DNA from: Methyloprofundus sedimenti
GTDB lineage: Bacteria > Pseudomonadota > Gammaproteobacteria > Methylococcales > Methylomonadaceae
Assembly (NCBI RefSeq): GCF_002072955.1
Contig: NZ_LPUF01000002.1
Span: forward strand, 248,001 to 312,000
Direction of reading: 5' to 3'
Length of the DNA: 64,000 nucleotides
Shown: piece by piece, positions 1-64,000 of the stretch
How the letters are laid out: every line of letters begins with the position of its first letter
How positions within the stretch are numbered: position 1 is the first letter of the stretch
The notes under the pieces: model-generated
Seen by the model: the letters and a program-made list of their open reading frames with translations, nothing else
What the model was told of the DNA's origin: nothing
The model's database searches: none
Made by a program: the position numbers and the translations under genes

Positions 1-156
1 ATTACGTTTAGCTATGACTACTCCTTCAAATGCCTGTAATCTTTCGCGCTCGCCTTCCTTTACTTTTACCTGCACAACAACAGTATCGCCAGGGTTAAAA
101 ACTGGCATATCTTTTTTCAGCTGTTCTGCTTCTAATTGACTAATAATATTACTCAT
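1..156 (-). CDS. rplS: 50S ribosomal protein L19, 5' part
   Basis: Only the N-terminal 52 codons lie in the window; the rest runs off the left edge. The translation starts [20 protein letters not shown] and continues with a [14 protein letters not shown] stretch, which is the typical L19 start. L19 sits at the 30S/50S interface of the ribosome. It follows trmD by 9 bases, the usual last place in the rpsP-rimM-trmD-rplS operon. The identification is firm; only completeness is limited. Confidence 0.95.
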
Positions 157-165
157 TACTGCACC

Positions 166-912
166 TTATTTATTCTTTAATTCAATTTTAAATTCTTCTA
201 ACAACGCCTGCTGTTCCGTTGTTAATTCTTTATTCAACAACAAATCTGGTCTTTTCTGCCAGGTTCGCCCTAATGATTGCTGCAACCGCCAGCGTTCAAT
301 TCCTTTATGATTACCACTCAACAAAACATCAGGAACTTTTTTTCCTTCAATAACTTCTGGCCGTGTATAGTGAGGACAATCTAATAATCCATACATATGC
401 GAATCCTGCTGTGCAGATTCATCATCACCCAAAACACCAGGCAACAATCTTGACACACCGTCAATGACAACCAACGCTGCTAATTCACCGCCACTAATAA
501 CAAAATCACCCAGAGACCACTCTTCCTCGCATTCATCCTCGATAAAGCGCTCATCAATCCCTTCGTAACGCCCTGCGACTAAAATCAATTGATCCAAGGC
601 GACACTTTCGTTCAGAAGCTGCTGAGTTATAGGCCTTCCCTGTGGACTCAAATAAACAACTTTAACGCACCGTGCATCCGCTGAATCTTTAGCGTTATCT
701 ATAGCATCTTTTAAGGGTTGATACTTCATGACCATCCCCGGACCACCACCATAAGGCCGGTCATCGACTGTTTTGTGCCTATCCGAAGTATAGTTTCTTG
801 GGTTCCAGACTGATAAGTTAACTATTCCCTGTTTTATCGCACGCCCAGTAACTCCATACATTGCACTATCAAGCATCATTTCCGGGAAAATTGTGATCAC
901 ATCAAAACGCAT
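166..912 (-). CDS. trmD: tRNA (guanine-N1)-methyltransferase TrmD
   Basis: TrmD methylates G37 of tRNAs next to the anticodon, using S-adenosylmethionine, and prevents +1 frameshifting. The 248-aa length is normal. Trefoil-knot signatures are visible: YLSPQGRP around residue 90, [10 protein letters not shown] around 115 and [14 protein letters not shown] around 135, which form the SAM pocket. The gene overlaps the rimM stop by one base, so translational coupling is likely. It is the third gene of the rpsP operon. Nothing unusual is seen. Confidence 0.97.
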
Positions 913-1415
913 TAAAAATCAGCATCCCAGTCGACCACCATCTCACCCGCTACCAGGTCAATATTGATTATAGTCTGTCCTTGTAAGAAAGGAATTAAAC
1001 GCTCCCTTTCCCCCGAGACAACCACAACATCATTAGCCCCAGTCTCCAGCATCTGCTGGACAACACCGAAATCTATACCTTCGACTGTTTTAACCTGCAA
1101 TCCAACAAGATCTGCCCAGTAGTACTCACCTTGCCCTGCTTTAGGCAATTGATCAGCATAAATAAAGATTTCCCAGCCATTTAATTGAGCTGCGTCATCC
1201 CTTTCATTAATACCTTCCAGACGAGCCACAACTGTTTTGCCATGTCGTCGGCCATCAATCACTTGAACTTCCTTGCTTTCCTTGCCCTTTTTTAAAGTCC
1301 AAGGAGAGTAAGTCAGTATATTTTCGCGTGTTTCAGTATATGAATATACTTTTACCCAGCCTCTGACACCAAAAATGCCCGAAACTTTACCAACACAAAC
1401 AAATTCTTCAGCCAA
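912..1415 (-). CDS. rimM: 16S rRNA processing protein RimM
   Basis: RimM is a 30S maturation factor that helps assemble the 16S 3' (head) domain and binds S19. The 167-aa protein shows the N-terminal beta-barrel ([19 protein letters not shown]) and a C-terminal PRC-barrel with the [11 protein letters not shown] motif. It lies 2 bases downstream of rpsP and touches trmD, the conserved order in gammaproteobacteria. Family and context agree. Confidence 0.96.
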
Positions 1416-1417
1416 GC

Positions 1418-1675
1418 TTATGCTGCAGCTGCTTGCTTTTTAGCATCTTTAATTAATTTAGCAACTCGCTCAGAAGGCTGCGCGCCTTTTGATTGCCAAT
1501 GCGCTACGCGCTCTTCATCAAGTCTTAATCTTTCCTCTGATCCTTTAGCTAAAGGATTAAAAAAGCCTAAGCGCTCAATATAACGTCCATCACGGCTGTT
1601 TCTGCTATCAGTCACAACTACATGATAAAAAGGACGATTTTTTTGCCCACCTCTGGCAAGACGAATAACTACCAT
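1418..1675 (-). CDS. rpsP: 30S ribosomal protein S16
   Basis: The 85-aa protein begins [20 protein letters not shown], the hallmark S16 start, and contains the [13 protein letters not shown] segment. S16 is an early 30S assembly protein. This is the first gene of the rpsP-rimM-trmD-rplS operon, separated from ffh upstream by 106 bases that presumably hold the operon promoter. There is a purine-rich stretch (TTTTTGAGGAAGTT on the minus strand) just before the ATG that can act as the ribosome-binding site. Confidence 0.97.
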
Positions 1676-1781
1676 CTAACTTCCTCAAAAATTACATTTA
1701 ACCAAATTTAATCCAACTATTCTACGCGTTTTAATTTTTATGTGAAGCAAAATTCTAAAAAACATAGCAAGTAATCGAAAT

Positions 1782-3137
1782 TTACATTCGCATTCCGCGC
1801 ATATTACTTTTTAATCCACGCATCATATTTGCCATATTTCCTTTTTTGAAGCGCTTCATCATTTTCTGCATCATTTTAAATTGCTTCAAAACACGATTCA
1901 CATCTTGCAGCTCTTGCCCACAACCCGAAGCAATACGTTTCTTACGATTACCTTTAATCAAATCAGGATGGCGTTTTTCCTGCTTAGTCATTGAGCGAAT
2001 AACGGCAATTTGACGCGACAATTCCTTATCATTGACTTTATCCCTCATTTCCTTTGGCACTTCATTAATACCGGGTAATTTATCCATCATTGCACCGACG
2101 CCACCCATACCCTGCATTTGCTCTAATTGCTCACCAAAATCGGCAAGATCAAAGGATTTTCCTTTTTGTAACTTTTTAGCTAACTTATCTGCTTTATCTT
2201 TATCGACCTTCTGCTCAATGTCCTCAATCAGACTGAGCATATCCCCCATACCCAAAATTCTAGAGGCAACCCGATCTGGATAAAAGGGTTCTAAAGCATC
2301 TGTTTTCTCACCGACCCCAACAAACTTAATAGGTTTCCCAGTGATATAGCGAATAGACAGGGCAGCCCCACCACGAGCATCACCATCCGTCTTCGTTAAG
2401 ATGACTCCGGTTAATGGTAGTGCCTCATCAAACGCTTTGGCCGTATTTGCAGCATCTTGTCCGGTCATGCTATCGACAACAAATAATGTCTCAACCGGAT
2501 TAATTGCAGCATGCAACTGCTTAATCTCAGTCATCATTTCATCATCGATGTGCAAACGTCCGGCGGTATCGACAATAACGACATCCAGGAATTTCCTTTT
2601 TGCCTGCTCAATGGCATTTAGCGCAATTTCGGCTGCGCTTTTCGTTACATCAGTTTCAAAAAAAGTCAGCGATAAATCATCAGCTAGTGTTTCCAGTTGT
2701 TTAATCGCAGCTGGACGGTATATGTCCGCACTCACCACCCCAACAGACTTCTTTTTTGTCTCTTGCAGCCAGCGTCCTAATTTAGCAACTGTAGTTGTTT
2801 TACCAGCACCTTGTAAACCAGCCATTAGAATAACAGCAGGAGGATTAGCCTTTAAATCCAGCTCCTCGTTTGCCTCCCCCATAATACTAACAAGTTCAGC
2901 CTGCACTACCTTAATTAGCGCCTGTCCTGGCGAAAGGCTTGCCTGCACTTCCTGCCCCAAAGCACCTTGTTTTACTTTCTCAATAAATGCAGTAACAACA
3001 GGAAGCGCAACATCCGCCTCTAACAATGCCATACGCACTTCACGCATGGCATCTTGAATATTCTCTTCTGTCAATCGGCCCTGGCCACGAAGATTTTTTA
3101 GGGTTTTGCCTAAACGGTCGGTTAAATTATCAAACAT
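1782..3137 (-). CDS. ffh: Signal recognition particle GTPase Ffh
   Basis: Ffh binds 4.5S RNA and targets nascent membrane proteins to FtsY and SecYEG. Its 451 aa show the N domain, a GTPase domain with GLQGAGKTTTVAKLG (about 108-122), DTAGRLHIDDEMM (about 190) and TKTDGDARGGAALS (about 248), and a methionine-rich M domain ending in MMKRFKKGNMANMMRGLKS for signal peptide and RNA binding. It is upstream of rpsP on the same strand, a common gammaproteobacterial order. No irregularity is seen. Confidence 0.97.
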   Translation of the reverse strand: MFDNLTDRLGKTLKNLRGQGRLTEENIQDAMREVRMALLEADVALPVVTAFIEKVKQGALGQEVQASLSPGQALIKVVQAELVSIMGEANEELDLKANPPAVILMAGLQGAGKTTTVAKLGRWLQETKKKSVGVVSADIYRPAAIKQLETLADDLSLTFFETDVTKSAAEIALNAIEQAKRKFLDVVIVDTAGRLHIDDEMMTEIKQLHAAINPVETLFVVDSMTGQDAANTAKAFDEALPLTGVILTKTDGDARGGAALSIRYITGKPIKFVGVGEKTDALEPFYPDRVASRILGMGDMLSLIEDIEQKVDKDKADKLAKKLQKGKSFDLADFGEQLEQMQGMGGVGAMMDKLPGINEVPKEMRDKVNDKELSRQIAVIRSMTKQEKRHPDLIKGNRKKRIASGCGQELQDVNRVLKQFKMMQKMMKRFKKGNMANMMRGLKSNMRGMRM

Positions 3138-3518
3138 AATCAGTACTAGATCTCACAAAAAGGCCGGCTAAGACTTATTTAATAACACAAATATATCTCA
3201 GCACAGTGTCTAAAATTACTTTAACTCTTAATTATCCTAAATATTTATGCGATGGTAAACAAATAAACTTAGAACTCGATTGAAATACAGTTAATTTTTA
3301 CAGGAAAAATTACAATATTTATAGATTCTCGCTTTCTCCATAGACTTCAGTGCAACCAAATAGACAGGATAATAAGCTACTGAACTTTCTCAGTTTTTCG
3401 GGTGTCATCTGGCCAGCTGGGGTATTTATTAATAGGATTGCCTCATTGCCCCCCAACAAAAAATCGCACAACGCTATGAATTGCTATAGTTTGCTTTTCA
3501 AATGCAGAGATCAGTGCA
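3138..3518. other. Intergenic region without recognised gene
   Basis: These 381 bases lie between the start of ffh and the end of the response-regulator gene, both on the minus strand. The stretch is AT-rich and should contain the ffh promoter. I see no convincing protein, RNA gene or strong terminator. A plus-strand reading frame beginning near 3350 runs into the neighbouring gene antisense and has no family features. Confidence 0.5.
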
Positions 3519-4886
3519 CTATTCTTTTATATTTAAAGCGTGTAACTTACGGTATAAATGAGTTCGTTCCACACCGACTGCTGTCGCTAACTTGGCAACG
3601 TTTCCCTGATTTTTTTCAAAATGATATTCTAAATATGCTTTTTCAAATTGCTCTCTTGCTTCTTTAAGAGAAAGCTTGAAAAAAATCGGCACACTATCCT
3701 GCTGCTCTACCGCAACACTGTCCAACACTGTGCCGAGTGCGGTTTTTACCTCGGCCAGCTCGATATCATCACCAGCACCCAAAATCATTAAGCGCTGTAC
3801 CAGGTTTTTTAATTCTCGAACATTTCCTGGCCAGATATAATTCCTTAAAAAATTCTGTGCGGACATAGTGAACTTTCTAAATGCCAATTTCTCATGCTGG
3901 ACAAAATAATCGACATAAAATTGTAACAATGCGGGAATGTCTTCACTGTGCTTGCGTAAAGGCAAGACTTCCATAGTGACTTCATTGAGCAAATAATACA
4001 AATCCTGTCGAAAACGCCCTTCTTTTACTTCATTTTCGAGAATTACCCGCGTAGAGACCATCACGCGAACATCTACATGTACCTGCTCAGTTCCTCCCAC
4101 GCGTAAAAAAGAACGGGACTCGAGAGCACTTAATAGTTTTAACTGAGTCTGGGCATCCATACCTGCTATTTCAGCTAAAAACAAGACACCACCATGTGCT
4201 CGCTCCAGCAAACCTGGAAAAACCGCCCCTTCAATCTCTTTACCAAAAAATTCTACCGCTGCGTTTTCCGGTGCGATACTGCCCACAGCAACATCAATAA
4301 AAGGACCATTCTTTCGCCCACTGTGCTCGTGCAAAAATCGCGCATACAACTCTTTTCCTACACCACTTTCCCCGACAAACATAACTTTAGTGTCATGCTG
4401 AGCAAGGCGTTTTAATTGTTCTTTAATACGCTCTGCAAAGGCACTACGCCCAACAGGCTCATTAACCACAGAAAGCTGTTGCTTTAAACCCGCATTCTCT
4501 CTCTGTAACATATGCGCATCAACTGCACGCTCAACGACTAATAGTAAGCGTGCTAATGATAGCGGTTTTTCCAAAAATTCATACGCGCCAAGTTTGGTTG
4601 CTTCAACTGCAGTTTCAATTGTACCGTGCCCAGACATCATAATAACTGGTGAAACAAACAACTCATCTTCTCCCCATTCCTTTAACAGCGTAATTCCATC
4701 TGTATCTGGCATCCAGATATCCAATAGAATCAAATCTGGCTGATGGCGTAGCTTCAAACGCCTGGCCTCTTCGGCATTCCCTGCCATATATACGATATAC
4801 CCTTCATCCTGAAGAATTTCCTGAACTAGCTGACGAATATCTGGCTCATCGTCTACCACTAAAATATTTGCTTTATATCCACTCAT
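3519..4886 (-). CDS. NtrX-like response regulator with degenerate AAA+ domain
   Basis: The protein has an N-terminal receiver with phospho-acceptor Asp56 in LLDIWMPDTDG and acidic pocket DDE at 12-14. A sigma-54-activator-type AAA+ domain has Walker A GESGVGKE at about 172-179, and a Fis-type helix-turn-helix lies at the C-terminus (ATAVGVERTHLYRKLH). Two key features of sigma-54 activators are altered: the GAFTGA loop reads GAVFPG (about 220-225), and Walker B reads LFLAEI instead of LFLDEI. It therefore probably binds DNA without activating sigma-54 in the classical way, as described for some NtrX proteins. Its start overlaps the stop of the kinase gene (ATGA), indicating co-translation. 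A DNA-binding regulator downstream of the adjacent kinase is the likely role; the regulated genes are unknown. Confidence 0.88.
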   Translation of the reverse strand: MSGYKANILVVDDEPDIRQLVQEILQDEGYIVYMAGNAEEARRLKLRHQPDLILLDIWMPDTDGITLLKEWGEDELFVSPVIMMSGHGTIETAVEATKLGAYEFLEKPLSLARLLLVVERAVDAHMLQRENAGLKQQLSVVNEPVGRSAFAERIKEQLKRLAQHDTKVMFVGESGVGKELYARFLHEHSGRKNGPFIDVAVGSIAPENAAVEFFGKEIEGAVFPGLLERAHGGVLFLAEIAGMDAQTQLKLLSALESRSFLRVGGTEQVHVDVRVMVSTRVILENEVKEGRFRQDLYYLLNEVTMEVLPLRKHSEDIPALLQFYVDYFVQHEKLAFRKFTMSAQNFLRNYIWPGNVRELKNLVQRLMILGAGDDIELAEVKTALGTVLDSVAVEQQDSVPIFFKLSLKEAREQFEKAYLEYHFEKNQGNVAKLATAVGVERTHLYRKLHALNIKE

Positions 4887-7033
4887 TGCTGTGTCTCTTC
4901 GAATATTGCTGGAAATTGCATAATAAAACCAGCTCCCTGCTTATAATTACTATCCAGACGGATAGTTCCACCATGCTCTTCAATAACTTTCTTCACAATC
5001 GCCAAACCTAAACCCGTGCCTTTTCGCTTATTAGTGACATAAGGGTCAAAAATACTTTTTGCCTGGTTTATATCAATACCACTTCCGGTATCGTAAATAC
5101 CTAACTGCACCATAGTACTATTATATTTTCTGACTGCCTGCAATTTAATAATGATTTTTCCTTTACCATCCATCGCCTCCAGAGCATTTTTAAACATATT
5201 ATGCAAGACCTGACGTATGCTCACTGCATCCGCTTTAATTAACGGAATACTTTCCCCTAATTGCAATTCAAATTCTATTTCAGGGTTCGCTCCATACAAG
5301 ATAATAACTTCTTGCACCAAGGCCAGTAAATCAAGATTGGCTGCTTGATTTCTCACTGGTTGCGCATATTCGGAAAAATCATCAACCATATGCTTCATTG
5401 CTTCCACTTGCTGGATAATAGTTCCCGTAGAACGACTCAACATCTGTGCATCTTCCTTTTCAAGCTTTGCTGATAGCTTATGTTGCAACCGTTCGGCAGA
5501 TAATTGTATCGGTGTTAAGGGATTTTTAATTTCATGAGCCAAGCGCCGCGCTACTTCTGACCAGGCTGCATTTTTTTGTGCCTGTATTAAATCTGTTATA
5601 TCATCAAAAACCAGCACAGCCCCAATATAGCCTCCTTCGGTAGAAAACAGAGGAGTACCCTGGCATAACAATTCCTTTCGTCCATCAGGTCCGTCAACTA
5701 CGATATTGCGTTGCCAAATATCAAATGATTTTTCTAATAAAGGCTGAACAACGTCAACCAGCGCCATTAAATCAGGTCGCCCCTTTGCTAATTGAATTAA
5801 ATTCTGCCCATAAAAACGCATAACCTGCACATGCAAAATAATGCTTGCCGCCTGGTTTGCTGTGCGGATATTCAAACTTGAATCAAAACTCAATACCCCT
5901 GCTTTTAAGCTGGTTAACAATGTTTCTAAATAAGCTCTTTGGCGTTCAATTTCATAAGTACTTTTTCGCGTCTCATCCTGTGCTCGTGAAATCTGACGCA
6001 CCATTTCATTAAACGACTCAACCAAAAAGCCTAAATCATCCTGCCGTTTTGCTGGTAATAATTGCTCATAATATCCTGCGGCCACTGCCTGTGTACCACG
6101 AACTAAATCACGAATGGGGGCAATAATGCCGCGCACACTAATAAATGCAGCAGAAACAGCAGCCAAAAAACTCATTAACAACACCAGAGACAAAACCAGA
6201 GAAAAACTGACCTTTAAAGAATGCCTTAAATAAGTCATTTCCTGAAATCTGACATAGGCAAATTCCACAGAATCGGTTAAATCATTAATACGTTCTGGTA
6301 CCGGATAAACTATCTGTAAAAAATAGTCTTTTCTCGGTCTAATCGCAACAATGGTTTGCACGACCAACCTGCCATCTACCGAGGCAAGATTAACAAAATC
6401 TTCACCTTGCTGTACCTGAAAAAACAAGGAACTAACTGGCAAGCTAGGTAAAATATCACTCTGAGTCAAACCACTAAACGCAATAATTTTGCCTTTTTTG
6501 GTCAACAAAGTGACCTCATTTGCAGCCGCTATTTCGCGTAATTGCTCTATCTCCAGACTAATCTCTTGTATAGTCTTATTGCGTAAAGATTCTGTTAAAC
6601 GTTGCGATTGTTTTAAGTTCCAACGCACCCGCTGCTCCAAAGCCGAGTGACTTAATTCCAGCGCATCTTCCATCGCAGCATCCAGCTCCACATTAAACCA
6701 GCTATCAATGCTCTGATGTAAAAATTTCATAGAAAAATAAAACACCGTACCAGCGGGCACTAAAGATAAAACAATAAATAACAAGACGATATTAGTCGTT
6801 AAGCGTGAACCTGCTTCACGTTTTTTGAGTCTGCGAGCCAGGGAAAAAATGTTGTAGCCCACTAATGCTAGTAAACATATGGTCCCCACAACATTACTCA
6901 AGAGTAGCCAGGAGTACATATCCCCCAGACTTGAGGTATCCTGCAACGCTGAGCTCATTAACTGCAGAGACAGTACAATAAAACTCAGTAGAAACAGAAT
7001 AGAAACGCTAAATGGAATTTTTATTCGCACCAT
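4883..7033 (-). CDS. NtrY-like membrane sensor histidine kinase
   Basis: This 716-aa kinase starts with two membrane segments (near 10-30 and 42-65) and a third near 85-105. An extracytoplasmic region follows, then another membrane helix near 285-305, a HAMP domain, a PAS domain, a HisKA domain with ARRLAHEIKNPLTP (phospho-accepting His near 500), and a HATPase domain ending in GTGLGLAIVKKVIEEHGG. This layout is that of NtrY. It overlaps the following regulator gene and the end of the preceding DUF4390 gene, so the three are probably one transcript with rsmB. In other gammaproteobacteria the pair also lies behind rsmB. The signal sensed is unknown. Confidence 0.9.
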   Translation of the reverse strand: MVRIKIPFSVSILFLLSFIVLSLQLMSSALQDTSSLGDMYSWLLLSNVVGTICLLALVGYNIFSLARRLKKREAGSRLTTNIVLLFIVLSLVPAGTVFYFSMKFLHQSIDSWFNVELDAAMEDALELSHSALEQRVRWNLKQSQRLTESLRNKTIQEISLEIEQLREIAAANEVTLLTKKGKIIAFSGLTQSDILPSLPVSSLFFQVQQGEDFVNLASVDGRLVVQTIVAIRPRKDYFLQIVYPVPERINDLTDSVEFAYVRFQEMTYLRHSLKVSFSLVLSLVLLMSFLAAVSAAFISVRGIIAPIRDLVRGTQAVAAGYYEQLLPAKRQDDLGFLVESFNEMVRQISRAQDETRKSTYEIERQRAYLETLLTSLKAGVLSFDSSLNIRTANQAASIILHVQVMRFYGQNLIQLAKGRPDLMALVDVVQPLLEKSFDIWQRNIVVDGPDGRKELLCQGTPLFSTEGGYIGAVLVFDDITDLIQAQKNAAWSEVARRLAHEIKNPLTPIQLSAERLQHKLSAKLEKEDAQMLSRSTGTIIQQVEAMKHMVDDFSEYAQPVRNQAANLDLLALVQEVIILYGANPEIEFELQLGESIPLIKADAVSIRQVLHNMFKNALEAMDGKGKIIIKLQAVRKYNSTMVQLGIYDTGSGIDINQAKSIFDPYVTNKRKGTGLGLAIVKKVIEEHGGTIRLDSNYKQGAGFIMQFPAIFEETQQ

Positions 7034-7596
7034 CTTTTCTCATTTGTCGACAAGTCCCATTGGCTGTCAAAATAAGCGACAGGCCGTAATGGTGCAGGTA
7101 GCATTTCTTTATCAAAAGATATATTTAAGACACTGATGACACATTGCTTAGCAACATATCCCGATAGCGGCATTTCCTCTGTTTCAATATGTTGCATAAA
7201 GGCAAGCGCTTCTGACAAGCTGTAAAATCGCCTGAATGTTTTTTTGCGCTCATCTTTAACTCGAAAATTATCCAGCAAAGTATAATATGTCAAACTATAG
7301 CGATAAGTATGGGCAAACAAAGTTTTGTCCCAAAAACGCTTTTTCTGCTTCAGCTCAATTGATACATCCCAAAATAAGGCAATACCACTATACAGAGCCT
7401 CTTCTGCTTCAGGACTCAACTTAAAATCGAGGAGAATACTTAGCTTAGCCTTGTTGTCTATCAAACTTAACTGCGCCTGTTTAATTTTGACAAATTTACC
7501 ACCTGCATAGCAAACATCCCATCCACTGAGTATGATAACAAGACAACATAACAACAGCGCTTTACTTTTTCTGCAACCGCGCATAATAAAACCCAT
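7021..7596 (-). CDS. DUF4390 family exported protein
   Basis: The 191-aa protein has a hydrophobic signal segment (ALLLCCLVIILSGWDVCYAG, ending near residue 31) and a body of the DUF4390 type, which is usually encoded between rsmB and the NtrYX-like pair, as here. The function of the family is not known to me. The gene starts inside the last codons of rsmB and its end overlaps the kinase start, so tight translational coupling is likely. A second ATG four codons in (7584) is an equally good start; neither has a strong Shine-Dalgarno sequence. Confidence 0.8.
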   Translation of the reverse strand: MGFIMRGCRKSKALLLCCLVIILSGWDVCYAGGKFVKIKQAQLSLIDNKAKLSILLDFKLSPEAEEALYSGIALFWDVSIELKQKKRFWDKTLFAHTYRYSLTYYTLLDNFRVKDERKKTFRRFYSLSEALAFMQHIETEEMPLSGYVAKQCVISVLNISFDKEMLPAPLRPVAYFDSQWDLSTNEKRWCE

Positions 7597-8848
7597 CCAT
7601 ATATTGGCTGCCAGTTAGTACCTGACGACCAAATGGCCGCTTATTCCCCCAGTCCGCATCTATTAATAATTCCTGTGCATCATCATGCTGTTGCAAAAAA
7701 TGCTCAATTTGTAACTCATTCTCTTGTTTTAAAATTGAACAAGTTGCATACAACAGTATTCCTCCAGAGGCTAATAAGCGCCAGCTAGCATGCAAAATCT
7801 CCTGTTGCAATGCCTGCAACTGAGCAATATCTTCTGCGCGTCGTAATAATTTAATATCCGGATGTCGCCGCACAACCCCTAAAGCAGAACAGGGTGCATC
7901 CAGCAAAATACGCTCAAATGCAACACCATCCCACCAGCTATCAGGCTGCGCCGCATCAGCAGCTAACAAATCTGCACTAAGGTGTAATCGAATTAAATTT
8001 TCTTCTACTCTTGTCAGGCGCTGCGCATCAATATCAATGGCTAACATGCTTTTTAATTCAGGCTGTAACTCCAGAATATGCGCAGTTTTTCCTCCTGGTG
8101 CAGCACAAACATCCAGGACACGATCTCCAACCTGCGCATCTAGAAGTCCCGCCGCTAGTTGCGCAGCCGCATCTTGAACTGAGACCCAGCCTTCAGCAAA
8201 TTTTGGCAACTTATCAACCATCATTGGCTCAGACAAGATAATAGCTTGCCCTGAACTGGCTAAAGCACTTGCTTCTATCTGCTGTTCAGCCAATAAATTC
8301 AAATACGCATCACGCTGACAAAATCGCGTATTTACCCGTAAAGTCATCGGTGCCGTGTGATTATTTGCCTGGAAAATTTGCTTGGCGTCACTACTACCCC
8401 AATCCGCTTTAATCGCCTTAATCATCCAGTCGGGATGCGCATAAGCAACATGCTTATCTGCTAAAGCCTCCAATTCATCCTGTTCTCGTAAGTAACGCCT
8501 AAGCAATGCATTCAGTAATGACTTTGCCCACTGTTTTCTGTTCATTACCGCCACAGTCTCAGAAACAGCCGCATGATCTTTAACACGCATATATTTCAGC
8601 TGATACAAACCTAGTAGTGCCAATGCTTTAATTTGTATATCCTTATCTTTAATTGGCCTGTTGACTAGCTGATTTAAGATGTAATCAAGCCGATAATACT
8701 GCCTAACCGTGCCATAACACAAAGCCTGAATAAAGGCTTTTTCCTGTTCATCCTGTACTTCCATCCACGCAGTTTCAAGAGCCGCTGTCATAGACTTGCC
8801 TGACAATACTTTCACTAAAACATTTGCTGCAACTAATCGAGAATTCAA
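7562..8848 (-). CDS. rsmB: 16S rRNA m5C967 methyltransferase RsmB
   Basis: RsmB makes 5-methylcytosine at position 967 of 16S rRNA. The 428-aa protein has the N-terminal NusB-like RNA-binding domain (residues 1-130) and a Rossmann methyltransferase domain with the SAM motif CAAPGGKTAHILEL near 250, the DAPCSALGVVRRHPD motif near 320 and the catalytic ATCSILKQENE cysteine near 375. The gene follows fmt by 25 bases in the conserved def-fmt-rsmB order. Length and motifs are complete. Confidence 0.96.
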   Translation of the reverse strand: MNSRLVAANVLVKVLSGKSMTAALETAWMEVQDEQEKAFIQALCYGTVRQYYRLDYILNQLVNRPIKDKDIQIKALALLGLYQLKYMRVKDHAAVSETVAVMNRKQWAKSLLNALLRRYLREQDELEALADKHVAYAHPDWMIKAIKADWGSSDAKQIFQANNHTAPMTLRVNTRFCQRDAYLNLLAEQQIEASALASSGQAIILSEPMMVDKLPKFAEGWVSVQDAAAQLAAGLLDAQVGDRVLDVCAAPGGKTAHILELQPELKSMLAIDIDAQRLTRVEENLIRLHLSADLLAADAAQPDSWWDGVAFERILLDAPCSALGVVRRHPDIKLLRRAEDIAQLQALQQEILHASWRLLASGGILLYATCSILKQENELQIEHFLQQHDDAQELLIDADWGNKRPFGRQVLTGSQYMDGFYYARLQKK

Positions 8849-8873
8849 TTTATCATTCCTTTACTAAGTCCAT

Positions 8874-9797
8874 TTAGCTCAATCGTAAACCAGCTACATG
8901 ATGTGCATTTAAAAAATCAGCTACCTGTATACGTTTTTTACCCGGCATCTGAATTTCCAGCAAACGCAATACACCTTCCCCGGTTACCACATCAATATGC
9001 TTGTCATCATCTAAAATCAAACCAGGTGTTGAATTAACATTGTCATCTACCACTTCTGCCTGCCAAATACGCATTACTTTATCTTGTAACTTTGTCTGTG
9101 CAACAGGCCAGGCATTTAATCCTCTTACCTGACGCGCTAAATGAACCGCTGGATGTGTCCAGTCTATTTCCGATTCGCTTTTCTCAAGCTTATGAGCATA
9201 TGTGACCAAAGCTTCATCTTGTTTTTCAGACCTTAATTGATTCGTTTGCATCAATAACAATGTTTCTCGCAAACCTTCTGCTCCAAGTACCTTCAAGCGA
9301 TCATGCAATTCACTCGCTGTTTCATGCTCACCAATTTCACAATTTGTCTTATACAACATATCACCGGCATCCAGCTGTTTAACCATGTGCATAATCGTCA
9401 CGCCAGACTCTTTATCGCCCGCCATAATGGCGCGATTAATAGGCGCAGCGCCGCGCCACCGAGGCAATAACGAGCCATGGATATTAATACAGCCAAGCCT
9501 GGGAATATCTAATACTGTCTGAGATAAAATCAGGCCATAGGCTACAACCACCATTAAATCAACATCCAGAGCTTTTAACTGCGCTATATCAGTTTCTTGT
9601 TTGAAGTTTAGCGGCTGAAAAACAGGTATTCCCGCACTTAATGCCAAGGCTTTGACCGGACCTGGTAATAACTTCCGGCCTCGCCCGGCTGGTCTATCCG
9701 GTTGCGTATATACGGCCATTACTTCATGTTCAGAATTCAGCAGCATTTGCAATGCCGGCACTGCAAAGTGAGGTGTTCCTGCAAAAATAATTTTCAT
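8874..9797 (-). CDS. fmt: Methionyl-tRNA formyltransferase
   Basis: Fmt formylates Met-tRNA(fMet) with 10-formyltetrahydrofolate for translation initiation. The 307 aa include the N-terminal [16 protein letters not shown], the catalytic region [18 protein letters not shown] (near 110-127; Asn in CINIHGS and His are active-site residues) and the C-terminal OB-fold with a [10 protein letters not shown] segment. It is placed 4 bases after def, the usual partner that later removes the formyl group. No oddities. Confidence 0.97.
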
Positions 9798-9801
9798 CTG
9801 T

Positions 9802-10305
9802 TTATTTTTCTCTTTTATGCAGTTTATCCATTTTCTTTTTAATTCTTTGACGCTTTAAAGGCGACAAATAATCAACAAAAAGTTTGCCCTGCAAATGGTC
9901 CATTTCATGCTGAATACAGACAGCTAATAATCCTCTGGCTTCTATTTCAAATGATTTTCCTTTTTTATCTAATGCAGCCACCTTAACCTCTTCTGCACGC
10001 TGCACAGGTTCAAAGATGCCCGGTACCGATAAGCAACCTTCATCTGACTCCTCTTCCCCCATTTGCTCAATAATCTCAGGATTGATTAAACAGATGGGAT
10101 TATTTTTATCCTCACTTGTATCTATAACAATAATACGTTTATGTATATCTACCTGTGTTGCCGCCAAACCCACACCATGTGCTTCATACATTGTCTCTAA
10201 CATATCATCAACCAAGCTCTCAATCGCCTTATCAACCACCGCCACAGACTTCGCCACAGTTCGCAAACGCGGGTCAGGAAACTCAAGAATTGATAAAATA
10301 CTCAC
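9802..10305 (-). CDS. def: Peptide deformylase
   Basis: This metal-dependent hydrolase removes the N-formyl group from new proteins. All three motifs are present: [10 protein letters not shown] (motif 1), EGCLSVPG (motif 2, metal-ligand Cys) and [12 protein letters not shown] (motif 3, HEMDH with two His ligands and the catalytic Glu). I chose the GTG at 10305, giving [15 protein letters not shown], because GGAGAG lies at a normal distance upstream. An in-frame TTG at 10317 would add four residues. It is the first gene of def-fmt-rsmB and diverges from the exported-protein gene at 10462. Confidence 0.96.
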
Positions 10306-10461
10306 TAAACTCTCCAAACTTTAATTATTTATGAGTGGAATTCTATCTGAAATCATCTAAACTTTATACTTAGCAAGCTCAGTGTTACCCATTTCTTTTG
10401 TGAAAATCAATCATTCACAACGACACTTAGCCTTTATTTTTTGATTGATTGGAATAAAAGA

Positions 10462-11331
10462 ATGGCTTCTAAAGCAATAATAGGACTTATTTTTACCCTG
10501 GTATTTAGTCTTTCCAGCTCGGCTGATGTGGTTAATTCGAACGCCTCACATCCTAGCAGTTATGCCGTTGTTAAAGGTGATCAGCGTGTACTCTACCCGC
10601 ATATACGAACTTCAGACGAAGAAGTCGCAATCGCAATGATTCCTTTCGAAGCCATCGCACCCTACTTAAACTCCCCTAAAGTCGTTAGTAAAGATGAACT
10701 AAATAATGCACCCTATATAGTTGATTTTGCAGGTGAGCATTTAATGGCAGGAGAAGGAGTCAGTATTTATGTACGCACCATTTTAAAGCCCGATTATCTT
10801 GCCTATACTACTTATCGACCAGGCAAAACTTATATAGACCCGGAAACTGATGAAATTTTAGGTTATGAAGCCAAGTATATTGCCGACAATGTCATTATGA
10901 ATCTGGGGGACCCGGCCACTTTGCGTATTACCAATGCGGATAGTGAGGTTCGTCGTGGCGATCGCCTAATGCCTACTTCGGAAGAGGAAGTTGTATTTGA
11001 TTATTTCCCCAAACCTCCGACCAAATTTATTCAAGGTTCCATTATAAGTGTGCTCAATGGCGTTCAGGAAATTGGTACCTATGACATTATTGTTCTAAGC
11101 AAAGGCGCACGCGATGGACTTAAAGTAGCTGATATTCTAACCATCATGCAAAAAGGTAAACTTATTCCCGACCCTTTCTTTAAAATCAAAAATGAACTGG
11201 TCAAGTTACCTGACCAAAAAGCTGGTACAGCTATGGTTTTCCGAGTCTTTGAGCGGGTCAGCTATGCATTAGTCATGTATGCTAACAAAAATATACGAGT
11301 TTTAGATTTGGTACAAACACCTGAAGAATAA
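10462..11331 (+). CDS. Exported LysM-family relative lacking the LysM domain
   Basis: The gene sits between def (divergent) and dprA, where gammaproteobacteria usually carry a LysM-domain cell-wall protein. The 290-aa product has a signal peptide (ASKAIIGLIFTLVFSLSSSA) and then goes almost directly into the C-terminal family region: IPFEAIAPYLNSPKVV, DPETDEILGYEAKYI, GDPATLRITNADSEVRRGDRL. The N-terminal LysM repeat of the relatives is not visible; only VVKGDQRVLYPHIR remains in its place. The ATG at 10462 fits the signal peptide; a TTG at 10441 would add seven residues. The function is unknown, perhaps envelope-associated. Confidence 0.75.
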   Translation: MASKAIIGLIFTLVFSLSSSADVVNSNASHPSSYAVVKGDQRVLYPHIRTSDEEVAIAMIPFEAIAPYLNSPKVVSKDELNNAPYIVDFAGEHLMAGEGVSIYVRTILKPDYLAYTTYRPGKTYIDPETDEILGYEAKYIADNVIMNLGDPATLRITNADSEVRRGDRLMPTSEEEVVFDYFPKPPTKFIQGSIISVLNGVQEIGTYDIIVLSKGARDGLKVADILTIMQKGKLIPDPFFKIKNELVKLPDQKAGTAMVFRVFERVSYALVMYANKNIRVLDLVQTPEE

Positions 11332-11377
11332 TTCCAAGCTGAATACAGAAAAGCACCAAAAATACTGGCTTGCGCTA

Positions 11378-12439
11378 ATGCGCACGCCAGGCATAGGCAG
11401 TAAAACCTTTTTAAAATGTCTGGATTTTTGCCCTCCTGAACAACTTTTTAATGAATCACGCGAAACCTTAATCAAATTAGGTCTGCGTCCAGCAACTATC
11501 GATGCCATTAAAAATCCCGACTGGAATATTGTCGATCAGGATTTATTATGGCTAGAACAGCAAGGTAATCACCTCCTGCTATTCACAGATACGGACTATC
11601 CCAGCCAGCTAAAAGAGATTCCAGACCCGCCACCATTATTATTTGCCCGAGGTGATGTCGATTTAATCCACTTTCCGCAGATAGCCATCGTAGGCAGTCG
11701 CAACCCTTCTTCTCTAGGCATACAAATCGCGACTGATTTTGCCAGCAGCCTGGCAAAATCAGGTTTTGCTATTACTAGCGGTTTAGCGCTTGGTATTGAT
11801 GCCGCAAGTCACCGTGGTGCTTTAGCTGCGCAAGGTAAAACCATCGCAGTAACCGGAACAGGCCTAGACCGAGTTTACCCTGCCACACACAAAGAACTTG
11901 CCACTGAGATCGTCAACAATGGTGTACTTATTTCTGAATTTCCACCGGGCACTACAGCGAAAGCAAATCATTTCCCTCGACGTAATCGAATTATTAGTGG
12001 CCTATGTGTCGGAATATTAGTGGTAGAAGCTGCAAAGCAAAGTGGCTCATTAATCACAGCCCGTATGGCGCTAGAACAAAATAGAGAGGTTTTTGCTATA
12101 CCTGGATCTATTTATAATCCGCTGGCACGTGGCTGTAACGCCCTGATTAAAGAAGGTGCTAAACTGGTTGAAACAACACAGGATATATTGGAAGAATTAA
12201 GCCATTTTTTTCAACCGCTCACTGCACAAAGTATCAGCGCAAACACAAAAAATCCAAGCAATCTCGATGAACAGCAACAATCCCTGTTGAATTATGTTCA
12301 GTATAGCCCCACTTCAATAGATCGGCTAGTCAATGAAACGGGCTTTTCAATAGAAAATATTGCTTCACACTTGCTCATATTAGAATTACAAGGTTATATT
12401 ATTGCCACAAACGGCAGTACTTACACTCGCTTAAAATAG
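11378..12439 (+). CDS. dprA: DNA-protecting protein DprA (Smf)
   Basis: DprA loads RecA on incoming single-stranded DNA during transformation. The Rossmann-like domain is clear: IAIVGSRNPSSLGIQIA (near 105), SGLALGIDAASHRGAL (near 135), GTGLDRVYPATHKELA (near 158) and EFPPGTTAKANHFPRRNRIISGL (near 188, motif broken here as EFPPGT then FPRRNR), with a winged-helix DML1-like tail. The first ATG (11378) begins at MRTPGIG, inside the usual N-terminal helix. The upstream frame reads KYWLAL directly before it and stays open to 11306, so the true start may be a non-ATG codon such as CTG at 11339. It is followed by smg and topA, the conserved order. Confidence 0.93.
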   Translation: MRTPGIGSKTFLKCLDFCPPEQLFNESRETLIKLGLRPATIDAIKNPDWNIVDQDLLWLEQQGNHLLLFTDTDYPSQLKEIPDPPPLLFARGDVDLIHFPQIAIVGSRNPSSLGIQIATDFASSLAKSGFAITSGLALGIDAASHRGALAAQGKTIAVTGTGLDRVYPATHKELATEIVNNGVLISEFPPGTTAKANHFPRRNRIISGLCVGILVVEAAKQSGSLITARMALEQNREVFAIPGSIYNPLARGCNALIKEGAKLVETTQDILEELSHFFQPLTAQSISANTKNPSNLDEQQQSLLNYVQYSPTSIDRLVNETGFSIENIASHLLILELQGYIIATNGSTYTRLK

Positions 12440-12478
12440 TCCGCTTTCAAGCTGACCAGCCCACCAAGAGGCCCCTTA

Positions 12479-12946
12479 ATGACTGAAGACATTTTTGATG
12501 TATTGATCTATCTATTTGAAAATTATATGGATAGTGAAATTGATATCATTCCCGATACCGATATACTACAAACAGAGCTCAAGGCTGCTGGCTTTAATTC
12601 AGGCATTATTTTAAAAGCCTTTGAATGGCTAGATACACTGGCATTACAGGAAGAACCCATCTTCAAATCTGAAAAGAATTTCCGTATTTTTTGTGCTGAA
12701 GAATGCCATAAACTGGATATTGAATGCCGTAGCTTTATTCTGTTTTTACAGGATATGAATATACTTAATTCTGTCAGCCGCGAACTTGTGATAGACCGCG
12801 CAATGGCCGTAGATAATAAGAATGTTTCTATCGAAGAACTAAAATGGATAGCCTTGATCGTCTTACTAAGCCAGGCAGATGAAGAACTTGCCATCGCGCA
12901 TATGGAAAACATCATCTATCAGGATACACCGGCTTTTTTAAATTAA
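12479..12946 (+). CDS. smg: Smg family protein (DUF494)
   Basis: The 155-aa acidic protein starts MTEDIFDVLIYLFENYMD, the diagnostic Smg/DUF494 start, and includes the ALEWIALIVL-like C-terminal helix (LKWIALIVLLSQADEE). Its biochemical role is not established; the family is constantly found between dprA and topA in gammaproteobacteria, as here. A GAGG sequence about nine bases before the ATG is a good ribosome-binding site. Probably one operon with dprA and topA. Confidence 0.92.
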   Translation: MTEDIFDVLIYLFENYMDSEIDIIPDTDILQTELKAAGFNSGIILKAFEWLDTLALQEEPIFKSEKNFRIFCAEECHKLDIECRSFILFLQDMNILNSVSRELVIDRAMAVDNKNVSIEELKWIALIVLLSQADEELAIAHMENIIYQDTPAFLN

Positions 12947-12964
12947 TACCGCTTAAAAAAGAGA

Positions 12965-15283
12965 ATGAGTAAAAATTTAATCATTGTAGAATCACCAGCA
13001 AAGTCGAAAACCATCGAAAAATACTTAGGTAAAGATTTTCAGGTGCTCGCTTCCTATGGACATTTACGCGATCTGGTTCCCAAGGAAGGAGCAGTTGATC
13101 CCGATAATGATTTTGCCATGAAATATCAGATTCAAGAGCGCAACCAACGTCATGTACAAGCTATAACCAAAGCACTCAAAGGTGCAGACACCCTTTATCT
13201 CGCGACCGATCCTGATAGAGAAGGAGAAGCTATATCCTGGCATTTACTGGAAATTCTTAAGGCTAAAAACCTGTTAAAAAATAAAACCGTTCACCGCGTC
13301 GTTTTCCATGAAATTACCAAAAAGGCTGTTACCCATGCGATAGAAAACCCGGGTAAAATTGCAACGACTTTGGTAGATGCACAACAAGCTCGCAGAGCCC
13401 TGGATTATCTGGTTGGTTTCAACTTATCCCCTTTATTGTGGAAAAAAATACGTCGAGGACTGTCCGCTGGCCGGGTACAAAGCCCTGCACTACGCATGAT
13501 CGTTGAACGTGAATTGGAAATTGAAGCCTTCAAAATTCGTGAATACTGGTCGATTACAGCTAAACTTGCTCACGAGAAACAAGCGTTTAAAGCCAAACTC
13601 ACACACTATAATGGCGAAAAACTAGAGCAATTTAGTATAGAAAATGATACGCACGCGCAAACAGTTCAAAAAGCATTAATTGCCGTAGCTGATGGCAAGT
13701 TAAGCGTCTCTAAACTAGAAAAAAAACAACGTAAACGCAACCCGGCTGCACCTTTTATTACTTCGACTTTACAACAAGAGGCGGCACGTAAACTGGGCTT
13801 CACCACCAAACGCACCATGATGGTTGCCCAGCAACTTTATGAAGGAATGGATATAGGCGGCGGTGAGGCAGCTGGCTTAATTACCTATATGCGTACTGAC
13901 TCGGTTAATCTAGCGGAAGAAGCGCTGGAAAATATTCGTCAGCTAATCAGCGAGAAATACGGTGCAGATCAAATACCTGCAGAACCTCGGGTCTTTAAAA
14001 CCAAGTCTAAAAATGCGCAGGAAGCGCACGAGGCAATCCGTCCGACTTTGGCGCAACAGGTCCCGGCTGACTTAAAAAAGCATTTAACTAGCGATCAGTT
14101 TAAGCTATATGACCTCATCTGGAAGCGCACCATTGCCTGCCAAATGATCCATGCAACCATTAATACCGTATCTGTCGACTTACACTGCGGTAGTGATAAA
14201 AATATTTTCCGCGCCACTGGCTCGGTTATCGCCAAACCTGGCTTTATGGCTGTGTATCTGGAAGGTAAAGATGACAATAAAGAAGGCGATGATAAAGAAA
14301 CCTTTTTACCCCCTATGGCAGTGGGTGACACAATCCCCCTAGAAGACATTGTTACCAATCAACATTTTACTGATCCGCCCCCGCGCTACAGTGAAGCAAG
14401 TCTGGTTAAATCACTAGAAGAACACGGTATAGGCCGTCCATCAACTTATGCCTCGATTATCTCCACGCTACAAAATCGTGAATATGTAACCCTGGAGAGT
14501 AAGCGATTTTACCCGACCGATGTGGGCAGGATTGTTAATAAATTTCTGACCGAGCATTTTACAAAATATGTCGATTATGATTTTACTGCAAATCTGGAAG
14601 ATAATTTAGATGCAGTTTCGCGTGGAGAAAAAGACTGGATCCCGCTCATGCGAGATTTTTGGATCCCCTTCACCAAACTTATCCATGATAAGGAAGAATC
14701 GGTACAGCGTAAAGATGTCACTCAGGAAGCCATTGACGAAAAATGTCCCGAATGCGGCAAACCACTCTCTATCCGTTTAGGCCGCAATGGTCGCTTTATC
14801 GGTTGTACCGATTACCCAACCTGTTCCTATACCCGTAACTTAAATGATGACGGTACAGAGTCTAATGCGCCAGAAATTATTGAAGGCAGAAAGTGCCCTG
14901 ATTGCGGATCTGACCTGGTTTTGAAAACCGGGCGTTATGGTAAATTTATCGGCTGTAGTGCATATCCTAAATGCAAGCATATAGAACCTTTAGAAAAGCC
15001 ACTGGATACAGGTGTTGAATGTCCTAAATGTAAAAAAGGCACCATCCTCAAGCGAAAATCCCGCAACAACAAAGTATTCTACTCTTGCTCAGGCTACCCA
15101 AAATGTGATTACGCACTATGGAATGTCCCTGTAAAAGAACCTTGCCCAACTTGCGACTGGCCTATATTAACGCTTAAAAGCACCAAAAGCCGCGGCCCAG
15201 AAAAGGTTTGCCCGCAAAAGGATTGTAAATATGCAACGCCTTATGAAGGTGATCCTGAAGATATTAATGGCCCCACGCAGTAA
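12965..15283 (+). CDS. topA: DNA topoisomerase I
   Basis: This type IA topoisomerase relaxes negative supercoils. The 772-aa protein starts with the TOPRIM domain (LIIVESPAKSKTIEKYL; metal site LATDPDREGEAISWHL near 80). It carries the active-site tyrosine in TYMRTDS (about residue 308) and HEAIRPT near 357. The C-terminus holds four cysteine clusters (CPECGKPL, CPDCGSDL, CPKCKKGT, CPTCDWPI) forming zinc ribbons that bind single-stranded DNA. Length is normal for a topA with four ribbons. It ends the dprA-smg-topA block; a hairpin follows. Confidence 0.97.
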   Translation: MSKNLIIVESPAKSKTIEKYLGKDFQVLASYGHLRDLVPKEGAVDPDNDFAMKYQIQERNQRHVQAITKALKGADTLYLATDPDREGEAISWHLLEILKAKNLLKNKTVHRVVFHEITKKAVTHAIENPGKIATTLVDAQQARRALDYLVGFNLSPLLWKKIRRGLSAGRVQSPALRMIVERELEIEAFKIREYWSITAKLAHEKQAFKAKLTHYNGEKLEQFSIENDTHAQTVQKALIAVADGKLSVSKLEKKQRKRNPAAPFITSTLQQEAARKLGFTTKRTMMVAQQLYEGMDIGGGEAAGLITYMRTDSVNLAEEALENIRQLISEKYGADQIPAEPRVFKTKSKNAQEAHEAIRPTLAQQVPADLKKHLTSDQFKLYDLIWKRTIACQMIHATINTVSVDLHCGSDKNIFRATGSVIAKPGFMAVYLEGKDDNKEGDDKETFLPPMAVGDTIPLEDIVTNQHFTDPPPRYSEASLVKSLEEHGIGRPSTYASIISTLQNREYVTLESKRFYPTDVGRIVNKFLTEHFTKYVDYDFTANLEDNLDAVSRGEKDWIPLMRDFWIPFTKLIHDKEESVQRKDVTQEAIDEKCPECGKPLSIRLGRNGRFIGCTDYPTCSYTRNLNDDGTESNAPEIIEGRKCPDCGSDLVLKTGRYGKFIGCSAYPKCKHIEPLEKPLDTGVECPKCKKGTILKRKSRNNKVFYSCSGYPKCDYALWNVPVKEPCPTCDWPILTLKSTKSRGPEKVCPQKDCKYATPYEGDPEDINGPTQ

Positions 15284-15295
15284 TAACTAAAGGCA

Positions 15296-15317
15296 TTGCC
15301 CCAGTCATATGGGGCAA
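15296..15317 (+). terminator. Possible terminator hairpin after topA
   Basis: Seven-base arms TTGCCCC and GGGGCAA enclose an eight-base loop, 13 bases after the topA stop. Downstream bases are mixed (ATTACTCTGGTTT) rather than a clean T run, so intrinsic termination is plausible but not certain. The following stretch up to 15593 contains two further short hairpins (GGATTT/AAATCC near 15340 and GATTAAGGT/ACCTTAATC near 15385) and no recognisable gene. Confidence 0.45.
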
Positions 15318-15593
15318 ATTACTCTGGTTTAGGAATAAGGATTTAATAAAATCCTCACTCCTTAGCCAACATTAACCTGTCGATGATTAAGGTGCTTTTC
15401 GCTACCTTAATCGTTAATCGGTATATGCCAAGTAAAATATTTAAATAATATAATCGAACACGCCCATCGCTTCATCAAGAAAATAATTAAAACGGTACAT
15501 ATGATTCGCGAGGGTCAATGGCCCGCATAATATATTCAAGCTTAAAAATAGTTGATGCTTTTAGCCACATAGCCTATGCATCCCCCCTCTGCC

Positions 15594-15903
15594 TTATTGC
15601 ACGCCTAACGCTTTATACACAGCATCTACCGGATCAGAATAAAAACTAATCTGAAATCTCGAGAACAACTCGGCTGGCACGGTAGGTATATCTGAAGCAG
15701 AAGCCATCGGCAGCAATACTTTAGTGCCACCGCTATCCATTGCCATTTGTAAAGTACCTGCAAGATCTTCTACAGGATTCACTACGCCTCCTAAGGTCAT
15801 ATTGCCCAATACCACCATTTGCTCCTGTACCGGTTTTTTCATTAATACTGAACAGAAAGCAATAAATGCCGCAAGACTGGTTTGCGTGCTTGCACCTGAG
15901 TTA
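15594..15903 (-). pseudogene. brxL: brxL 3' part (Lon-like protease domain), severed by IS630
   Basis: These 310 bases encode the C-terminal end of BrxL, the Lon-like AAA+ protein of BREX type 1: NSGASTQTSLAAFIAFCSVL followed by VVLGNMTLGGVVNPVEDL and the ALGVQ terminus. The segment matches the Lon-type protease fold. It has been cut from its 5' part at 16949 by an insertion sequence. Joining 16949 to 15903 with one TA copy gives an uninterrupted frame across VEL-Y-NSG and a BrxL of about 690 aa. An internal ATG at 15842 gives an 82-aa frame, but a separate small protein is unlikely. It should be non-functional as it stands. Confidence 0.88.
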
Positions 15904-15981
15904 TATTACATTTCCCGTATTAATGAACTGAATTTTAATGTACTATAGCTTTCCCAGTTCTCCGTTATCAATCATATTTTT

Positions 15982-16353
15982 GTGCCAGCCCCTTACTCAG
16001 TCGATATTCGAAAAAAAGTGCTCAATGCTATTGAGATAGACAAACAAAGTAAACCTGATATAGCTAAACGTTTCGCTGTTTCTTATTCTTTTGTTTATAC
16101 CTTATGGCAACATTACCAGGAAACTGGCATGATTGCAGCCAAAAAAGTAGGCGGGCATGTTGCACCAAAAGTAGATGAAGCGGGTGCTCTTGAGATAAAA
16201 GAATGGCTAATAAAAAAGCCTGATTTGACACTAAATGATCTTTGTGACCGATATGCTGAACACTTTGGTATTAGCATGGGGAAAAGTTCAATGGATAGAG
16301 CTCTTAAGCGTATGAATATTCGATATAAAAAAAAGTCCGTACGATCCAGCTAA
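15982..16353 (+). CDS. IS630-family transposase, N-terminal part
   Basis: The 123-aa frame starts at a GTG (MPAPYSVDIRKKV) and encodes the paired helix-turn-helix DNA-binding part of an IS630 transposase (KPDIAKRFAVSYSFVYTLWQ; LTLNDLCDRYAEHFGISMG). It runs into a stretch of eight A at 16327-16334 and then leaves frame, ending ten codons later. The catalytic part continues in the +1 frame from about 16334. The A8 run could allow transcriptional slippage, or an extra A may have inactivated the gene. Confidence 0.88.
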   Translation: MPAPYSVDIRKKVLNAIEIDKQSKPDIAKRFAVSYSFVYTLWQHYQETGMIAAKKVGGHVAPKVDEAGALEIKEWLIKKPDLTLNDLCDRYAEHFGISMGKSSMDRALKRMNIRYKKKSVRSS

Positions 16354-16933
16354 ATATTGTGACCGAACTAAAAAGCTAAAAATAGACTATTGCACTGAAA
16401 TCGCCGATATATCGCTCGATAAGCTCATTTTTCTTGATGAAATGGGCGCAGGACTGAATCTCTCACCTCTTTATGGGCGAGCACCGTCAGATCAGCGTGT
16501 TTATGATGAAGCGCCGGTTGCTAAAGGGCAGCGTATAAGTATGGTCGGGGCAATGACATCAGCCGGTATGAAAACCGCCTTAAATTTTGAAGGAACCATG
16601 ACAGGACTTGTATTCCTCTACTTTTTGAAGCATTTTCTTTGCCCCTTACTCGCTGAAGGTGACTATGTTGTGATGGATAATGCCTCAGTTCATAAAGTAG
16701 ATGAGATTAAGGATCTTATTCAAAAGACAGGAGCAAAGCTTATTTATCTACCGCCTTACTCACCTGACCTTAACCCGATTGAATTAGCATGGAATAAAAT
16801 TAAACAGTACTTACGCAAACAAAGACCACGAACCGTTGAAGCGTTATATCAAGCTTATGCCGAAGGGTTGAAATGCATCAGTACAGATAATGCTCTAAGC
16901 TTTGTTAATCACTCAATGAAGTTCGCTATTTAA
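16337..16933 (+). CDS. IS630-family transposase, catalytic DDE part
   Basis: This frame is open from the A8 tract (SPYDPAKYCDRTKKLKIDY) and has a first ATG only at 16442. It carries the RNase-H-like DDE domain: FLDEMGAG (first Asp), YVVMDNASVHKVDEIK (second Asp) and PPYSPDLNPIELAWNKIK (Glu), ending near the right inverted repeat. It belongs in one product with the frame at 15982. A functional enzyme would need a +1 shift or RNA slippage at the A tract, otherwise the copy is dead. Confidence 0.87.
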   Translation, partial: PYDPAKYCDRTKKLKIDYCTEIADISLDKLIFLDEMGAGLNLSPLYGRAPSDQRVYDEAPVAKGQRISMVGAMTSAGMKTALNFEGTMTGLVFLYFLKHFLCPLLAEGDYVVMDNASVHKVDEIKDLIQKTGAKLIYLPPYSPDLNPIELAWNKIKQYLRKQRPRTVEALYQAYAEGLKCISTDNALSFVNHSMKFAI

Positions 16934-16948
16934 GTGGGATATGTAATA

Positions 16949-18709
16949 AAGCTCAACTATATGCAGATGGAACTCGTATTCAGAAAATTTTGCTATCTGG
17001 CTGATGCGGCTCAGGTTACCTTTGAAATAATCAAACCCGACTCTAATTGCTTCTTTAGCAGCCATATTAGAGCCTAATCCAGAAACCGTATGCCTGCCAT
17101 GCCCTGCCATCATTTGCGTTTCAAAGCGATATAATCCTAATTGTCCTGTTAAATCATTCTTGGTGACCAAATGCACCACGCCAGGGTGCGACATACCTTC
17201 AGGAATTAACTTGCTGCCGCCCTGCTCCGGTACATTAACGAAAAACTCTTCTAAAGATTCGTTATCCAAATAACTAAAATGCACATCAAAGAATTCCATC
17301 CCACCAAGTTTCTTAAGTTGCTCTTTAATGCGTCGGCGTACTTCCAAGGCATAAATCAAACAATAACGAACATCCTCTTTAGCAAATTGGTTGTTCGGGT
17401 GCAAGAGCTTAAGCAATCCTGATACAGTACACCGTACAGCAATCACATCGCGCTGGTTTAGGTTATTGCCTAACTTAAAATATTTATCAATTGCGTCGGC
17501 AAAATTACGCTTGCGCATTTCGCGCATATATTCGGCCATATAATCGGTAATCAAGCCAAAGTTATTGGTGAAGAACTCAGAGCGCATTTTCGGGATTTCC
17601 CAACCTGGAATATAAGCATGAAAACGATCAAAAAAAGCGGTATCAATCATCTGTTGTGGGAATGGCGCTAATAAATGACTGCTTTTCACTAAGGTTTCGA
17701 CGCTTTGATTGATATTACCGATAAAGACCATCGAGGCACTGGCTTCAATCGAATCACGCCCTCTGGAAAATGATCCAGATGCCATATAATCTTTCATGAT
17801 TTGAATGCCATCGTTATCATGAAAATTAATCCCCGCGACTTCATCAAACGCGACGACATCCCATAGCCCCACTAAACCCACTCTGCGACTGGCCATGTTA
17901 TAAAACAGGTTCGCCACCGTAGTTTGCCCACCAGAGACTAATAAGCTATTGGGTGAGCATTCTTTATAGACATGACTTTTACCGGTACCTCTCGGCCCTA
18001 ACTCACAGACATTATAATTATTCTCCACAAAGGGGATCATGCGCGCGAGCAAATGCAATTTAGCGCGGGTCTCTAAATTAACCGGTTCCATACCAATAGA
18101 ACGTAACAATACATCACCCCATTCAGTGGTCGTAAATTGGGCTCTCGCAGTAAATAACTCCTGCATATCCATATTGGGCATCTGAATGGGCTTCAGCGTC
18201 GCAATAGAAAACGGTGAGGCCTTCTGTCCTTCTTCAAAGAAATACTGCACAGTGATAATGCACCAGATTCCCCCCGTGAATAACTTCTCGTTTTCCTTAA
18301 CAATACCTACTGGAACAAAAGCATCCTTTAGCCCCAGGTTAGAAAGGTTCGCTTCATAAATATCCTTGTGTTGATTCAGCTTTACACTGACTTTATCGAT
18401 CACTTTATAGCTGCCGCGTTCGCGAATCAGTGATTTCACTTTTTCCGCTTCATCAGGGCGCACATAGTTTTCGGCTAATATCTTTTTAACATTTTCCAAG
18501 CCTTCATTCACTACTTCGGCATCATCAGAGGCACAGTACATCCCCAATAAATATTCCAACACATAAACAGGGACATTCGCCCCTTCTTTAAGCTGCTTGG
18601 TCAGATCCTTTCTGACCACACGCCCTTTAAAGTAGCGATTCAAAAGTGTATCCAAATCTTCGCGTGCCTTATCTTCTATATTGACACCGTCATTGATTAA
18701 ATCATTCAT
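16949..18709 (-). pseudogene. brxL: brxL 5' part (AAA+ domain), severed by IS630
   Basis: BrxL is the Lon-like AAA+ protein that closes BREX type 1 operons. The retained 587 codons include the N-terminal domain (KAREDLDTLLNRYFKGRVVR), Walker A GPRGTGKSHVYKE near 245 and Walker B VVAFDEVAGINFHD near 290, up to EYEFHLHIVEL. The reading frame then enters the insertion sequence and stops at 16913 after eleven foreign residues. The start overlaps the pglZ stop by one base (TAATG), so coupling is expected. A truncated ATPase without the protease domain could still be made. Confidence 0.92.
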
Positions 18710-21303
18710 TAGAAAAAGTCATCCGTAAAGGCTAAATCAATAGTGACGGCATACTGACTATAGCGGGTTTGTGTGATGGTATTTTCTAATACCAGTGTAT
18801 AGGCCGCATGACGATCAAATTGCGAACCAATCAGTTTTAAACGCGCATCTCGGGTACGCTCATTCATAGAAGTGCTTTGACTGTCAAAATTTAAGGTTTC
18901 ACGACTGGAAACTTCTTTACCGTCACTATCAATAATAAAAATATCCACTTGCCGCGCGATATGCTGCTCGTCAACCGCATCGGTCTGAATAAAACTGATT
19001 TTATCGATATTATTGGCCATTTTAATTGGCTGGCTTTTCACCACAATACCCACAGGCTGTTTCTCATTCTGCACCATCTTCTCACCGCGCAAGGCCGCAA
19101 TAGAAATCACCGGTACACAAATCTCTTGCAGCATAGCCCCGCCATGCACAAAACGAGAACCACCGATAAAATGAAAGCGTTGTGCGCCTTTAGGAATTAA
19201 AAATTCAGTGTCACCGCAGCCATTAGCGGTATCAGCAATCCGCCCTTTCCAGCAGGCTGAGTCAGCACGTAGATGATCGCCAATAATATAGCGTTTCCTG
19301 GCTTCTATGGTTCCGCCAGGCTTAAAGTCTAAAACCGTTTTATCGGCTTCAGATAAGGCTGTTTGCTGGAATAGAAATCCATGATCAGCGGTGACTAAAA
19401 CACGATTACCATTCAAGCGATTAATCACCCGCCCGACCAAGTCTTTTAATTCATTAATAGCATCACGACAGGCCTCAAAGGTTTTTTCTTCCGTCGGTAA
19501 CTTATCGCCGATGGCATCAATGGTATCGTGATAGATATACACCACTTCGGCATCACGAATCTTCTCACGGCCCTCTTCGTTACTCCAGGCGGACAAGACC
19601 TTTGCACTCACCGCCATGCCTTTTACTTTGGTTAAAATCGCATTGCGATTATCCAGACCTTGTGTTGATAAACCATCAGCAAAGACAACGGCACCCTGAT
19701 CTGTTGCATAAGATAATGTTTTATGCGGCAATAAGGCTGCCATGCCTAATTGCGTATAACTGGGTAATACACCAAACTGCGTGTTTAACTCAGCTTTAAA
19801 GCGTTTTTCACGATTAATACTAAAAACTAATTCATGGGCTACTTCATAACGCAAGGCATCCGAAATAATGACAAATACTCGCTTGAACTGCTTGCTTTTA
19901 AGATGAATCGCCACCTGACGATCATAAAACTGGTATTGCTGCGGGACACCGCCTATTTTCCACTCTTCTAAACAGTGTTCATTTTCCAGCAGCCTGTCCC
20001 ATGCCAGGCCTATTTCATATAAATACCAATGGGTATAAAGATTTTCTATTTCCTCATCGAGCTGGCGTAAAATATCCGCCCCTTTATTGAGTACCGACGC
20101 GACATTTTCATTAAATAGACGATACGCCTGATCAAATAAGTAAAGCTCACTCACATAAGCGCTATACATCGCCTTGGCGGAGTCATAATAAAAGCCATCA
20201 ACATATTGCTGACGTAAATATAATAAGCGCTCAGCCTGACGCAAGGCTTCATAAATCGCTGCGTACTCTTTTCGCGATAAACACCAGTGACTCACCAAAC
20301 GTCGCGATAAAATACGCTCAAATTGCACACGATCCAAACGCCGACTGACATCCAGTAAATCATTAACCAGACCGCGAATAATTGCCTGTTCAATCACTTC
20401 AAAGGTTTCACATTCGACTAACTGGTTGGGGTGGTAATCCCTGCAGCGTGATTGCACCTCTAATTGACCACTGATCTGCCTGGCAATCACATCATGTGCC
20501 TTTGCAAAGCTGCGACTATCGCGCCATCCGGTCATAAACGCTAATGCCGTTGCTTTACCTGCGCCCGTCTTTACGACATTATTCAGTAACCAATCCCGAT
20601 CCGTTGCTTCAATCTGACTCCATAACTCCGTACAGAATAATTTCAAGATGAAATCTGCTAAAGAAGGCTTGCTACTCGCATAACCAAATTGCGCCGCCAA
20701 TTCATTCCACAAGGACTCAGTTAATTCAAATTTATCTAGCTGATCCATTAAGCCGACAGCATCATTCCCTGAAGGTAAAGCCTCCGCATGATCCTTGACC
20801 AGTTGAAATAAAATATCCGTTAACGATGCTGATTCCGCTTTGCTTAACACCGCAATCATCTTACGGTCTAAAGAGGCTTCATCCTCGTTCTCGGTAACAA
20901 AACGCTTTAAGGCTGCCATACGCTGTTTATTAGCAAAAAACGACTGACGTTGACGTATATGGCCGCGCAACGCCATTTTAGGAATCCCTAGCTCATTCAA
21001 TAATATTGAACTCACATCGGCAAAGAATTGCTCACTGTATAAGCGTATATCTAACAGCCAATCCCGATCAGCTTCAGGTTCTGCATAAGGAAAATACAAT
21101 AAGAAAGGCGTTAGCGGCTCGTCTAATTCCAGACGCTTTTTAGTTTCAAATAAAGATTGCTCGGACATATCCAAAACAGTGACACCTTCAATTATTAGCA
21201 TCGAGACTGCCTCTTTAAAGCTTTCTTCAGGGTCGTACCAAAATACCAGGCGGCTTTGCTCAAATTTGGCGCGAATGCCTTGCTGTAGTTGTTCTATTTG
21301 CAT
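18709..21303 (-). CDS. pglZ: BREX type 1 protein PglZ
   Basis: PglZ is an alkaline-phosphatase-superfamily protein essential for BREX defence. The 864-aa protein starts MQIEQLQQGIRAKFEQSRLV and contains LVFWYDPEESF, typical for the family. The metal-binding phosphatase-fold motifs VFVIISDALRYEVAHEL (near 480) and RVLVTADHGFLFQ (near 640) are present, as is the GGSRFVHGGAMLQEICVP region. The frame is intact. It lies between the damaged pglX and brxL; the stop overlaps the brxL start. In a working system it acts with PglX and BrxC in phage restriction and site-specific host methylation. Confidence 0.95.
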   Translation of the reverse strand: MQIEQLQQGIRAKFEQSRLVFWYDPEESFKEAVSMLIIEGVTVLDMSEQSLFETKKRLELDEPLTPFLLYFPYAEPEADRDWLLDIRLYSEQFFADVSSILLNELGIPKMALRGHIRQRQSFFANKQRMAALKRFVTENEDEASLDRKMIAVLSKAESASLTDILFQLVKDHAEALPSGNDAVGLMDQLDKFELTESLWNELAAQFGYASSKPSLADFILKLFCTELWSQIEATDRDWLLNNVVKTGAGKATALAFMTGWRDSRSFAKAHDVIARQISGQLEVQSRCRDYHPNQLVECETFEVIEQAIIRGLVNDLLDVSRRLDRVQFERILSRRLVSHWCLSRKEYAAIYEALRQAERLLYLRQQYVDGFYYDSAKAMYSAYVSELYLFDQAYRLFNENVASVLNKGADILRQLDEEIENLYTHWYLYEIGLAWDRLLENEHCLEEWKIGGVPQQYQFYDRQVAIHLKSKQFKRVFVIISDALRYEVAHELVFSINREKRFKAELNTQFGVLPSYTQLGMAALLPHKTLSYATDQGAVVFADGLSTQGLDNRNAILTKVKGMAVSAKVLSAWSNEEGREKIRDAEVVYIYHDTIDAIGDKLPTEEKTFEACRDAINELKDLVGRVINRLNGNRVLVTADHGFLFQQTALSEADKTVLDFKPGGTIEARKRYIIGDHLRADSACWKGRIADTANGCGDTEFLIPKGAQRFHFIGGSRFVHGGAMLQEICVPVISIAALRGEKMVQNEKQPVGIVVKSQPIKMANNIDKISFIQTDAVDEQHIARQVDIFIIDSDGKEVSSRETLNFDSQSTSMNERTRDARLKLIGSQFDRHAAYTLVLENTITQTRYSQYAVTIDLAFTDDFF

Positions 21304-21323
21304 AACTGATACTTCATCCCTAT

Positions 21324-22015
21324 TTAAATAGTCTTGCCTAATTCGGTAGCTAAAGCAGTCAATCGATATTTTTGTAGCCGGCTACTTGGTTTATCCGGAA
21401 TTGTTCTTTCTATCAGACCTTTTTCAAGTAATTTTTTTATTTGCTTATTAAGCTCACCTGAGACTACTTTTTGATCCAGTTTCTGTGATAACTCTGATTT
21501 GCTAAGTTCATTATCAAGCAAAAATACGATAACTTTAGCGGCAAGATTTGACTCTAGCTGTGACTCTAGCTGTGACTCTAGCTGTGATGTTTTCTCAATA
21601 GTTTTCTTGTGCTCAAACTGCTGATGAATAGGCAAAGTCGTTAAAAAATAAACATTATGACTATCAGTTTCAAAAACAGGTTTAGGCGAACCATTATTTG
21701 CCATAAAACGCCTGATCTTAGGCAAACCAGTTCCTCTACCTTCTATAAGGTTTAATTCCTTCAAGAAATCACCTAAACGGCTATTGCGACAATCTCTGGC
21801 AATAATTTTTTTCCCTGTAGCATTTTTTGATCAACGGGCGGTAAAGGACCAGGGAAAGACAATATCTCAATACAGTTATGACGCACATTAATCTCAATAG
21901 GGTTTTCCTTATCATAACCTTTATGGAATACCGCATTCGCCACAGCTTCTTCCACCGCTTCAAAGGGAAAATTATAAAAACGTAACGCTATAGAGGTATT
22001 CTCTGCATGGCTCTC
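21324..22015 (-). pseudogene. AlbA_2/HATPase-type ATP-binding protein, truncated and frameshifted
   Basis: The 5' end is lost. From about 22015 the frame reads NTSIALRFYNFPFEAVEEAV then NAVFHKGYDKENPIEINV, the GHKL-ATPase-like half of the putative transcriptional regulators with an AlbA_2 domain. It breaks near 21800 and resumes in another frame as NSRLGDFLKELNLIEGRGTG with a winged-helix C-terminus (LSKSELSQKLDQKVVSGELN). The tail contains three tandem QLES units encoded by a 12-base repeat at about 21548-21586. The fragment lies between pglZ and the duplicated pglX end and is surely inactive. Such proteins are common in defence islands. Confidence 0.72.
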
Positions 22016-22048
22016 TTATTTAGTTTTATGTCGGCAACGATAATAATG

Positions 22049-22186
22049 TCAAACTTTACGGTAAACAGATTCAAATCCCACGTACTCCAAGAGAAACTTT
22101 TCAGCACCTTGACACCCCTCTGTTAATGGCAAACGATTAACCCGTTTTCTTAGCTCTCGTTGCTGTTGTTTTGTAAAGCTTGCCAT
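22049..22186 (-). CDS. Small 45-aa hypothetical protein
   Basis: A short basic frame, MASFTKQQQRELRKRVNRLP, then LTEGCQGAEKFLLEYVG, begins two bases after the stop of the relic pglX end (TAATAATGG). No strong Shine-Dalgarno is seen, so it would rely on coupling. I do not recognise a family. It may be the beginning of a native gene that once followed pglX and was cut off, since the next fragment (AlbA_2 type) follows directly. Confidence 0.4.
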   Translation of the reverse strand: MASFTKQQQRELRKRVNRLPLTEGCQGAEKFLLEYVGFESVYRKV

Positions 22187-22188
22187 TA

Positions 22189-22250
22189 TTATTTCTCTGG
22201 AAACTTACCCGTCACCGCCTTAACATTCGCCAATAAATCGCCAAACTGTT
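22189..22250 (-). pseudogene. Second, diverged copy of the pglX 3' end
   Basis: The minus strand reads QFGDLLANVKAVTGKFPEK and a stop. The true pglX terminus 780 bases away reads KFGDLLAEVKAVTGGK and a stop. The two copies differ at several positions, so this is not a recent perfect duplication. It abuts the palindromic element at 22251. The arrangement suggests that the DUF4160/DUF2442 pair arrived with, or by recombination against, a different pglX allele. Confidence 0.7.
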
Positions 22251-22369
22251 ATCGTTCCCACGCTCTGCGTGGGAATGCATCTCAAGACGCTCTGCGTCAC
22301 GGGATACAAAGGTGTTACCTGGCTTGCTTGCGGAGCCTTCTGCTTCGGGACGCGGAGCGTGGGAACGAT
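22251..22369. repeat. Palindromic MITE-like element, copy 1
   Basis: The element is 119 bp with perfect 15-bp terminal inverted repeats (ATCGTTCCCACGCTC at the left, its complement at the right). Internal sub-palindromes such as CCCACGCTCTGCGTGGG are present. The same ends bound a related element inside pglX at 25313-25416. It has no coding capacity and probably moves in trans. Confidence 0.8.
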
Positions 22370-22406
22370 AGATTCTATTAACATAAATCACCTTTTAACT
22401 GTTTTG

Positions 22407-22643
22407 TTACCCAACGACCCGACCACGCTCTAAAATCTGATCCAAATGGAAATCACATTGATCATTCCAAAAAACACGCTTATTTTTAAACTGAACAGCA
22501 TTAAATAAAGCCTTATCATAGAGTGATTTATAACAAGGGATACGCTCTAATTCTGCTTTAACATCAAAATCCACAACAGAATTGTCATCTAAATAAATGC
22601 GTAAAATATAATCATTTCTTGGTTCGATATTTATCAGTTTCAT
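22407..22643 (-). CDS. DUF2442 protein
   Basis: The 78-aa protein MKLINIEPRNDYILRIYLDD has the DUF2442 pattern (FDVKAELERIP; FKNKRVFWNDQCDFHLDQIL). It follows the DUF4160 gene by 12 bases and has a strong ribosome-binding site (AAAAGGAGAATAAA before ATG). DUF4160/DUF2442 pairs are recurrent two-gene cassettes considered toxin-antitoxin-like; I know no proven biochemical role. The cassette lies behind pglX and is flanked by duplicated pglX ends. Confidence 0.82.
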   Translation of the reverse strand: MKLINIEPRNDYILRIYLDDNSVVDFDVKAELERIPCYKSLYDKALFNAVQFKNKRVFWNDQCDFHLDQILERGRVVG

Positions 22644-22655
22644 TTTATTCTCCTT

Positions 22656-22925
22656 TTATCGTAAAGGCTCAATACGTAATGGTTCTTCACCTGATATGGC
22701 TAACTTCCACTCGACCATCAAAGATTCTTGATGTAATTCAATCCATGCCTGAACTAATCGCGTTTGTTTTCGAGGTAAATTTCCAGCGATGATATCGCCT
22801 TCCATAATTGAAAACACAGCCTCATCATCCTGATATTCAGCATGGATAGGCGGCATATTATGTTTCCCCGTATCATAAAAATACATCATGATACGAATGC
22901 CATAAAAAATAGAAATAGTAGGCAT
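22656..22925 (-). CDS. DUF4160 protein
   Basis: The start at 22925 gives MPTISIFYGIRIMMYFYDTG, the standard DUF4160 beginning, and has AAAGGAG six bases upstream; an ATG eight codons earlier is less likely. The conserved HNMPPIHAEYQDDEAVF segment follows. The 89-aa protein is paired with the DUF2442 gene just downstream, as is usual for this cassette. The gene begins 42 bases after the pglX stop, so read-through from the BREX promoter is possible. Confidence 0.85.
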   Translation of the reverse strand: MPTISIFYGIRIMMYFYDTGKHNMPPIHAEYQDDEAVFSIMEGDIIAGNLPRKQTRLVQAWIELHQESLMVEWKLAISGEEPLRIEPLR

Positions 22926-22967
22926 CACTGACTCCTTTAGTATTAACAATTACCCTAAAATTATTCA

Positions 22968-23609
22968 TCACTTTCCCCCCGTCACCGCTTTAACCTCCGC
23001 CAGCAAATCACCAAATTTACCATAATTCACTTTAACGCCATCATCTAAATCCAAACTAATGTGCATATCAGCATAGTGCTTTAATTTATCGTCAAACTCG
23101 CTGAGTTCGGTTTGTTTTTTCTCTAAGGCGGTGAGGGATTTTTTAAAGCGATTGCTTTCAGCGGTGGTACTGGCATCTTGCATTTGTTTTTCTAATACCA
23201 TTGCAGAGGCCTCGTATTTACCTAACAACGGCGTGACGTATTCAGTACGCATTCGGGATAAGGTGCTTTCGTTGTAGCGGTGTAGATAAACCAAACATTC
23301 AAAGGCTTTTTGTTTCCCTGAACTAAATAACCAATAAATCGGGCGTTTTTTGTAGGTTTTTAGATGGTCTTTATAAAATTGGCTCGATAAATAACGGCGG
23401 ATAGTTTCTAGACTGGATTCACTGCTTTTGGCTTTAATGGCATACAGACATAAGCTTTCGGCTACAAAGTCTAGGTTTGTTTGTAGATTGTCTGCTCCCC
23501 AAACCACACGGACAAATTCACGGAAGCGGTGGGTGGCATCATCGGCAAACCATTCTTGATCGGTGAGCGGGAGAATGCCGTCGTTATCAGGTTTAAAAGT
23601 CTGTTTAAT
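22968..23609 (-). pseudogene. pglX: pglX 3' part, severed by IS3
   Basis: This is the C-terminal 213 residues of the BREX methyltransferase PglX: IKQTFKPDNDGILPLTDQEW, then RVVWGADNLQTNLDFVAESL, KKRPIYWLFSSGKQKAFECL and a coiled-coil helix ending GKFGDLLAEVKAVTGGK. Joining it to 24865 with one copy of the GTA duplication keeps the frame exactly (3162 + 642 nt = 1268 codons). An internal ATG at 23507 could start a 179-aa fragment. This part belongs to the target-recognition half of PglX, so the split should abolish methylation. Confidence 0.9.
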
Positions 23610-23683
23610 GTATGTAGTGGTCTAATAATCCTGTACTAAACGATAGGAGTTTATAATAACCCCTTAATCAAAGATGCAGACCA

Positions 23684-23986
23684 ATGAGTAAACGAAAAAG
23701 TTATACAACAGAATTTAAACATGAAGCGGCCAGTCTGGTATTAGATCAGGCATATTCCATAAATGATGCTTGCGAAGCTATGGGCGTTGGTACTACAGCA
23801 ATGCGCCGTTGGGTCACTCAATTAAAAGAAGAGCGTCATGGTGTTACGCCAAAAGGAAGCCGAGCGATTACTTCTGATCAGCAAAAGATTCAAGATTTGG
23901 AAAGTCAGATAAAGAAACTAAAGAGGGAGAAAGAGATTTTAAAAAAGGCTTCAGCTCTCTTAATATCGGACGTGTATCAATTTTAA
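23684..23986 (+). CDS. IS3-family transposase OrfA
   Basis: The 100-aa OrfA has the helix-turn-helix (YTTEFKHEAASLVLDQAYSI; ACEAMGVGTTAMRRWVTQLK) and a leucine-zipper-like coiled coil (IQDLESQIKKLKREKEILKK). Near the end the sequence A-AAA-AAG (23941-23947) lies in frame, the classical -1 programmed frameshift signal that joins OrfA to OrfB. It starts at ATG 23684 inside the element. Confidence 0.93.
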   Translation: MSKRKSYTTEFKHEAASLVLDQAYSINDACEAMGVGTTAMRRWVTQLKEERHGVTPKGSRAITSDQQKIQDLESQIKKLKREKEILKKASALLISDVYQF

Positions 23987-24825
23987 TGCTAATTGATGAG
24001 TTAAGAGAGCAATACAAACAATGCGAATTATTGCAAACATTTGAGATGAGTCGTAGTAGTTACAACTACCACCGTAAGCATGCAAACAAGGCAGATCCTG
24101 AGCGAGACAGGTTAAAATCCAAGGTTATTGCGTTACATGAAGCGAGCCGCAGTTCAGCGGGGAGTCGTACCCTTTCTGCTCAATTAAAACAGCAAGGTGA
24201 ATCTGTTGGACGCTTCAAAACACGGAGTTTAATGCAAGAAGCGGAGCTGACAAGTAAACAGCCAGGCGCACATCGTTACAAGGTGGCTGAAAAGCCATCA
24301 AACATAGCGGATAACCACTTAAACCGTGAATTTTCTACCGAACTGGCTAATCAAGTTTGGTGTGGTGATGTCACCTATATTTGGTCGGGTACAGGCTGGA
24401 TATATTTAGCATTGGTGATTGATTTAAATGCGCGCCGTATCGTGGGGTGGGCTTGCTCAACTAGTCCTGACTCAGTATTGACTACACGAGCGTTAAAATT
24501 AGCTTATGCGGCTAGAGGAGAGCCCAAGAACTTGATGTTTCATTCTGATCAGGGGTGCCATTACACCAGTAAGGTATTCCAGCAGCAATTGTCGGAATAT
24601 GAGATCAAGCAAAGCATGAGTCGGCGTGGTAACTGTTGGGATAATGCACCGATGGAGCGTTGTTTTAGAAGCTTTAAATCTGAATGGATGCCTAAGACTT
24701 TTTATTCATCTTATGAACAGGCAGAGAAAGATATTATGCAATACATCAAGTATTACAATAGTTTCCGTGTACATAGTTATAACAATTATTTAACCCCAAT
24801 CCAAGCGGAGAAAGAAGCCGCTTAA
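23986..24825 (+). CDS. IS3-family transposase OrfB (DDE integrase)
   Basis: The 279-aa OrfB has the HTH_21 region near the N-terminus and an rve integrase core. The DDE triad is visible as Asp in VWCGDVTYIW (near 125), Asp in MFHSDQGCHYTS (near 185) and Glu in NCWDNAPMERCFRSFK (near 220). It lies in the -1 frame relative to OrfA, which fits fusion at the A-AAA-AAG site. The frame is full length, so the element may be functional. Confidence 0.94.
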   Translation: MLIDELREQYKQCELLQTFEMSRSSYNYHRKHANKADPERDRLKSKVIALHEASRSSAGSRTLSAQLKQQGESVGRFKTRSLMQEAELTSKQPGAHRYKVAEKPSNIADNHLNREFSTELANQVWCGDVTYIWSGTGWIYLALVIDLNARRIVGWACSTSPDSVLTTRALKLAYAARGEPKNLMFHSDQGCHYTSKVFQQQLSEYEIKQSMSRRGNCWDNAPMERCFRSFKSEWMPKTFYSSYEQAEKDIMQYIKYYNSFRVHSYNNYLTPIQAEKEAA

Positions 24826-24884
24826 AAAACCGATCGTTATGTACGAATTTACTTGACCACTACAGTAGATATGTTTAATATACA

Positions 24885-24964
24885 AGGTTGGGTTAGCGGC
24901 TTTATCGCGTAACCCAACATTTTCGGCTTCGATGTGTTGGGTTACGCTATCGCTAACCCAACCT
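24885..24964. repeat. REP-type double hairpin inside pglX
   Basis: Perfect 14-bp end repeats (AGGTTGGGTTAGCG and its complement) enclose two tandem hairpins, each with TGGGTTA/TAACCCA arms, 80 bp in all. A related hairpin, CTGGGTTA...TAACCCAG, lies beside the RAYT relic at 52754. It sits in the pglX frame, only 18 bases from the IS3 end. Confidence 0.78.
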
Positions 24965-25312
24965 ACGTCTGCATGATAGATTTTCTCAAAATCAATATTC
25001 CCTGCATGAGCATAAATCAGTCCTGCTTTATCCAAACGATACCGCCCCATCATACAGCCGATGGCATAGCTGATAAGCTCTGCGAGGGTGTCGGATTGAA
25101 AGCGCTTATTCAGGTCGGCATCTGATAAATTACCGCCATAACGGTATTTTGGATTCACGGTCAGGGTGATTTGTTCCAGCGGTACATCGGGCGTGAGTTC
25201 GTCTTGTAAGTCGTAAGCATCGATAAACAAGCGGTTGTTTTCTTCTTCCAGACGTTGCATTTCGGCAATGGTTGCGCGGTTGTGGGTTTGCCATGCCGCA
25301 AAAGCCGCCTTA

Positions 25313-25416
25313 ATCGTTCCCACGCTCTGGCGTGGGAACGCATTCGGCAACGCTCCTGCGTTGCGTGACGCTAGAGCGTCACTTACTGCATTCCCACGCT
25401 GGAGCGTGGGAACGAT
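25313..25416. repeat. Palindromic MITE-like element, copy 2, inside pglX frame
   Basis: The 104-bp element has the same ends as the copy at 22251 (ATCGTTCCCACGCT and its complement) but a different middle. It is translated without a stop within pglX, adding about 35 residues rich in Ala, Arg and Asn between the family segments near 850-890. A short ACTCACCACTCACT stretch abuts it. Confidence 0.8.
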
Positions 25417-27127
25417 AACAAACCACTCACCACTCACTAAAGGATTGCTTTGAAAGTCCCATGAGGTTTCGTAGTTATTCCAATCGTTTTGAGATAATTT
25501 TATAAGATCATTACATTCTACTTTAATAACTGAATTAAACGGTAACGCTCTAAAATTACCCACTTTAAAATGAAGGGTTGGGTTGATTATTGGTGTTATA
25601 AAATCAACAACGTTTGAATTTAAAAACGATAGTAATTGTGAAAAATCTCTACTCGATTTTAAAAAACCAGATGGACTTGCACTATCAAATAAATGGTTTT
25701 TTGGTTTTAATCGAGCTGAAAAACCACCTGATGTTATATCGGACCAAATAGCAGAGTTTTCAGAAAAAGTTGGTTCCCCTTGAATCCCAGAATTAGGCAT
25801 TGATTTAATTAACTCACCATTATTTTCCCAGTAAATTATAAATTCTTGGTTACCTGCCCATTTTCTATATTCACCACCTTTATGATGAAACACCCAACTA
25901 ACATCTAATTTATCTAGCATTCCTACTGTTGAGTAATCAACCTCATGCCAAAGTCTTAAAAACTTATCATTATTACCAGTTTTAATTCCTTCAGAAGAAA
26001 AAGACTCCGTACCTAGCGAATCAAATTTATCAAACACCGAAAACCAATTATCACTCACCCAATACGCGATCGGACTGCCTGGGATTTTTTTAAAGTCATC
26101 TTGCTGAGTTGTACTATAAGCTTGCTCTTTATTGAGTAAGGCTTGCTGTTTCTTTTCTTCATTCCCGTCAATCAAACGAAAAAAAGTCGGTTTATAATCT
26201 GCAATATGATTTTTTGCTAAAACAAAGGCGGTGGTCTGTACGACTTCACCCGATATTTGCCCAAATGCCCGCGCTCCTAAATGTGCCATCGTAATAAAGG
26301 TATGCTCATCTAAAAGCCATTCTCTGAACTTTTCATAACTGGATAAAAACATCCAGCTTTGCATCGTGACCATCGCCACATAAGTATTTTTCTCACCACT
26401 CGTCACTCCCCACTCATCCCTCAAAAACCGTTCCATAAACATCGCAAACAAATCCGATTTACTATCAGGAAACTGTTTTTTAGCAAAGGCTTTTAATTCT
26501 GCATTCATGCCTTTACCGCCCATATACGGTGGATTCGCGACCACGACATCATAGGATTGCGCCAAGATTAAGGCTTGTTGCACCAAAGGCATTAAGCATT
26601 GATAGCTTTGCTGGGCTAAAAAATCCTGGATATTATCCGCAAGTTTTTCTAAGGCGCGCTCTAAGGTGGGTAGGTATGCGCTTAATGAATCAGGAATTTG
26701 AATTAACGAACCTAAACAGTCTGCTTGTGCAAAGGTGTCAATTAATTCCCGGATGATACTGCCTAAACTCTGAATTTCTTCTTGATTATAATGCGCTTGC
26801 CAGAGCTGTTGCGCATTGAGCACTAAGGCTTCTGCTTCTAATCCCTTTGAACTTTGCAAGGCCATGATATTTAACTGCACCTCACGGGTAAATATACGCC
26901 GATCATCCGCCCGCGCTTTCATCATCAAAGCAAAACCCGATAATTGCGCCGCGCGGTCGTCTATATCCAAACCGTAGAGATTTTTTTCTAAAATCAGCTT
27001 GGGAATATCACGCAACCGGTAACCGCGCTCTGCATAGATGGCTTTGAGTAAATCGTAGGCTTCGACCAATATATGCCCTGAACCGCAAGCAGGATCTATT
27101 AATGTTAAATCCTCTGGATTTAAAGCA

Positions 27128-27197
27128 GTGATGAGTGATGAGTGATGAGTGGTGAGTTGACTCTCCTGACTCGCCACTAATCCCTCGTCACTCGCCC
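27128..27197. repeat. ACTCATC-type minisatellite inside pglX
   Basis: GTGATGAGTGATGAGTGATG and a diverged mirror continuation (CGCCACTAATCCCTCGTCACTC) form a low-complexity insert translated as roughly ASQESQLTTHHSSLITA, 15 residues before the SAM-binding motif. Similar ACTC-rich bits occur at 25420-25440 and 26388-26418 in the same gene. Likely slippage-grown or inserted linker DNA. Confidence 0.6.
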
Positions 27198-28022
27198 CTT
27201 GAATATAGTAGTCCATGTCATTTTTCAGCTGTGACTCAGGGTAATGCATTAACCAGTGTCGTCCTAATGAATTTTGCACCAGATATTTAACGATCCAATT
27301 CGGCGTAAATAACTGCGTGGCGGCGGGTATATCTTCCGATTTAACCACCTTACCAATCACTTGATCTTTCTTTTCTGAAATATAGAATTGATATAACCAG
27401 CCAATCACTTCCACCTGCTCCCAATCTTCCACAGGTATCTCATTCACCAGTCCACGCAAAATAGAATCGGTACGGGTTAGGTTATCAGGTAATAAGAGTT
27501 CAGTTTCATCATCAATCGCTTCAAACAGAAACGGCATGGCTTGATGCAAGGCATGGCATTGTCCTAATAATAAAGTCCGATACAAAAGCTCGTCCTGATT
27601 ACCTGCCAGTTTGAGTTCAATAATCTGATCACGGTTTAAACTTAAATCCTCAGCCACATCTTGAGCATGTTCCAGTATTTCAAAACCGCTATTATTTTCA
27701 GGGTGGGATAAAACGCGTAACCCATGATCTAAATAACCATGTAACTCCATGTAACGAATCGCACAAAGACGGTTAAACCATGTATAGGCAACGAGTTCCA
27801 TTAAGGCTGTAAAACCAGTATTTTCAACCTGTGCAATTAATTTATTACGTGCACCTTTGAGCTTTAAATCAACACTACGTCCCTCAACAGTCAGCACCTG
27901 CCCTTCTTCTTTTGCTTCTGCAATATGGCTGGCGAAAATACCAAGTTCATTTGCGCGTTTGCTAACGGCGGTGATAAAAGCGTTCCTGGCCAGGGGGGCG
28001 TATTTCTTGATGTGAGTGGTAT

Positions 28023-28472
28023 TCATGAGGCGCTTATCCAGTCCGATAAAAGCATGACATTAAGATTGGATAATGATTTAAATCCCACATCATTGGTTAA
28101 TAAACAGGTACAAGAATGTATTAAAGCAGTGCTTGCATGAATAGCATCAGGTAGCTTTATACCTGTTTCTGCACGTAGTTTTGCCGCTGCGATAAGAATA
28201 TCTTCATCTATTGGCATAATGTTCAAGTAATCACCAGGCGTTAGTGCTTCGCGGTAAACAGCAACTAATTCAGGGTGCTGTTTAAAAGGGAAAACCAAAC
28301 ATTCTGCTAAGGTTAATTGACTGGTTATTGCTTTGCATTCACCTTGCACTAGCCCTGTGAATACCTCTGATAATAGACTTGCCCAAGGCTCTGCTCCTTC
28401 TAGAGCATAAATAAAAATATTCGTGTCCAGGTAAATATATTGTTGGGCAAGTATTGTTCTCAATCGTCCCAT
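28023..28472 (-). CDS. PIN-domain toxin (VapC-like)
   Basis: PIN toxins are RNases. The 149-aa protein has the first acidic motif YLDTNIFIYALEG (near 13-25), the TLAECLVFP motif near 80 and a last acidic group KLPDAIHASTAL near 122, LLTNDVGF near 135. It overlaps the antitoxin gene by 13 bases upstream, and its stop overlaps the pglX start (ATGA). It thus sits within the BREX operon between brxC and pglX, possibly sharing transcription and coupling to pglX translation. Confidence 0.9.
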   Translation of the reverse strand: MGRLRTILAQQYIYLDTNIFIYALEGAEPWASLLSEVFTGLVQGECKAITSQLTLAECLVFPFKQHPELVAVYREALTPGDYLNIMPIDEDILIAAAKLRAETGIKLPDAIHASTALIHSCTCLLTNDVGFKSLSNLNVMLLSDWISAS

Positions 28473-28690
28473 TTATCACGCTCTGCACGAATTAAGCTAT
28501 CAATTTCAGCCGCATTTTTATAGCACCCTTTAGCCTGACCGATTAAATCAAGTAAATGGCGTTTTGCTGGTTTATCGATGATCTCATCATCTAGCGATAA
28601 AATAATGACTTCAGTACGGCGATGCTGTAGTGCCTTAGGAATAGCAATAGTCTCTGGTGTGTCGTTGAACACTAAACGTACATGATTCAT
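28460..28690 (-). CDS. Antitoxin-like protein paired with PIN toxin
   Basis: The 76-aa acidic-tailed protein (MNHVRLVFNDTPETIAIPKA; tail LIRAERDKWDD) lies directly upstream of and overlapping the PIN toxin gene, the normal place for a VapB-like antitoxin. The N-terminal beta-rich part with IPKALQHRRTEVII resembles swapped-hairpin/AbrB-like antitoxins, but the family assignment is from context. The 189 bases upstream include a decayed ATCGTTCCC-type element remnant near 28787. Confidence 0.75.
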   Translation of the reverse strand: MNHVRLVFNDTPETIAIPKALQHRRTEVIILSLDDEIIDKPAKRHLLDLIGQAKGCYKNAAEIDSLIRAERDKWDD

Positions 28691-28879
28691 GTCTGTATGT
28701 AGGTTGTCTTCATTAAAAACAAATATTGGGTAAGTGTATCAATTCTTGACCTAATACGAGGTAAAATTTCTAGCCTTATTATCGTTCCCTCGATCCTGCG
28801 TAAGAACTCATAGTCTTTATTTTTTCAAATCAATAACAGTATCTTTAAGCAGGGAATATATCAAACGCTGGTTTGCCTT

Positions 28880-29377
28880 TTATTGGCCTAAACTGCGACG
28901 TACATCCATTAGCGTCATAAATAACTTATTCGGTTCATCTAAAAATGAGCTAAAGCCCATTTTTTCATAGAATTTCGCCACACCTTGTTTGGCATCAACC
29001 ATAATTAAGGGAAAAGCCACTGTATCACTAGCAGCAAGCAGTTTATGCAAGGCATCAATTAATAACCATTCACCATAACCCTGTTGCGCATAGCGTTTAT
29101 CAATTGCAAGTCGTGCAATGAGTGCAGTGGCTTGGGCATTCTGGTGTTTCTTTTGTAACTTCTGAGGTAAGGCGCTTAGATTCAATGTAGTCATCGTTAG
29201 CGTGTAGTAACCTATGATAAATGTCGTTTGTTGCTGATCTTCCAGGACAAAGGTGCGAGTATTGTCTTTGCTTGATTGCTGCTGTGCCATTAGCCTCAAA
29301 TAATTATTTAACGGTTCAACTCCACAGTCAAAACGTTTACGGTCATGTTTATTTTTATCCAGAGGGACGGTAATCAC
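28880..29377 (-). CDS. GNAT acetyltransferase toxin (TacT-like)
   Basis: TacT-type toxins acetylate the amino group of charged tRNA. The 165-aa GNAT protein has the usual features: N-terminal FDCGVEPLNNYLRLMAQQQ, central YYTLTMTTLNLSALP, and acetyl-CoA motif LAIDKRYAQQGYGEWLLIDA (near 93-112), followed by KFYEKMGFSSF. It overlaps the DUF1778 antitoxin gene by four bases (ATGA). It lies inside the BREX operon between brxC and the PIN pair. Confidence 0.9.
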   Translation of the reverse strand: MITVPLDKNKHDRKRFDCGVEPLNNYLRLMAQQQSSKDNTRTFVLEDQQQTTFIIGYYTLTMTTLNLSALPQKLQKKHQNAQATALIARLAIDKRYAQQGYGEWLLIDALHKLLAASDTVAFPLIMVDAKQGVAKFYEKMGFSSFLDEPNKLFMTLMDVRRSLGQ

Positions 29378-29649
29378 GCTTGCGATTTACTCGTATAACG
29401 CTCTGCCGCTTGCTGTAAGCGTTGATGTACTTGTGCCGGTGCATCCAAGGCTTTGGCTAATAAAGCGGCATCACGCTGGCTCAGTTTTATGCTTTGTTCG
29501 CGCTCGATAATGTCTTGGGCTTTTTCTATCGCCGCACTGAGTACAAATGAGTTAATGCTGGACATACCCGCTAATAAAGCGGCTTTTGAAAGTAAGTTTT
29601 GAGTGTCTGCATCAACACGGGCGGTAATGCGGGGTGAAGTTGATGTCAT
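29374..29649 (-). CDS. DUF1778 antitoxin (TacA-like)
   Basis: The 91-aa protein starts with a ribbon-helix-helix (SPRITARVDADTQNLLSKAA; GMSSINSFVLSAAIEKAQDI) and ends with the C-terminal toxin-neutralising tail containing SQRDAALLAKALDAP. This is the standard DUF1778 antitoxin that neutralises and auto-represses with the GNAT toxin downstream. The 112 bases between brxC's end and this gene are AT-rich and may hold its own promoter. Confidence 0.9.
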   Translation of the reverse strand: MTSTSPRITARVDADTQNLLSKAALLAGMSSINSFVLSAAIEKAQDIIEREQSIKLSQRDAALLAKALDAPAQVHQRLQQAAERYTSKSQA

Positions 29650-29761
29650 GCGAGTCTCCTGTTTTTATATGTGTCATATTGGCACATTTTATAAAGGAAT
29701 AGCAAGTATGTATTTTCGTTTATGTGTTAGTTGCAGATTTTTTAACACTTAAATTTATCCT

Positions 29762-32700
29762 CTATTTTAATCTAACTTTATCACCTGCATTCACCGCCTT
29801 AATAAGCTGTTCTCGCAATTTAGCCAGGTATTGTTCCACTTGTTCTTCACTTTCAAGAAATACATGTCCTGCCCCCATCATATTCATAATCGCTGCTGGA
29901 TTGATCGTTACTGTTCGTTTTGCTTGCGGTGCTGTTATTTTGGCTTTAGCAACCGAGCCGCCTGCTGGAATTTCTGGCTTAACCATGTTGGCTTTGCGCC
30001 GCTCCGATTCAATAAATTCATTAATCAATTCAATCGCTGCATCTTCATGCGCCCCGGCTTCCATCTGATCACTAATAATTTGAGCAATAGAGTGGGTTTT
30101 ATCGATATGCTTTTTACAGTCCTGCAAGGGCAATAAGGCTTTATTTTTTAGCGTATCAGGCGCATTCGCTTCAAGTAATGAGGTCGTGATGCTGTTAATT
30201 CGGCTCTCAATACGCGCATATGCATGCGCACGTTTTTCAGCGACTAATTGATCATTAATTTTTTGCACGCTTTCAATTAGTGGCTTGATATGGCGTAATT
30301 GTCCATAGGGCTCTGCCATCTCATAAATACGGTCCAGTTCCTTTAATGCCTTTAAAGCTTCTCCCTGTTTTTCGAGTGCTGGACGATTAGCCTGGTGATT
30401 ATTAAGTGCTTCTGCTAAGGACTGCCATGTGTGGAATTGGCTGTTATAGAACTCGTCCAGATCTTCAAAATCTTCTGCGAATTCCTCCAGGGCATCAGCA
30501 TCTGCTATCAGGCGTTGAATGAGTTCAAAGCTGTTTCTTTGCTCTAATATTCCCGCCAATAAAACTAAGCCCGATTCTATTTTTTCTTTACCTGGGAAAT
30601 GCCCAGTTTGAGATTTAATGGCAAAGGATTTAAGTTCCTCTTGCCATTTTTTTAATTCTTGTTGAATCAGTTCTGTCAGTTCTTTTTCGCCTGAGCCTGT
30701 AAAGGTTTTTGCGAATAGCGTTTTAACTAACCCAACTGCTTTTTTGAGCTGCCTTTCATCATGTAGTCTTATTTTTTGTATGCGTATTTCGCCGCGTTTA
30801 CGACTGTTGGTAAACGGTTCATATGCTTTGTTTAAAGCTAACGGCAAGCTTTGCAAGGTAAAACTGATTTTTCCTGCTAACCCTAGTCGGGCGGCTATTA
30901 ATAATAATTCATCATCTAGCCAGCCATAAGGGCGACGCGTAAAATGACTGACTAAATCGCGTAAATAAAGGGCTTCGTTACGATCCACTTTAAGTGATAT
31001 GTATTGCTCCACTTCTTTCATCGCTTGTGGATTACATTCCTCTGCGGCAAAGTCCATATTGGTTTGGGCAATATCATCTGCCATTAATACCGCCTGGATT
31101 TCTTTTTCTATACTCCCCGTGGTGGGACGTAACAAATTCAGTTTTGCAAAGGTGTTTTCGATCACATAGGTGTAAGCCGCTTCCAAAATAGCTGAGGGTG
31201 TTGCTGCTTTTTTGGGTAATTTTGTACCGATGGCAAATAGGTCTGCTTCAATAAATAAACTTTCAAAATCATGTCTTAAGCGTTTTTCTCTTTCCATGTT
31301 TTCCATCTGTTTATCGCGCAACAGATGTTCTTGTTCTGGACGTTGACCTGAATTTTGTTTTAAAAAACGGTCTGTCTGAATAAAGGTTGTTAGTTCATCC
31401 CATAGGCGTTTGTGTTCGCCTAATTTAATTAAGATGCAACCATCACCGTCTAAGGTATGGTTAATGCAGTGTTGATCATGCGCATAATTTTCATAATGGG
31501 CATCGAGTGGGGAGATTAGCTTTAATACCAGATCTTCTAATTTTGATCCGTCTCTTGGATGTCCGTTACAAAAACGACTGACTTTAAAATCCTGTTTATT
31601 TACGGGATAACGGAACTGATTTTGACGACGTAAAATATCATCAAAAATGATAGTAGCCAGTTTATTAGAAACTTCTGAAGGCTCTATATCGGTATGCCGT
31701 ATCTCATTTTCTATTTCTTTTTCTTCATTGGTAAGAAAGACGAACTCATCACCGTTGCGGGCGATTAATAACTGTCGTTCCAGGCGATTTAAACTGTCAT
31801 CAATTTGTTTTCTTAAATTTATTTTGTCTGCATCTATGCAATCAATAGAAAGCGTGACCAGGTTATCCAGAGTACTTTTGACCGTATCAACATAACGAAT
31901 CAGAAATAGAGTTTTAAGTATATTGCCGTCAAACTCTGTGAGTGAGTCCAGGTCACAAGCCTGATCTATCGTTCGTTTTACGGCTGGTTCTAAAAAGCTT
32001 TCTATAGGACTGTAAAAATTATGGAAAGGGATTAATACGTCTAAAGGACAGTCTTTAACCTGTTTAGCAGCGGATTGGAAAGCATCCAGTAAAGAGCGTT
32101 CCCCCATCGCTAAATGTTTGCCTGTTGCGCCTTTGGTTCTTATCGATTCAAATACTTTTTGTACTAATGCGTAATGAAACGGAATGAAGGGGTAGTTATC
32201 AATAAAGGAGGGTGCATCAGAAAAGGGTTTTAATTCTGCTGTGGTGGTTTTATCAAAAGATAACTGATTTCTTAAAATATCGCCTTTATCTGCATAGATT
32301 TCACCTAGTTCTTTACTTGCTTGTTCCGTTTTGGCCAGTAAACGTTTTTGAATAACTTCTGATGTATTGGAGCTGGAGAGTGAGGGTTTTGTAGCAAAAC
32401 GGCCTTGAATCTTTGAAAAATCATCGCCGTCACGCTTTTCCATATTGCCAATAGCGGCATCTAAATCAGCTTGTGAGGTAACTACTACCCAAGCCCTTCC
32501 ACCACAAGTTGTGCCCAGGTCTTCAACTATTGTTTGAAGCTTGAGCATCATTTGGGTATTTTTGCCGATGAACTGACCTACTTCATCAACTAAAAATAAA
32601 ACATGCCGGCCATTTTTGCTTTCGATATATTCGTTGACCCATTTGCAGAAGTTTTTCACATCGAGTGGAAAATTATTCCCCAGCTCTTCTATTACTTGAC

Positions 32701-33382
32701 GAGCTGATTCTGGGCTTTGTTTGCTGGCTTCTGCAAAAGCTTCTGTGAGTTCATCACGATAAAAATCATAGGCATCTCGGTTGTTTTCCCACGTATCGCC
32801 AGTGAGTTCAGCAAATTTATCTTTGAATGCCTGGTATTGTCCTCGCTTATCTAGTTCTCGCTCTAAATGCGCTATATGAGGGAAGTCAGCGCAATAACCG
32901 ACTCGCTCATTAAATACTTTAAGAAAAACTTTTAAGATGGCATTTTCTGCTTCATCGGTATTAGCCCGTGAATCAATATTAAACAGGATAACATCTGCTT
33001 CTTTATTAATCGCACTATGTATATCGCTGATAAGCATTGCATCGGTAATTTTTTCTTTGAAAAACTCGAAGGCTTTACGTGTCTCTCCGTCTTTTTCTAC
33101 TTCTCTATTTTCAATGAGGTAAGACAGGATTTTTAGGAAATGCGATTTACCCGAACCAAAAAAGCCCTTAATCCATACACCCATTTTAGTGTTAGGATTG
33201 AATTTATCATTACATGAAGGCAGATAAGCTTCAAAAAATTCCCTGAAATGTCGGTCTAATTCTTGAGTGACTACATATTCATCCAGTTCAACATAAACAC
33301 TGTCATTATCCATTTGCTCGGCTTTGACAACACCATTAATATTACGGGTCAGTTGCTTGGTAAAGATTTCTTCGACTATCAT
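29762..33382 (-). CDS. brxC: BREX ATPase BrxC
   Basis: BrxC is the large P-loop ATPase of BREX type 1. The intact 1206-aa protein has Walker A GFFGSGKSHFLKIL at 73-86, Walker B-like HVLFLVDEVGQFIGKN near 265 and the typical start MIVEEIFTKQLTRNINGVVK. The DUF6079-like rest includes a helical C-terminal half. It lies 18 bases after brxB, in normal order. Both neighbours in the upstream part of the operon are intact, while pglX and brxL downstream are broken. Confidence 0.95.
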   Translation of the reverse strand: MIVEEIFTKQLTRNINGVVKAEQMDNDSVYVELDEYVVTQELDRHFREFFEAYLPSCNDKFNPNTKMGVWIKGFFGSGKSHFLKILSYLIENREVEKDGETRKAFEFFKEKITDAMLISDIHSAINKEADVILFNIDSRANTDEAENAILKVFLKVFNERVGYCADFPHIAHLERELDKRGQYQAFKDKFAELTGDTWENNRDAYDFYRDELTEAFAEASKQSPESARQVIEELGNNFPLDVKNFCKWVNEYIESKNGRHVLFLVDEVGQFIGKNTQMMLKLQTIVEDLGTTCGGRAWVVVTSQADLDAAIGNMEKRDGDDFSKIQGRFATKPSLSSSNTSEVIQKRLLAKTEQASKELGEIYADKGDILRNQLSFDKTTTAELKPFSDAPSFIDNYPFIPFHYALVQKVFESIRTKGATGKHLAMGERSLLDAFQSAAKQVKDCPLDVLIPFHNFYSPIESFLEPAVKRTIDQACDLDSLTEFDGNILKTLFLIRYVDTVKSTLDNLVTLSIDCIDADKINLRKQIDDSLNRLERQLLIARNGDEFVFLTNEEKEIENEIRHTDIEPSEVSNKLATIIFDDILRRQNQFRYPVNKQDFKVSRFCNGHPRDGSKLEDLVLKLISPLDAHYENYAHDQHCINHTLDGDGCILIKLGEHKRLWDELTTFIQTDRFLKQNSGQRPEQEHLLRDKQMENMEREKRLRHDFESLFIEADLFAIGTKLPKKAATPSAILEAAYTYVIENTFAKLNLLRPTTGSIEKEIQAVLMADDIAQTNMDFAAEECNPQAMKEVEQYISLKVDRNEALYLRDLVSHFTRRPYGWLDDELLLIAARLGLAGKISFTLQSLPLALNKAYEPFTNSRKRGEIRIQKIRLHDERQLKKAVGLVKTLFAKTFTGSGEKELTELIQQELKKWQEELKSFAIKSQTGHFPGKEKIESGLVLLAGILEQRNSFELIQRLIADADALEEFAEDFEDLDEFYNSQFHTWQSLAEALNNHQANRPALEKQGEALKALKELDRIYEMAEPYGQLRHIKPLIESVQKINDQLVAEKRAHAYARIESRINSITTSLLEANAPDTLKNKALLPLQDCKKHIDKTHSIAQIISDQMEAGAHEDAAIELINEFIESERRKANMVKPEIPAGGSVAKAKITAPQAKRTVTINPAAIMNMMGAGHVFLESEEQVEQYLAKLREQLIKAVNAGDKVRLK

Positions 33383-33400
33383 AAGGAATAGGATTAGGCG

Positions 33401-34033
33401 TTATTTAAGGAGCGAGGATTTGCCGTCTTCGGGAACAAGTTTAAAGGCACGATAATAATTACGCGATTCAATCATGCCGAAAGGGTGTAAATCCCGACCA
33501 CTGTATGAGCCAGGGTAAAACAGAATAAACGGGGTATTGCCCATAACATCTTGCAAGGCACTGAGTAATTCATGTCCGCGCACTAACGGCCAGGCATTAC
33601 CTAAACCAGATAATAAAAGAAAATCCAGGTTTGATTGATCATTGGCTTTAAAGGCTTGCTCGGCAATAAACTTGGCGACTTTATCCTGGCTTAATGGACC
33701 CGCTAAAGTTTTGCGTAAAGCATCGGCACCCACTTGTTTTTCACGCGCAAAAGTGCGCTCTAATAAGCCGCGCGCATTGAGCATATCGGTTAGCGCTTGA
33801 AAGATATTGATATGCGCAAAATGATGATTATGTTTACTAAGCTTTTCAGTGAGATGATTAAGATAGTCTCTGACAATTAACTCTGATTTAGGCGGGTAAT
33901 CAAAAATCCAGAAGCCAACCTCATTACCTAAACCATCGTTTTTAAGAAATTTAGGACATTCGATCCGCTCAAGCACTAAATCCAATCGAGCTTGCAGGGC
34001 TTTATCTGTGCGCTGATTCATTATTGGGTACAC
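33401..34033 (-). CDS. brxB: BREX protein BrxB (DUF1788)
   Basis: The 210-aa protein is the DUF1788 family member found second in BREX type 1 operons, with GFWIFDYPPKSELIVRDYLN near 45 and the family end GSYSGRDLHPFGMIESRNYY then RAFKLVP. It overlaps brxA by 13 bases. The biochemical role is not settled; it is needed for defence in model systems. Intact. Confidence 0.93.
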   Translation of the reverse strand: MYPIMNQRTDKALQARLDLVLERIECPKFLKNDGLGNEVGFWIFDYPPKSELIVRDYLNHLTEKLSKHNHHFAHINIFQALTDMLNARGLLERTFAREKQVGADALRKTLAGPLSQDKVAKFIAEQAFKANDQSNLDFLLLSGLGNAWPLVRGHELLSALQDVMGNTPFILFYPGSYSGRDLHPFGMIESRNYYRAFKLVPEDGKSSLLK

Positions 34034-34620
34034 TCCATGACCGCGATAAGTTCTTGTTTGTTAATTTGACGCAAGGTTGCTATTACTTCAGGCAATAAGT
34101 AAACGACCTGTAGTTGCCGTTGACGTGACGAATTAAGATAACCCGCATCGACTAATGCCTTAATGACATTACTACCCATTTTCTTTTGCGTAGCTTCAGA
34201 ATAATCCGCCAATACAGGAAACACCCGACTGCGATCCTGGATAAAATCACCCCACGCATGCGCTGATATAGCAGGTTTATAGGTACGTTTCGCTTCAGCA
34301 AGCCATTCTCGCATAAAATCAGCAATGATGGGGGACTGTACGATAAATCCAGCGAGTAATAATTGCACATAGGCACGATCTGATACATCAAGTAAGGCCT
34401 GAGTATAGATATCTCCCATTGCTTTTAAACGCTTACGAATCACGTTAGCAAAGCGTAATGAGGTTTGCGCGGATTTCTTTTGCAGAATATTATCTTTAAC
34501 AATACGTTGCTTCCATTGCTCTTCAGACAGCTTTTCTAATTGAACAGATGCGATGATGCGAGTCTCGGCGATTAACAGACTGCCGCCGTTTAGGTCGCCT
34601 ACGTAGTTTTTTAGCTTCAC
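34021..34620 (-). CDS. brxA: BREX protein BrxA (DUF1819)
   Basis: BrxA is the small DNA-binding, DUF1819 protein that opens BREX type 1 operons. The 199 aa include LLIAETRIIASVQLEKLSEE, QKKSAQTSLRFANVIRKRLK and a C-terminal winged-helix-like region ending in the LQVVYLLPEV segment. It begins the operon; the promoter must lie within 34621-34667 or beyond the IS30-type relic just upstream. Intact. Confidence 0.92.
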   Translation of the reverse strand: MKLKNYVGDLNGGSLLIAETRIIASVQLEKLSEEQWKQRIVKDNILQKKSAQTSLRFANVIRKRLKAMGDIYTQALLDVSDRAYVQLLLAGFIVQSPIIADFMREWLAEAKRTYKPAISAHAWGDFIQDRSRVFPVLADYSEATQKKMGSNVIKALVDAGYLNSSRQRQLQVVYLLPEVIATLRQINKQELIAVMECTQ

Positions 34621-34666
34621 TATATTAAATTAAGGTGGATTCAACTCTGAAGTGCAATTTCAGTAT

Positions 34667-34801
34667 TCAAGCGGCCTCATACTCAATATCTGCAAAAAAT
34701 ACAGCACGAGGAGTTTCGTAGTATAGAATGTTCCGTAGACGATGTTTGAGTTTATTTATCACTTCCACAACCTGTTCATTGGTTACCGCCTTTTGTGTGG
34801 T
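34667..34801 (-). pseudogene. IS30-type transposase C-terminal relic
   Basis: The minus strand reads AVTNEQVVEVINKLKHRLRN, then ILYYETPRAVFFADIEYEAA and a stop, which resembles the last 45 residues of IS30-family transposases (INxLNHRPRK...TPxEVFF). Nothing of the rest is present. A sequence at 34636-34662 (GTGGATTCAACTCTGAAGTG) may be the element's end. The relic marks an old insertion right upstream of the BREX operon. Confidence 0.55.
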
Positions 34802-34984
34802 TTATTGCTTGAGAGTGGCATTCATCATGTGGCTCAATTAAGCCAGGAGCCGTTGAGCCGTTCATTTTAGAATACGCGGAAAATAACCCAGGAACGAGGG
34901 TTTAACAATACCCAAAAGTATGGAGCGGATGAAACAAGATCAACATTTCACCCGGTTGTGTGCGTGCAATGAGCTGACAAAACG
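34802..34984. other. Non-coding stretch upstream of BREX
   Basis: No gene is recognised here. The sequence contains short repeats around GGCTCAATTAAGCC and CCGTTGAGCCGTT but no protein frame with family features. It lies between the IS30-type relic and a repeat-bounded segment and probably is debris from several insertions. Confidence 0.4.
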
Positions 34985-35172
34985 CTTGCTAATCCCCCAC
35001 AACTATCAGCCACATTGGAATAAATATTTAAATATCGGTATGTTAAAAACATCACCATTCCCGAGGTCTTATATCGTGAATCTATGCTTAACCTACTAGA
35101 TTCCTGCTAGATTCCTGTTAGAAACATGCAGGAATGACGAAGTATAGCTGAGAGTTGTGGGTAATCAGGAAA
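34985..35172. repeat. MITE-like segment with inverted ends
   Basis: An imperfect inverted repeat of about 22 bp bounds this 188-bp segment: CTAATCCCCCACAACTATCA on the left against CTGAGAGTTGTGGGTAATCA on the right. Inside lie a direct repeat CTAGATTCCTG (about 35095-35120) and its partial complement CAGGAATGACG. No coding capacity. Whether it is mobile is not shown. Confidence 0.45.
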
Positions 35173-35344
35173 TGCTTTTAGATATTTCTGGTAATGAGCA
35201 ATAGAGTTAAACGCCCCGCCTTCGCACGGATCATAAAGCTAATGCCTAACCAGGCTTGACAACGAGACATTATAACTTTTTTGTGTGGTTTTTGGGGATG
35301 GGGCAGCTAAGTTATCCATCAGAGCCCCACCCAGTAGATAATAA

Positions 35345-35605
35345 TCAGTCTTTGATACGCTTGGCAATACGTTGGTAAGCGTCTTTCAACTCTTCACCGA
35401 CAACTTTAGCAGTGCTAATAAATTCATCGGAGGTTTCCACTGAATCATCAGCAATGTCGCCTGCTTTTAGCTTAACTTGCTCCCACATCTTTTCAGCACT
35501 GGCAAATTCTTCTTTTGCTTCCATAGACGCTAAATGTAACTTTAAATTTAGCTCATCGCGTTCGACAGCTAATTTTGCCATTAATTTATCAAATTCCTGT
35601 TTCAT
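35345..35605 (-). CDS. Small coiled-coil hypothetical protein
   Basis: The 86-aa highly charged protein (MKQEFDKLMAKLAVERDELN) is predicted almost wholly helical with heptads of Leu/Ala, ending RIAKRIKD. No catalytic motifs. A ribosome-binding site TAGGAGATTTAAAA precedes the ATG. It follows the DUF4136 lipoprotein gene by 40 bases on the same strand, so co-expression is likely. The 172 bases beyond its stop carry a weak GGGGC/GCCCC hairpin. The function is unknown. Confidence 0.72.
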   Translation of the reverse strand: MKQEFDKLMAKLAVERDELNLKLHLASMEAKEEFASAEKMWEQVKLKAGDIADDSVETSDEFISTAKVVGEELKDAYQRIAKRIKD

Positions 35606-35645
35606 TTTTAAATCTCCTAAAAATAGTGTTAGATTCTATATTTAA

Positions 35646-36227
35646 TTACTTTTCAGGTAAAAAGGCTAATAATTTTTTAACAAAAACATCAATTCTGGAT
35701 TTTCTTTCCTCCAGGGGAATATCCTTTAAGGTTGCCAGTGCCTGCCCTGCTGTACGCCATGCAAGTTGATTGGTTTTCGGGTTGACTACATCAAAAATCA
35801 AAGTACCTTTTTCATAATTATTCTTATCAACATTATGCACCATTAAAGCGGGTACTAAACCATACCTGGTTGCAATTTCTGCGTCGCTCATGTCTGATGC
35901 CAGAACTGCAACAAAGCTTATATTGATATCTGCTTGTTCTGCTTCAGCAATAGGCCTATATCCTTTTGCCTGCATCTCCTGCTCGATGCTCTGTTTTATC
36001 AGGCTCCACATATCAACATTTTTAATCATCCCGCTGCTGGAATGGCGCGTAAAACCTTTTGACCATTGGTAAGTTGCATTTTCTGGTAAAAGCAACTTAG
36101 AATGATAAGCAGTAATAAATGACACTGACATGTCTTCCTTCGGAATATGCTGGGTCGTTGAGCAAGCAACCAGCAAGGTGCTTATTAATATGAAATTTAC
36201 TAGTATAGAAATTTTTTTATAACACAT
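35646..36227 (-). CDS. DUF4136 lipoprotein
   Basis: A signal peptide with lipobox LLVAC-S (Cys near residue 22) starts the 193-aa protein, which then shows the DUF4136 pattern: a conserved TYQW motif, SLIKQSIEQEMQAKGYRPIA, ADINISFVAVL and GTLIFDVVNPKTNQLAWRTA. It is expected in the outer membrane, facing the periplasm. The family's function is unknown. Same strand and close to the small coiled-coil gene. Confidence 0.87.
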   Translation of the reverse strand: MCYKKISILVNFILISTLLVACSTTQHIPKEDMSVSFITAYHSKLLLPENATYQWSKGFTRHSSSGMIKNVDMWSLIKQSIEQEMQAKGYRPIAEAEQADINISFVAVLASDMSDAEIATRYGLVPALMVHNVDKNNYEKGTLIFDVVNPKTNQLAWRTAGQALATLKDIPLEERKSRIDVFVKKLLAFLPEK

Positions 36228-36316
36228 AAGTCTAAATATTTTTTATAAATACAGGGAAGCCTGTTGAGATTAATATACAACAGGCTACGATACTAAAATC
36301 TTTATCAGGTATTATC

Positions 36317-37444
36317 ATGTTCAAAGCTAAACTATTCAATCGATTTCTAACTGCAGGATGGCTTGCCGTATTACTAACCAGCCAACTACCGGCCGCCGAA
36401 AAACAACACAGTTTAGACCATATCAAACTTCCCCAAGGCTTTACGATCAGCCTGTTTGCCGATAATGTGCCGAACGCCAGAGCCATGGCTTTAGGTAAAG
36501 ATGGCACTGTCTTCGTCGGCACGATGAGCAGTGGCAATGTATATGCACTGCAAGACATTGACCAGAACGGCAAGGCCGAGCTACGGCATATTATCGCCTC
36601 TGGTTTAAACATACCTAATGGAGTCGCTTATAAAGACGGAACGCTTTATGTGACCGAACTGAACCGTATTATTCGTTTCGACAATATCGATCAACATCTG
36701 GATAGTCCGCCTAAGCCTGGCGTCGTTTATAAAGACTTTCCCAATGAAAAAATGCATGGCTGGAAATACTTACGCTTTGGCCCGGATAATAAACTTTATA
36801 CATCTGTAGGAGCCCCCTGTAATATCTGCCTGCCTACAAAAGATATATTCACTTCCTTAGTGCGCCTAAACACCGATGGCAGTGATATGGAAATATTAGC
36901 ACGTGGCATTCGTAATACCGTGGGGTTTGATTGGCATCCAATCACTAAAACCTTGTATTTTACGGAAAATGGCCGGGATTGGTTAGGCGATGATATTCCG
37001 CCAGATGAACTCAACAAATGGACAAAAAAAGGTCAACATTTTGGTTACCCTTATTGTCATGGCGGTGAACTTCTCGATCCCGAATACGGCCAAGGCAAAC
37101 AATGTAAATCCTATACGGCTCCCGAATGGAAGTTCAACGCCCATATGGCTCCTCTGGGAATTCATTTTTATCGCGGCGTACAATTCCCCAAAAGCTATCA
37201 TTTACAGTTGCTGGTTGCTCAGCATGGTTCCTGGAACCGGACAATTCCACATGGCTATCGTATTGCCATGCTCAAACTTAAATGGGGCAAAGTTGTTTCT
37301 GAACAGGTCTTTGCTGAGGGATGGCTGGGAGAAAATGGCAAAGCAATTGGCCGACCTGTTGACATACTCGAATTAGTAGATGGTAGTTTACTGGTTTCTG
37401 ATGACCTTGCAGGCGTTATCTATAGAATTAGCTATGACGGCTAA
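36317..37444 (+). CDS. Exported PQQ-type sugar/sorbosone dehydrogenase-like beta-propeller
   Basis: The 375-aa protein has a signal peptide (FLTAGWLAVLLTSQLPAAEK) and a six-bladed beta-propeller of the glucose/sorbosone dehydrogenase family: IKLPQGFTISLFADNVPNAR, LGKDGTVFVGT, ENGRDWLGDDIPPDELN and AQHGSWNRTIPHGYRI. Relatives are periplasmic and use PQQ, oxidising aldoses or related aldehydes. The substrate cannot be read from the sequence. It stands alone, divergent from the lipoprotein gene; a purine-poor leader precedes the ATG. Confidence 0.88.
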   Translation: MFKAKLFNRFLTAGWLAVLLTSQLPAAEKQHSLDHIKLPQGFTISLFADNVPNARAMALGKDGTVFVGTMSSGNVYALQDIDQNGKAELRHIIASGLNIPNGVAYKDGTLYVTELNRIIRFDNIDQHLDSPPKPGVVYKDFPNEKMHGWKYLRFGPDNKLYTSVGAPCNICLPTKDIFTSLVRLNTDGSDMEILARGIRNTVGFDWHPITKTLYFTENGRDWLGDDIPPDELNKWTKKGQHFGYPYCHGGELLDPEYGQGKQCKSYTAPEWKFNAHMAPLGIHFYRGVQFPKSYHLQLLVAQHGSWNRTIPHGYRIAMLKLKWGKVVSEQVFAEGWLGENGKAIGRPVDILELVDGSLLVSDDLAGVIYRISYDG

Positions 37445-37556
37445 TTCAGACTACTTGATTTCGCGGCAGTACGTTAATAGGTATATTCTTGAGTTTGCAT
37501 AGCTTTATGCCGCGATTTCAACCTAAATTGCGGTTAAAAGCCTCTATCCATCAAAG

Positions 37557-38144
37557 CTACAGATAACTTTTAAAAAAGCGGGTCACAAGAGGTTTAAAGG
37601 CCTGATAGTGAGATTTGATACTGGCAATAAAACCAGCTTCACCAAAATACTGACTAATTATCTGCTGCATTTTCTGCCTGATTGCCACGATTCTTCTCTT
37701 GATATAAACATGAATAGCGGAATTAAGTAATTTATCAATCATGTGCATAATCCATTCATAGACTGTTTTCAGCCAGGAGAATGTCATCAATTGCATTTTA
37801 GTTAATTCAAATAGCCAAAAAGTGATTGCTGCAACGGGAATTTTTAATACATAAACGAGAATTCCCAGCGAAAAATAGCCTTCTATAAAGCAAAAGCCTG
37901 CCAGCAAGCCCATAGCCTCGGCAAGCAGCAAAATACCTATAAAAACCGACAATAAAAGATAGCGGTTCATCTGCAAAAATGTCTTTTTTAAAGGCTCTAA
38001 TACAATAAGGCTTTTAAAATATTGATAAATCGGCCTGGCAAAAATATTCCAGAACAACTCTTCAAACAGGATGTAGCCAATCACTAAAATGCTTTCCAGC
38101 GTTTTAGCAACAAATGTTTTTGTTTTGTGATTATTTGTATTCAT
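37557..38144 (-). CDS. Hypothetical membrane protein
   Basis: The 195-aa protein has two hydrophobic segments (YLLLSVFIGILLLAEAMGLL near 60-80 and LGILVYVLKIPVAAITFWLF near 92-112) and basic, amphipathic ends (KRRIVAIRQKMQQ). I recognise no family. It lies 24 bases after the miaA stop on the same strand and may be co-transcribed with it. Located probably in the inner membrane. Confidence 0.65.
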   Translation of the reverse strand: MNTNNHKTKTFVAKTLESILVIGYILFEELFWNIFARPIYQYFKSLIVLEPLKKTFLQMNRYLLLSVFIGILLLAEAMGLLAGFCFIEGYFSLGILVYVLKIPVAAITFWLFELTKMQLMTFSWLKTVYEWIMHMIDKLLNSAIHVYIKRRIVAIRQKMQQIISQYFGEAGFIASIKSHYQAFKPLVTRFFKSYL

Positions 38145-38168
38145 ATTGAGTATAAAAAAGGGGCGTGA

Positions 38169-39113
38169 TTATTCACTGATATACGACTCTATAGTATCTA
38201 ATAGGCGCGCATAAACCTGTGCATCTTGCGTATAAAAAGTATGCGCATCAGTTTCTCTGCGCAGCCAGGTAAATTGACGTTTCGCTAGCTGTCGCGTTGC
38301 GATAATGCCCAGTTCCTGCAGTTCTTGTATATTGATTTCGCCTGCTAAATAAGACCATGCCTGCCGGTAGCCTACTGCACGCACCGATGGCATTTGTACC
38401 GTTAAATCACCACGCTTATATAAAGCTTCTACTTCTGCAACAAAACCTTGCTCTAACATCAGCTTAAAACGTTGAGCAATTTTCTCATGCAACACGCCAC
38501 GGTCTTGCGGTGCAATAATCAGTTTAATTTTCTTATACGGTATTTGTTCAGCTTTTGCCTGTGCATGCAACTGCGTCATCGACTTGCCCGTCAGCATCTG
38601 TACCTCTAATGCACGTTGCACACGCTGTGGATCGTTTGGGTGTATACGCGCAGCAGCCACCGGATCTACAGCCTGTAATTTAGCATGCATGGCGGCTTTG
38701 CCAATTTGTCTGGCTTCCTCGTCCAGTTGTTCGCGCAAAGCGCTATCTGCAGTAGGTAACTCTGCCAGGCCATAATACAAAGCATTAAAATACAGCATGG
38801 TGCCGCCAACTAAGAGCGGAATCTTCCCTCTCGCTGTTATATCTGCCATGAGTTGCAATGCACGGGTTCTAAAAGCGCCGGTAGAAAAACTTTCTGCGGG
38901 ATCTAAAATATCAATTAAATGATGCGGGATTCCAGCTCTTTCTTCCAGAGTTGGTTTTGCAGTTCCGATATCCATACCCTTGAAAACCAGTGCTGAATCG
39001 ACACTGATAATTTCAGCATTAAGTTGTTGCGCCAGCTTTACTGATAAAGCCGTTTTTCCTGATGCGGTGGGCCCCATCAGGAAAATTGCCGGTGGCAGTA
39101 CTGTTGTTTTCAT
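38169..39113 (-). CDS. miaA: tRNA dimethylallyltransferase MiaA
   Basis: MiaA prenylates A37 of tRNAs reading codons that start with U. The 314-aa protein has the P-loop [18 protein letters not shown], the catalytic [18 protein letters not shown], and the [19 protein letters not shown] segment, plus the terminal RQFTWLR. It lies downstream of mutL as in many gammaproteobacteria, although a small toxin-type module now separates them. No hfq is seen after it. Complete. Confidence 0.96.
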
Positions 39114-39306
39114 GAATGATAATTATAAACTTAGGGACATGCACAAAATAACATATACAACTATGAAACGAAGACTTTAGGAACGGTAAAAGATTTATTC
39201 GGGCTACATTTGTTTATAGGATGCGTTGAGGAACGAAACGCACCCTATATATTTTCACCAACTTAATTTCATTGGCAGCATCAACTTTAAATCGTTATGT
39301 TTTCAA

Positions 39307-39507
39307 TCAAGATAATTTATTTTTCAAAGACATTGCTTTACGACTTAACTCTTCAAGACTTATATCATCATCCATATTTTGATGCCATTTTGTATAATCA
39401 AACGGTTCTCTTTGGATAAGTGCAATAAAACGCTCCATTTCAACATCACCAAGGTATGTTGCAAGGATTTGAACCCCCTTAGACTTTATTTCTGCATCAG
39501 AAATCAT
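39307..39507 (-). CDS. Antitoxin-like partner of the PIN pseudogene
   Basis: The 66-aa protein MISDAEIKSKGVQILATYLG, then DVEMERFIALIQREPFDYTK, is of a small family that regularly accompanies PIN-domain genes. Its start overlaps the end of the PIN frame (ATGA). The family is of unknown mechanism; an antitoxin role is inferred from pairing. With the toxin frame broken, selection on it may be relaxed. Confidence 0.65.
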   Translation of the reverse strand: MISDAEIKSKGVQILATYLGDVEMERFIALIQREPFDYTKWHQNMDDDISLEELSRKAMSLKNKLS

Positions 39508-39936
39508 ATTATTACCTCTTTAATGAAGCCAATCGGGTCTATGATTTGGATATTTTTAAAGTACATAGCTTTCTTCAATACACCATCATCAGTTGTTAAA
39601 AAGTAATTGGTATTTGCCTTAATAGCACAAGCCAAATGCAGTGAGTCTAGTTTTTTAATTCCATGTTTCATATTCGCTGTCGCTAAATTAAGAATTTCAT
39701 CGCTTTCTTCAATATCTTCATTTGAGTAAGTTCGCCATTTTATTATTTGTTCTCGCCTTTCTCGAAATGGGTTTTGGCTATTTTCATAATCCACTATATA
39801 ACCAAACCAGCTCTAATGTACCTGAGCGAATATTTTCCTGTATTCTTAGTTTAGCTTGAGATTCTAATAGAAATCTCAATTGCGACTGATCATCAAATGG
39901 CCTATTAAAACAGCAATTGTCTAAATAAATTTTCAT
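39504..39936 (-). pseudogene. PIN-domain toxin broken by a frameshift
   Basis: The first half begins MKIYLDNCCFNRPFDDQSQL (PIN start with Asp) and reads to ELVWLY; the second half continues in another frame as DYENSQNPFRERREQIIKWR and ends with KLDSLHLACAIKANTNYFLT, TTDDGVL. One surplus T near 39795 explains the shift. Both halves together make a standard PIN protein of about 143 aa. It is inserted between mutL and miaA. A sequencing error is an alternative to real inactivation. Confidence 0.8.
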
Positions 39937-40195
39937 ACGAAATTCTACGATTCTAGAAATAAACTGGATTTCAACAGCCTCACTATTTAACTTTATGCCG
40001 ACTTCAATCATTTATCCTAATGCTAACACAAAAATCATCCGTATTTATCTGGTAGATTTTTTTAGTCATATGAATTTTGAGTAAGTGTAATATCAGGAAC
40101 ATCTTCGAACTTTCAGCTCAAAAGTTAAAAGGTAACGTCACCCTTAATTATTTCAATATTGTGCTCCTCCTGAGCTCCAAGGTCACTTGCTCATT

Positions 40196-42043
40196 CTACT
40201 GCCCGCGCAAAAACAACTTATCCAATTCTTTTTTACTCAATTCCACCCACGTTGGACGACCATGATTACATTGGCCACTGCGCTCGGTTTTTTCCATTTC
40301 TCTGAGCAAGGCATTCATTTCCGGGACACTCAAACGACGATTTGCGCGCACCGATCCATGACAGGCAATGCTGGATAGAATTTCATTAGACTGCTCTTCT
40401 ATCCTTTGACTCATACCATGTTCAATAATATCTGCCAGTACATCTTTGATCAATACAGTGATATCTACGCCTGATAATAATGCAGGAATGGCCCTTACGA
40501 CAATAATTTCTTCGCCCATGCGATTTAATTCAAAACCAAGGCTCATAAAAAAAGCCTGCTGATCATCTGCCAGATCTGCCTCACGACTACTGACTTGTAT
40601 TTGCACTGGCAACAATAAAGGCTGTGATGGCACTGCGCCTTGATGGTACTGACTTTTAAATTGCTCATAAGTCACGCGTTCATGTGCCGCATGCGCATCA
40701 ACCAGAATAATACCATTTTGGGTTTCCGATAAAATATACACATCATGCAAATGTGCCACCGCATAACCTAATGCGGGTGCCGTTTCTGATTTTGGCAACT
40801 CTGCAACGCGCGGCTCTTGTACCTCAGCCACTTTGCCAGGAGCAACCAACCTGGTATATGCGTCAATCTGGGCATCCACATTTAAAGGCAATGAAGATTG
40901 GCGAGGCGCAGCGGCAGGCTGATAATTCTGCCGGATTACCGGTCTGCTCACGTTTGCAGGCAAAGGCTGAAAGTCAGCTACCTGTTGCACATCCGGACGG
41001 CTGACCTCAACAGCGGATGCTTCTTCTATCTCTTGCGTTTGCGGGCGCACATCCGCCAGGCAACGATGTAATGCCTTGTACAAGAAATCATGCACACTAC
41101 GCCCTTCACGAAAACGCACCTCTAATTTTTGCGGATGTGCATTCACATCCACCAGGCCCGGGTCCAGCACTAAATATAAAACATACACGGGATGCCGCCC
41201 GTGATACAACACATCCTGGTATGCCTGTTTAATAGCATGAGTCACCAGTCGGTCTTTAATCAATCTACCATTCACATAAAAATACTGCATATCTTGCTGG
41301 CTACGGGAAAAAGTCGGCAAACTCACCCAGCCATATAAATGCATACCGGAAGCATTAAAATCTATCGCCACAGAGTTTTCTAAAAAAGCCGCACCAAAAA
41401 TGTGTGCGACACGCTGCTCTTGCTCTGCTGGCGTTACTGCTTTTTTAAAATTAAAAACCTCGCGCTGGTTATGCTTCAGTTCAAACGCAATATCAAATCG
41501 ACTTAATGCCATACGTTTAAATAAGGTATCGATATGCGTAAATTCTGTTTTTTCTGCCTTTAAAAACTTACGCCTTGCAGGCGTGTTATAGAACAAATCA
41601 CAGACCTCAATGGTCGTTCCTAAAGGGTGTGGATCGGGCTGTGGATCAAGTTCTTGTTCAGAACCATCGGCTTGAACCCGCCATGCACAATCAGCATCAG
41701 CCACACGTGAAATAAGGCTTAGGCGGGATACCGAACTAATACTCGGCAGTGCCTCGCCACGAAAACCCATGGTTGCAACTTGCTCCAGATCCTGCAAAGA
41801 CTGGATCTTGCTGGTTGCATGACGGGACAAGGCCAAAGGCAAATCATCCTTGTCTATGCCACAGCCGTTATCCCTGATTTTAATAAGTCGGGCCCCTCCT
41901 TGCTCAATTTCAACACTTACTTGACTAGCACCGGCATCAAAGCAGTTTTCCACTAATTCTTTAACCACCGATGACGGCCGCTCGACCACCTCACCAGCGG
42001 CAATCTGATTAACTAATTGGGGCGGTAATGCATGAATGCGCAT
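40196..42043 (-). CDS. mutL: DNA mismatch repair protein MutL
   Basis: MutL links MutS mismatch recognition to downstream repair. The 615-aa protein has the GHKL ATPase N-terminus (GEVVERPSSVVKELVENCFD; RDNGCGIDKDD; MGFRGEALPSISSVS) and a proline/glutamine-rich linker (about 350-420). The C-terminal domain carries endonuclease motifs: DAHAAHERVTYE (DxHAxxExxxxE), ACHGSVRA and QCNHGRPTW. It thus resembles latent-endonuclease MutLs of bacteria lacking MutH rather than the E. coli type. Confidence 0.95.
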   Translation of the reverse strand: MRIHALPPQLVNQIAAGEVVERPSSVVKELVENCFDAGASQVSVEIEQGGARLIKIRDNGCGIDKDDLPLALSRHATSKIQSLQDLEQVATMGFRGEALPSISSVSRLSLISRVADADCAWRVQADGSEQELDPQPDPHPLGTTIEVCDLFYNTPARRKFLKAEKTEFTHIDTLFKRMALSRFDIAFELKHNQREVFNFKKAVTPAEQEQRVAHIFGAAFLENSVAIDFNASGMHLYGWVSLPTFSRSQQDMQYFYVNGRLIKDRLVTHAIKQAYQDVLYHGRHPVYVLYLVLDPGLVDVNAHPQKLEVRFREGRSVHDFLYKALHRCLADVRPQTQEIEEASAVEVSRPDVQQVADFQPLPANVSRPVIRQNYQPAAAPRQSSLPLNVDAQIDAYTRLVAPGKVAEVQEPRVAELPKSETAPALGYAVAHLHDVYILSETQNGIILVDAHAAHERVTYEQFKSQYHQGAVPSQPLLLPVQIQVSSREADLADDQQAFFMSLGFELNRMGEEIIVVRAIPALLSGVDITVLIKDVLADIIEHGMSQRIEEQSNEILSSIACHGSVRANRRLSVPEMNALLREMEKTERSGQCNHGRPTWVELSKKELDKLFLRGQ

Positions 42044-42183
42044 AAGTAATAACTCAATAATTAAAAGATAGACTGCATAGTGCGTAGCTTTGGCCCGCCT
42101 TTATCGACTTTTTCAGCACCGGCGGATAAAGCCTTAACCTATCTACAGTTTTATAAACAACCTGATATCAAGTGCAAACAAAG

Positions 42184-43104
42184 TTAAGCACTGTTATCCT
42201 GATCAATCAAATCCAGAAACAATTGTTCTAAACGATTCGATCCATTTTTCAAACTGGTCACTTCAATTTGTTGCGCTGATAAGCCTTGAAACAACTTGTT
42301 CAGGCCTAAAGCCTTAGGAACAGAAACACTTAATTTCCGGGCATTAATCAAATCGATTTTATAGCCTGGTATATTGACTATTTTTTGCAGCGGGGATTTT
42401 ACATCACAGATAAAATGTTCTTCATCCAGGCGTGCCAGCAAACTTTGCATATCCGTATGCTCAACAATTTCACCCTGATTAATAATGGCGATATTACGGC
42501 ATAAACTTTCTGCTTCTTCCAGATAATGCGTGGTTAAAATAATCGTTGTTCCTTGCGCATTGACCTGTTTCATAGTCTCCCACATCGAACGCCGAATCTC
42601 TATATCCACGCCAGCAGTCGGCTCATCTAAAATCAATAATTTAGGTTGATGTACCATGGCACGCGCAATCATTACCCGGCGTTTCATACCGCCCGATAAA
42701 CGCCGGGACACTATATTCCGCTGATCCCATAAATGCATTAACCTCAGATAACGTTCGGTTTGCTTCGCTGCCTCTTTTCTCGACATGCCATAATAACCCG
42801 CCTGAGTCATAACAATATCACGCGCTGTCTCAAACTGGTTAAAATTAACTTCCTGTGGCACTAAGCCTAAATAGCTTTTTGCCAATTGCTTATTAAGTTT
42901 TAAATCAGCATCAAAAATCTGCACCTCGCCGCTACTGGCATTAACCAATGAACTAATAATGCCAATAGTGGTCGACTTACCCGCACCATTAGGCCCTAAT
43001 AGCGCAAAAAAATCGCCCTCTTCCACATCCAGATCAATTCCCTTTAAAGCGACCAGACCATTAGCATAGATTTTTTTTAAATTACGAATAGATAAAGCTT
43101 TCAT
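42184..43104 (-). CDS. ABC transporter ATP-binding protein (YadG/ABC-2 type)
   Basis: The 306-aa ATPase shows Walker A LLGPNGAGKSTTIGI, Q-loop VPQEVNFNQFE, signature RLSGGMKRRVMIARAM and Walker B LLILDEPTAGVDIEIR. The family energises ABC-2-type exporters such as YadGH. No permease gene lies next to it in the window: mutL follows and ppx is divergent, so it is an orphan here. The substrate is unknown. Confidence 0.88.
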   Translation of the reverse strand: MKALSIRNLKKIYANGLVALKGIDLDVEEGDFFALLGPNGAGKSTTIGIISSLVNASSGEVQIFDADLKLNKQLAKSYLGLVPQEVNFNQFETARDIVMTQAGYYGMSRKEAAKQTERYLRLMHLWDQRNIVSRRLSGGMKRRVMIARAMVHQPKLLILDEPTAGVDIEIRRSMWETMKQVNAQGTTIILTTHYLEEAESLCRNIAIINQGEIVEHTDMQSLLARLDEEHFICDVKSPLQKIVNIPGYKIDLINARKLSVSVPKALGLNKLFQGLSAQQIEVTSLKNGSNRLEQLFLDLIDQDNSA

Positions 43105-43330
43105 TAATATTATTTAGCCCTTCAAAAACAGATTGCTAAGCAGAATATGATTGATGCAGCGATCAGGCCCCCAAAACAGGTTGAATGACCCCGAAAGCAA
43201 TATAAGTCTCTGAATCAGAAACCGCCTTTGTTATAATCTTTGTCAATACTTAACGAAGTCCGTTAAATGCGTTACATTATGCAAAAAATTCAACAAATTT
43301 TAGCAGAAAATCTACCGACACTATAAACAA

Positions 43331-44842
43331 ATGACTCAGACTACTGAACAGGAACAATCTCCCGAACTCGTTGCAGCTGTTGATTTAGGCTCAAATAGTT
43401 TTCACATGATTGTTTGTAGCGTACATGAAGGGCAACTCAAAACTCTAGACCGCTTAAGAGAAATGGTCAGACTTGCATCTGGTTTAAACAATAAAAACAT
43501 TCTTGATGAAGACACCCAGCAGAGAGCGCTCGCCTGTTTAGAAAGATTTGGACAGCGTATACAGAATTTCCCCGAAAGTAACGTGCGCATAGTCGGAACC
43601 AATACTTTACGTACTGCTAAAAATGCCAGGCAATTTTTACAAAAGGCAGAGCTGGCCATAGGTTACCCGATTCATATAATCTCGGGAATTGAAGAAGCGC
43701 GTCTTATATATCAAGGCGTAGCCCATAGCCTGCAAAGTAATGCCAGCCGTCGCCTGGTTATGGATATTGGCGGAGGCAGCACCGAATATATTATCGGTAC
43801 CAATTCAGACCCGGCGCAAAAAGAAAGCCTGAGTATGGGGTGCGTTACCGTCAGTAACCGTTTTTTTATGGATGGCGCAATCAGCCCGCAGCGATTCCAG
43901 CAAGCAACGATCTTTGTCAACCAGCAACTGCACACTTATAAAAAACTGTTTACCCATAATCAATGGGATGAAGCCATCGGCGCATCGGGTAGTATAAGAG
44001 CTATCCGCAAGGTACTGCTAGCCACTGAATGGAGTCCGGGGGGAATTACACTGGAAGGTCTTGAAAAGCTTAAACAGCATGCGCTGAACTGTAAACATGT
44101 CTCTGAACTGAACATACCTGATCTCAACCCGGAAAGGCTACCTGTCTTTATGGGTGGTCTGGCGATATTGTATACGACATTCAAAACGCTGGATATAGAC
44201 AAAATGAGTGTCTCGGATGGCGCATTACGTGAAGGTCTGATTTACGATTACCTGGGACGGATGTTTAATCATGATGTACGTTCAGATACTGTACATTTTC
44301 TAGCTGAACATTACCACACCGATACCCAGCAATCGGCCTTGATCAAAACGACAATCGACTCTATATTACAACAGGTCAGCCCTTTTCTCGGAGCGCAAGC
44401 CCGGATCATAGGCCAATATCTAAACTGGGCGGCAGAACTCCATGAAATAGGCCGAAATATAGCGCATAGCCAATATCATAAACACGGTGCCTATATTATT
44501 AAACATGGTGATTTGGCCGGCTTTTCTCAACAAGATCAAAACCTGTTGTCGACACTGGTTCTAGCCCATCGACGCAAAATACCTTTAAAAAAGATAAAAG
44601 AACTTCCCCCTCCATGGAATAAGGTTGCTATCTATATGGTTATAATCCTAAGGCTTGCCGTTATATTACAGAGAAACCGTAATAGCGCAGCTACCCCGGA
44701 ATTTAAAGTCACGCTAGAACAAAATGCGTTAAGCATCCAGTTTCCAGACAACTGGCTGGAAAATGCTCCCTTAACACAGGCCGATCTAATGCTGGAAGAA
44801 GCTTATTTGGCAAAAGCCAAATTTAGCTTGCAAGCCCGATAA
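43331..44842 (+). CDS. ppx: Exopolyphosphatase / pppGpp phosphohydrolase
   Basis: The 503-aa protein has the ASKHA-fold Ppx/GppA domain: VAAVDLGSNSFHMIVCSVHE near 15-34, RIVGTNTLRTAKN near 95, MDIGGGSTEYIIG near 148, and a C-terminal HD-like region (HEIGRNIAHSQYHKHGAYII). It splits phosphate from polyphosphate ends; GppA activity cannot be excluded. It opens a two-gene unit with the next gene (6-base gap). The 226-base upstream region holds its promoter, divergent from the ABC ATPase gene. Confidence 0.94.
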   Translation: MTQTTEQEQSPELVAAVDLGSNSFHMIVCSVHEGQLKTLDRLREMVRLASGLNNKNILDEDTQQRALACLERFGQRIQNFPESNVRIVGTNTLRTAKNARQFLQKAELAIGYPIHIISGIEEARLIYQGVAHSLQSNASRRLVMDIGGGSTEYIIGTNSDPAQKESLSMGCVTVSNRFFMDGAISPQRFQQATIFVNQQLHTYKKLFTHNQWDEAIGASGSIRAIRKVLLATEWSPGGITLEGLEKLKQHALNCKHVSELNIPDLNPERLPVFMGGLAILYTTFKTLDIDKMSVSDGALREGLIYDYLGRMFNHDVRSDTVHFLAEHYHTDTQQSALIKTTIDSILQQVSPFLGAQARIIGQYLNWAAELHEIGRNIAHSQYHKHGAYIIKHGDLAGFSQQDQNLLSTLVLAHRRKIPLKKIKELPPPWNKVAIYMVIILRLAVILQRNRNSAATPEFKVTLEQNALSIQFPDNWLENAPLTQADLMLEEAYLAKAKFSLQAR

Positions 44843-44847
44843 TTCTA

Positions 44848-46104
44848 GTGTTTATTCTATTGCGAGCAATCTTATATTGCATAGGTATACCTGCCGTTAT
44901 TGTTGCCATATTAGTCATCTTTAGTACCAGCAATAAAGACCTTACACTGCCTGAATGGGAACTGACCAGCGCGGATATTCAACGCGCTAAAAGTATCTTG
45001 CATGCTAATCAAAACGACTTGGACAAACCGCTTAGCATGTACTTGACAGAACGCGACCTGAATATCGCCAGTGCCTATTTACTTAATGTCTATACGGGTA
45101 CTCAGTCACAAATCAAACTACACGAAAATTATATTTTATTTATCCTGCGCTTTACCTTGCCAGAAAATATTTTTGGACGCTACCTCGACATCCAGTTCCA
45201 ATTACACACACCAGATACGCGGCCACCGGAAATAAGCAAACTTCGGGTAGGGAAAATCATTATACCTGATGCCTACGCTGGTTTATTAATAGATACCGCC
45301 ATTGAGCACACGCGTGTAAACAAATATTTGCAATTAATCCGCCAAGACTTAAAAGTCTTTCGTATACAGGATAATCAACTGCATTTAGTATATCAATCTC
45401 CAACCACTGCGAGCAGCAATATACAGCAGTTAATGACACCGAAAGATAATAACCAGGCGCAGGACCAATACCAGCAAAAACTGGATCAAGCAATACGCGA
45501 ACATGACCCTGATTGGCGCTTATCGCTAAGTGATGTACTACGCCCCTTATTTGAGTTAGCTCGGCAACGCTCAACAGCAAAGAACGCCATAGAGGAAAAT
45601 CGTCTAGCTATCATTGTCGCCAATCGCTATGTTAATAATTACCCGAACGCCGGTGCGCACGGACAAAATAATCCAAACCCCAAGTATTCAGTATTTTTAT
45701 ATAAACGCATCGATATGGCACAGCATTTTATGTGGTCCGCTACATTTTCAGCAATGGGAAATAGTCATTTAGCAGACATGCTTGGTATAGAAAAAGAACT
45801 GAGTGATGCCAAAAAAGGCAGCGGCTTTAGCTTTATCGACCTCGCCGCTGATCGGGCAGGTATGAAATTTGGCAAACAAGCCACTGCAAGCCCTGAGCAA
45901 GCCCTGCAGATGCAAGAAAAAATGGCTAATATAGAGAATTACCAGGCCTTTATGCCGGATATTAGAGACCTGCCTGAAAGCCTTAGTTCACAGACATTTA
46001 CAGCACAATATCAATCTATCCAAAGCGCTGAATATCAACGTGTATTGGATGACATAGACCGGCGTATTGCCGAATGTGACATATATAAGGCAGCCGCGCA
46101 ATAA
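44848..46104 (+). CDS. Membrane-anchored hypothetical protein
   Basis: A GTG start gives MFILLRAILYCIGIPAVIVA, one N-terminal membrane anchor, followed by a 390-residue soluble part that is probably periplasmic (TLPEWELTSADIQRAKSILH; RLAIIVANRYVNNYPNA). The middle holds helical and beta segments without recognisable catalytic motifs. I do not recognise the family. It lies 5 bases after ppx, so it is probably in the same operon. About 190 bases without a gene follow. Confidence 0.68.
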   Translation: MFILLRAILYCIGIPAVIVAILVIFSTSNKDLTLPEWELTSADIQRAKSILHANQNDLDKPLSMYLTERDLNIASAYLLNVYTGTQSQIKLHENYILFILRFTLPENIFGRYLDIQFQLHTPDTRPPEISKLRVGKIIIPDAYAGLLIDTAIEHTRVNKYLQLIRQDLKVFRIQDNQLHLVYQSPTTASSNIQQLMTPKDNNQAQDQYQQKLDQAIREHDPDWRLSLSDVLRPLFELARQRSTAKNAIEENRLAIIVANRYVNNYPNAGAHGQNNPNPKYSVFLYKRIDMAQHFMWSATFSAMGNSHLADMLGIEKELSDAKKGSGFSFIDLAADRAGMKFGKQATASPEQALQMQEKMANIENYQAFMPDIRDLPESLSSQTFTAQYQSIQSAEYQRVLDDIDRRIAECDIYKAAAQ

Positions 46105-46295
46105 ATAACCTACCCCAGAGTACGCAGGATTTTTGTTTGTCTTCAATGCATAGAAATAGGCACATAGCTGGCTACGTAACTATTTTTACAACGCAGAAGA
46201 CGGACAAAAAGACCAGCAAGATGGGTGAGGGATTTGTTGCGGGTTGCCTACGCCCGCTCCTGCAATTGATGCAAAATAAACATACCAGATAAACC

Positions 46296-47120
46296 ATGCC
46301 TTATATTTGCCCTATTTGCCAAAATCCACTTATGCAACAGCTGTCTTCCAAGAGCTACTATTGCCCCAAAAATCATCATTTTGACCTGGCAAAAGAAGGC
46401 TACCTGAACCTGTTACCTGCCCAACATAAAAAATCAAAAGAACCTGGCGACAGTCGCGCGATGATGCACGCCCGGCGTAATTTCCTCGAAGCAGGATTTT
46501 ATCAGCCAATGGCAGAAGCACTGGCCAATATCATCAACACCCACCAACCAACAGCCAAGCCTATGCATATTCTGGATGTCGGTTGTGGCGAAGGTTACTA
46601 TTGCAGGCAAATTGAAGCCTTTGCAGATCACCCGGAAAGTCTTGATTTACACGGCTTGGACATAGCCAAAAATGCTATCTTTGCAGCCGCAAAAAAACAG
46701 CAAAATGCTCGTTTTGTCGTTGCCAGCAGCAAAAGTATGCCCTATGCGGACCAGTATTTTGATTTATTGCTCAAAGTGTATGCACCTGCAAATGAACTAG
46801 AAATTAGCCGGTTGATTAAGGCTGGCGGCTTATTATTGATCGTAACTCCAGGCCCAAGACACTTATGGCAACTAAAAGAATTCATCTACCATGACGTCAA
46901 GGATCATGCTGTAGACGTTCCTCTTCCAGCAGATTTTACACAAATAGAAAGCCAGAGAATCAGCTTTAAAATACACCCCGACAAGGATCAGCGCATGGCA
47001 TTATTACAAATGACTCCCTTTGCCTGGCGTGCCAATGCGGAAATACAAAATAATATACAACGCAGCAAGCATCTGGAAATTGAAACAGATTTTATCTTGA
47101 CACTGGCAGTGCGGAGCTAG
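46296..47120 (+). CDS. rlmA: 23S rRNA (guanine-N1)-methyltransferase, RlmA type
   Basis: The 274-aa protein begins with a zinc-binding knuckle (YICPICQNPL...YYCPKNHHFD) and a KEGYLNLL motif, followed by the SAM-binding ILDVGCGEGYYCRQI near 90. The order is that of RlmA(I), which methylates G745 of 23S rRNA; the related RlmA(II) modifies G748 in Gram-positives. It stands alone. Length is normal. Confidence 0.92.
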   Translation: MPYICPICQNPLMQQLSSKSYYCPKNHHFDLAKEGYLNLLPAQHKKSKEPGDSRAMMHARRNFLEAGFYQPMAEALANIINTHQPTAKPMHILDVGCGEGYYCRQIEAFADHPESLDLHGLDIAKNAIFAAAKKQQNARFVVASSKSMPYADQYFDLLLKVYAPANELEISRLIKAGGLLLIVTPGPRHLWQLKEFIYHDVKDHAVDVPLPADFTQIESQRISFKIHPDKDQRMALLQMTPFAWRANAEIQNNIQRSKHLEIETDFILTLAVRS

Positions 47121-47575
47121 ACACCGGCGACTTTGAGCCATGCTTAATGGTTTGTATTAAATGCTCTTGGTCACAGCGCATAAAAAACGTACAAATGCTA
47201 ATAAACTTTTGCAAATGCACTGGATAAATTTGTGTTAAATCGGTGCATGGCCTAGTCCTGCGCCCAAGCTTATTACTAAAATACAAAGCCCATTCTGAAA
47301 GCCAGCAAGTTCTTTGCTTCTGCAATTTTCCGGATCATAGGGTCGCAACATCGTAGTGTGATGCTACGGCCAGTACTTTATCAGGCCTGCTCGCCAGTAT
47401 ATACTTCGCGCGGTCACATCTGTAGTAAACAAAACGGCAGACTCCAGCGCAGAAATACTTTGCGTCATGCATAAACAACAAAGCAATAAAAACCTAATAT
47501 GCAATTTCGTATCCTATGTTTGTCTTGTACAATAAGCACTAACTATAATTTAATTTGACCGGTAAGAGAACACTT
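47121..47575. other. Intergenic region upstream of purM
   Basis: Roughly 450 bases between rlmA and purM hold no gene I can support. The stretch has no obvious riboswitch (no PurR-like operator or PRPP element was recognised) and should contain the purM promoter near its right end, where an AT-rich block (47520-47550) occurs. Confidence 0.4.
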
Positions 47576-48625
47576 GTGAGCGAACATAAAGCAGAGAGTT
47601 TAAACTATAAAAGTGCAGGCGTAGACATAGAAGCAGGCAACACGCTTGTTGAACGCATTAAACCGATTGCTGCCAGAACCCGGACGGCAGGCGTCATGTC
47701 TGGCTTAGGCGGGTTTGGATCGATGTTTGAACTGCCGTTGGATCGCTATAAGCATCCTGTCCTGGTATCAGGCACTGACGGCGTGGGCACAAAATTAAAA
47801 CTTGCGATTGATTTAAACCAGCACAATACGGTCGGCATAGACCTGGTTGGCATGTGTGTTAATGACATTATTGTGCAAGGTGCCGAGTCACTTTTTTTTC
47901 TGGATTATTTTGCTACCGGTAAATTAGATGTCGATACCGCTACCTCAGTTATTGAAGGGATAGGTAAAGGTTGCGAACTCGCAGGCGCTGCATTAGTCGG
48001 AGGTGAAACAGCCGAAATGCCAGGCATGTATGCCGATGGCGAATATGATCTTGCGGGTTTCTGTGTCGGTATTGTCGAAAAAGAAGCGATTATTGATGGC
48101 AGCAAAGTATCCGCTGGCGATAGCCTGATTGGCATAGCCTCTTCAGGACCGCACTCGAATGGTTACTCCTTGATTCGTAAAATTATTGAACGTAGCAATA
48201 TCCCGCTAACTGAAACACTCGAAGGCAGGCCACTTGCCGAGCATTTACTTGAACCAACACGGATTTACGTTAAGCCACTACTGCAATTAATTAGCCAGCT
48301 TCCTGTGCATGCAATGGCACATATTACCGGGGGCGGCATTACCGAGAATCTGCCTCGCGTGCTGCCAGAAGGCTTAAGCGCCAGCATAGACCTTAATTCC
48401 TGGACGCAGCCGGCTATTTTCCAATGGCTGCAAGAGCAAGGCAATGTGACTCAGGCCAATATGCTGACGACCTTTAACTGTGGTATCGGCATGATAGTTT
48501 GTATCGCCCCGGAACATGAAGCCGCAGCTATAAGTATATTAAATGAATTAGGCGAGCAAGCCTTTGCTATTGGGAAAATTACGCATACACCCAATAAAAA
48601 ACAAGTCGATTATTACACCGCGTAG
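47576..48625 (+). CDS. purM: Phosphoribosylformylglycinamidine cyclo-ligase
   Basis: PurM makes aminoimidazole ribotide (AIR) in purine synthesis. Key segments are [58 protein letters not shown] and [16 protein letters not shown]-like [17 protein letters not shown] chose the GTG at 47576 ([12 protein letters not shown]) with GGTAAGAG upstream; an in-frame TTG at 47555 would add seven residues with no family match. No purN follows; the next gene is a Tim44-like protein. Confidence 0.95.
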
Positions 48626-48812
48626 TAAGGACTTCACCCCCGCGTTTTCTGCAGAACGCAAATGCTAATGATCACAATTTCAGTGTTTTTCCAAGCAATC
48701 TGAAGTCAGTGTTAAGAGATGTTTATCATTTGGAGGGGATTGGTTTTTCAAATATCTAGCCTTATATTATATATAGCCCGTTTTATAGAAAACAAATAAC
48801 CCACAGGTCATT

Positions 48813-49784
48813 ATGAATAAATTATCCAGCTTCTTTTTAACAATTTTGATAACTGCTACCTTAAGCTTTGCCGGAATTTCGGATGCAGAAGCCAAACGTT
48901 TTGGTGGTGCCAGCTCATTTGGCAGTTCGTCAAAATACAGCAGGTCTTATGCACGCAAATCGAGCCCCGCACAGAAAACGCCGAGTCAGCAACAAGCCTA
49001 CAACAAAAATCAGTCTGCCCGCCAGACCATGTCTAAACGCGGCGGCTTAATGGGCTTACTGGGTGGCCTGGCGCTAGGCGGGCTGCTTGGCTCACTGTTT
49101 TTTGGTGGCGCTTTTGAAAACTTTAATTTTATGGATATTCTGATTTTTGGCGGTATTGCCTATTTATTATTCAGATTATTTGCCGCTAAAGCAGGAAAAT
49201 CGACAACTAGCGCAGCTTATAATCGTAATAGCTATGATCGCAGCACACACGCTGAACCGCTGAGCAGCAATTATCAGCGCTCAAATAGTACAGCCCCCAA
49301 TCCGGCAGCGTTTGACACCGACATATTCTCACGCAAGAGCCAGCAAACTCATTTTGATGCTGCTAACAATGACACAGAAGAGAAGCTGATTGAAGATGCA
49401 ATTGTATTACCTAAGGATTTCGATGAGCAGGAATTTCTGAATGGAGCGAAAGGTGCTTTTAAAATGCTGCAAACAGCCTGGGATAAAAGAGATTTAGCTG
49501 AAATTCGCAGCCTGACTACCGACAAAGTCTTTGCTGAAATACAGTCGCAACTGCAAGGGTCAAACACTGAGAATCATACCGATGTATTAAAAGTAGAGGC
49601 CGAGTTACTGGAAATCAGAGAGATAGGTAATGATCTGGAGGCCGTTGTTTTATTCGATACGCTTATGCGCGAGGACCTTAGCGCACATGCAGAACAGGTG
49701 CGTGAAGTCTGGACTTTTATCAAGCCCAAAAACAGTATGCAGGCAAAATGGTATCTGGATGGTTTACAGCAACTTGCAGATTAA
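48813..49784 (+). CDS. Tim44-like domain membrane protein
   Basis: The 323-aa protein has a signal peptide (FFLTILITATLSFAGISDAE), a Ser/Lys-rich low-complexity segment, and a glycine-rich membrane hairpin (GGLMGLLGGLALGGLLGSLF; FMDILIFGGIAYLLFRLF). The C-terminal Tim44-like domain (ILPKDFDEQEFLNGAKGAFK-type; here LPKDFDEQEFLNGAKGAF) starts near 205. The bacterial members are envelope proteins of unknown role. It is followed after 112 bases by the carrier-protein gene; a hairpin lies between. Confidence 0.87.
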   Translation: MNKLSSFFLTILITATLSFAGISDAEAKRFGGASSFGSSSKYSRSYARKSSPAQKTPSQQQAYNKNQSARQTMSKRGGLMGLLGGLALGGLLGSLFFGGAFENFNFMDILIFGGIAYLLFRLFAAKAGKSTTSAAYNRNSYDRSTHAEPLSSNYQRSNSTAPNPAAFDTDIFSRKSQQTHFDAANNDTEEKLIEDAIVLPKDFDEQEFLNGAKGAFKMLQTAWDKRDLAEIRSLTTDKVFAEIQSQLQGSNTENHTDVLKVEAELLEIREIGNDLEAVVLFDTLMREDLSAHAEQVREVWTFIKPKNSMQAKWYLDGLQQLAD

Positions 49785-49807
49785 GTCTTAGCTGTCATAC
49801 TCTAAAT

Positions 49808-49839
49808 AAGCCTGCTGTTTTCTGACAATCAGCGGGCTT
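49808..49839. terminator. Hairpin between Tim44-like gene and carrier-protein gene
   Basis: Ten-base arms AAGCCTGCTG and CAGCGGGCTT (one G-U pair) enclose a 12-base loop. On the plus strand no T run follows, so it is a weak terminator; on the minus strand TTATTTAG follows. It may still reduce read-through from the Tim44-like gene. Confidence 0.4.
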
Positions 49840-49896
49840 AAGCCTCAGGCTACCCAATGTTTTGAAAACATATTCATCATCTTGCCCCTCTCTTCT

Positions 49897-50133
49897 ATGA
49901 AACAAAAAATACGCGAATTTATTTTTAACGAACTTATATTTGTCGCAGAGCCTGAAAAATTTTCAGATGATGATGACTTACTGGATGCTGGTCTGGACAG
50001 CATGGGCATCATGCGCCTGATTATGCACATAGAAGAGCAGTTTTCAGTCACGCTGCCCGATTCTGAAATTGACCCGGATAACGTCAACTCTTTCAATGCC
50101 CTGGAACAATGGATATTGCAACATAAAGCATGA
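49897..50133 (+). CDS. Free-standing acyl/peptidyl carrier protein
   Basis: The 78-aa carrier protein has the phosphopantetheine attachment motif DAGLDSMGIMRL, with the modified serine near residue 35, in an acidic four-helix fold. The ATG at 49897 is preferred over a TTG five codons earlier; neither has a good Shine-Dalgarno. The stop overlaps the next gene's ATG (ATGA). Together with the adenylation and dehydrogenase genes at 61349-63917 it could be the prolyl/pyrrolyl carrier; alone it could serve another acyl group. Confidence 0.88.
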   Translation: MKQKIREFIFNELIFVAEPEKFSDDDDLLDAGLDSMGIMRLIMHIEEQFSVTLPDSEIDPDNVNSFNALEQWILQHKA

Positions 50134-51461
50134 AAACAACGGGCGCAAGCGAAGACATTATTCAAATACTCAATCCAGCCGATTGCTTTACTTTGGCAAT
50201 GGATGAAGAAATACGCAAAGAACAGATGCCTGGCAGTCTTTGTGGCTTTGCCCTGGAGCTTGCCCACACACTGGATATTAAAGCATTAGAACAGCGTATC
50301 GATGAATTTGGCGATCGCTTTCCGCTGGCTTTTGCCAGCCTACAGCAACGCGGTAAACGTTTTTTCTGGTGTACACGTGAGCAACGCCACCCGCTTTTTT
50401 ATCAGCACACTGATGTCAATCATGCCGATGAAGACACATTCCATAAAGATACTGTTGTAAAACTGCTCAATCACAAACAACAACGCGAAACACTTCCGCC
50501 ACTGGAATTCCATCTGATTTACAGCGCCTCAAAAAACACTTTTTTAATGCGCTGGATACACCCTTTCTGCGATGCCCGCGGTGCTGATTTAATTTTAAAG
50601 TATCTTTGCACTGAATCTTTAGAAGCCCGCAATCACTTTGACCTCCCCAAACTTGAACCTCTGGTCAGTATTCAATTAGCTAAATACAAATGGTGGCAAA
50701 AAATTGGCTTTTTTTTAAAAGCTAAACGCTATATTGCTAAATTAGACAGCTTACAAAGCATTATCCATGCAGATACCAGCCTGGCACCCAGGCAATTAAA
50801 TTTTAATACTTACACGCTCAGCCTGGAACACACCCGGACGATCAATACCCTTGCCCGCCAGCAAGTCGGCTTAACCGGCACTAGCTTATATTATGCCGGC
50901 TGTTTTATGCGCGCATTGCACAAGATGAACCCTGAACAGCCGGGCGAAGCATACTGCACGCCGTATGCCTTTAATTTACGTAAAAACAAAGCTCTAAGCC
51001 CCTTATTAAGCAATCATGTCGCCCCTTTATTTGCCCAGGCTCCGAAAGCTTTACTGCATGATAAAGCCGCGCTATTTCAGCATCTAAAACAGCAAAACTC
51101 ACAGGCTATGCGCGAAAAACTCGATTATGCGTTTCTGCCAGTGATGTGGGCCGCCAGCTGGTTATCTTTAGAGCAACACGGCGAAAAACTGCGTAAATCG
51201 GTATACACCGGTGCTGAGCGTAACTCATTCTGGTTTTCTGATATAGGCCATGTTGATTTATCTAACAGTGCTTTTTTTGGCAGCGATATTACAAAAATAT
51301 ACCATCTGTGCCAGATTTCCAGCCCACCCGCCCTCGCCTTTTTAAGCTGCCAGTTTAATAAACAACTGACCTTTAGCTATAATTTTATTGAGCCATTATT
51401 CACCCAAGCATGGATAGAGCGTTTGCATAAAAATATGCTGGAAGAGTTATTGACTCCGTAG
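50130..51461 (+). CDS. Condensation-domain-like acyltransferase
   Basis: The 443-aa protein resembles stand-alone condensation/acyltransferase proteins (CoA-dependent acyltransferase superfamily). The active-site His-x3-Asp-x2-Gly is visible as WIHPFCDARGAD (His144, Asp148, Gly151), and a second-half structural motif is ISSPPALAFLSCQFNKQLTF. It is translationally coupled to the carrier protein. It may transfer the carrier-bound acyl group to an acceptor (ester or amide). The acceptor cannot be read from the sequence. Confidence 0.72.
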   Translation: MKTTGASEDIIQILNPADCFTLAMDEEIRKEQMPGSLCGFALELAHTLDIKALEQRIDEFGDRFPLAFASLQQRGKRFFWCTREQRHPLFYQHTDVNHADEDTFHKDTVVKLLNHKQQRETLPPLEFHLIYSASKNTFLMRWIHPFCDARGADLILKYLCTESLEARNHFDLPKLEPLVSIQLAKYKWWQKIGFFLKAKRYIAKLDSLQSIIHADTSLAPRQLNFNTYTLSLEHTRTINTLARQQVGLTGTSLYYAGCFMRALHKMNPEQPGEAYCTPYAFNLRKNKALSPLLSNHVAPLFAQAPKALLHDKAALFQHLKQQNSQAMREKLDYAFLPVMWAASWLSLEQHGEKLRKSVYTGAERNSFWFSDIGHVDLSNSAFFGSDITKIYHLCQISSPPALAFLSCQFNKQLTFSYNFIEPLFTQAWIERLHKNMLEELLTP

Positions 51462-51633
51462 CTTTCACTTCATCCCGTAGCTCTTATGTAGCTCGTGGAA
51501 TACGGAAAAACGGCATTTTACATTAACCAGGATTACAGGTCTGAATGTTATTTCCATCCGTTTATCTTGTATAAAATAGATGTTATCCCGTATAGGGTTA
51601 TTGGGCTTAAGTCTTTTTCCAGGTAGGAAATTA

Positions 51634-51943
51634 ATGTGAAGTGTCACAGTAACTGGCTAGTAACTGGCTGGATTGCTGTTGATCCAAGTGATGTAAGGAA
51701 GAAAACGCTGGTTGATAAGTTAGAGTTAGCCGATATAAAAGAGCTTAGAGAATACTTTTTGGTGGGCTTGATGCTTACAGAATGACACTTGAAAGAAGTG
51801 ACCGAGGTATTACCCAGCAGCCTGCTCAAGAGTCTAAACCGGTTAATTATTTAATGTATCCGTATGCCGAAGTGAATGGCAAAGCCCTGGATTATTTTGA
51901 TCCAGAAAGCTTTCGTTATTCTGTGCAGTTTAAGAGGTTTTAG
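51634..51943 (+). pseudogene. Unidentified gene remnant, frameshifted
   Basis: Two overlapping plus-strand frames make one C-terminal fragment: NWLVTGWIAVDPSDVRKKTL, DKLELADIKELREYF, then after a shift near 51760 GGLDAYRMTLERSDRG, PVNYLMYPYAEVNGKALDYF and DPESFRYSVQFKRF before a stop. The composition looks like real protein, but I do not recognise the family. A direct repeat AGTAACTGGCT sits at its left end. It marks the beginning of the accessory island behind the acyltransferase gene. Confidence 0.4.
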
Positions 51944-52022
51944 CAAGGATTTTTGGACTTTTTAAATTTAGCAGTTTTTATTTAAAATTGATTTTGGTAC
52001 CAAAAATAAGTACTATTCTTAA

Positions 52023-52277
52023 ATGAAACGAAAATACCAGAAAACACTTGAATTAACTTTCCATCGTCCAGTCAGCGGGAATATTAAATGGAGTGATATT
52101 GAGTCTTTATTTATTGAGCTTGGGGCAGAAATTAGTGAACGTGAAGGTTCTCGTATTGGCGTACGTCTATTTAATGATCGGAAAGTCTTTCATCGCTCAC
52201 ATCCTTCTCCAAATACAGATAAAGGGGCAGTAGCGAATATCCGAGAATGGTTAAGAGAAAATGAGGTGATACCATGA
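52023..52277 (+). CDS. HicA-type mRNA interferase toxin
   Basis: The 84-aa protein has the HicA double-stranded-RNA-binding-like fold pattern: IKWSDIESLFIELGAEISER, EGSRIGVRLFNDRKVFHRSH and a closing GAVANIREWLRENEVI. The catalytic His is in the FHRSHPSP segment. The stop overlaps the HicB start by four bases, as usual. No second copy in the window. Confidence 0.88.
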   Translation: MKRKYQKTLELTFHRPVSGNIKWSDIESLFIELGAEISEREGSRIGVRLFNDRKVFHRSHPSPNTDKGAVANIREWLRENEVIP

Positions 52278-52609
52278 TGAATATAATGGAAATTAATAAC
52301 TATCGTGCAATAATTCAGTATGACCCCGATATTGAAATGTTTAGAGGTGAATTTGTCGGTCTAAATGGCGGAGCTGATTTTTATGCGAGCGATATAAAAG
52401 GCTTGAAAGAAGAGGGGGAAAACTCTCTTAAAGTATTTCTTGAAATGTGTGCAGAGGACGGTGTTGAGCCTCGAAAAAATTATTCAGGCAAGTTTAATGT
52501 GCGAATTCCACCTGAATTACACGCTAATATTTCAAGTGTTGCAATAGCAGAAGGGAAGAGTTTAAATCAGTGGGTTGTAGAAACATTAAGTGATGCTTCT
52601 CATTTTTAA
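52274..52609 (+). CDS. HicB-type antitoxin
   Basis: The 111-aa protein has the HicB RNase-H-like part (YRAIIQYDPDIEMFRGEFVG; FYASDIKGLKEEGENSLKVF) and a C-terminal ribbon-helix-helix with FNVRIPPELHANISSVAIAE and SLNQWVVETL. It neutralises HicA and represses the operon in characterised pairs. Start choice between two adjacent ATG codons does not matter for the product. Confidence 0.9.
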   Translation: MMNIMEINNYRAIIQYDPDIEMFRGEFVGLNGGADFYASDIKGLKEEGENSLKVFLEMCAEDGVEPRKNYSGKFNVRIPPELHANISSVAIAEGKSLNQWVVETLSDASHF

Positions 52610-52753
52610 TGCGAGGGTGGGGCAGAAAAAGGCGGTAGCGGGTTAAATCTGTTATTAAACATGAATGTCTCGACCAAATTCTACTTTATTGATTAACAAC
52701 CCGATCACAATATCATGCATTTTTTTAATTTTGAAAAACAAATCGCCTGTAGG

Positions 52754-53120
52754 CTGGGTTAGCTTATTGAGCGTTGAGAAATAACGTAACCCAGCATTTG
52801 GCGTGGTTAACATACCTTGTTAACCCTTATCTGGCTGGTATTGAAATTCAGAAAAAAATGTGCGAACTTACATACGGGCTAAATTAGAATTTTTTTACCG
52901 TTAATTTATCTAAACGTAGCAATAATGACATACTGATATCTAACATTGAATTGTTGCGTGAGGCTTTCCGTCTGACTAAACAACAGCATCCTTTTATGAT
53001 TGAAGCCTGCGTTATTTTACTAGAAGGTGATTATAATTTTTCAACGGGCTGGCACTTAATAAAAAATGCACTTTTCAAAAAATATCGCTTTGAACGAGAG
53101 GTTTATCCCAGACATTAGGC
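52754..53120 (+). pseudogene. RAYT (REP-associated Y1 transposase) relic with REP hairpin
   Basis: A REP hairpin CTGGGTTA...TAACCCAG (52754-52794) is followed by a decayed Y1-type transposase: reading across frames gives IELLREAFRLTKQQHPFMIE, EACVIL, LEGDYNFSTGWHLIKNALFK and a loss of frame. This matches the family order in REP-associated tyrosine transposases (AKSTGGxYFF; CVILPEHLHCIWxLPEGD; STRWxLIK). A second copy lies at 58022-58420. Confidence 0.7.
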
Positions 53121-53169
53121 AACTAGCTGGATATGGATTGAGGGTGAATGTCGAGTTAGGTTATTTCGC

Positions 53170-53250
53170 TACGCTCAATAAGCGAACCCGGTCTTGTATA
53201 TTAAACACACCTACGTGTTTCGGTTCGCGGCCCTTAGCTCTGCGTTAGGC
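53170..53250 (+). repeat. attC-like half site before the mscS gene
   Basis: The sequence ends GGCCCTTAGCTCTGCGTTAGGC, which resembles the right half of an integron attC site (core GTTRRRY as GTTAGGC at 53244-53250). Upstream, GCGAACC...GGTTCGC arms with an inner AAACAC...GTGTTT hairpin form an attC-like fold. The mscS ATG follows 17 bases after the core, the spacing seen in cassette genes. No left R-core (RYYYAAC) was found, so the site may be partial or coincidental. Confidence 0.35.
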
Positions 53251-53267
53251 TTAAAAAAGGATCGCAT

Positions 53268-54380
53268 ATGTCATTTTCGAATACTCCTATTGAATCCATA
53301 ACCCCTTTTCTTCCTCTCTTTGCAACACTCATTTTTATCGGGCCATTGCTTTGGGTAAGCCATCAAATTCTTATCGCACGACACCCTGATATCGGAAACG
53401 AGCGTCTGTTTCCCAGACAGCTTGCTATGCTGGTATTAACTTTTGCAGGTGTGATCGGAATTGCGCTTACACTTCCTGTCAGCGAGAGCTCTCGTAATCA
53501 GATTATCGCGCTTATTGGCCTGATAATTTCGGGTATCTTCGCCTTTTCATCCAGCACAATCTTTGCGAATCTTATGGCTGGAATCATGCTTCGCGTGACA
53601 AAACCATTCAGTACCGGAGACTTCATCAAGGTAGGAGAATATTTTGGTCGCGTTGTAGAGCGTGGATTATTAGATACAGAGATACAAACCGAGAATCGGG
53701 AATTGGTCGCGCTGCCGAATACATACATGATTACCAACCCCATTTCCGTAACCCGCAGTTCCGGCACCATTATTTCAACAACCTTATCTTTAGGATACGA
53801 TATTCATCATTCAAAGGTCGAATCTCTTTTGCTGGATGCAGCTAAAGAATGTGGTCTTGAAGAACCGTTCATTCAAATCCTGGAACTTGGCAATTACTCA
53901 ATCACATACAAAGTAAACGGGATGTTAACGGACGTTAAAAGCCTTTTGACCGCCCGCTCTAATCTTTGCCGTTATGTTTTAGACACCTTGCACGGAAACG
54001 GAGTTGAAATTATGTCACCTGCCTTCATGAATCAACGTCGATTGCCAGAGGATTTTAAAATCATTCCCGCCGACGAGGCCAAACAGGAACCCATAGAAAG
54101 TGTTTCCGTTGCTGAAGAAGTTGTCTTTGACAAGGCCGAGAAAGCAGAACAGACTGAAAAATTGAAGCAGCAATTCCTGGATAAAATCAAGGAGTGCAAA
54201 ACAGATCTTGAAAAAGCATCAGAAGAAGACAAGGAACGGCTCGAGGAAATAATCAGGGAATCTAATGAACAACTTAAAGCCCTGGAGAAACCCCATGTTG
54301 AACCGAGCCAGGATGAACTTACCGCTGAATATATCGCTTCAGCGGACTCGGACACGAATCAGGGGGTTAGAATCGATTGA
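53268..54380 (+). CDS. Mechanosensitive channel of the MscS family
   Basis: The 370-aa protein has three membrane helices (PLFATLIFIGPLLWVSHQIL near 15-34, LAMLVLTFAGVIGIALTL near 53-70, IIALIGLIISGIFAFSSSTI near 80-100), then the pore helix/beta domain FANLMAGIMLRVTKPFSTGD with ENRELVALPNTYMIT. A Lys/Glu-rich coiled-coil tail (about 285-345) is an addition to the core family. It could release solutes on hypo-osmotic shock. The gene lies in the accessory island; an AAAAAAGGA site precedes the ATG. Confidence 0.88.
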   Translation: MSFSNTPIESITPFLPLFATLIFIGPLLWVSHQILIARHPDIGNERLFPRQLAMLVLTFAGVIGIALTLPVSESSRNQIIALIGLIISGIFAFSSSTIFANLMAGIMLRVTKPFSTGDFIKVGEYFGRVVERGLLDTEIQTENRELVALPNTYMITNPISVTRSSGTIISTTLSLGYDIHHSKVESLLLDAAKECGLEEPFIQILELGNYSITYKVNGMLTDVKSLLTARSNLCRYVLDTLHGNGVEIMSPAFMNQRRLPEDFKIIPADEAKQEPIESVSVAEEVVFDKAEKAEQTEKLKQQFLDKIKECKTDLEKASEEDKERLEEIIRESNEQLKALEKPHVEPSQDELTAEYIASADSDTNQGVRID

Positions 54381-54772
54381 TGTACTTATAATTTACCAAA
54401 TTATTAACAATAACTCGGGGCAGAGTCTGAGGTATCCCCACGAATTTAGACTGCCTCCAGCTTCTCAGAATATCCTTTCAACATCGTCTGCGCTAACTCC
54501 ACCTGACCGAAATATTTAAAATGTTTATTGTTGGTGCATTACAACCAGGATTTTGCACAACTATCAAGCAAAATTTCAATGAATTTAATTAGCCAAAATT
54601 TAGATTTCAGATTACTTAAGTTTCAATTATTCTATAAGGAATTGATTTTTAAATACAATAATTAACCAAATCATAGTAGTGATAAAAACTGGCATAACTG
54701 GTGCTTTCATAAAATAGTTCTCGATAAATTCGGTACAGTTCAAATTGCATTCTGTCACGATAGGGGTTTACG
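54381..54772. other. Intergenic debris between mscS and a small relic
   Basis: No intact gene is visible. On the minus strand, 54447-54520 reads KYFGQVELAQTMLKGYSEKL and EAV plus a stop, likely the tail of an unidentified lost gene. The remainder is AT-rich and non-coding. Confidence 0.35.
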
Positions 54773-54962
54773 ATGAAAATTTTTTAAAGAAATCTTGATT
54801 GGACTACTGCTCCTTACTGGTACATGGGGGTTCGTTTCCGGTGAATTCATAGTTTCTACGTGTTTTTTGTCAGCGACGCCATATACAGCAACATGGCAAC
54901 ACTTATCAATTAAACCATTTATGTCGTCACCTCTCTGTTGTATCTTCAAACCTTTTTTGTAA
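54773..54962 (+). pseudogene. Small exported-protein frame broken at a T6 tract
   Basis: ATG AAA ATT TTT TAA stops at once, but a one-base shift at the T run gives KEILIGLLLLTGTWGFVSGE followed by about 40 residues to a stop (FIVSTCFLSATPYTATWQ). The start looks like a signal segment. No family is recognised. Either a decayed gene or chance reading. Confidence 0.3.
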
Positions 54963-55194
54963 ATCTGGCTCGCTTTAGAACGAAAACTCGGAGGGTAGAT
55001 TGATGACTGCGCTAAAGAGATATTGTTAATTTTAATTGATCCCGGTTGTCAGGAAATGCGGTTTATCAAAGAATAACAGGGGGTCAACAGTCCTGGTAAT
55101 TCCCTAACTTTTCCATATCGAATACACGCTTTTATAGAAAAAATGCGTTGAATATTCGATTTTGAAGTTGCCGCGCCCAATATAGGAGGAAATT

Positions 55195-56679
55195 ATGCAT
55201 CACAATAAATTTACATCACTTTCGACTTCCAACGTGACTATGGACAGTTCAGGCCTGGAAATGAAATACCAGCAGACAAAAATCATATTTACGATTGGGC
55301 CAGCTTCATCTCAAGATGAGGTGCTCAAGGAACTCATCAACGAACGAGTCGATATTTGCCGCATCAATATGGCGCATGCAAGCCATGATTGGACACGGAA
55401 AATCATTCAGCAGATTAAACGAGTTTGCGAGGAAACAGGCCGTCAAATAGGCATCATGATGGATATCAAAGGACCGGAAATCCGAACCGGTGATGTCGGT
55501 GAGGCTTTGTATCTTGAGAGTGGCGAACATTTTGATTTCCTGATGTCAATTCCGGTAGTCGATTCAATCCAGGACGGTATCCGTTGTATCAACGTAAACT
55601 ATCCTAACCTTATCAATGATATTTCAATAGGTGATACAGTTCTAGTCGATAGCGGCTTGATTCGTTTAGAAGTCTTGGCCATGCTTGACGACAGGATTCG
55701 CTGTAAAGTTGTTATTCCAGGGCATCTAGGTAACCGTCGGCATATCAACCTCCCGGGAGTACGGGTTGGTCTTCCATCGTTAACCGAAAAAGATTATGGC
55801 GACCTTGCGATTGGTTTGGACGAAGGTATAGACTTTATTGCCTTGTCTTTTGTTCGAGATGCAGATGCCCTGCATGCTTTGCGGTCAGTGTTGACCGAAC
55901 ACGGATCAAAAGCCCGAATTATTGCAAAAATTGAAGACCAGCAGGCGATTTGCAATATTGAAGATATTATCGAGGCCAGCGATGGCATTATGGTTGCCAG
56001 GGGAGACTTAGGAATCGAATGTCCATATGAGGAACTACCCATAATACAACACCAAATCGTTAAGGCATGTATTAGAAAAAGCCGGCCTGTGATTGTGGCA
56101 ACTCATATGCTGGAATCAATGATTACTGCACCTGTACCAACACGAGCAGAAGTAACTGATATTGCCAACGCCGTTCTTGAGAAAGCCGATGCGATTATGT
56201 TATCCGGCGAAACCACGACCGGTAAATATCCCGTTGAATGTATCAAGGTTTTTAAAAGAATTTCTAGACGCATCGAGAGCTTACATAACGATGAGCCAAC
56301 TAAAGAACTTGATCTTCCGACCCCGAAGGGCAAAATGCTTCGTTCAGCAGTTTACCTTGCCAATGATATTGAGGATTGTGGGATTGTCGTTTTTTCCAGA
56401 AGCGGTTACCTGGTGCGTATGCTTTCATCGTTAAGACCAAGGGTACCGATTTATGCCTTCACTGACATTCCTGAGTTATTCAGAAATCTTTTGATTTTGT
56501 GGGGTGTTGAGCCTTTTCAAATGGATTTTTCCGATGACCCTGAAGACACTATTAAAGATGCATTTGCTTATTTAAAAAGGAAAAACTGGGTGAAAGAAGG
56601 GCAAACATTGATTGTTATCAGCAATGCTCTAGCCAAAGAAAAGATAATCGATACCTTACAAATACGTTCTGTAGAATGA
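55195..56679 (+). CDS. pyk: Pyruvate kinase
   Basis: The enzyme converts phosphoenolpyruvate and ADP to pyruvate and ATP. The 494-aa protein has KIIFTIGPASS, CRINMAHASHDWTRKI (a variant of the usual NFSHG loop), MMDIKGPEIRTG, the catalytic-lysine motif RIIAKIEDQQA, MVARGDLGIECPYEELP and ATHMLESMI, with the C-terminal domain at 360-480 (VVFSRSGYLVRMLS). About 25 N-terminal residues precede the family start. A strong site (ATAGGAGGAAATT) precedes the ATG. It is placed in an accessory island next to mscS, so it is probably an extra copy. Confidence 0.93.
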   Translation: MHHNKFTSLSTSNVTMDSSGLEMKYQQTKIIFTIGPASSQDEVLKELINERVDICRINMAHASHDWTRKIIQQIKRVCEETGRQIGIMMDIKGPEIRTGDVGEALYLESGEHFDFLMSIPVVDSIQDGIRCINVNYPNLINDISIGDTVLVDSGLIRLEVLAMLDDRIRCKVVIPGHLGNRRHINLPGVRVGLPSLTEKDYGDLAIGLDEGIDFIALSFVRDADALHALRSVLTEHGSKARIIAKIEDQQAICNIEDIIEASDGIMVARGDLGIECPYEELPIIQHQIVKACIRKSRPVIVATHMLESMITAPVPTRAEVTDIANAVLEKADAIMLSGETTTGKYPVECIKVFKRISRRIESLHNDEPTKELDLPTPKGKMLRSAVYLANDIEDCGIVVFSRSGYLVRMLSSLRPRVPIYAFTDIPELFRNLLILWGVEPFQMDFSDDPEDTIKDAFAYLKRKNWVKEGQTLIVISNALAKEKIIDTLQIRSVE

Positions 56680-57095
56680 GTGTCTGTGTGGGTAAAAAAT
56701 TATCGAGCCGGATACGCAAACGGGATGAACTTAATTATTAAAGAAATTACATTTTAGACAGCTTGGCATGGCCGCATTTATTTGCTGCCTTAAATCAAAA
56801 GGGTCGGCCACTTTTAACATCAAGTGATACTTGTCACCTGTTAAGTAACTATACTCCGCTTCACGGTTTTGTGGATAAATCTGAATACGAAATACTGCGT
56901 TATAGCTATTGCCAAAGACTACGGCCATTACCTTCGAGCAGTGCCTTGTCTTTCACACTCAGATTTTCCACAAAATCCGTACTCAACTGCAGTTTATAGG
57001 TTAAACGATGCAAATTTACTCCCTCAACAGGGGTTATTGAAGGAGTAATTGGTGGCTTTCAGACGGCCACCTAATGGCTAGGATACCAAGCTTTT
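56680..57095. other. Region with a decayed minus-strand frame and hairpins
   Basis: On the minus strand, about 56990 to 56731 reads LTYKLQLSTDFVENLSVKDK, ALLEGNGRSLWQ and, after a shift, SYNAVFRIQIYPQNREAEYS down to CLKCNFFNN and a stop. It looks like a broken gene, but I cannot name the family. Two hairpins follow (57018-57046 and 57051-57071) at the end of the beta-barrel gene. Confidence 0.35.
57018..57071 (-). terminator. Tandem hairpins after the beta-barrel gene
   Basis: Stem ACTCCCTCAA/TTGAAGGAGT (one mismatch, 57018-57046) and stem GGTGGC/GCCACC (57051-57071) lie 25 bases beyond the stop of the gene at 57096. T runs are poor in both directions, so this is a likely but unproven transcription end. 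Confidence 0.4.
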
Positions 57096-57935
57096 CTAGA
57101 AACTGTATTCGAAACCTGCAACAGCCATATGGTAGTTTTGACTACCAAAATTAACATGCCAAGGGGTTGTAACATTGTGATTAGGATATCCCTGAGAAGC
57201 CCCATTAGTACTCCCAAAAGTGTAACTCGAAGAATTTATAAAGAGATAACGATATTCCGCGAACAAGGAAAAGTGATTATAGACCTCAGCCCTTAGACCG
57301 ACCTTGGCAGATGCGGCAAATGCTGAGCTTGATGCATTTGGATTTGTATTGAAATGATTCAATCCAGGTTCGGCAGGTGATAGCTGTTCAGATGAAGCTC
57401 CCTTGACTGACAGAGTAGCCCCACCAATTCCACCGCCAAAATATGGAATGATAATTTTTGAATAAGGTGTTTTAAAGCTGAAAATTGTATTTGCGAGAAA
57501 AACGCCTGCATTTATAGGCATTCTGATTGAAAAATCGTGCTCATTTGTAGCCAAGGGATTGACTGCATAAGCAGATGGATTGCTTCCCAAATAATAGCCC
57601 TCAATTTCTACGGCTGGGTTCAATGCCCATCCCGATTCCTCACCACCTAAGTCCCAGCCATCAAACTCGTAACCAACATGAGCACCGCCAATTGATGCCC
57701 CAGTATTTCCGGATGTTCCTTGAGCGGCCACATCAGTGTTTGCTTGGCCGTTTTGTCCAAAGGATATTCCAGTCTGCTCTATACTGGTACTTGAAAGAGA
57801 CCCGCCACCACCGAGTAATCCAAGATAGACGCTTCTACCATCAGTCGATGCTTCAGCGTGACATACATTGATAAGCGAAAAGGAGCACAAAAGAACCTTC
57901 ATTGGAACTCGGATAAGCGCAGTTTTGTTTTTCAT
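57096..57935 (-). CDS. Outer-membrane beta-barrel protein
   Basis: A signal peptide (VLLCSFSLINVCHAEA) starts the 279-aa protein, which then alternates glycine/aromatic strands typical of an OmpA-like or porin-like eight-strand barrel: SVYLGLLGGGGSLSS, GGAHVGYEFDGWDLGG, SKIIIPYFGGGIGGATLSVK, HFSLFAEYRYLFINSSSYTF, and the C-terminal QNYHMAVAGFEYSF ending with Phe as outer-membrane proteins do. The specific function is unknown. A gene relic lies beyond its end. Confidence 0.82.
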   Translation of the reverse strand: MKNKTALIRVPMKVLLCSFSLINVCHAEASTDGRSVYLGLLGGGGSLSSTSIEQTGISFGQNGQANTDVAAQGTSGNTGASIGGAHVGYEFDGWDLGGEESGWALNPAVEIEGYYLGSNPSAYAVNPLATNEHDFSIRMPINAGVFLANTIFSFKTPYSKIIIPYFGGGIGGATLSVKGASSEQLSPAEPGLNHFNTNPNASSSAFAASAKVGLRAEVYNHFSLFAEYRYLFINSSSYTFGSTNGASQGYPNHNVTTPWHVNFGSQNYHMAVAGFEYSF

Positions 57936-58021
57936 TTTTATTTTCCAGTAATAGGTTTGATCAAAACATTATGTATATTGTTGCCTTAGTGAGCAGTATT
58001 ATAATAATACCAAGCCCGTAC
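57936..58021. other. Upstream region of the beta-barrel gene
   Basis: This short AT-rich stretch is the likely promoter region of the minus-strand barrel gene. No distinct -35/-10 pair stands out. Confidence 0.3.
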
Positions 58022-58420
58022 ACTGAGTTAGCTTATTGCGCGTAGAAAAATGACGTAATCCAGCATTTGGCGTGGTTATCATACCTTGTTCAACCTTATC
58101 TGACTGGTATTGAAATATCAGGAAAAAAGGTGGGAAATTACATACGAGCTAAATCAACAGGAGGGGCTATTTTTTTACCGTTAACTTGGCTGAACGTAGC
58201 CATAATAATTGGCCGATCTCTAATATTGAATTGTTGTGTGAAGTTTTCTGTCTGACTAAACAGTCATCATCCTTTTATGATTAGAGCCAGCGTTATTTTA
58301 CCCGAACATTTACAGTGTATTTGGCGATTACCCGAAGGTGATCATAGTTGTTCAACGCACTGGCGGTTAATTAAAACGCACTTTTCAAAAATATGACTTT
58401 GAATGAGCGTGATAAGTAGC
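58022..58420 (+). pseudogene. Second RAYT relic with degenerate REP hairpin
   Basis: The block is similar over about 350 bases to 52754-53120: GTTAGCTTATTG...GACGTAAT hairpin, CATTTGGCGTGGTT, then IRAKSTGGAIFF-type start, LAERSHNNWPISNIELLCEV, and LPEHLHCIW-type remains (PEHLQCIWRLPEGDH in shifted frame). It is riddled with frameshifts. It continues into about 120 bases of matching debris before 58560. Confidence 0.68.
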
Positions 58421-58934
58421 CACAAACGGAAAAAAGAATGCGGAATCTGGAAGAATTTAATCAAAGATGAATACGAAAGATATTATGGGTATTGCGACCA
58501 GGATGTTTATTAGCGGTAATAAATTTGAACGCCATTGAATCATAGGAGACCTTTTCCAGTTTACGACTGCAAATTAGTGCCGTGACATAACCGTAGAATA
58601 GTAATGAATGCAACATGGCTATAGGTGATAGGGCCTTTTTCTTTTTCCTTGATAAGGACCTGTGAGACTACCTAAGTCCAGTTGGTCAACTATATCCACA
58701 GCAAAGCGGGCTAAATAATCTGCAGATACATAATCTTGAACGCCAGGGGGAAGATATAGGGAGTATTTCGATCTATCACGATATAATAAAGTTTGCCATC
58801 TCTATTTTTTTGTCACTGCAATTTATTAGAGGCCTTATTTTATCATTTTAGGCTGTTTAATCTGGCAGACTCTTCAGCAAGTTTCATGAAAAAAGCTATA
58901 CTGAAACAATAAATTTAAAATGTAAGGCGAGGAA
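58421..58934. other. Non-coding debris before an IS1595-type relic
   Basis: Around 58438-58500 the plus strand reads ESGRI then LIKDEYERYYGYCDQDVY-like sequence that may be the RAYT tail. From there to 58934 I see no supportable gene, only AT-rich DNA with a ribosome-binding-like GGCGAGGAA just before 58935. Confidence 0.35.
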
Positions 58935-59781
58935 ATGAGCAAAAATAAAGTGCAGTTTCAATCAGGCTTTAGTTTAACTGATTTATTTGGTAAATTTAGT
59001 ACTGAAGCTCCGCGTGTCGAGACATTATTTACGTGGTGTTAGCCTGATTATTTCAAGTACCCTGAATGCGGTTGTATATGGAATTGATTTGCGGAACGAT
59101 CTTTGAACACACCAAATTGCCGTCCATAACTTGGTTTTTGGTGATACATTTGATTAGCCAAGCGAAAACAGGTTTATCCTCATTTTCATTGATGCGTCAC
59201 TGACGTTTCCTGTAGTACAACATGGAGTTTAAGCACAAAATTATGCAGGTACTGAAGGAGCGAGATGACAGCAAACCCTTGGTAGGTATCATTCAGTTAG
59301 ATGATGTATATTGAGGTAGTGGGTGCCGTGGAGCGGAGGTTAACGAGGACGTGGATCAGAAAATAAAGTGGCTTTTATTGCTGCTGTTCAAGTGAATGGA
59401 GAAAGGCACCCAATGACCATGAACATAAGTGTTAGTCTAATATTTTCAATCGAAAGAAATTGAATGGTGGATACAAAAGCATTTGGCTGCCGAAAAGGCA
59501 GGCTGCATACATACCAATATGATCACCGAAGGAGAGCATAATTGCGCTACTTTAAAGGAATTTACCTGGGTGAATACAGTGATTGGTAATGTAAAAACGG
59601 CAATGACTGAACTGATCACTTCGTCGGCAAAAAACACTTGCCGCGCTACCTTGCAGAATTCTGCTACCGATTTAATCAGCGCTTCCAATTAGATGACATG
59701 TTACTGCGGATGGATCATATGACTATGCGGACTCCGCCTATGCCTGGGCACCTATTGAAATTAACTGAAGGTTATGGGTAA
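58935..59781 (+). pseudogene. IS1595/ISXO2-type transposase, multiply broken
   Basis: The ATG-led frame MSKNKVQFQSGFSLTDLFGK is the usual start of IS1595-group transposases, but frame is lost after 30 codons. Scattered later pieces fit the family in order: TIFEHTKLPLTTWFLVIHLI, HKIMQVLKERDDSKPLVGII, IQLDDVYWGG-like, CIHTNMITEGEHNC and HLPRYLAEFCYRFNQRFQLD to DHMTMRTPPMPG. Several shifts and a deletion make it dead. No clear inverted ends were found. Confidence 0.72.
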
Positions 59782-60091
59782 TCATAAGCATTTAGCCAAT
59801 GCAATAGCAGGTTTTAAGTTTCTCGACGGAATTAAACAAACGGGCGTTCAAAGACAGGAAACTGCTTGATTAAGCCATACACCAGAGTTGATAACAGCTC
59901 AGGAAGTTATAAATATATTCGTCTATCGGCTACGAAAAACTCTAAACTATGCAACTATTCATGCCGTATTTTTTACATGCATTAACTTGTGAAGGTGAGG
60001 CTGCTTGAAGACTAGAATGCACTTCAGAGTTAAATTCACCATTGTTGAAATGATTCTAATGGAGATTTTATTAAATATGGAACTAGTTAAG
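59782..60091. other. Intergenic region before the hydrolase-fold gene
   Basis: About 310 bases follow the transposase relic. Several in-frame alternative starts for the next gene (60005, 60059, 60077) lie in its right part; otherwise no gene is seen. Confidence 0.35.
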
Positions 60092-60994
60092 ATGAAAAGA
60101 CAAATTATTATTGTATTTATTTATTTGTATATTTGTTCTTTTACTGTCCAAGCGACACAAGTTTTTTACGCTGATAATTGGGTGAGCCATATTTTTTATA
60201 TATCAGGGACGCGTGTTTTAATTAATGAATACGGAAACGCATCTGCCGATAAGGTGATTTTATTACCGGGTGGATCTGGTATTACTCATGGTTCAACAAC
60301 TGAAATTAAAGCAACTCTTAAGGGTCAAAATGAGTTGGGTGCCGCGTATGCAGCTAGAGGAAAGCAGTTGGTTTTTGTACATTTGCCATACTTCGCAGAG
60401 GGGAGAAATACTATAAAAATGGCTTCACAAGAGGTTTTAAATATTATTGATGTTGCTCTTGCTACTGGTTTTTTAAAAAAAAACTATACATTAATTGGTG
60501 GTGCAGCAGGTACGTTTATGATTTCAAGTATGTTTGATTTTAATCAGAAAGGAGAGATAACAAACCAACGGTTAATTGATAATGTAGGGCGGGTTGTTAT
60601 GCTTTCAGGGCCTCATAATAACGCTCAGGAAAACAGCGATTTTCAAAGTGCTTTTATTCTGGATTTAATGGATCAATATGATTTAACTACATTAACATCA
60701 TTAGACACTAGCTTGACTGTACATGATCGTTGGACTATGTATCTGGATAAGCTAATAAACGGAGGAGGGGTTAGAATTGTTATAGGCGGCAGTGACCATC
60801 TTTTATGTAAGTATGACTCTCCTTGCGACGTATCAATGCACAAGGTTACAGATGACTGGATACAGGAACTTACAAGTGAATATGACGGCACCGGATTGTA
60901 TAGCATTTATGACTTACCTGATATTGTTAAGATTATCGATGGCGCTAATCACAAATTACCCTTCAATAGTTTTATAGATTTCATTATGAATTGA
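60092..60994 (+). CDS. Exported alpha/beta-hydrolase-fold-like protein
   Basis: The start at 60092 gives a clean signal peptide (MKRQIIIVFIYLYICSFTVQ-A); upstream in-frame ATGs (60077 with GGAG nearby) would add a hydrophobic but less regular leader. The 300-aa mature region resembles an alpha/beta hydrolase: VILLPGGSGITHGSTTEI (oxyanion-like strand), QLVFVHLPYFAEG, and YTLIGGAAGTFMISSMFDF where the nucleophile elbow GxSxG would be. That elbow reads GGAAG with no serine, so it may not be a classical hydrolase. Final Asp/His candidates are VIGGSDHLLCK and DGANHKLPFN. It looks AT-rich and foreign. Function unknown. Confidence 0.6.
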   Translation: MKRQIIIVFIYLYICSFTVQATQVFYADNWVSHIFYISGTRVLINEYGNASADKVILLPGGSGITHGSTTEIKATLKGQNELGAAYAARGKQLVFVHLPYFAEGRNTIKMASQEVLNIIDVALATGFLKKNYTLIGGAAGTFMISSMFDFNQKGEITNQRLIDNVGRVVMLSGPHNNAQENSDFQSAFILDLMDQYDLTTLTSLDTSLTVHDRWTMYLDKLINGGGVRIVIGGSDHLLCKYDSPCDVSMHKVTDDWIQELTSEYDGTGLYSIYDLPDIVKIIDGANHKLPFNSFIDFIMN

Positions 60995-61337
60995 TTGTTA
61001 TGTGGTTATACGGCTGTGTAGCGATGAGGAAGCTACTTGTTATAGTGATCTCCCAAGAACTAAAACACTTCAAGGTTCTTAGGAATACAAGCGTTACCTT
61101 TTATGTCATCATATAAAATTCTATCTACGCAACTCATTGCTAACGCTTTCTTAACTAATGTCTTTTTTGAGATGTGTTTAACATACAAGGCTGGGGTATT
61201 ATAACTTGCTAAACTTTATCTGGCTGGTATTGCACAATACAGGGAAAAAATGTGCACACATATGCTGGAATAGCGTAGCATTTTCCAGCATATTGCTGGT
61301 CACGGATAATGCGACTTGCTAAACACATAAAAAATAG
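60995..61337. other. Junction region with third REP/RAYT-border remnant
   Basis: Bases 61190-61265 repeat the border sequence seen at 52800 and 58085 (TTATCTGGCTGGTATTG, then AAAAAATGTGCACA), indicating a third degraded element. The region closes the accessory island just before the adenylation gene. No protein gene is supported. Confidence 0.45.
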
Positions 61338-61347
61338 CCCCCCCCCC
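61338..61347 (+). promoter_or_regulatory. Poly-C tract before the adenylation gene
   Basis: Ten consecutive C bases end one base before the first ATG (61349) of the adenylation gene and occupy the place of a Shine-Dalgarno site. No other ribosome-binding site is seen. Length changes of such a tract could alter leader spacing or expression; a simple consequence of island insertion is also possible. Confidence 0.5.
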
Positions 61348-61348
61348 T

Positions 61349-62788
61349 ATGATGAATATCGTTACTCCTTTTTTTCAGCAATGCGCTCTAACTCCCGAAG
61401 CAACAGCATTCGTTGAAGAAGACCAAAGCATTACTTACGCCGAATTTAAATCGCGTATTGGCAAGATAGCGGCTTTTCTGCAAGCCAAACAAGTTCAGAA
61501 GCAATGCATCGCCATTGCCCTGGATCGTGGTATTAATGCTGCGTGTGCTATTTATGGGGTTTTAAGTGCAAGCGCGATTTATCTGCCTTTAGATATTAAA
61601 AATCCCGCGACACGCTTAAGCTTTATTATCCAGGATGCACAACCAGGTTATGTTATTGGGCAGGGCGAAGCGCCTGCGTGGTTAGGTAAAGCAGAAATAT
61701 GGCTGGATATCGATACTCTGCTTTGCACGACAGTCAGCAAGATAACGCCAACGGTCGTCAAATCCGACGCATTAGCCGCTATTCTTTATACTTCCGGCTC
61801 TACGGGTCATCCCAAAGGCGTCGCGTTAAGTCATCAGGCGCTGGATAATTTTTCTACCTGGGCAAGACAAACCTTTGCTATTAACAGCCAGGACCGCATT
61901 GCCAGCCTTGCACCGTTTCATTTTGATCTCTCTGTTTTTGATTTGTTCACTAGCCTGGCCTCTGGCTCTAGCGTTTACTTTATACCCTCCCGCCTGAGTT
62001 TATCGCCTAGTCGTTTAACAGCCTGGCTAGCTGAAAAGCAGATTACCAGCTGGTACACCGTACCTTCTTTATTAAGCTTTATGGCTCTTAAAGGTGCTTT
62101 AGATACCACGCCAGTACCTAGTCTGAAACGCATTCTGTTTGCCGGTGAAGTTTTCCCCACGCAACACTTAATCAAACTGGCAAACTTACTTCCAGAAACC
62201 GAACTGTATAATTTGTACGGTCCAACGGAAACTAATGTGTGTTGCTATTGGCAGGTGGATCGACAGCGTTTAAATATCGAACATACTATTCCTATTGGAC
62301 TAGCTGCCTGCAATGCAAAGCTGATGATAGATGCTAACACCGGCGAATTGCAGGTCAACAGTCTGAATAATTTTTCAGGCTACTGGCAACATGGCAATCT
62401 CCAGGTGCTCAGCCCTTCGACTTATGCAACTGGCGATAAAGTTTCACTCAATCAGTATGGTGAATACGACTATCACGGGCGACTGGACTGCATGTTAAAA
62501 TGCTCTGGTTATCGCGTTGAACCGGCTGAAATTGAACAGTGCATTAATCAACTAGAGCTTATTGAAAGCTGCGCGGTGATTGGCATTAAAGACTCAGCCA
62601 GCGGACAACGCCCTGCAGCAGTTGTGGTCTTAATAGCAGGCGCCTCTCTGGCAGAAGCAATAAAACCTTTACGCCAGTTGCTCGCACCTTATATGCAACC
62701 GTGTAAATTTATAGTGGTGGATAGTTTACCCGTACTATCTAATGGCAAAACAGATTATCAGGCGATACAAGACTTATTTGATCAATAG
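61349..62788 (+). CDS. Stand-alone amino-acid adenylation enzyme, prolyl-AMP-ligase-like
   Basis: The 479-aa NRPS-type A domain shows core motifs A3 ILYTSGSTGHPKGVALS (145-161), A4 FHFDLSVFDLF, A5 LYNLYGPTETNVC, A7 ATGDKVSLNQYGEYDY and A10 LPVLSNGKTDY. Reading the pocket residues by alignment with the GrsA positions gives Asp193, Leu194, Phe197, Tyr236, Leu263, Ala265, Leu289, Val297, Cys298 (DLFYLALVC). I recall DLLYLALVC as the pattern of PltF/RedM-class prolyl ligases, so L-proline is the best guess. It would load a free carrier protein such as that at 49897. The next gene follows after 34 bases. Confidence 0.85.
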   Translation: MMNIVTPFFQQCALTPEATAFVEEDQSITYAEFKSRIGKIAAFLQAKQVQKQCIAIALDRGINAACAIYGVLSASAIYLPLDIKNPATRLSFIIQDAQPGYVIGQGEAPAWLGKAEIWLDIDTLLCTTVSKITPTVVKSDALAAILYTSGSTGHPKGVALSHQALDNFSTWARQTFAINSQDRIASLAPFHFDLSVFDLFTSLASGSSVYFIPSRLSLSPSRLTAWLAEKQITSWYTVPSLLSFMALKGALDTTPVPSLKRILFAGEVFPTQHLIKLANLLPETELYNLYGPTETNVCCYWQVDRQRLNIEHTIPIGLAACNAKLMIDANTGELQVNSLNNFSGYWQHGNLQVLSPSTYATGDKVSLNQYGEYDYHGRLDCMLKCSGYRVEPAEIEQCINQLELIESCAVIGIKDSASGQRPAAVVVLIAGASLAEAIKPLRQLLAPYMQPCKFIVVDSLPVLSNGKTDYQAIQDLFDQ

Positions 62789-62822
62789 CTGATCTAACCG
62801 CTCTACCTGGAAAATAAACCTT

Positions 62823-63917
62823 ATGATTGAATATCAGCAACTTCCCCCTGGTGGCGACCTTAACGCCTCCAGACTTCGCCTGCGATATTGTGCTCAGCAA
62901 GGGCTATTCAGACATGCTGTTGCCACCGAATTCAATGGATACGGCGATGGTTTTCAAGAGCTGGTTAAAACACATTTAAGCCTGGGCAGGTACTGCCAGG
63001 ATACAGGTTTAATTTTATCCCTAAATGCGCATATTTGGGGCTTAATCTTCCCGTTAATACTTTATGGTAGCGAAACACAAAAACAATTGTGGCTGCCCGC
63101 CTTATTATCGGGAGATATGATTGCTGGCCATGCAATTACCGAACCTCAAGCCGGCTCTGATGTTAATGCGCTTACAACATCAGCAGTCACAACAGAATCC
63201 GGTTTCATTTTAAACGGTCATAAACGTTTCATCACCAATACACCGATTGCTGATGCATTGCTGATTTACGCTAAACTAGAAGGCAAGCTCTCTGCATTTT
63301 TAGTTAGAAAAACGGACATCGGCGCTGATTTCAGCGATCAACCTAGCGTAACTGGCTGTGCCAGCGCCACGATGGGCGATATTATCCTGCAAAACTGTTT
63401 TATATCCTTAGACCGCCATTTAGGAAAAACAGGCGCTGGCGGCATGATGATACAAAACGCTCTGGAATTGGAAAGAGCGTTCATTTTTGCCGGGATTATC
63501 GGCATCATGCAATGGCAGTTAGCACAAGTTGTACAATTCAGCCGCAAGCGACAAAGCAATGGCGTACATTTAGGCGCGAATCAAGCGATCAGCCATAAAA
63601 TTGCAGATATGCAATGCCGCCTGGATTCCTGCTTATTATGGGTGAATGAGTGTGCACGCTTAAAAGATACGGGTAAACGTATCAGCCTGGCCAGTGCGCA
63701 AACTAAATTAATCGCCAGTGAAGCTTTTTTACAATCAAGCCTGGATGCCGTGCAAATATTAGGGGCGACCGGTTTACTCAAAGAAAGTAAAATGACAGGC
63801 TTGGTTCAGGATGCCATGGCTAGTCGTTTATTTTCCGGTTCTTCGGAAATACAGAAGAATATCATTGCGGCATTAATTGGCACTGGAACGGGATTTAAGA
63901 ATCAAGTACGAAAATAA
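62823..63917 (+). CDS. Acyl-CoA-dehydrogenase-like flavoprotein, possible prolyl-carrier dehydrogenase
   Basis: The 364-aa protein has the acyl-CoA dehydrogenase fold: MIAGHAITEPQAGSDVNALT (99-118), FITNTPIADALLIYAKL, and a C-terminal helix FSGSSEIQKNIIAALIG. The catalytic Glu of medium-chain enzymes (YEGT motif) is replaced by Ser in LFSGSSEIQ, whereas Glu in LELERAFIFAG (about 217) matches the isovaleryl-CoA/PltE-type base. It is adjacent to a prolyl-ligase-like gene, as in pyrrole-2-carboxylate pathways where FAD-linked oxidation turns prolyl-S-carrier into pyrrolyl-S-carrier. Substrate assignment rests on context. Confidence 0.82.
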   Translation: MIEYQQLPPGGDLNASRLRLRYCAQQGLFRHAVATEFNGYGDGFQELVKTHLSLGRYCQDTGLILSLNAHIWGLIFPLILYGSETQKQLWLPALLSGDMIAGHAITEPQAGSDVNALTTSAVTTESGFILNGHKRFITNTPIADALLIYAKLEGKLSAFLVRKTDIGADFSDQPSVTGCASATMGDIILQNCFISLDRHLGKTGAGGMMIQNALELERAFIFAGIIGIMQWQLAQVVQFSRKRQSNGVHLGANQAISHKIADMQCRLDSCLLWVNECARLKDTGKRISLASAQTKLIASEAFLQSSLDAVQILGATGLLKESKMTGLVQDAMASRLFSGSSEIQKNIIAALIGTGTGFKNQVRK

Positions 63918-63948
63918 ACTATGCTATTGCTTAGTCAAAGCTTATAAT

Positions 63949-63967
63949 TGTACATAATTTATGTACA
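63949..63967. promoter_or_regulatory. Perfect 19-bp palindrome before the last gene
   Basis: TGTACATAATTTATGTACA is a perfect inverted repeat (nine-base arms around one T). It ends 15 bases before the start codon at 63983, a typical place for an operator, for example of a self-repressing antitoxin-type gene. Confidence 0.55.
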
Positions 63968-63982
63968 CAAAGGACTTCCGTT

Positions 63983-64000
63983 ATGCTACAGGTTAAAATC
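63983..64000 (+). CDS. Start of an unidentified gene
   Basis: ATG at 63983 with AAAGGA eight bases upstream opens MLQVKI, and the window ends there. The start would fit an AbrB/antitoxin-type protein, but six residues are not enough to assign it. The palindrome upstream suggests autoregulation. Confidence 0.4.

Follow-up and report, generated by a model that had tools for sequence, protein, structure and literature searches.

We found that the minus strand of the analyzed DNA (a stretch of 64,000 nucleotides, the 64-kb window) contains what is, with high probability, an ordinary type 1 BREX operon whose function was recently lost through two multicopy insertion sequences (IS), one in pglX and the other in brxL. 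The full type 1 set, brxA-brxB-brxC-pglX-pglZ-brxL, shows a strong family match for each gene (PADLOC/Pfam), which bears out the earlier sequence-only reading of six core genes in canonical order. By descent the operon is type 1 BREX; any working BREX activity is putative, and neither an intact PglX methyltransferase nor an intact BrxL was found, both genes being cut by IS.

Core genes and the two insertions

The core genes and the elements that interrupt them are as follows:

34021..34620, minus strand: brxA (PADLOC BrxA, 5.3e-75; Pfam PF08849)
33401..34033, minus strand: brxB (PADLOC BrxB, 4.5e-64)
29762..33382, minus strand: brxC (PADLOC BrxC profile, 1-1190 of 1190; BrxC domains)
24865..28026, minus strand: pglX before IS3 (PADLOC PglX/type IIG, residues 1-1016; structures BrxX/PglX 9ewz, 8c45)
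23613..24864, plus strand: IS3-family element (rve domain; OrfA 23684-23986, OrfB 23986-24825)
22968..23612, minus strand: pglX after IS3, C-terminal ~213 residues (PADLOC PglX C-terminal match)
18709..21303, minus strand: pglZ (PADLOC PglZ, 1-855 of 855; PF08665)
16947..18709, minus strand: brxL before IS630 (PF13337, PF20442)
15906..16946, plus strand: IS630-family element (HTH_Tnp_IS630, DDE_3)
15594..15905, minus strand: brxL after IS630, end of the Lon-like domain (PADLOC BrxL, 599-679 of 680; Lon_C)

Apart from the IS interruptions, the six core genes contain no stops or frameshifts, so that brxA, brxB, brxC and pglZ are indeed intact, as had been claimed. Both insertions were also described correctly: the element in pglX lies between two copies of GTA and the element in brxL between two copies of TA. 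The former has the OrfA/OrfB arrangement with an rve domain, terminal inverted repeats and the 3-bp duplication of the IS3 family; because a 3-bp duplication is found at 7 of the 10 full genomic copies, the GTA is considered a real target duplication. The latter combines an IS630-type HTH, a DDE_3 transposase and TA insertion with duplication; TA flanks all nine full copies in this genome, and the transposase of the brxL copy is split over two frames. We considered errors in the coordinates of the earlier reading and rejected them, since the coordinates are right.

When rejoined with one target copy, pglX has 1268 codons, stop included (1267 aa), and brxL has 691 (690 aa), neither with another stop, in agreement with the codon counts proposed before. 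It had also been stated that family residues are continuous across both junctions. This holds for BrxL, where comparison with an intact relative shows matching residues VELYNSGAST across the junction; in PglX only the reading frame is continuous, because the junction falls in a non-conserved, repeat-derived linker between domains, the repeat-bearing point at which IS3 inserted. As the genes stand, PglX loses its last ~213 residues to IS3 and BrxL its last ~103 to IS630.

Both elements are multicopy in this genome, with 10 full IS3 copies (at least 98% identity) and 9 full IS630 copies (at least 99% identity). We surveyed the 38 flanks of these 19 full copies, using the longest frames that touch the IS; coordinates were obtained for 12 frames, a Pfam scan covered 10 (8 with a family, 2 without), and a PADLOC scan covered 4. 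A further IS630 copy interrupts hsdR (profile position 301/302), and other IS copies are located in or beside genes for a TrkH-type transporter, a peroxidase, a transport permease, cytochrome c, a helicase-associated-domain protein and IS66. The number of 19-kb stretches expected to contain both elements by chance is ~0.4, or 0.6 counting partial copies; therefore, the presence of two IS in one operon was rejected as proof of selection.

Codon substitutions around the insertions were compared with two relatives, G005 and G011. For brxL versus G005, dN/dS is 0.036 before IS630 and 0.008 beyond it, the latter at a dS of 1.58, which is near saturation. The pglX end after IS3 has dN/dS of 0.10 versus G005 and 0.08 versus G011; the part before IS3, which includes the recognition domain, has a higher value versus G011 (0.26). 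Overall, dS versus G005 is 0.8-1.6, and brxL and pglZ have no usable dS versus G011. Judging by these ratios, from a comparison that covered brxL, pglZ and pglX, purifying selection acts on brxL, pglZ and the pglX end. It should be noted that the low dN/dS reflects mostly the time before the insertions and does not date them closely.

Accessory genes and relics

The operon also contains accessory genes and two remnants:

29374..29649, minus strand: TacA-like antitoxin gene, accessory (PF08681, 1.5e-21)
28880..29377, minus strand: GNAT acetyltransferase gene adjoining the TacA-like gene, accessory (PF13508 and relatives)
28023..28472, minus strand: PIN-domain gene overlapping the pglX start, accessory (PF01850, 5.6e-18)
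22656..22949, minus strand: DUF4160 gene, accessory (PF13711, 2e-23)
22190..22249, outer limits by eye, minus strand: stub like a second pglX 3' end (sequence match)
21324..21990, minus strand: accessory-gene relic (Fic-like_C; residues 294-511 of the G005 homologue, in two frames)

The matching part of the stub is 38 nt (22208-22245), 84% identical to the live 3' end. The counterpart of the relic in G005 is an open frame of 511 aa, and residues 1-293 of this homologue were not found at the relic. Both the broken accessory gene and the stub lie between pglX and pglZ and are absent from the earlier reading.

Repeats read in frame inside pglX

Several repeats of different kinds were located within pglX:

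27122..27198, minus strand: site C, 7-nt-repeat hairpin (core array 27127-27151, 3.6 copies of AGTGATG on the plus strand)
26392..26421, minus strand: site D, degenerate one-sided arm, in frame (87% complementary to the site C arm)
25423..25440, minus strand: site A, one-sided 7-nt-type arm (common to relative G011, by eye)
25313..25416, minus strand: site A, REP1 palindrome, in frame (TRD/spacer-helix junction; hairpin z -11.9)
24888..24965, minus strand: site B, REP2 palindrome, in frame (hairpin z -7.4)
24867..24887, minus strand: IS110-family end, 21 bp, between REP2 and IS3 (identical to the end of 7 other genome copies)

The pglX repeats and the 21-bp IS110 end beside IS3, all of them older insertions than the two IS, are likewise absent from the earlier reading. 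The RNA hairpin of site C has a folding energy of -31.4 kcal/mol (z -4.24), and its 7-nt periodicity (lag 7, 20/21) resides mainly in the right arm. The one-sided arm of site A reaches only 13/21 at lag 7, and site D 10/21, equal to its value at lag 12 and thus without a clear period of 7 nt, in a segment tested without the first bases. REP1 has 63 matches in this genome (itself included, both strands counted), and its peptide is matched in relatives; REP2 recurs in two other genome regions, C2:96960 and C1:225602-226316. Dispersal was tested for repeats of this genome only. The 21-bp IS110 end is translated in frame as seven codons; the transposase was present in all three IS110 copies inspected and was Pfam-named in one. 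This end suggests that most of an IS110 element formerly beside REP2 has disappeared, and it gives some evidence that loss of an element can leave pglX readable.

Repeat-like inserts were assigned by eye in 11 of 61 PglX proteins (L089 and G031 are apparently one genome); those of relatives are in frame at the same linkers, again by eye, and consist of different repeats. The inter-domain linkers of pglX tolerate REP palindromes, a 7-nt hairpin and an IS110 remnant read through in frame. Residues 661-866 of PglX have 29-50% identity to the 16 proteins with data, versus at least 70% to the nearest relatives in other parts; this pattern is what the usual diversification of the recognition domain would give; we make no claim that repeats mediated it.

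Seven-nucleotide arrays and S23/IVP genes

Apart from the site C array, the window has no tract of repeat units 2 or 4-11 nt long at the thresholds used. We considered whether the array is a genome-wide repeat of the strain and rejected this, as it occurs in pglX only at up to 2 mismatches. Among 201 family genomes, the exact array was found in two, solely within pglX and in different linkers, and in the second genome it adjoins an S23/IVP gene. As a control pattern, the reversed array sequence was present in 3 of 201; therefore, 7-nt arrays as a class are not rare in the family.

S23/IVP genes (PF05635) were searched in 299 genomes of the phylum (51 with a match, at least 30 loci) and in this genome and 36 relatives; there were no matches in this genome. 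Around 38 S23/IVP genes, which are not all independent, 7-nt periodic flanks were found on the left in 34 and on the right in 35, compared to 8 of 70 controls, and the two flanks are often mutually complementary. The site C hairpin is 7-nt periodic with mutually complementary arms as well; it is not classed as an S23/IVP element because only the arms are present, without the gene. An S23/IVP gene lies within the examined flanks of two of 80 named PglX loci (L098, L107), and relatives G011 and G022 have one at the BREX locus.

A plausible, if tentative, interpretation of these flanks is that S23/IVP genes with complementary 7-nt arms may be widespread mobile elements, residing in operon junctions and, without the gene, in frame inside protein genes, and may explain many heptamer arrays; the pglX hairpins here and in G011 would then be non-autonomous derivatives, repeatedly inserted into linkers of the BREX methyltransferase. 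No report of a link between S23/IVP and heptamers outside 23S rRNA was found among the matches listed, a search in which most subscription journals were out of scope. Should all these belong to a single element family, one could test directly where the abundant bacterial heptamer repeats come from and how they affect translation of the genes they enter.

Loss of function and alternative explanations

Expansion of IS in the genome would have brought IS3 into pglX and IS630 into brxL, resulting in a recent loss of restriction. The claim that the operon is disabled stands for restriction, which we infer to be off in the assembled genotype from the truncation of both proteins; methylation has probably ceased as well, since most of the C-terminal region of PglX is missing. 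In Acinetobacter, methylation survives brxL deletion and requires brxA, brxB, brxC, pglZ and pglX (PMC9122589). The loss of methylation is less certain than that of restriction because C-terminal PglX variants can separate the two activities (PMC12707154). A split or truncated PglX might retain some activity.

The sequence-only reading had called the insertions clean and reversible and had offered on/off switching by transposition, through insertion and precise excision, as one of two explanations. Both frames do rejoin with one target copy, and in the same linker an IS110, now mostly gone, apparently left a 21-bp remnant that keeps the frame; however, frame continuity is expected of any simple IS insertion, and neither reversibility nor switching is supported. 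IS3 elements generally transpose by a copy-out route, and excision of IS630-type elements usually leaves a footprint behind. Regaining function would take two independent precise losses, or recombination with an intact copy; for this reason we read the data as loss, and switching is very improbable. The earlier reading also proposed selection against a costly system. Such selection, whether against the cost of BREX or against damage that it does to its own cell, is a possible but rather unlikely cause. In its favor, two core genes were struck and IS630 also cuts hsdR, a third restriction gene, elsewhere in this genome. Other copies, however, lie in or beside metabolic and other genes such as those for the TrkH-type transporter, peroxidase and cytochrome c, the chance expectation for such a stretch is appreciable, and neutral loss accounts for the same data, so that selection is unneeded.

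It is unlikely that the 7-nt array of pglX is a slippage tract varying pglX expression, with the IS insertions incidental, even though its unit length is not divisible by three, it has no counterpart in the window, its exact form is confined to pglX, and two sources call pglX phase variation common or frequent (PMC11341690, PMC9122589). The array has only 3.6 copies, its position in different linkers of two genomes is element-like rather than that of a conserved tract, and similar arrays accompany S23/IVP genes and, as the control pattern indicates, are not rare as a class. If pglX switches at all, this array would be another candidate. Decay of the operon before the insertions, to which the broken accessory gene and the stub could point, is more improbable still, given core genes free of other lesions and purifying selection on brxL, pglZ and the pglX end. 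Recent loss through two multicopy IS remains our preferred explanation. Such loss of a defense operon is ordinary; caution is warranted, since genome surveys can count broken operons as present. Of wider relevance are the acceptance of foreign repeats by pglX linkers without loss of frame and the 7-nt arms that accompany S23/IVP genes outside 23S rRNA.

Comparison with known systems

The operon has the six core genes and canonical order of the type 1 BREX of E. coli HS, Salmonella and Acinetobacter; PglX corresponds to solved BrxX at residues 1-865 and 905-1016, and the match for BrxL is structure 8emc. It differs from these systems in the IS that interrupt pglX and brxL, and the stretch from the TRD to the spacer helix has ~39 residues versus ~4 in BrxX. 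Phase variation of pglX is described for Streptomyces Pgl, and frequent pglX disruptions are attributed to Goldfarb 2015 in PMC9122589; here, too, pglX is a target of variation, but through IS and dispersed elements, with any reversibility hypothetical.

The Coxiella IVS, located in 23S rRNA, combines an S23 gene with terminal inverted repeats and with 7-nt units in a short tandem array (PMC4990558). The S23/IVP loci studied here share the gene, the terminal inverted repeats and the short 7-nt array; they differ in being intergenic or within a protein gene, mostly with 7-nt periodic arms on each side, and the site C hairpin differs in having no S23 gene. Heptanucleotide TAACTGA repeats beside and inside genes of Beggiatoaceae, for which a mobile carrier was considered (PMC4679880), resemble the arrays here in their position next to or within genes; the terms S23, four helix and intervening sequence are absent from that text. 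Rickettsia palindromic elements reside in coding genes and are translated in frame. The pglX palindromes are likewise in frame, whereas the elements and hosts differ, and here several kinds occupy the linkers of one defense gene.

Disruption of the BREX operon

The sequence-only reading had described a type 1 BREX operon with two genes cut by insertion sequences (IS). We confirmed the identity of the genes and their canonical order from brxA to brxL on the minus strand, as well as both elements and the short repeats on their sides. The features considered here are (window positions):

15906-16946, IS630-family element cutting brxL, TA on both sides
21324-21990, relic of an accessory gene in two frames, between pglX and pglZ
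22190-22249, stub like another pglX 3' end (38 nt resembling), between pglX and pglZ
about 22250-22370, REP palindrome adjoining the stub
23613-24864, IS3-family element cutting pglX, GTA on both sides
24867-24887, exact 21-bp copy of the end of an IS110-family element
27127-27151, core of the 7-nt array in a pglX hairpin
28023-29649, TacA-like antitoxin and GNAT gene and a PIN-domain gene, between brxC and pglX

When the flanks of each IS were joined in silico with one target copy kept, pglX had the predicted 1268 codons and brxL 691, stop included, and both frames read through with no further stops. Family residues had been expected to continue across both junctions; this holds for BrxL, which matches the intact protein of the relative G005, whereas for PglX continuity can be claimed for the frame alone, because the linker there is not common to the aligned relatives.

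As interrupted, BrxL is without the end of its Lon-like domain and PglX without about 213 C-terminal residues. In Salmonella PglX, several of the charged residues mutated to probe DNA and Ocr binding sit in this C-terminal region (excerpt of PMC11341690), and restriction and modification are separable by C-terminal PglX variants (excerpt of PMC12707154). Thus, BREX restriction is off with high probability, and methylation probably is as well.

Recent loss versus selection or switching

The 4.29-Mb genome holds 10 full copies of the IS3 element (98-100% identical), 7 of them with a 3-bp duplication, and 9 full copies of the IS630 element (99-100% identical), all with TA on both sides. Another IS630 copy (C3:579418-580458) cuts the type I restriction gene hsdR, whose parts on either side match profile positions 18-301 and 302-800 of 807; further copies of the elements lie within or beside genes for a TrkH-type transporter, a peroxidase, a transport permease, cytochrome c, a helicase-associated-domain protein and an IS66-type protein. 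The two hits in BREX had been taken to suggest selection against a costly system; however, 0.38 stretches of 19,027 bp with both IS are expected per genome by chance (0.56 with partial copies), and therefore the double hit is not a strong sign of selection. The alternative proposal, on/off switching by transposition, found no support, and the operon is best read as recently lost during IS expansion.

Compared to G005, dN/dS is 0.036 in brxL before the insertion and 0.008 beyond it (dS of 1.58 beyond, near saturation), and 0.068 in pglZ; these two genes gave no usable dS against the relative G011. For the end of pglX, dN/dS is 0.10 versus G005 and 0.08 versus G011, and for the part before IS3 it is 0.26 versus G011. 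Nothing in the tested core-gene sequences suggests long decay, although dN/dS is too coarse for close dating of the insertions. In contrast to the core genes, the stretch between pglX and pglZ holds the accessory relic, which has an open counterpart of 511 aa in G005, and the pglX 3' stub, possibly a mark left when pglX was replaced.

Among the 80 named loci, 74 have a pglX frame no shorter than 1100 aa. In four of the remaining six, pglX runs out at the end of a contig or close to it, and in two (L078, L126) one in-frame stop codon divides it. Breakage is probably underestimated, because this set was chosen for good matches.

Repeats inside pglX

Two REP-type palindromes are read in frame inside pglX. 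REP1, a dispersed palindrome with 63 matches in the genome (itself and both strands counted), encodes PglX residues ~868-905 and falls between the recognition domain (TRD) and the spacer helices, by the domain limits given for the Salmonella protein in the excerpt of PMC11341690. At this site, the solved E. coli BrxX has about four residues, flanked by the ones aligned to 871 and 876. REP1-like peptides occur in several family members. REP2 precedes IS3 and has, besides itself, matches in two further genomic regions; the 21-bp IS110 end between REP2 and IS3 has exact copies at 7 other sites, of which 5 adjoin palindromes (by eye).

We aligned 61 PglX proteins, i.e., 59 from the named loci (those whose frame reached 1100 aa and contained the motif used for picking), the joined protein and that of G011. 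The nearest PglX matches include Methylobacter and Methylococcaceae, which suggests that the genome is that of a methanotroph. Repeat-like inserts of at least 12 residues, labelled by eye, occur in the linkers of 11 of these. At the TRD-spacer joint, several methanotroph relatives have repeats of differing types, and in the alignments some, e.g., L075 and G022, have none.

Near PglX residue 290 lies the hairpin (z of -4.24) with 3.6 copies of a tandem heptamer, and there are two degenerate one-sided arms. In the lag test, the arm near residues 536-545 shows no clear 7-nt period (10/21 at lags 7 and 12, tested segment clipped), and that near residues 863-868 scores only 13/21 at lag 7. The array CTCATCACTCATCACTCA was found in 2/37 genomes and 2/201 family genomes, both times inside pglX only (this genome and G011). 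The same array read backwards, used as a control, was found in 0/37 and 3/201, respectively; therefore, 7-nt arrays in general are not restricted to pglX. In G011 the array adjoins an insert; within this, in another frame and with one internal stop, lies a gene of the S23/IVP small-protein family (PF05635). In the relative G013 (L071, 1234-1957), a small gene has inserted into pglX and splits it, at the linker that in this genome is occupied by the hairpin.

S23/IVP genes with 7-nt arms

A scan of fetched loci revealed S23/IVP genes with 7-nt arms in two further BREX loci: L098 and L107, in the latter between pglZ and brxL. With a profile built on 5 of the relatives' genes (the weak L205 was missed), we assembled 38 genes, comprising the 30 loci listed for a search of 299 phylum genomes, 6 loci of relatives and 2 from BREX loci, after removal of five duplicates; several have the same neighbours on both sides in related genomes (by eye), so not all are independent. 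Most of the S23/IVP genes L200, L202, L203 and L206-L235 have 7-nt periodic arms, often complementary, and several of these genes lie within apparent operons, between one gene and the next.

Tandem periodicity was strongest at lag 7 in 34/38 left and 35/38 right flanks, compared to 8/70 control flanks at a distance of ~700 bp. Of the 38 genes, 32 had a strong 7-nt signal (at least 15/21) on one side or both (23 left, 29 right), versus 2/70 control flanks counted singly. For arm complementarity, scores were 9-58 around these genes and 7-17 in 35 controls, exceeding every control in 26 of the 38 but not in the other 12.

By its appearance, the hairpin in pglX derives from such a gene with arms but has lost the gene itself, and we consider the S23/IVP gene with 7-nt arms a more interesting lead than the BREX loss. 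Among the literature matches listed, none reports the combination outside 23S rRNA. Inside 23S rRNA it is already known, since the intervening sequence of Coxiella is reported to carry 7-nt repeats and terminal inverted repeats (excerpt of PMC4990558).
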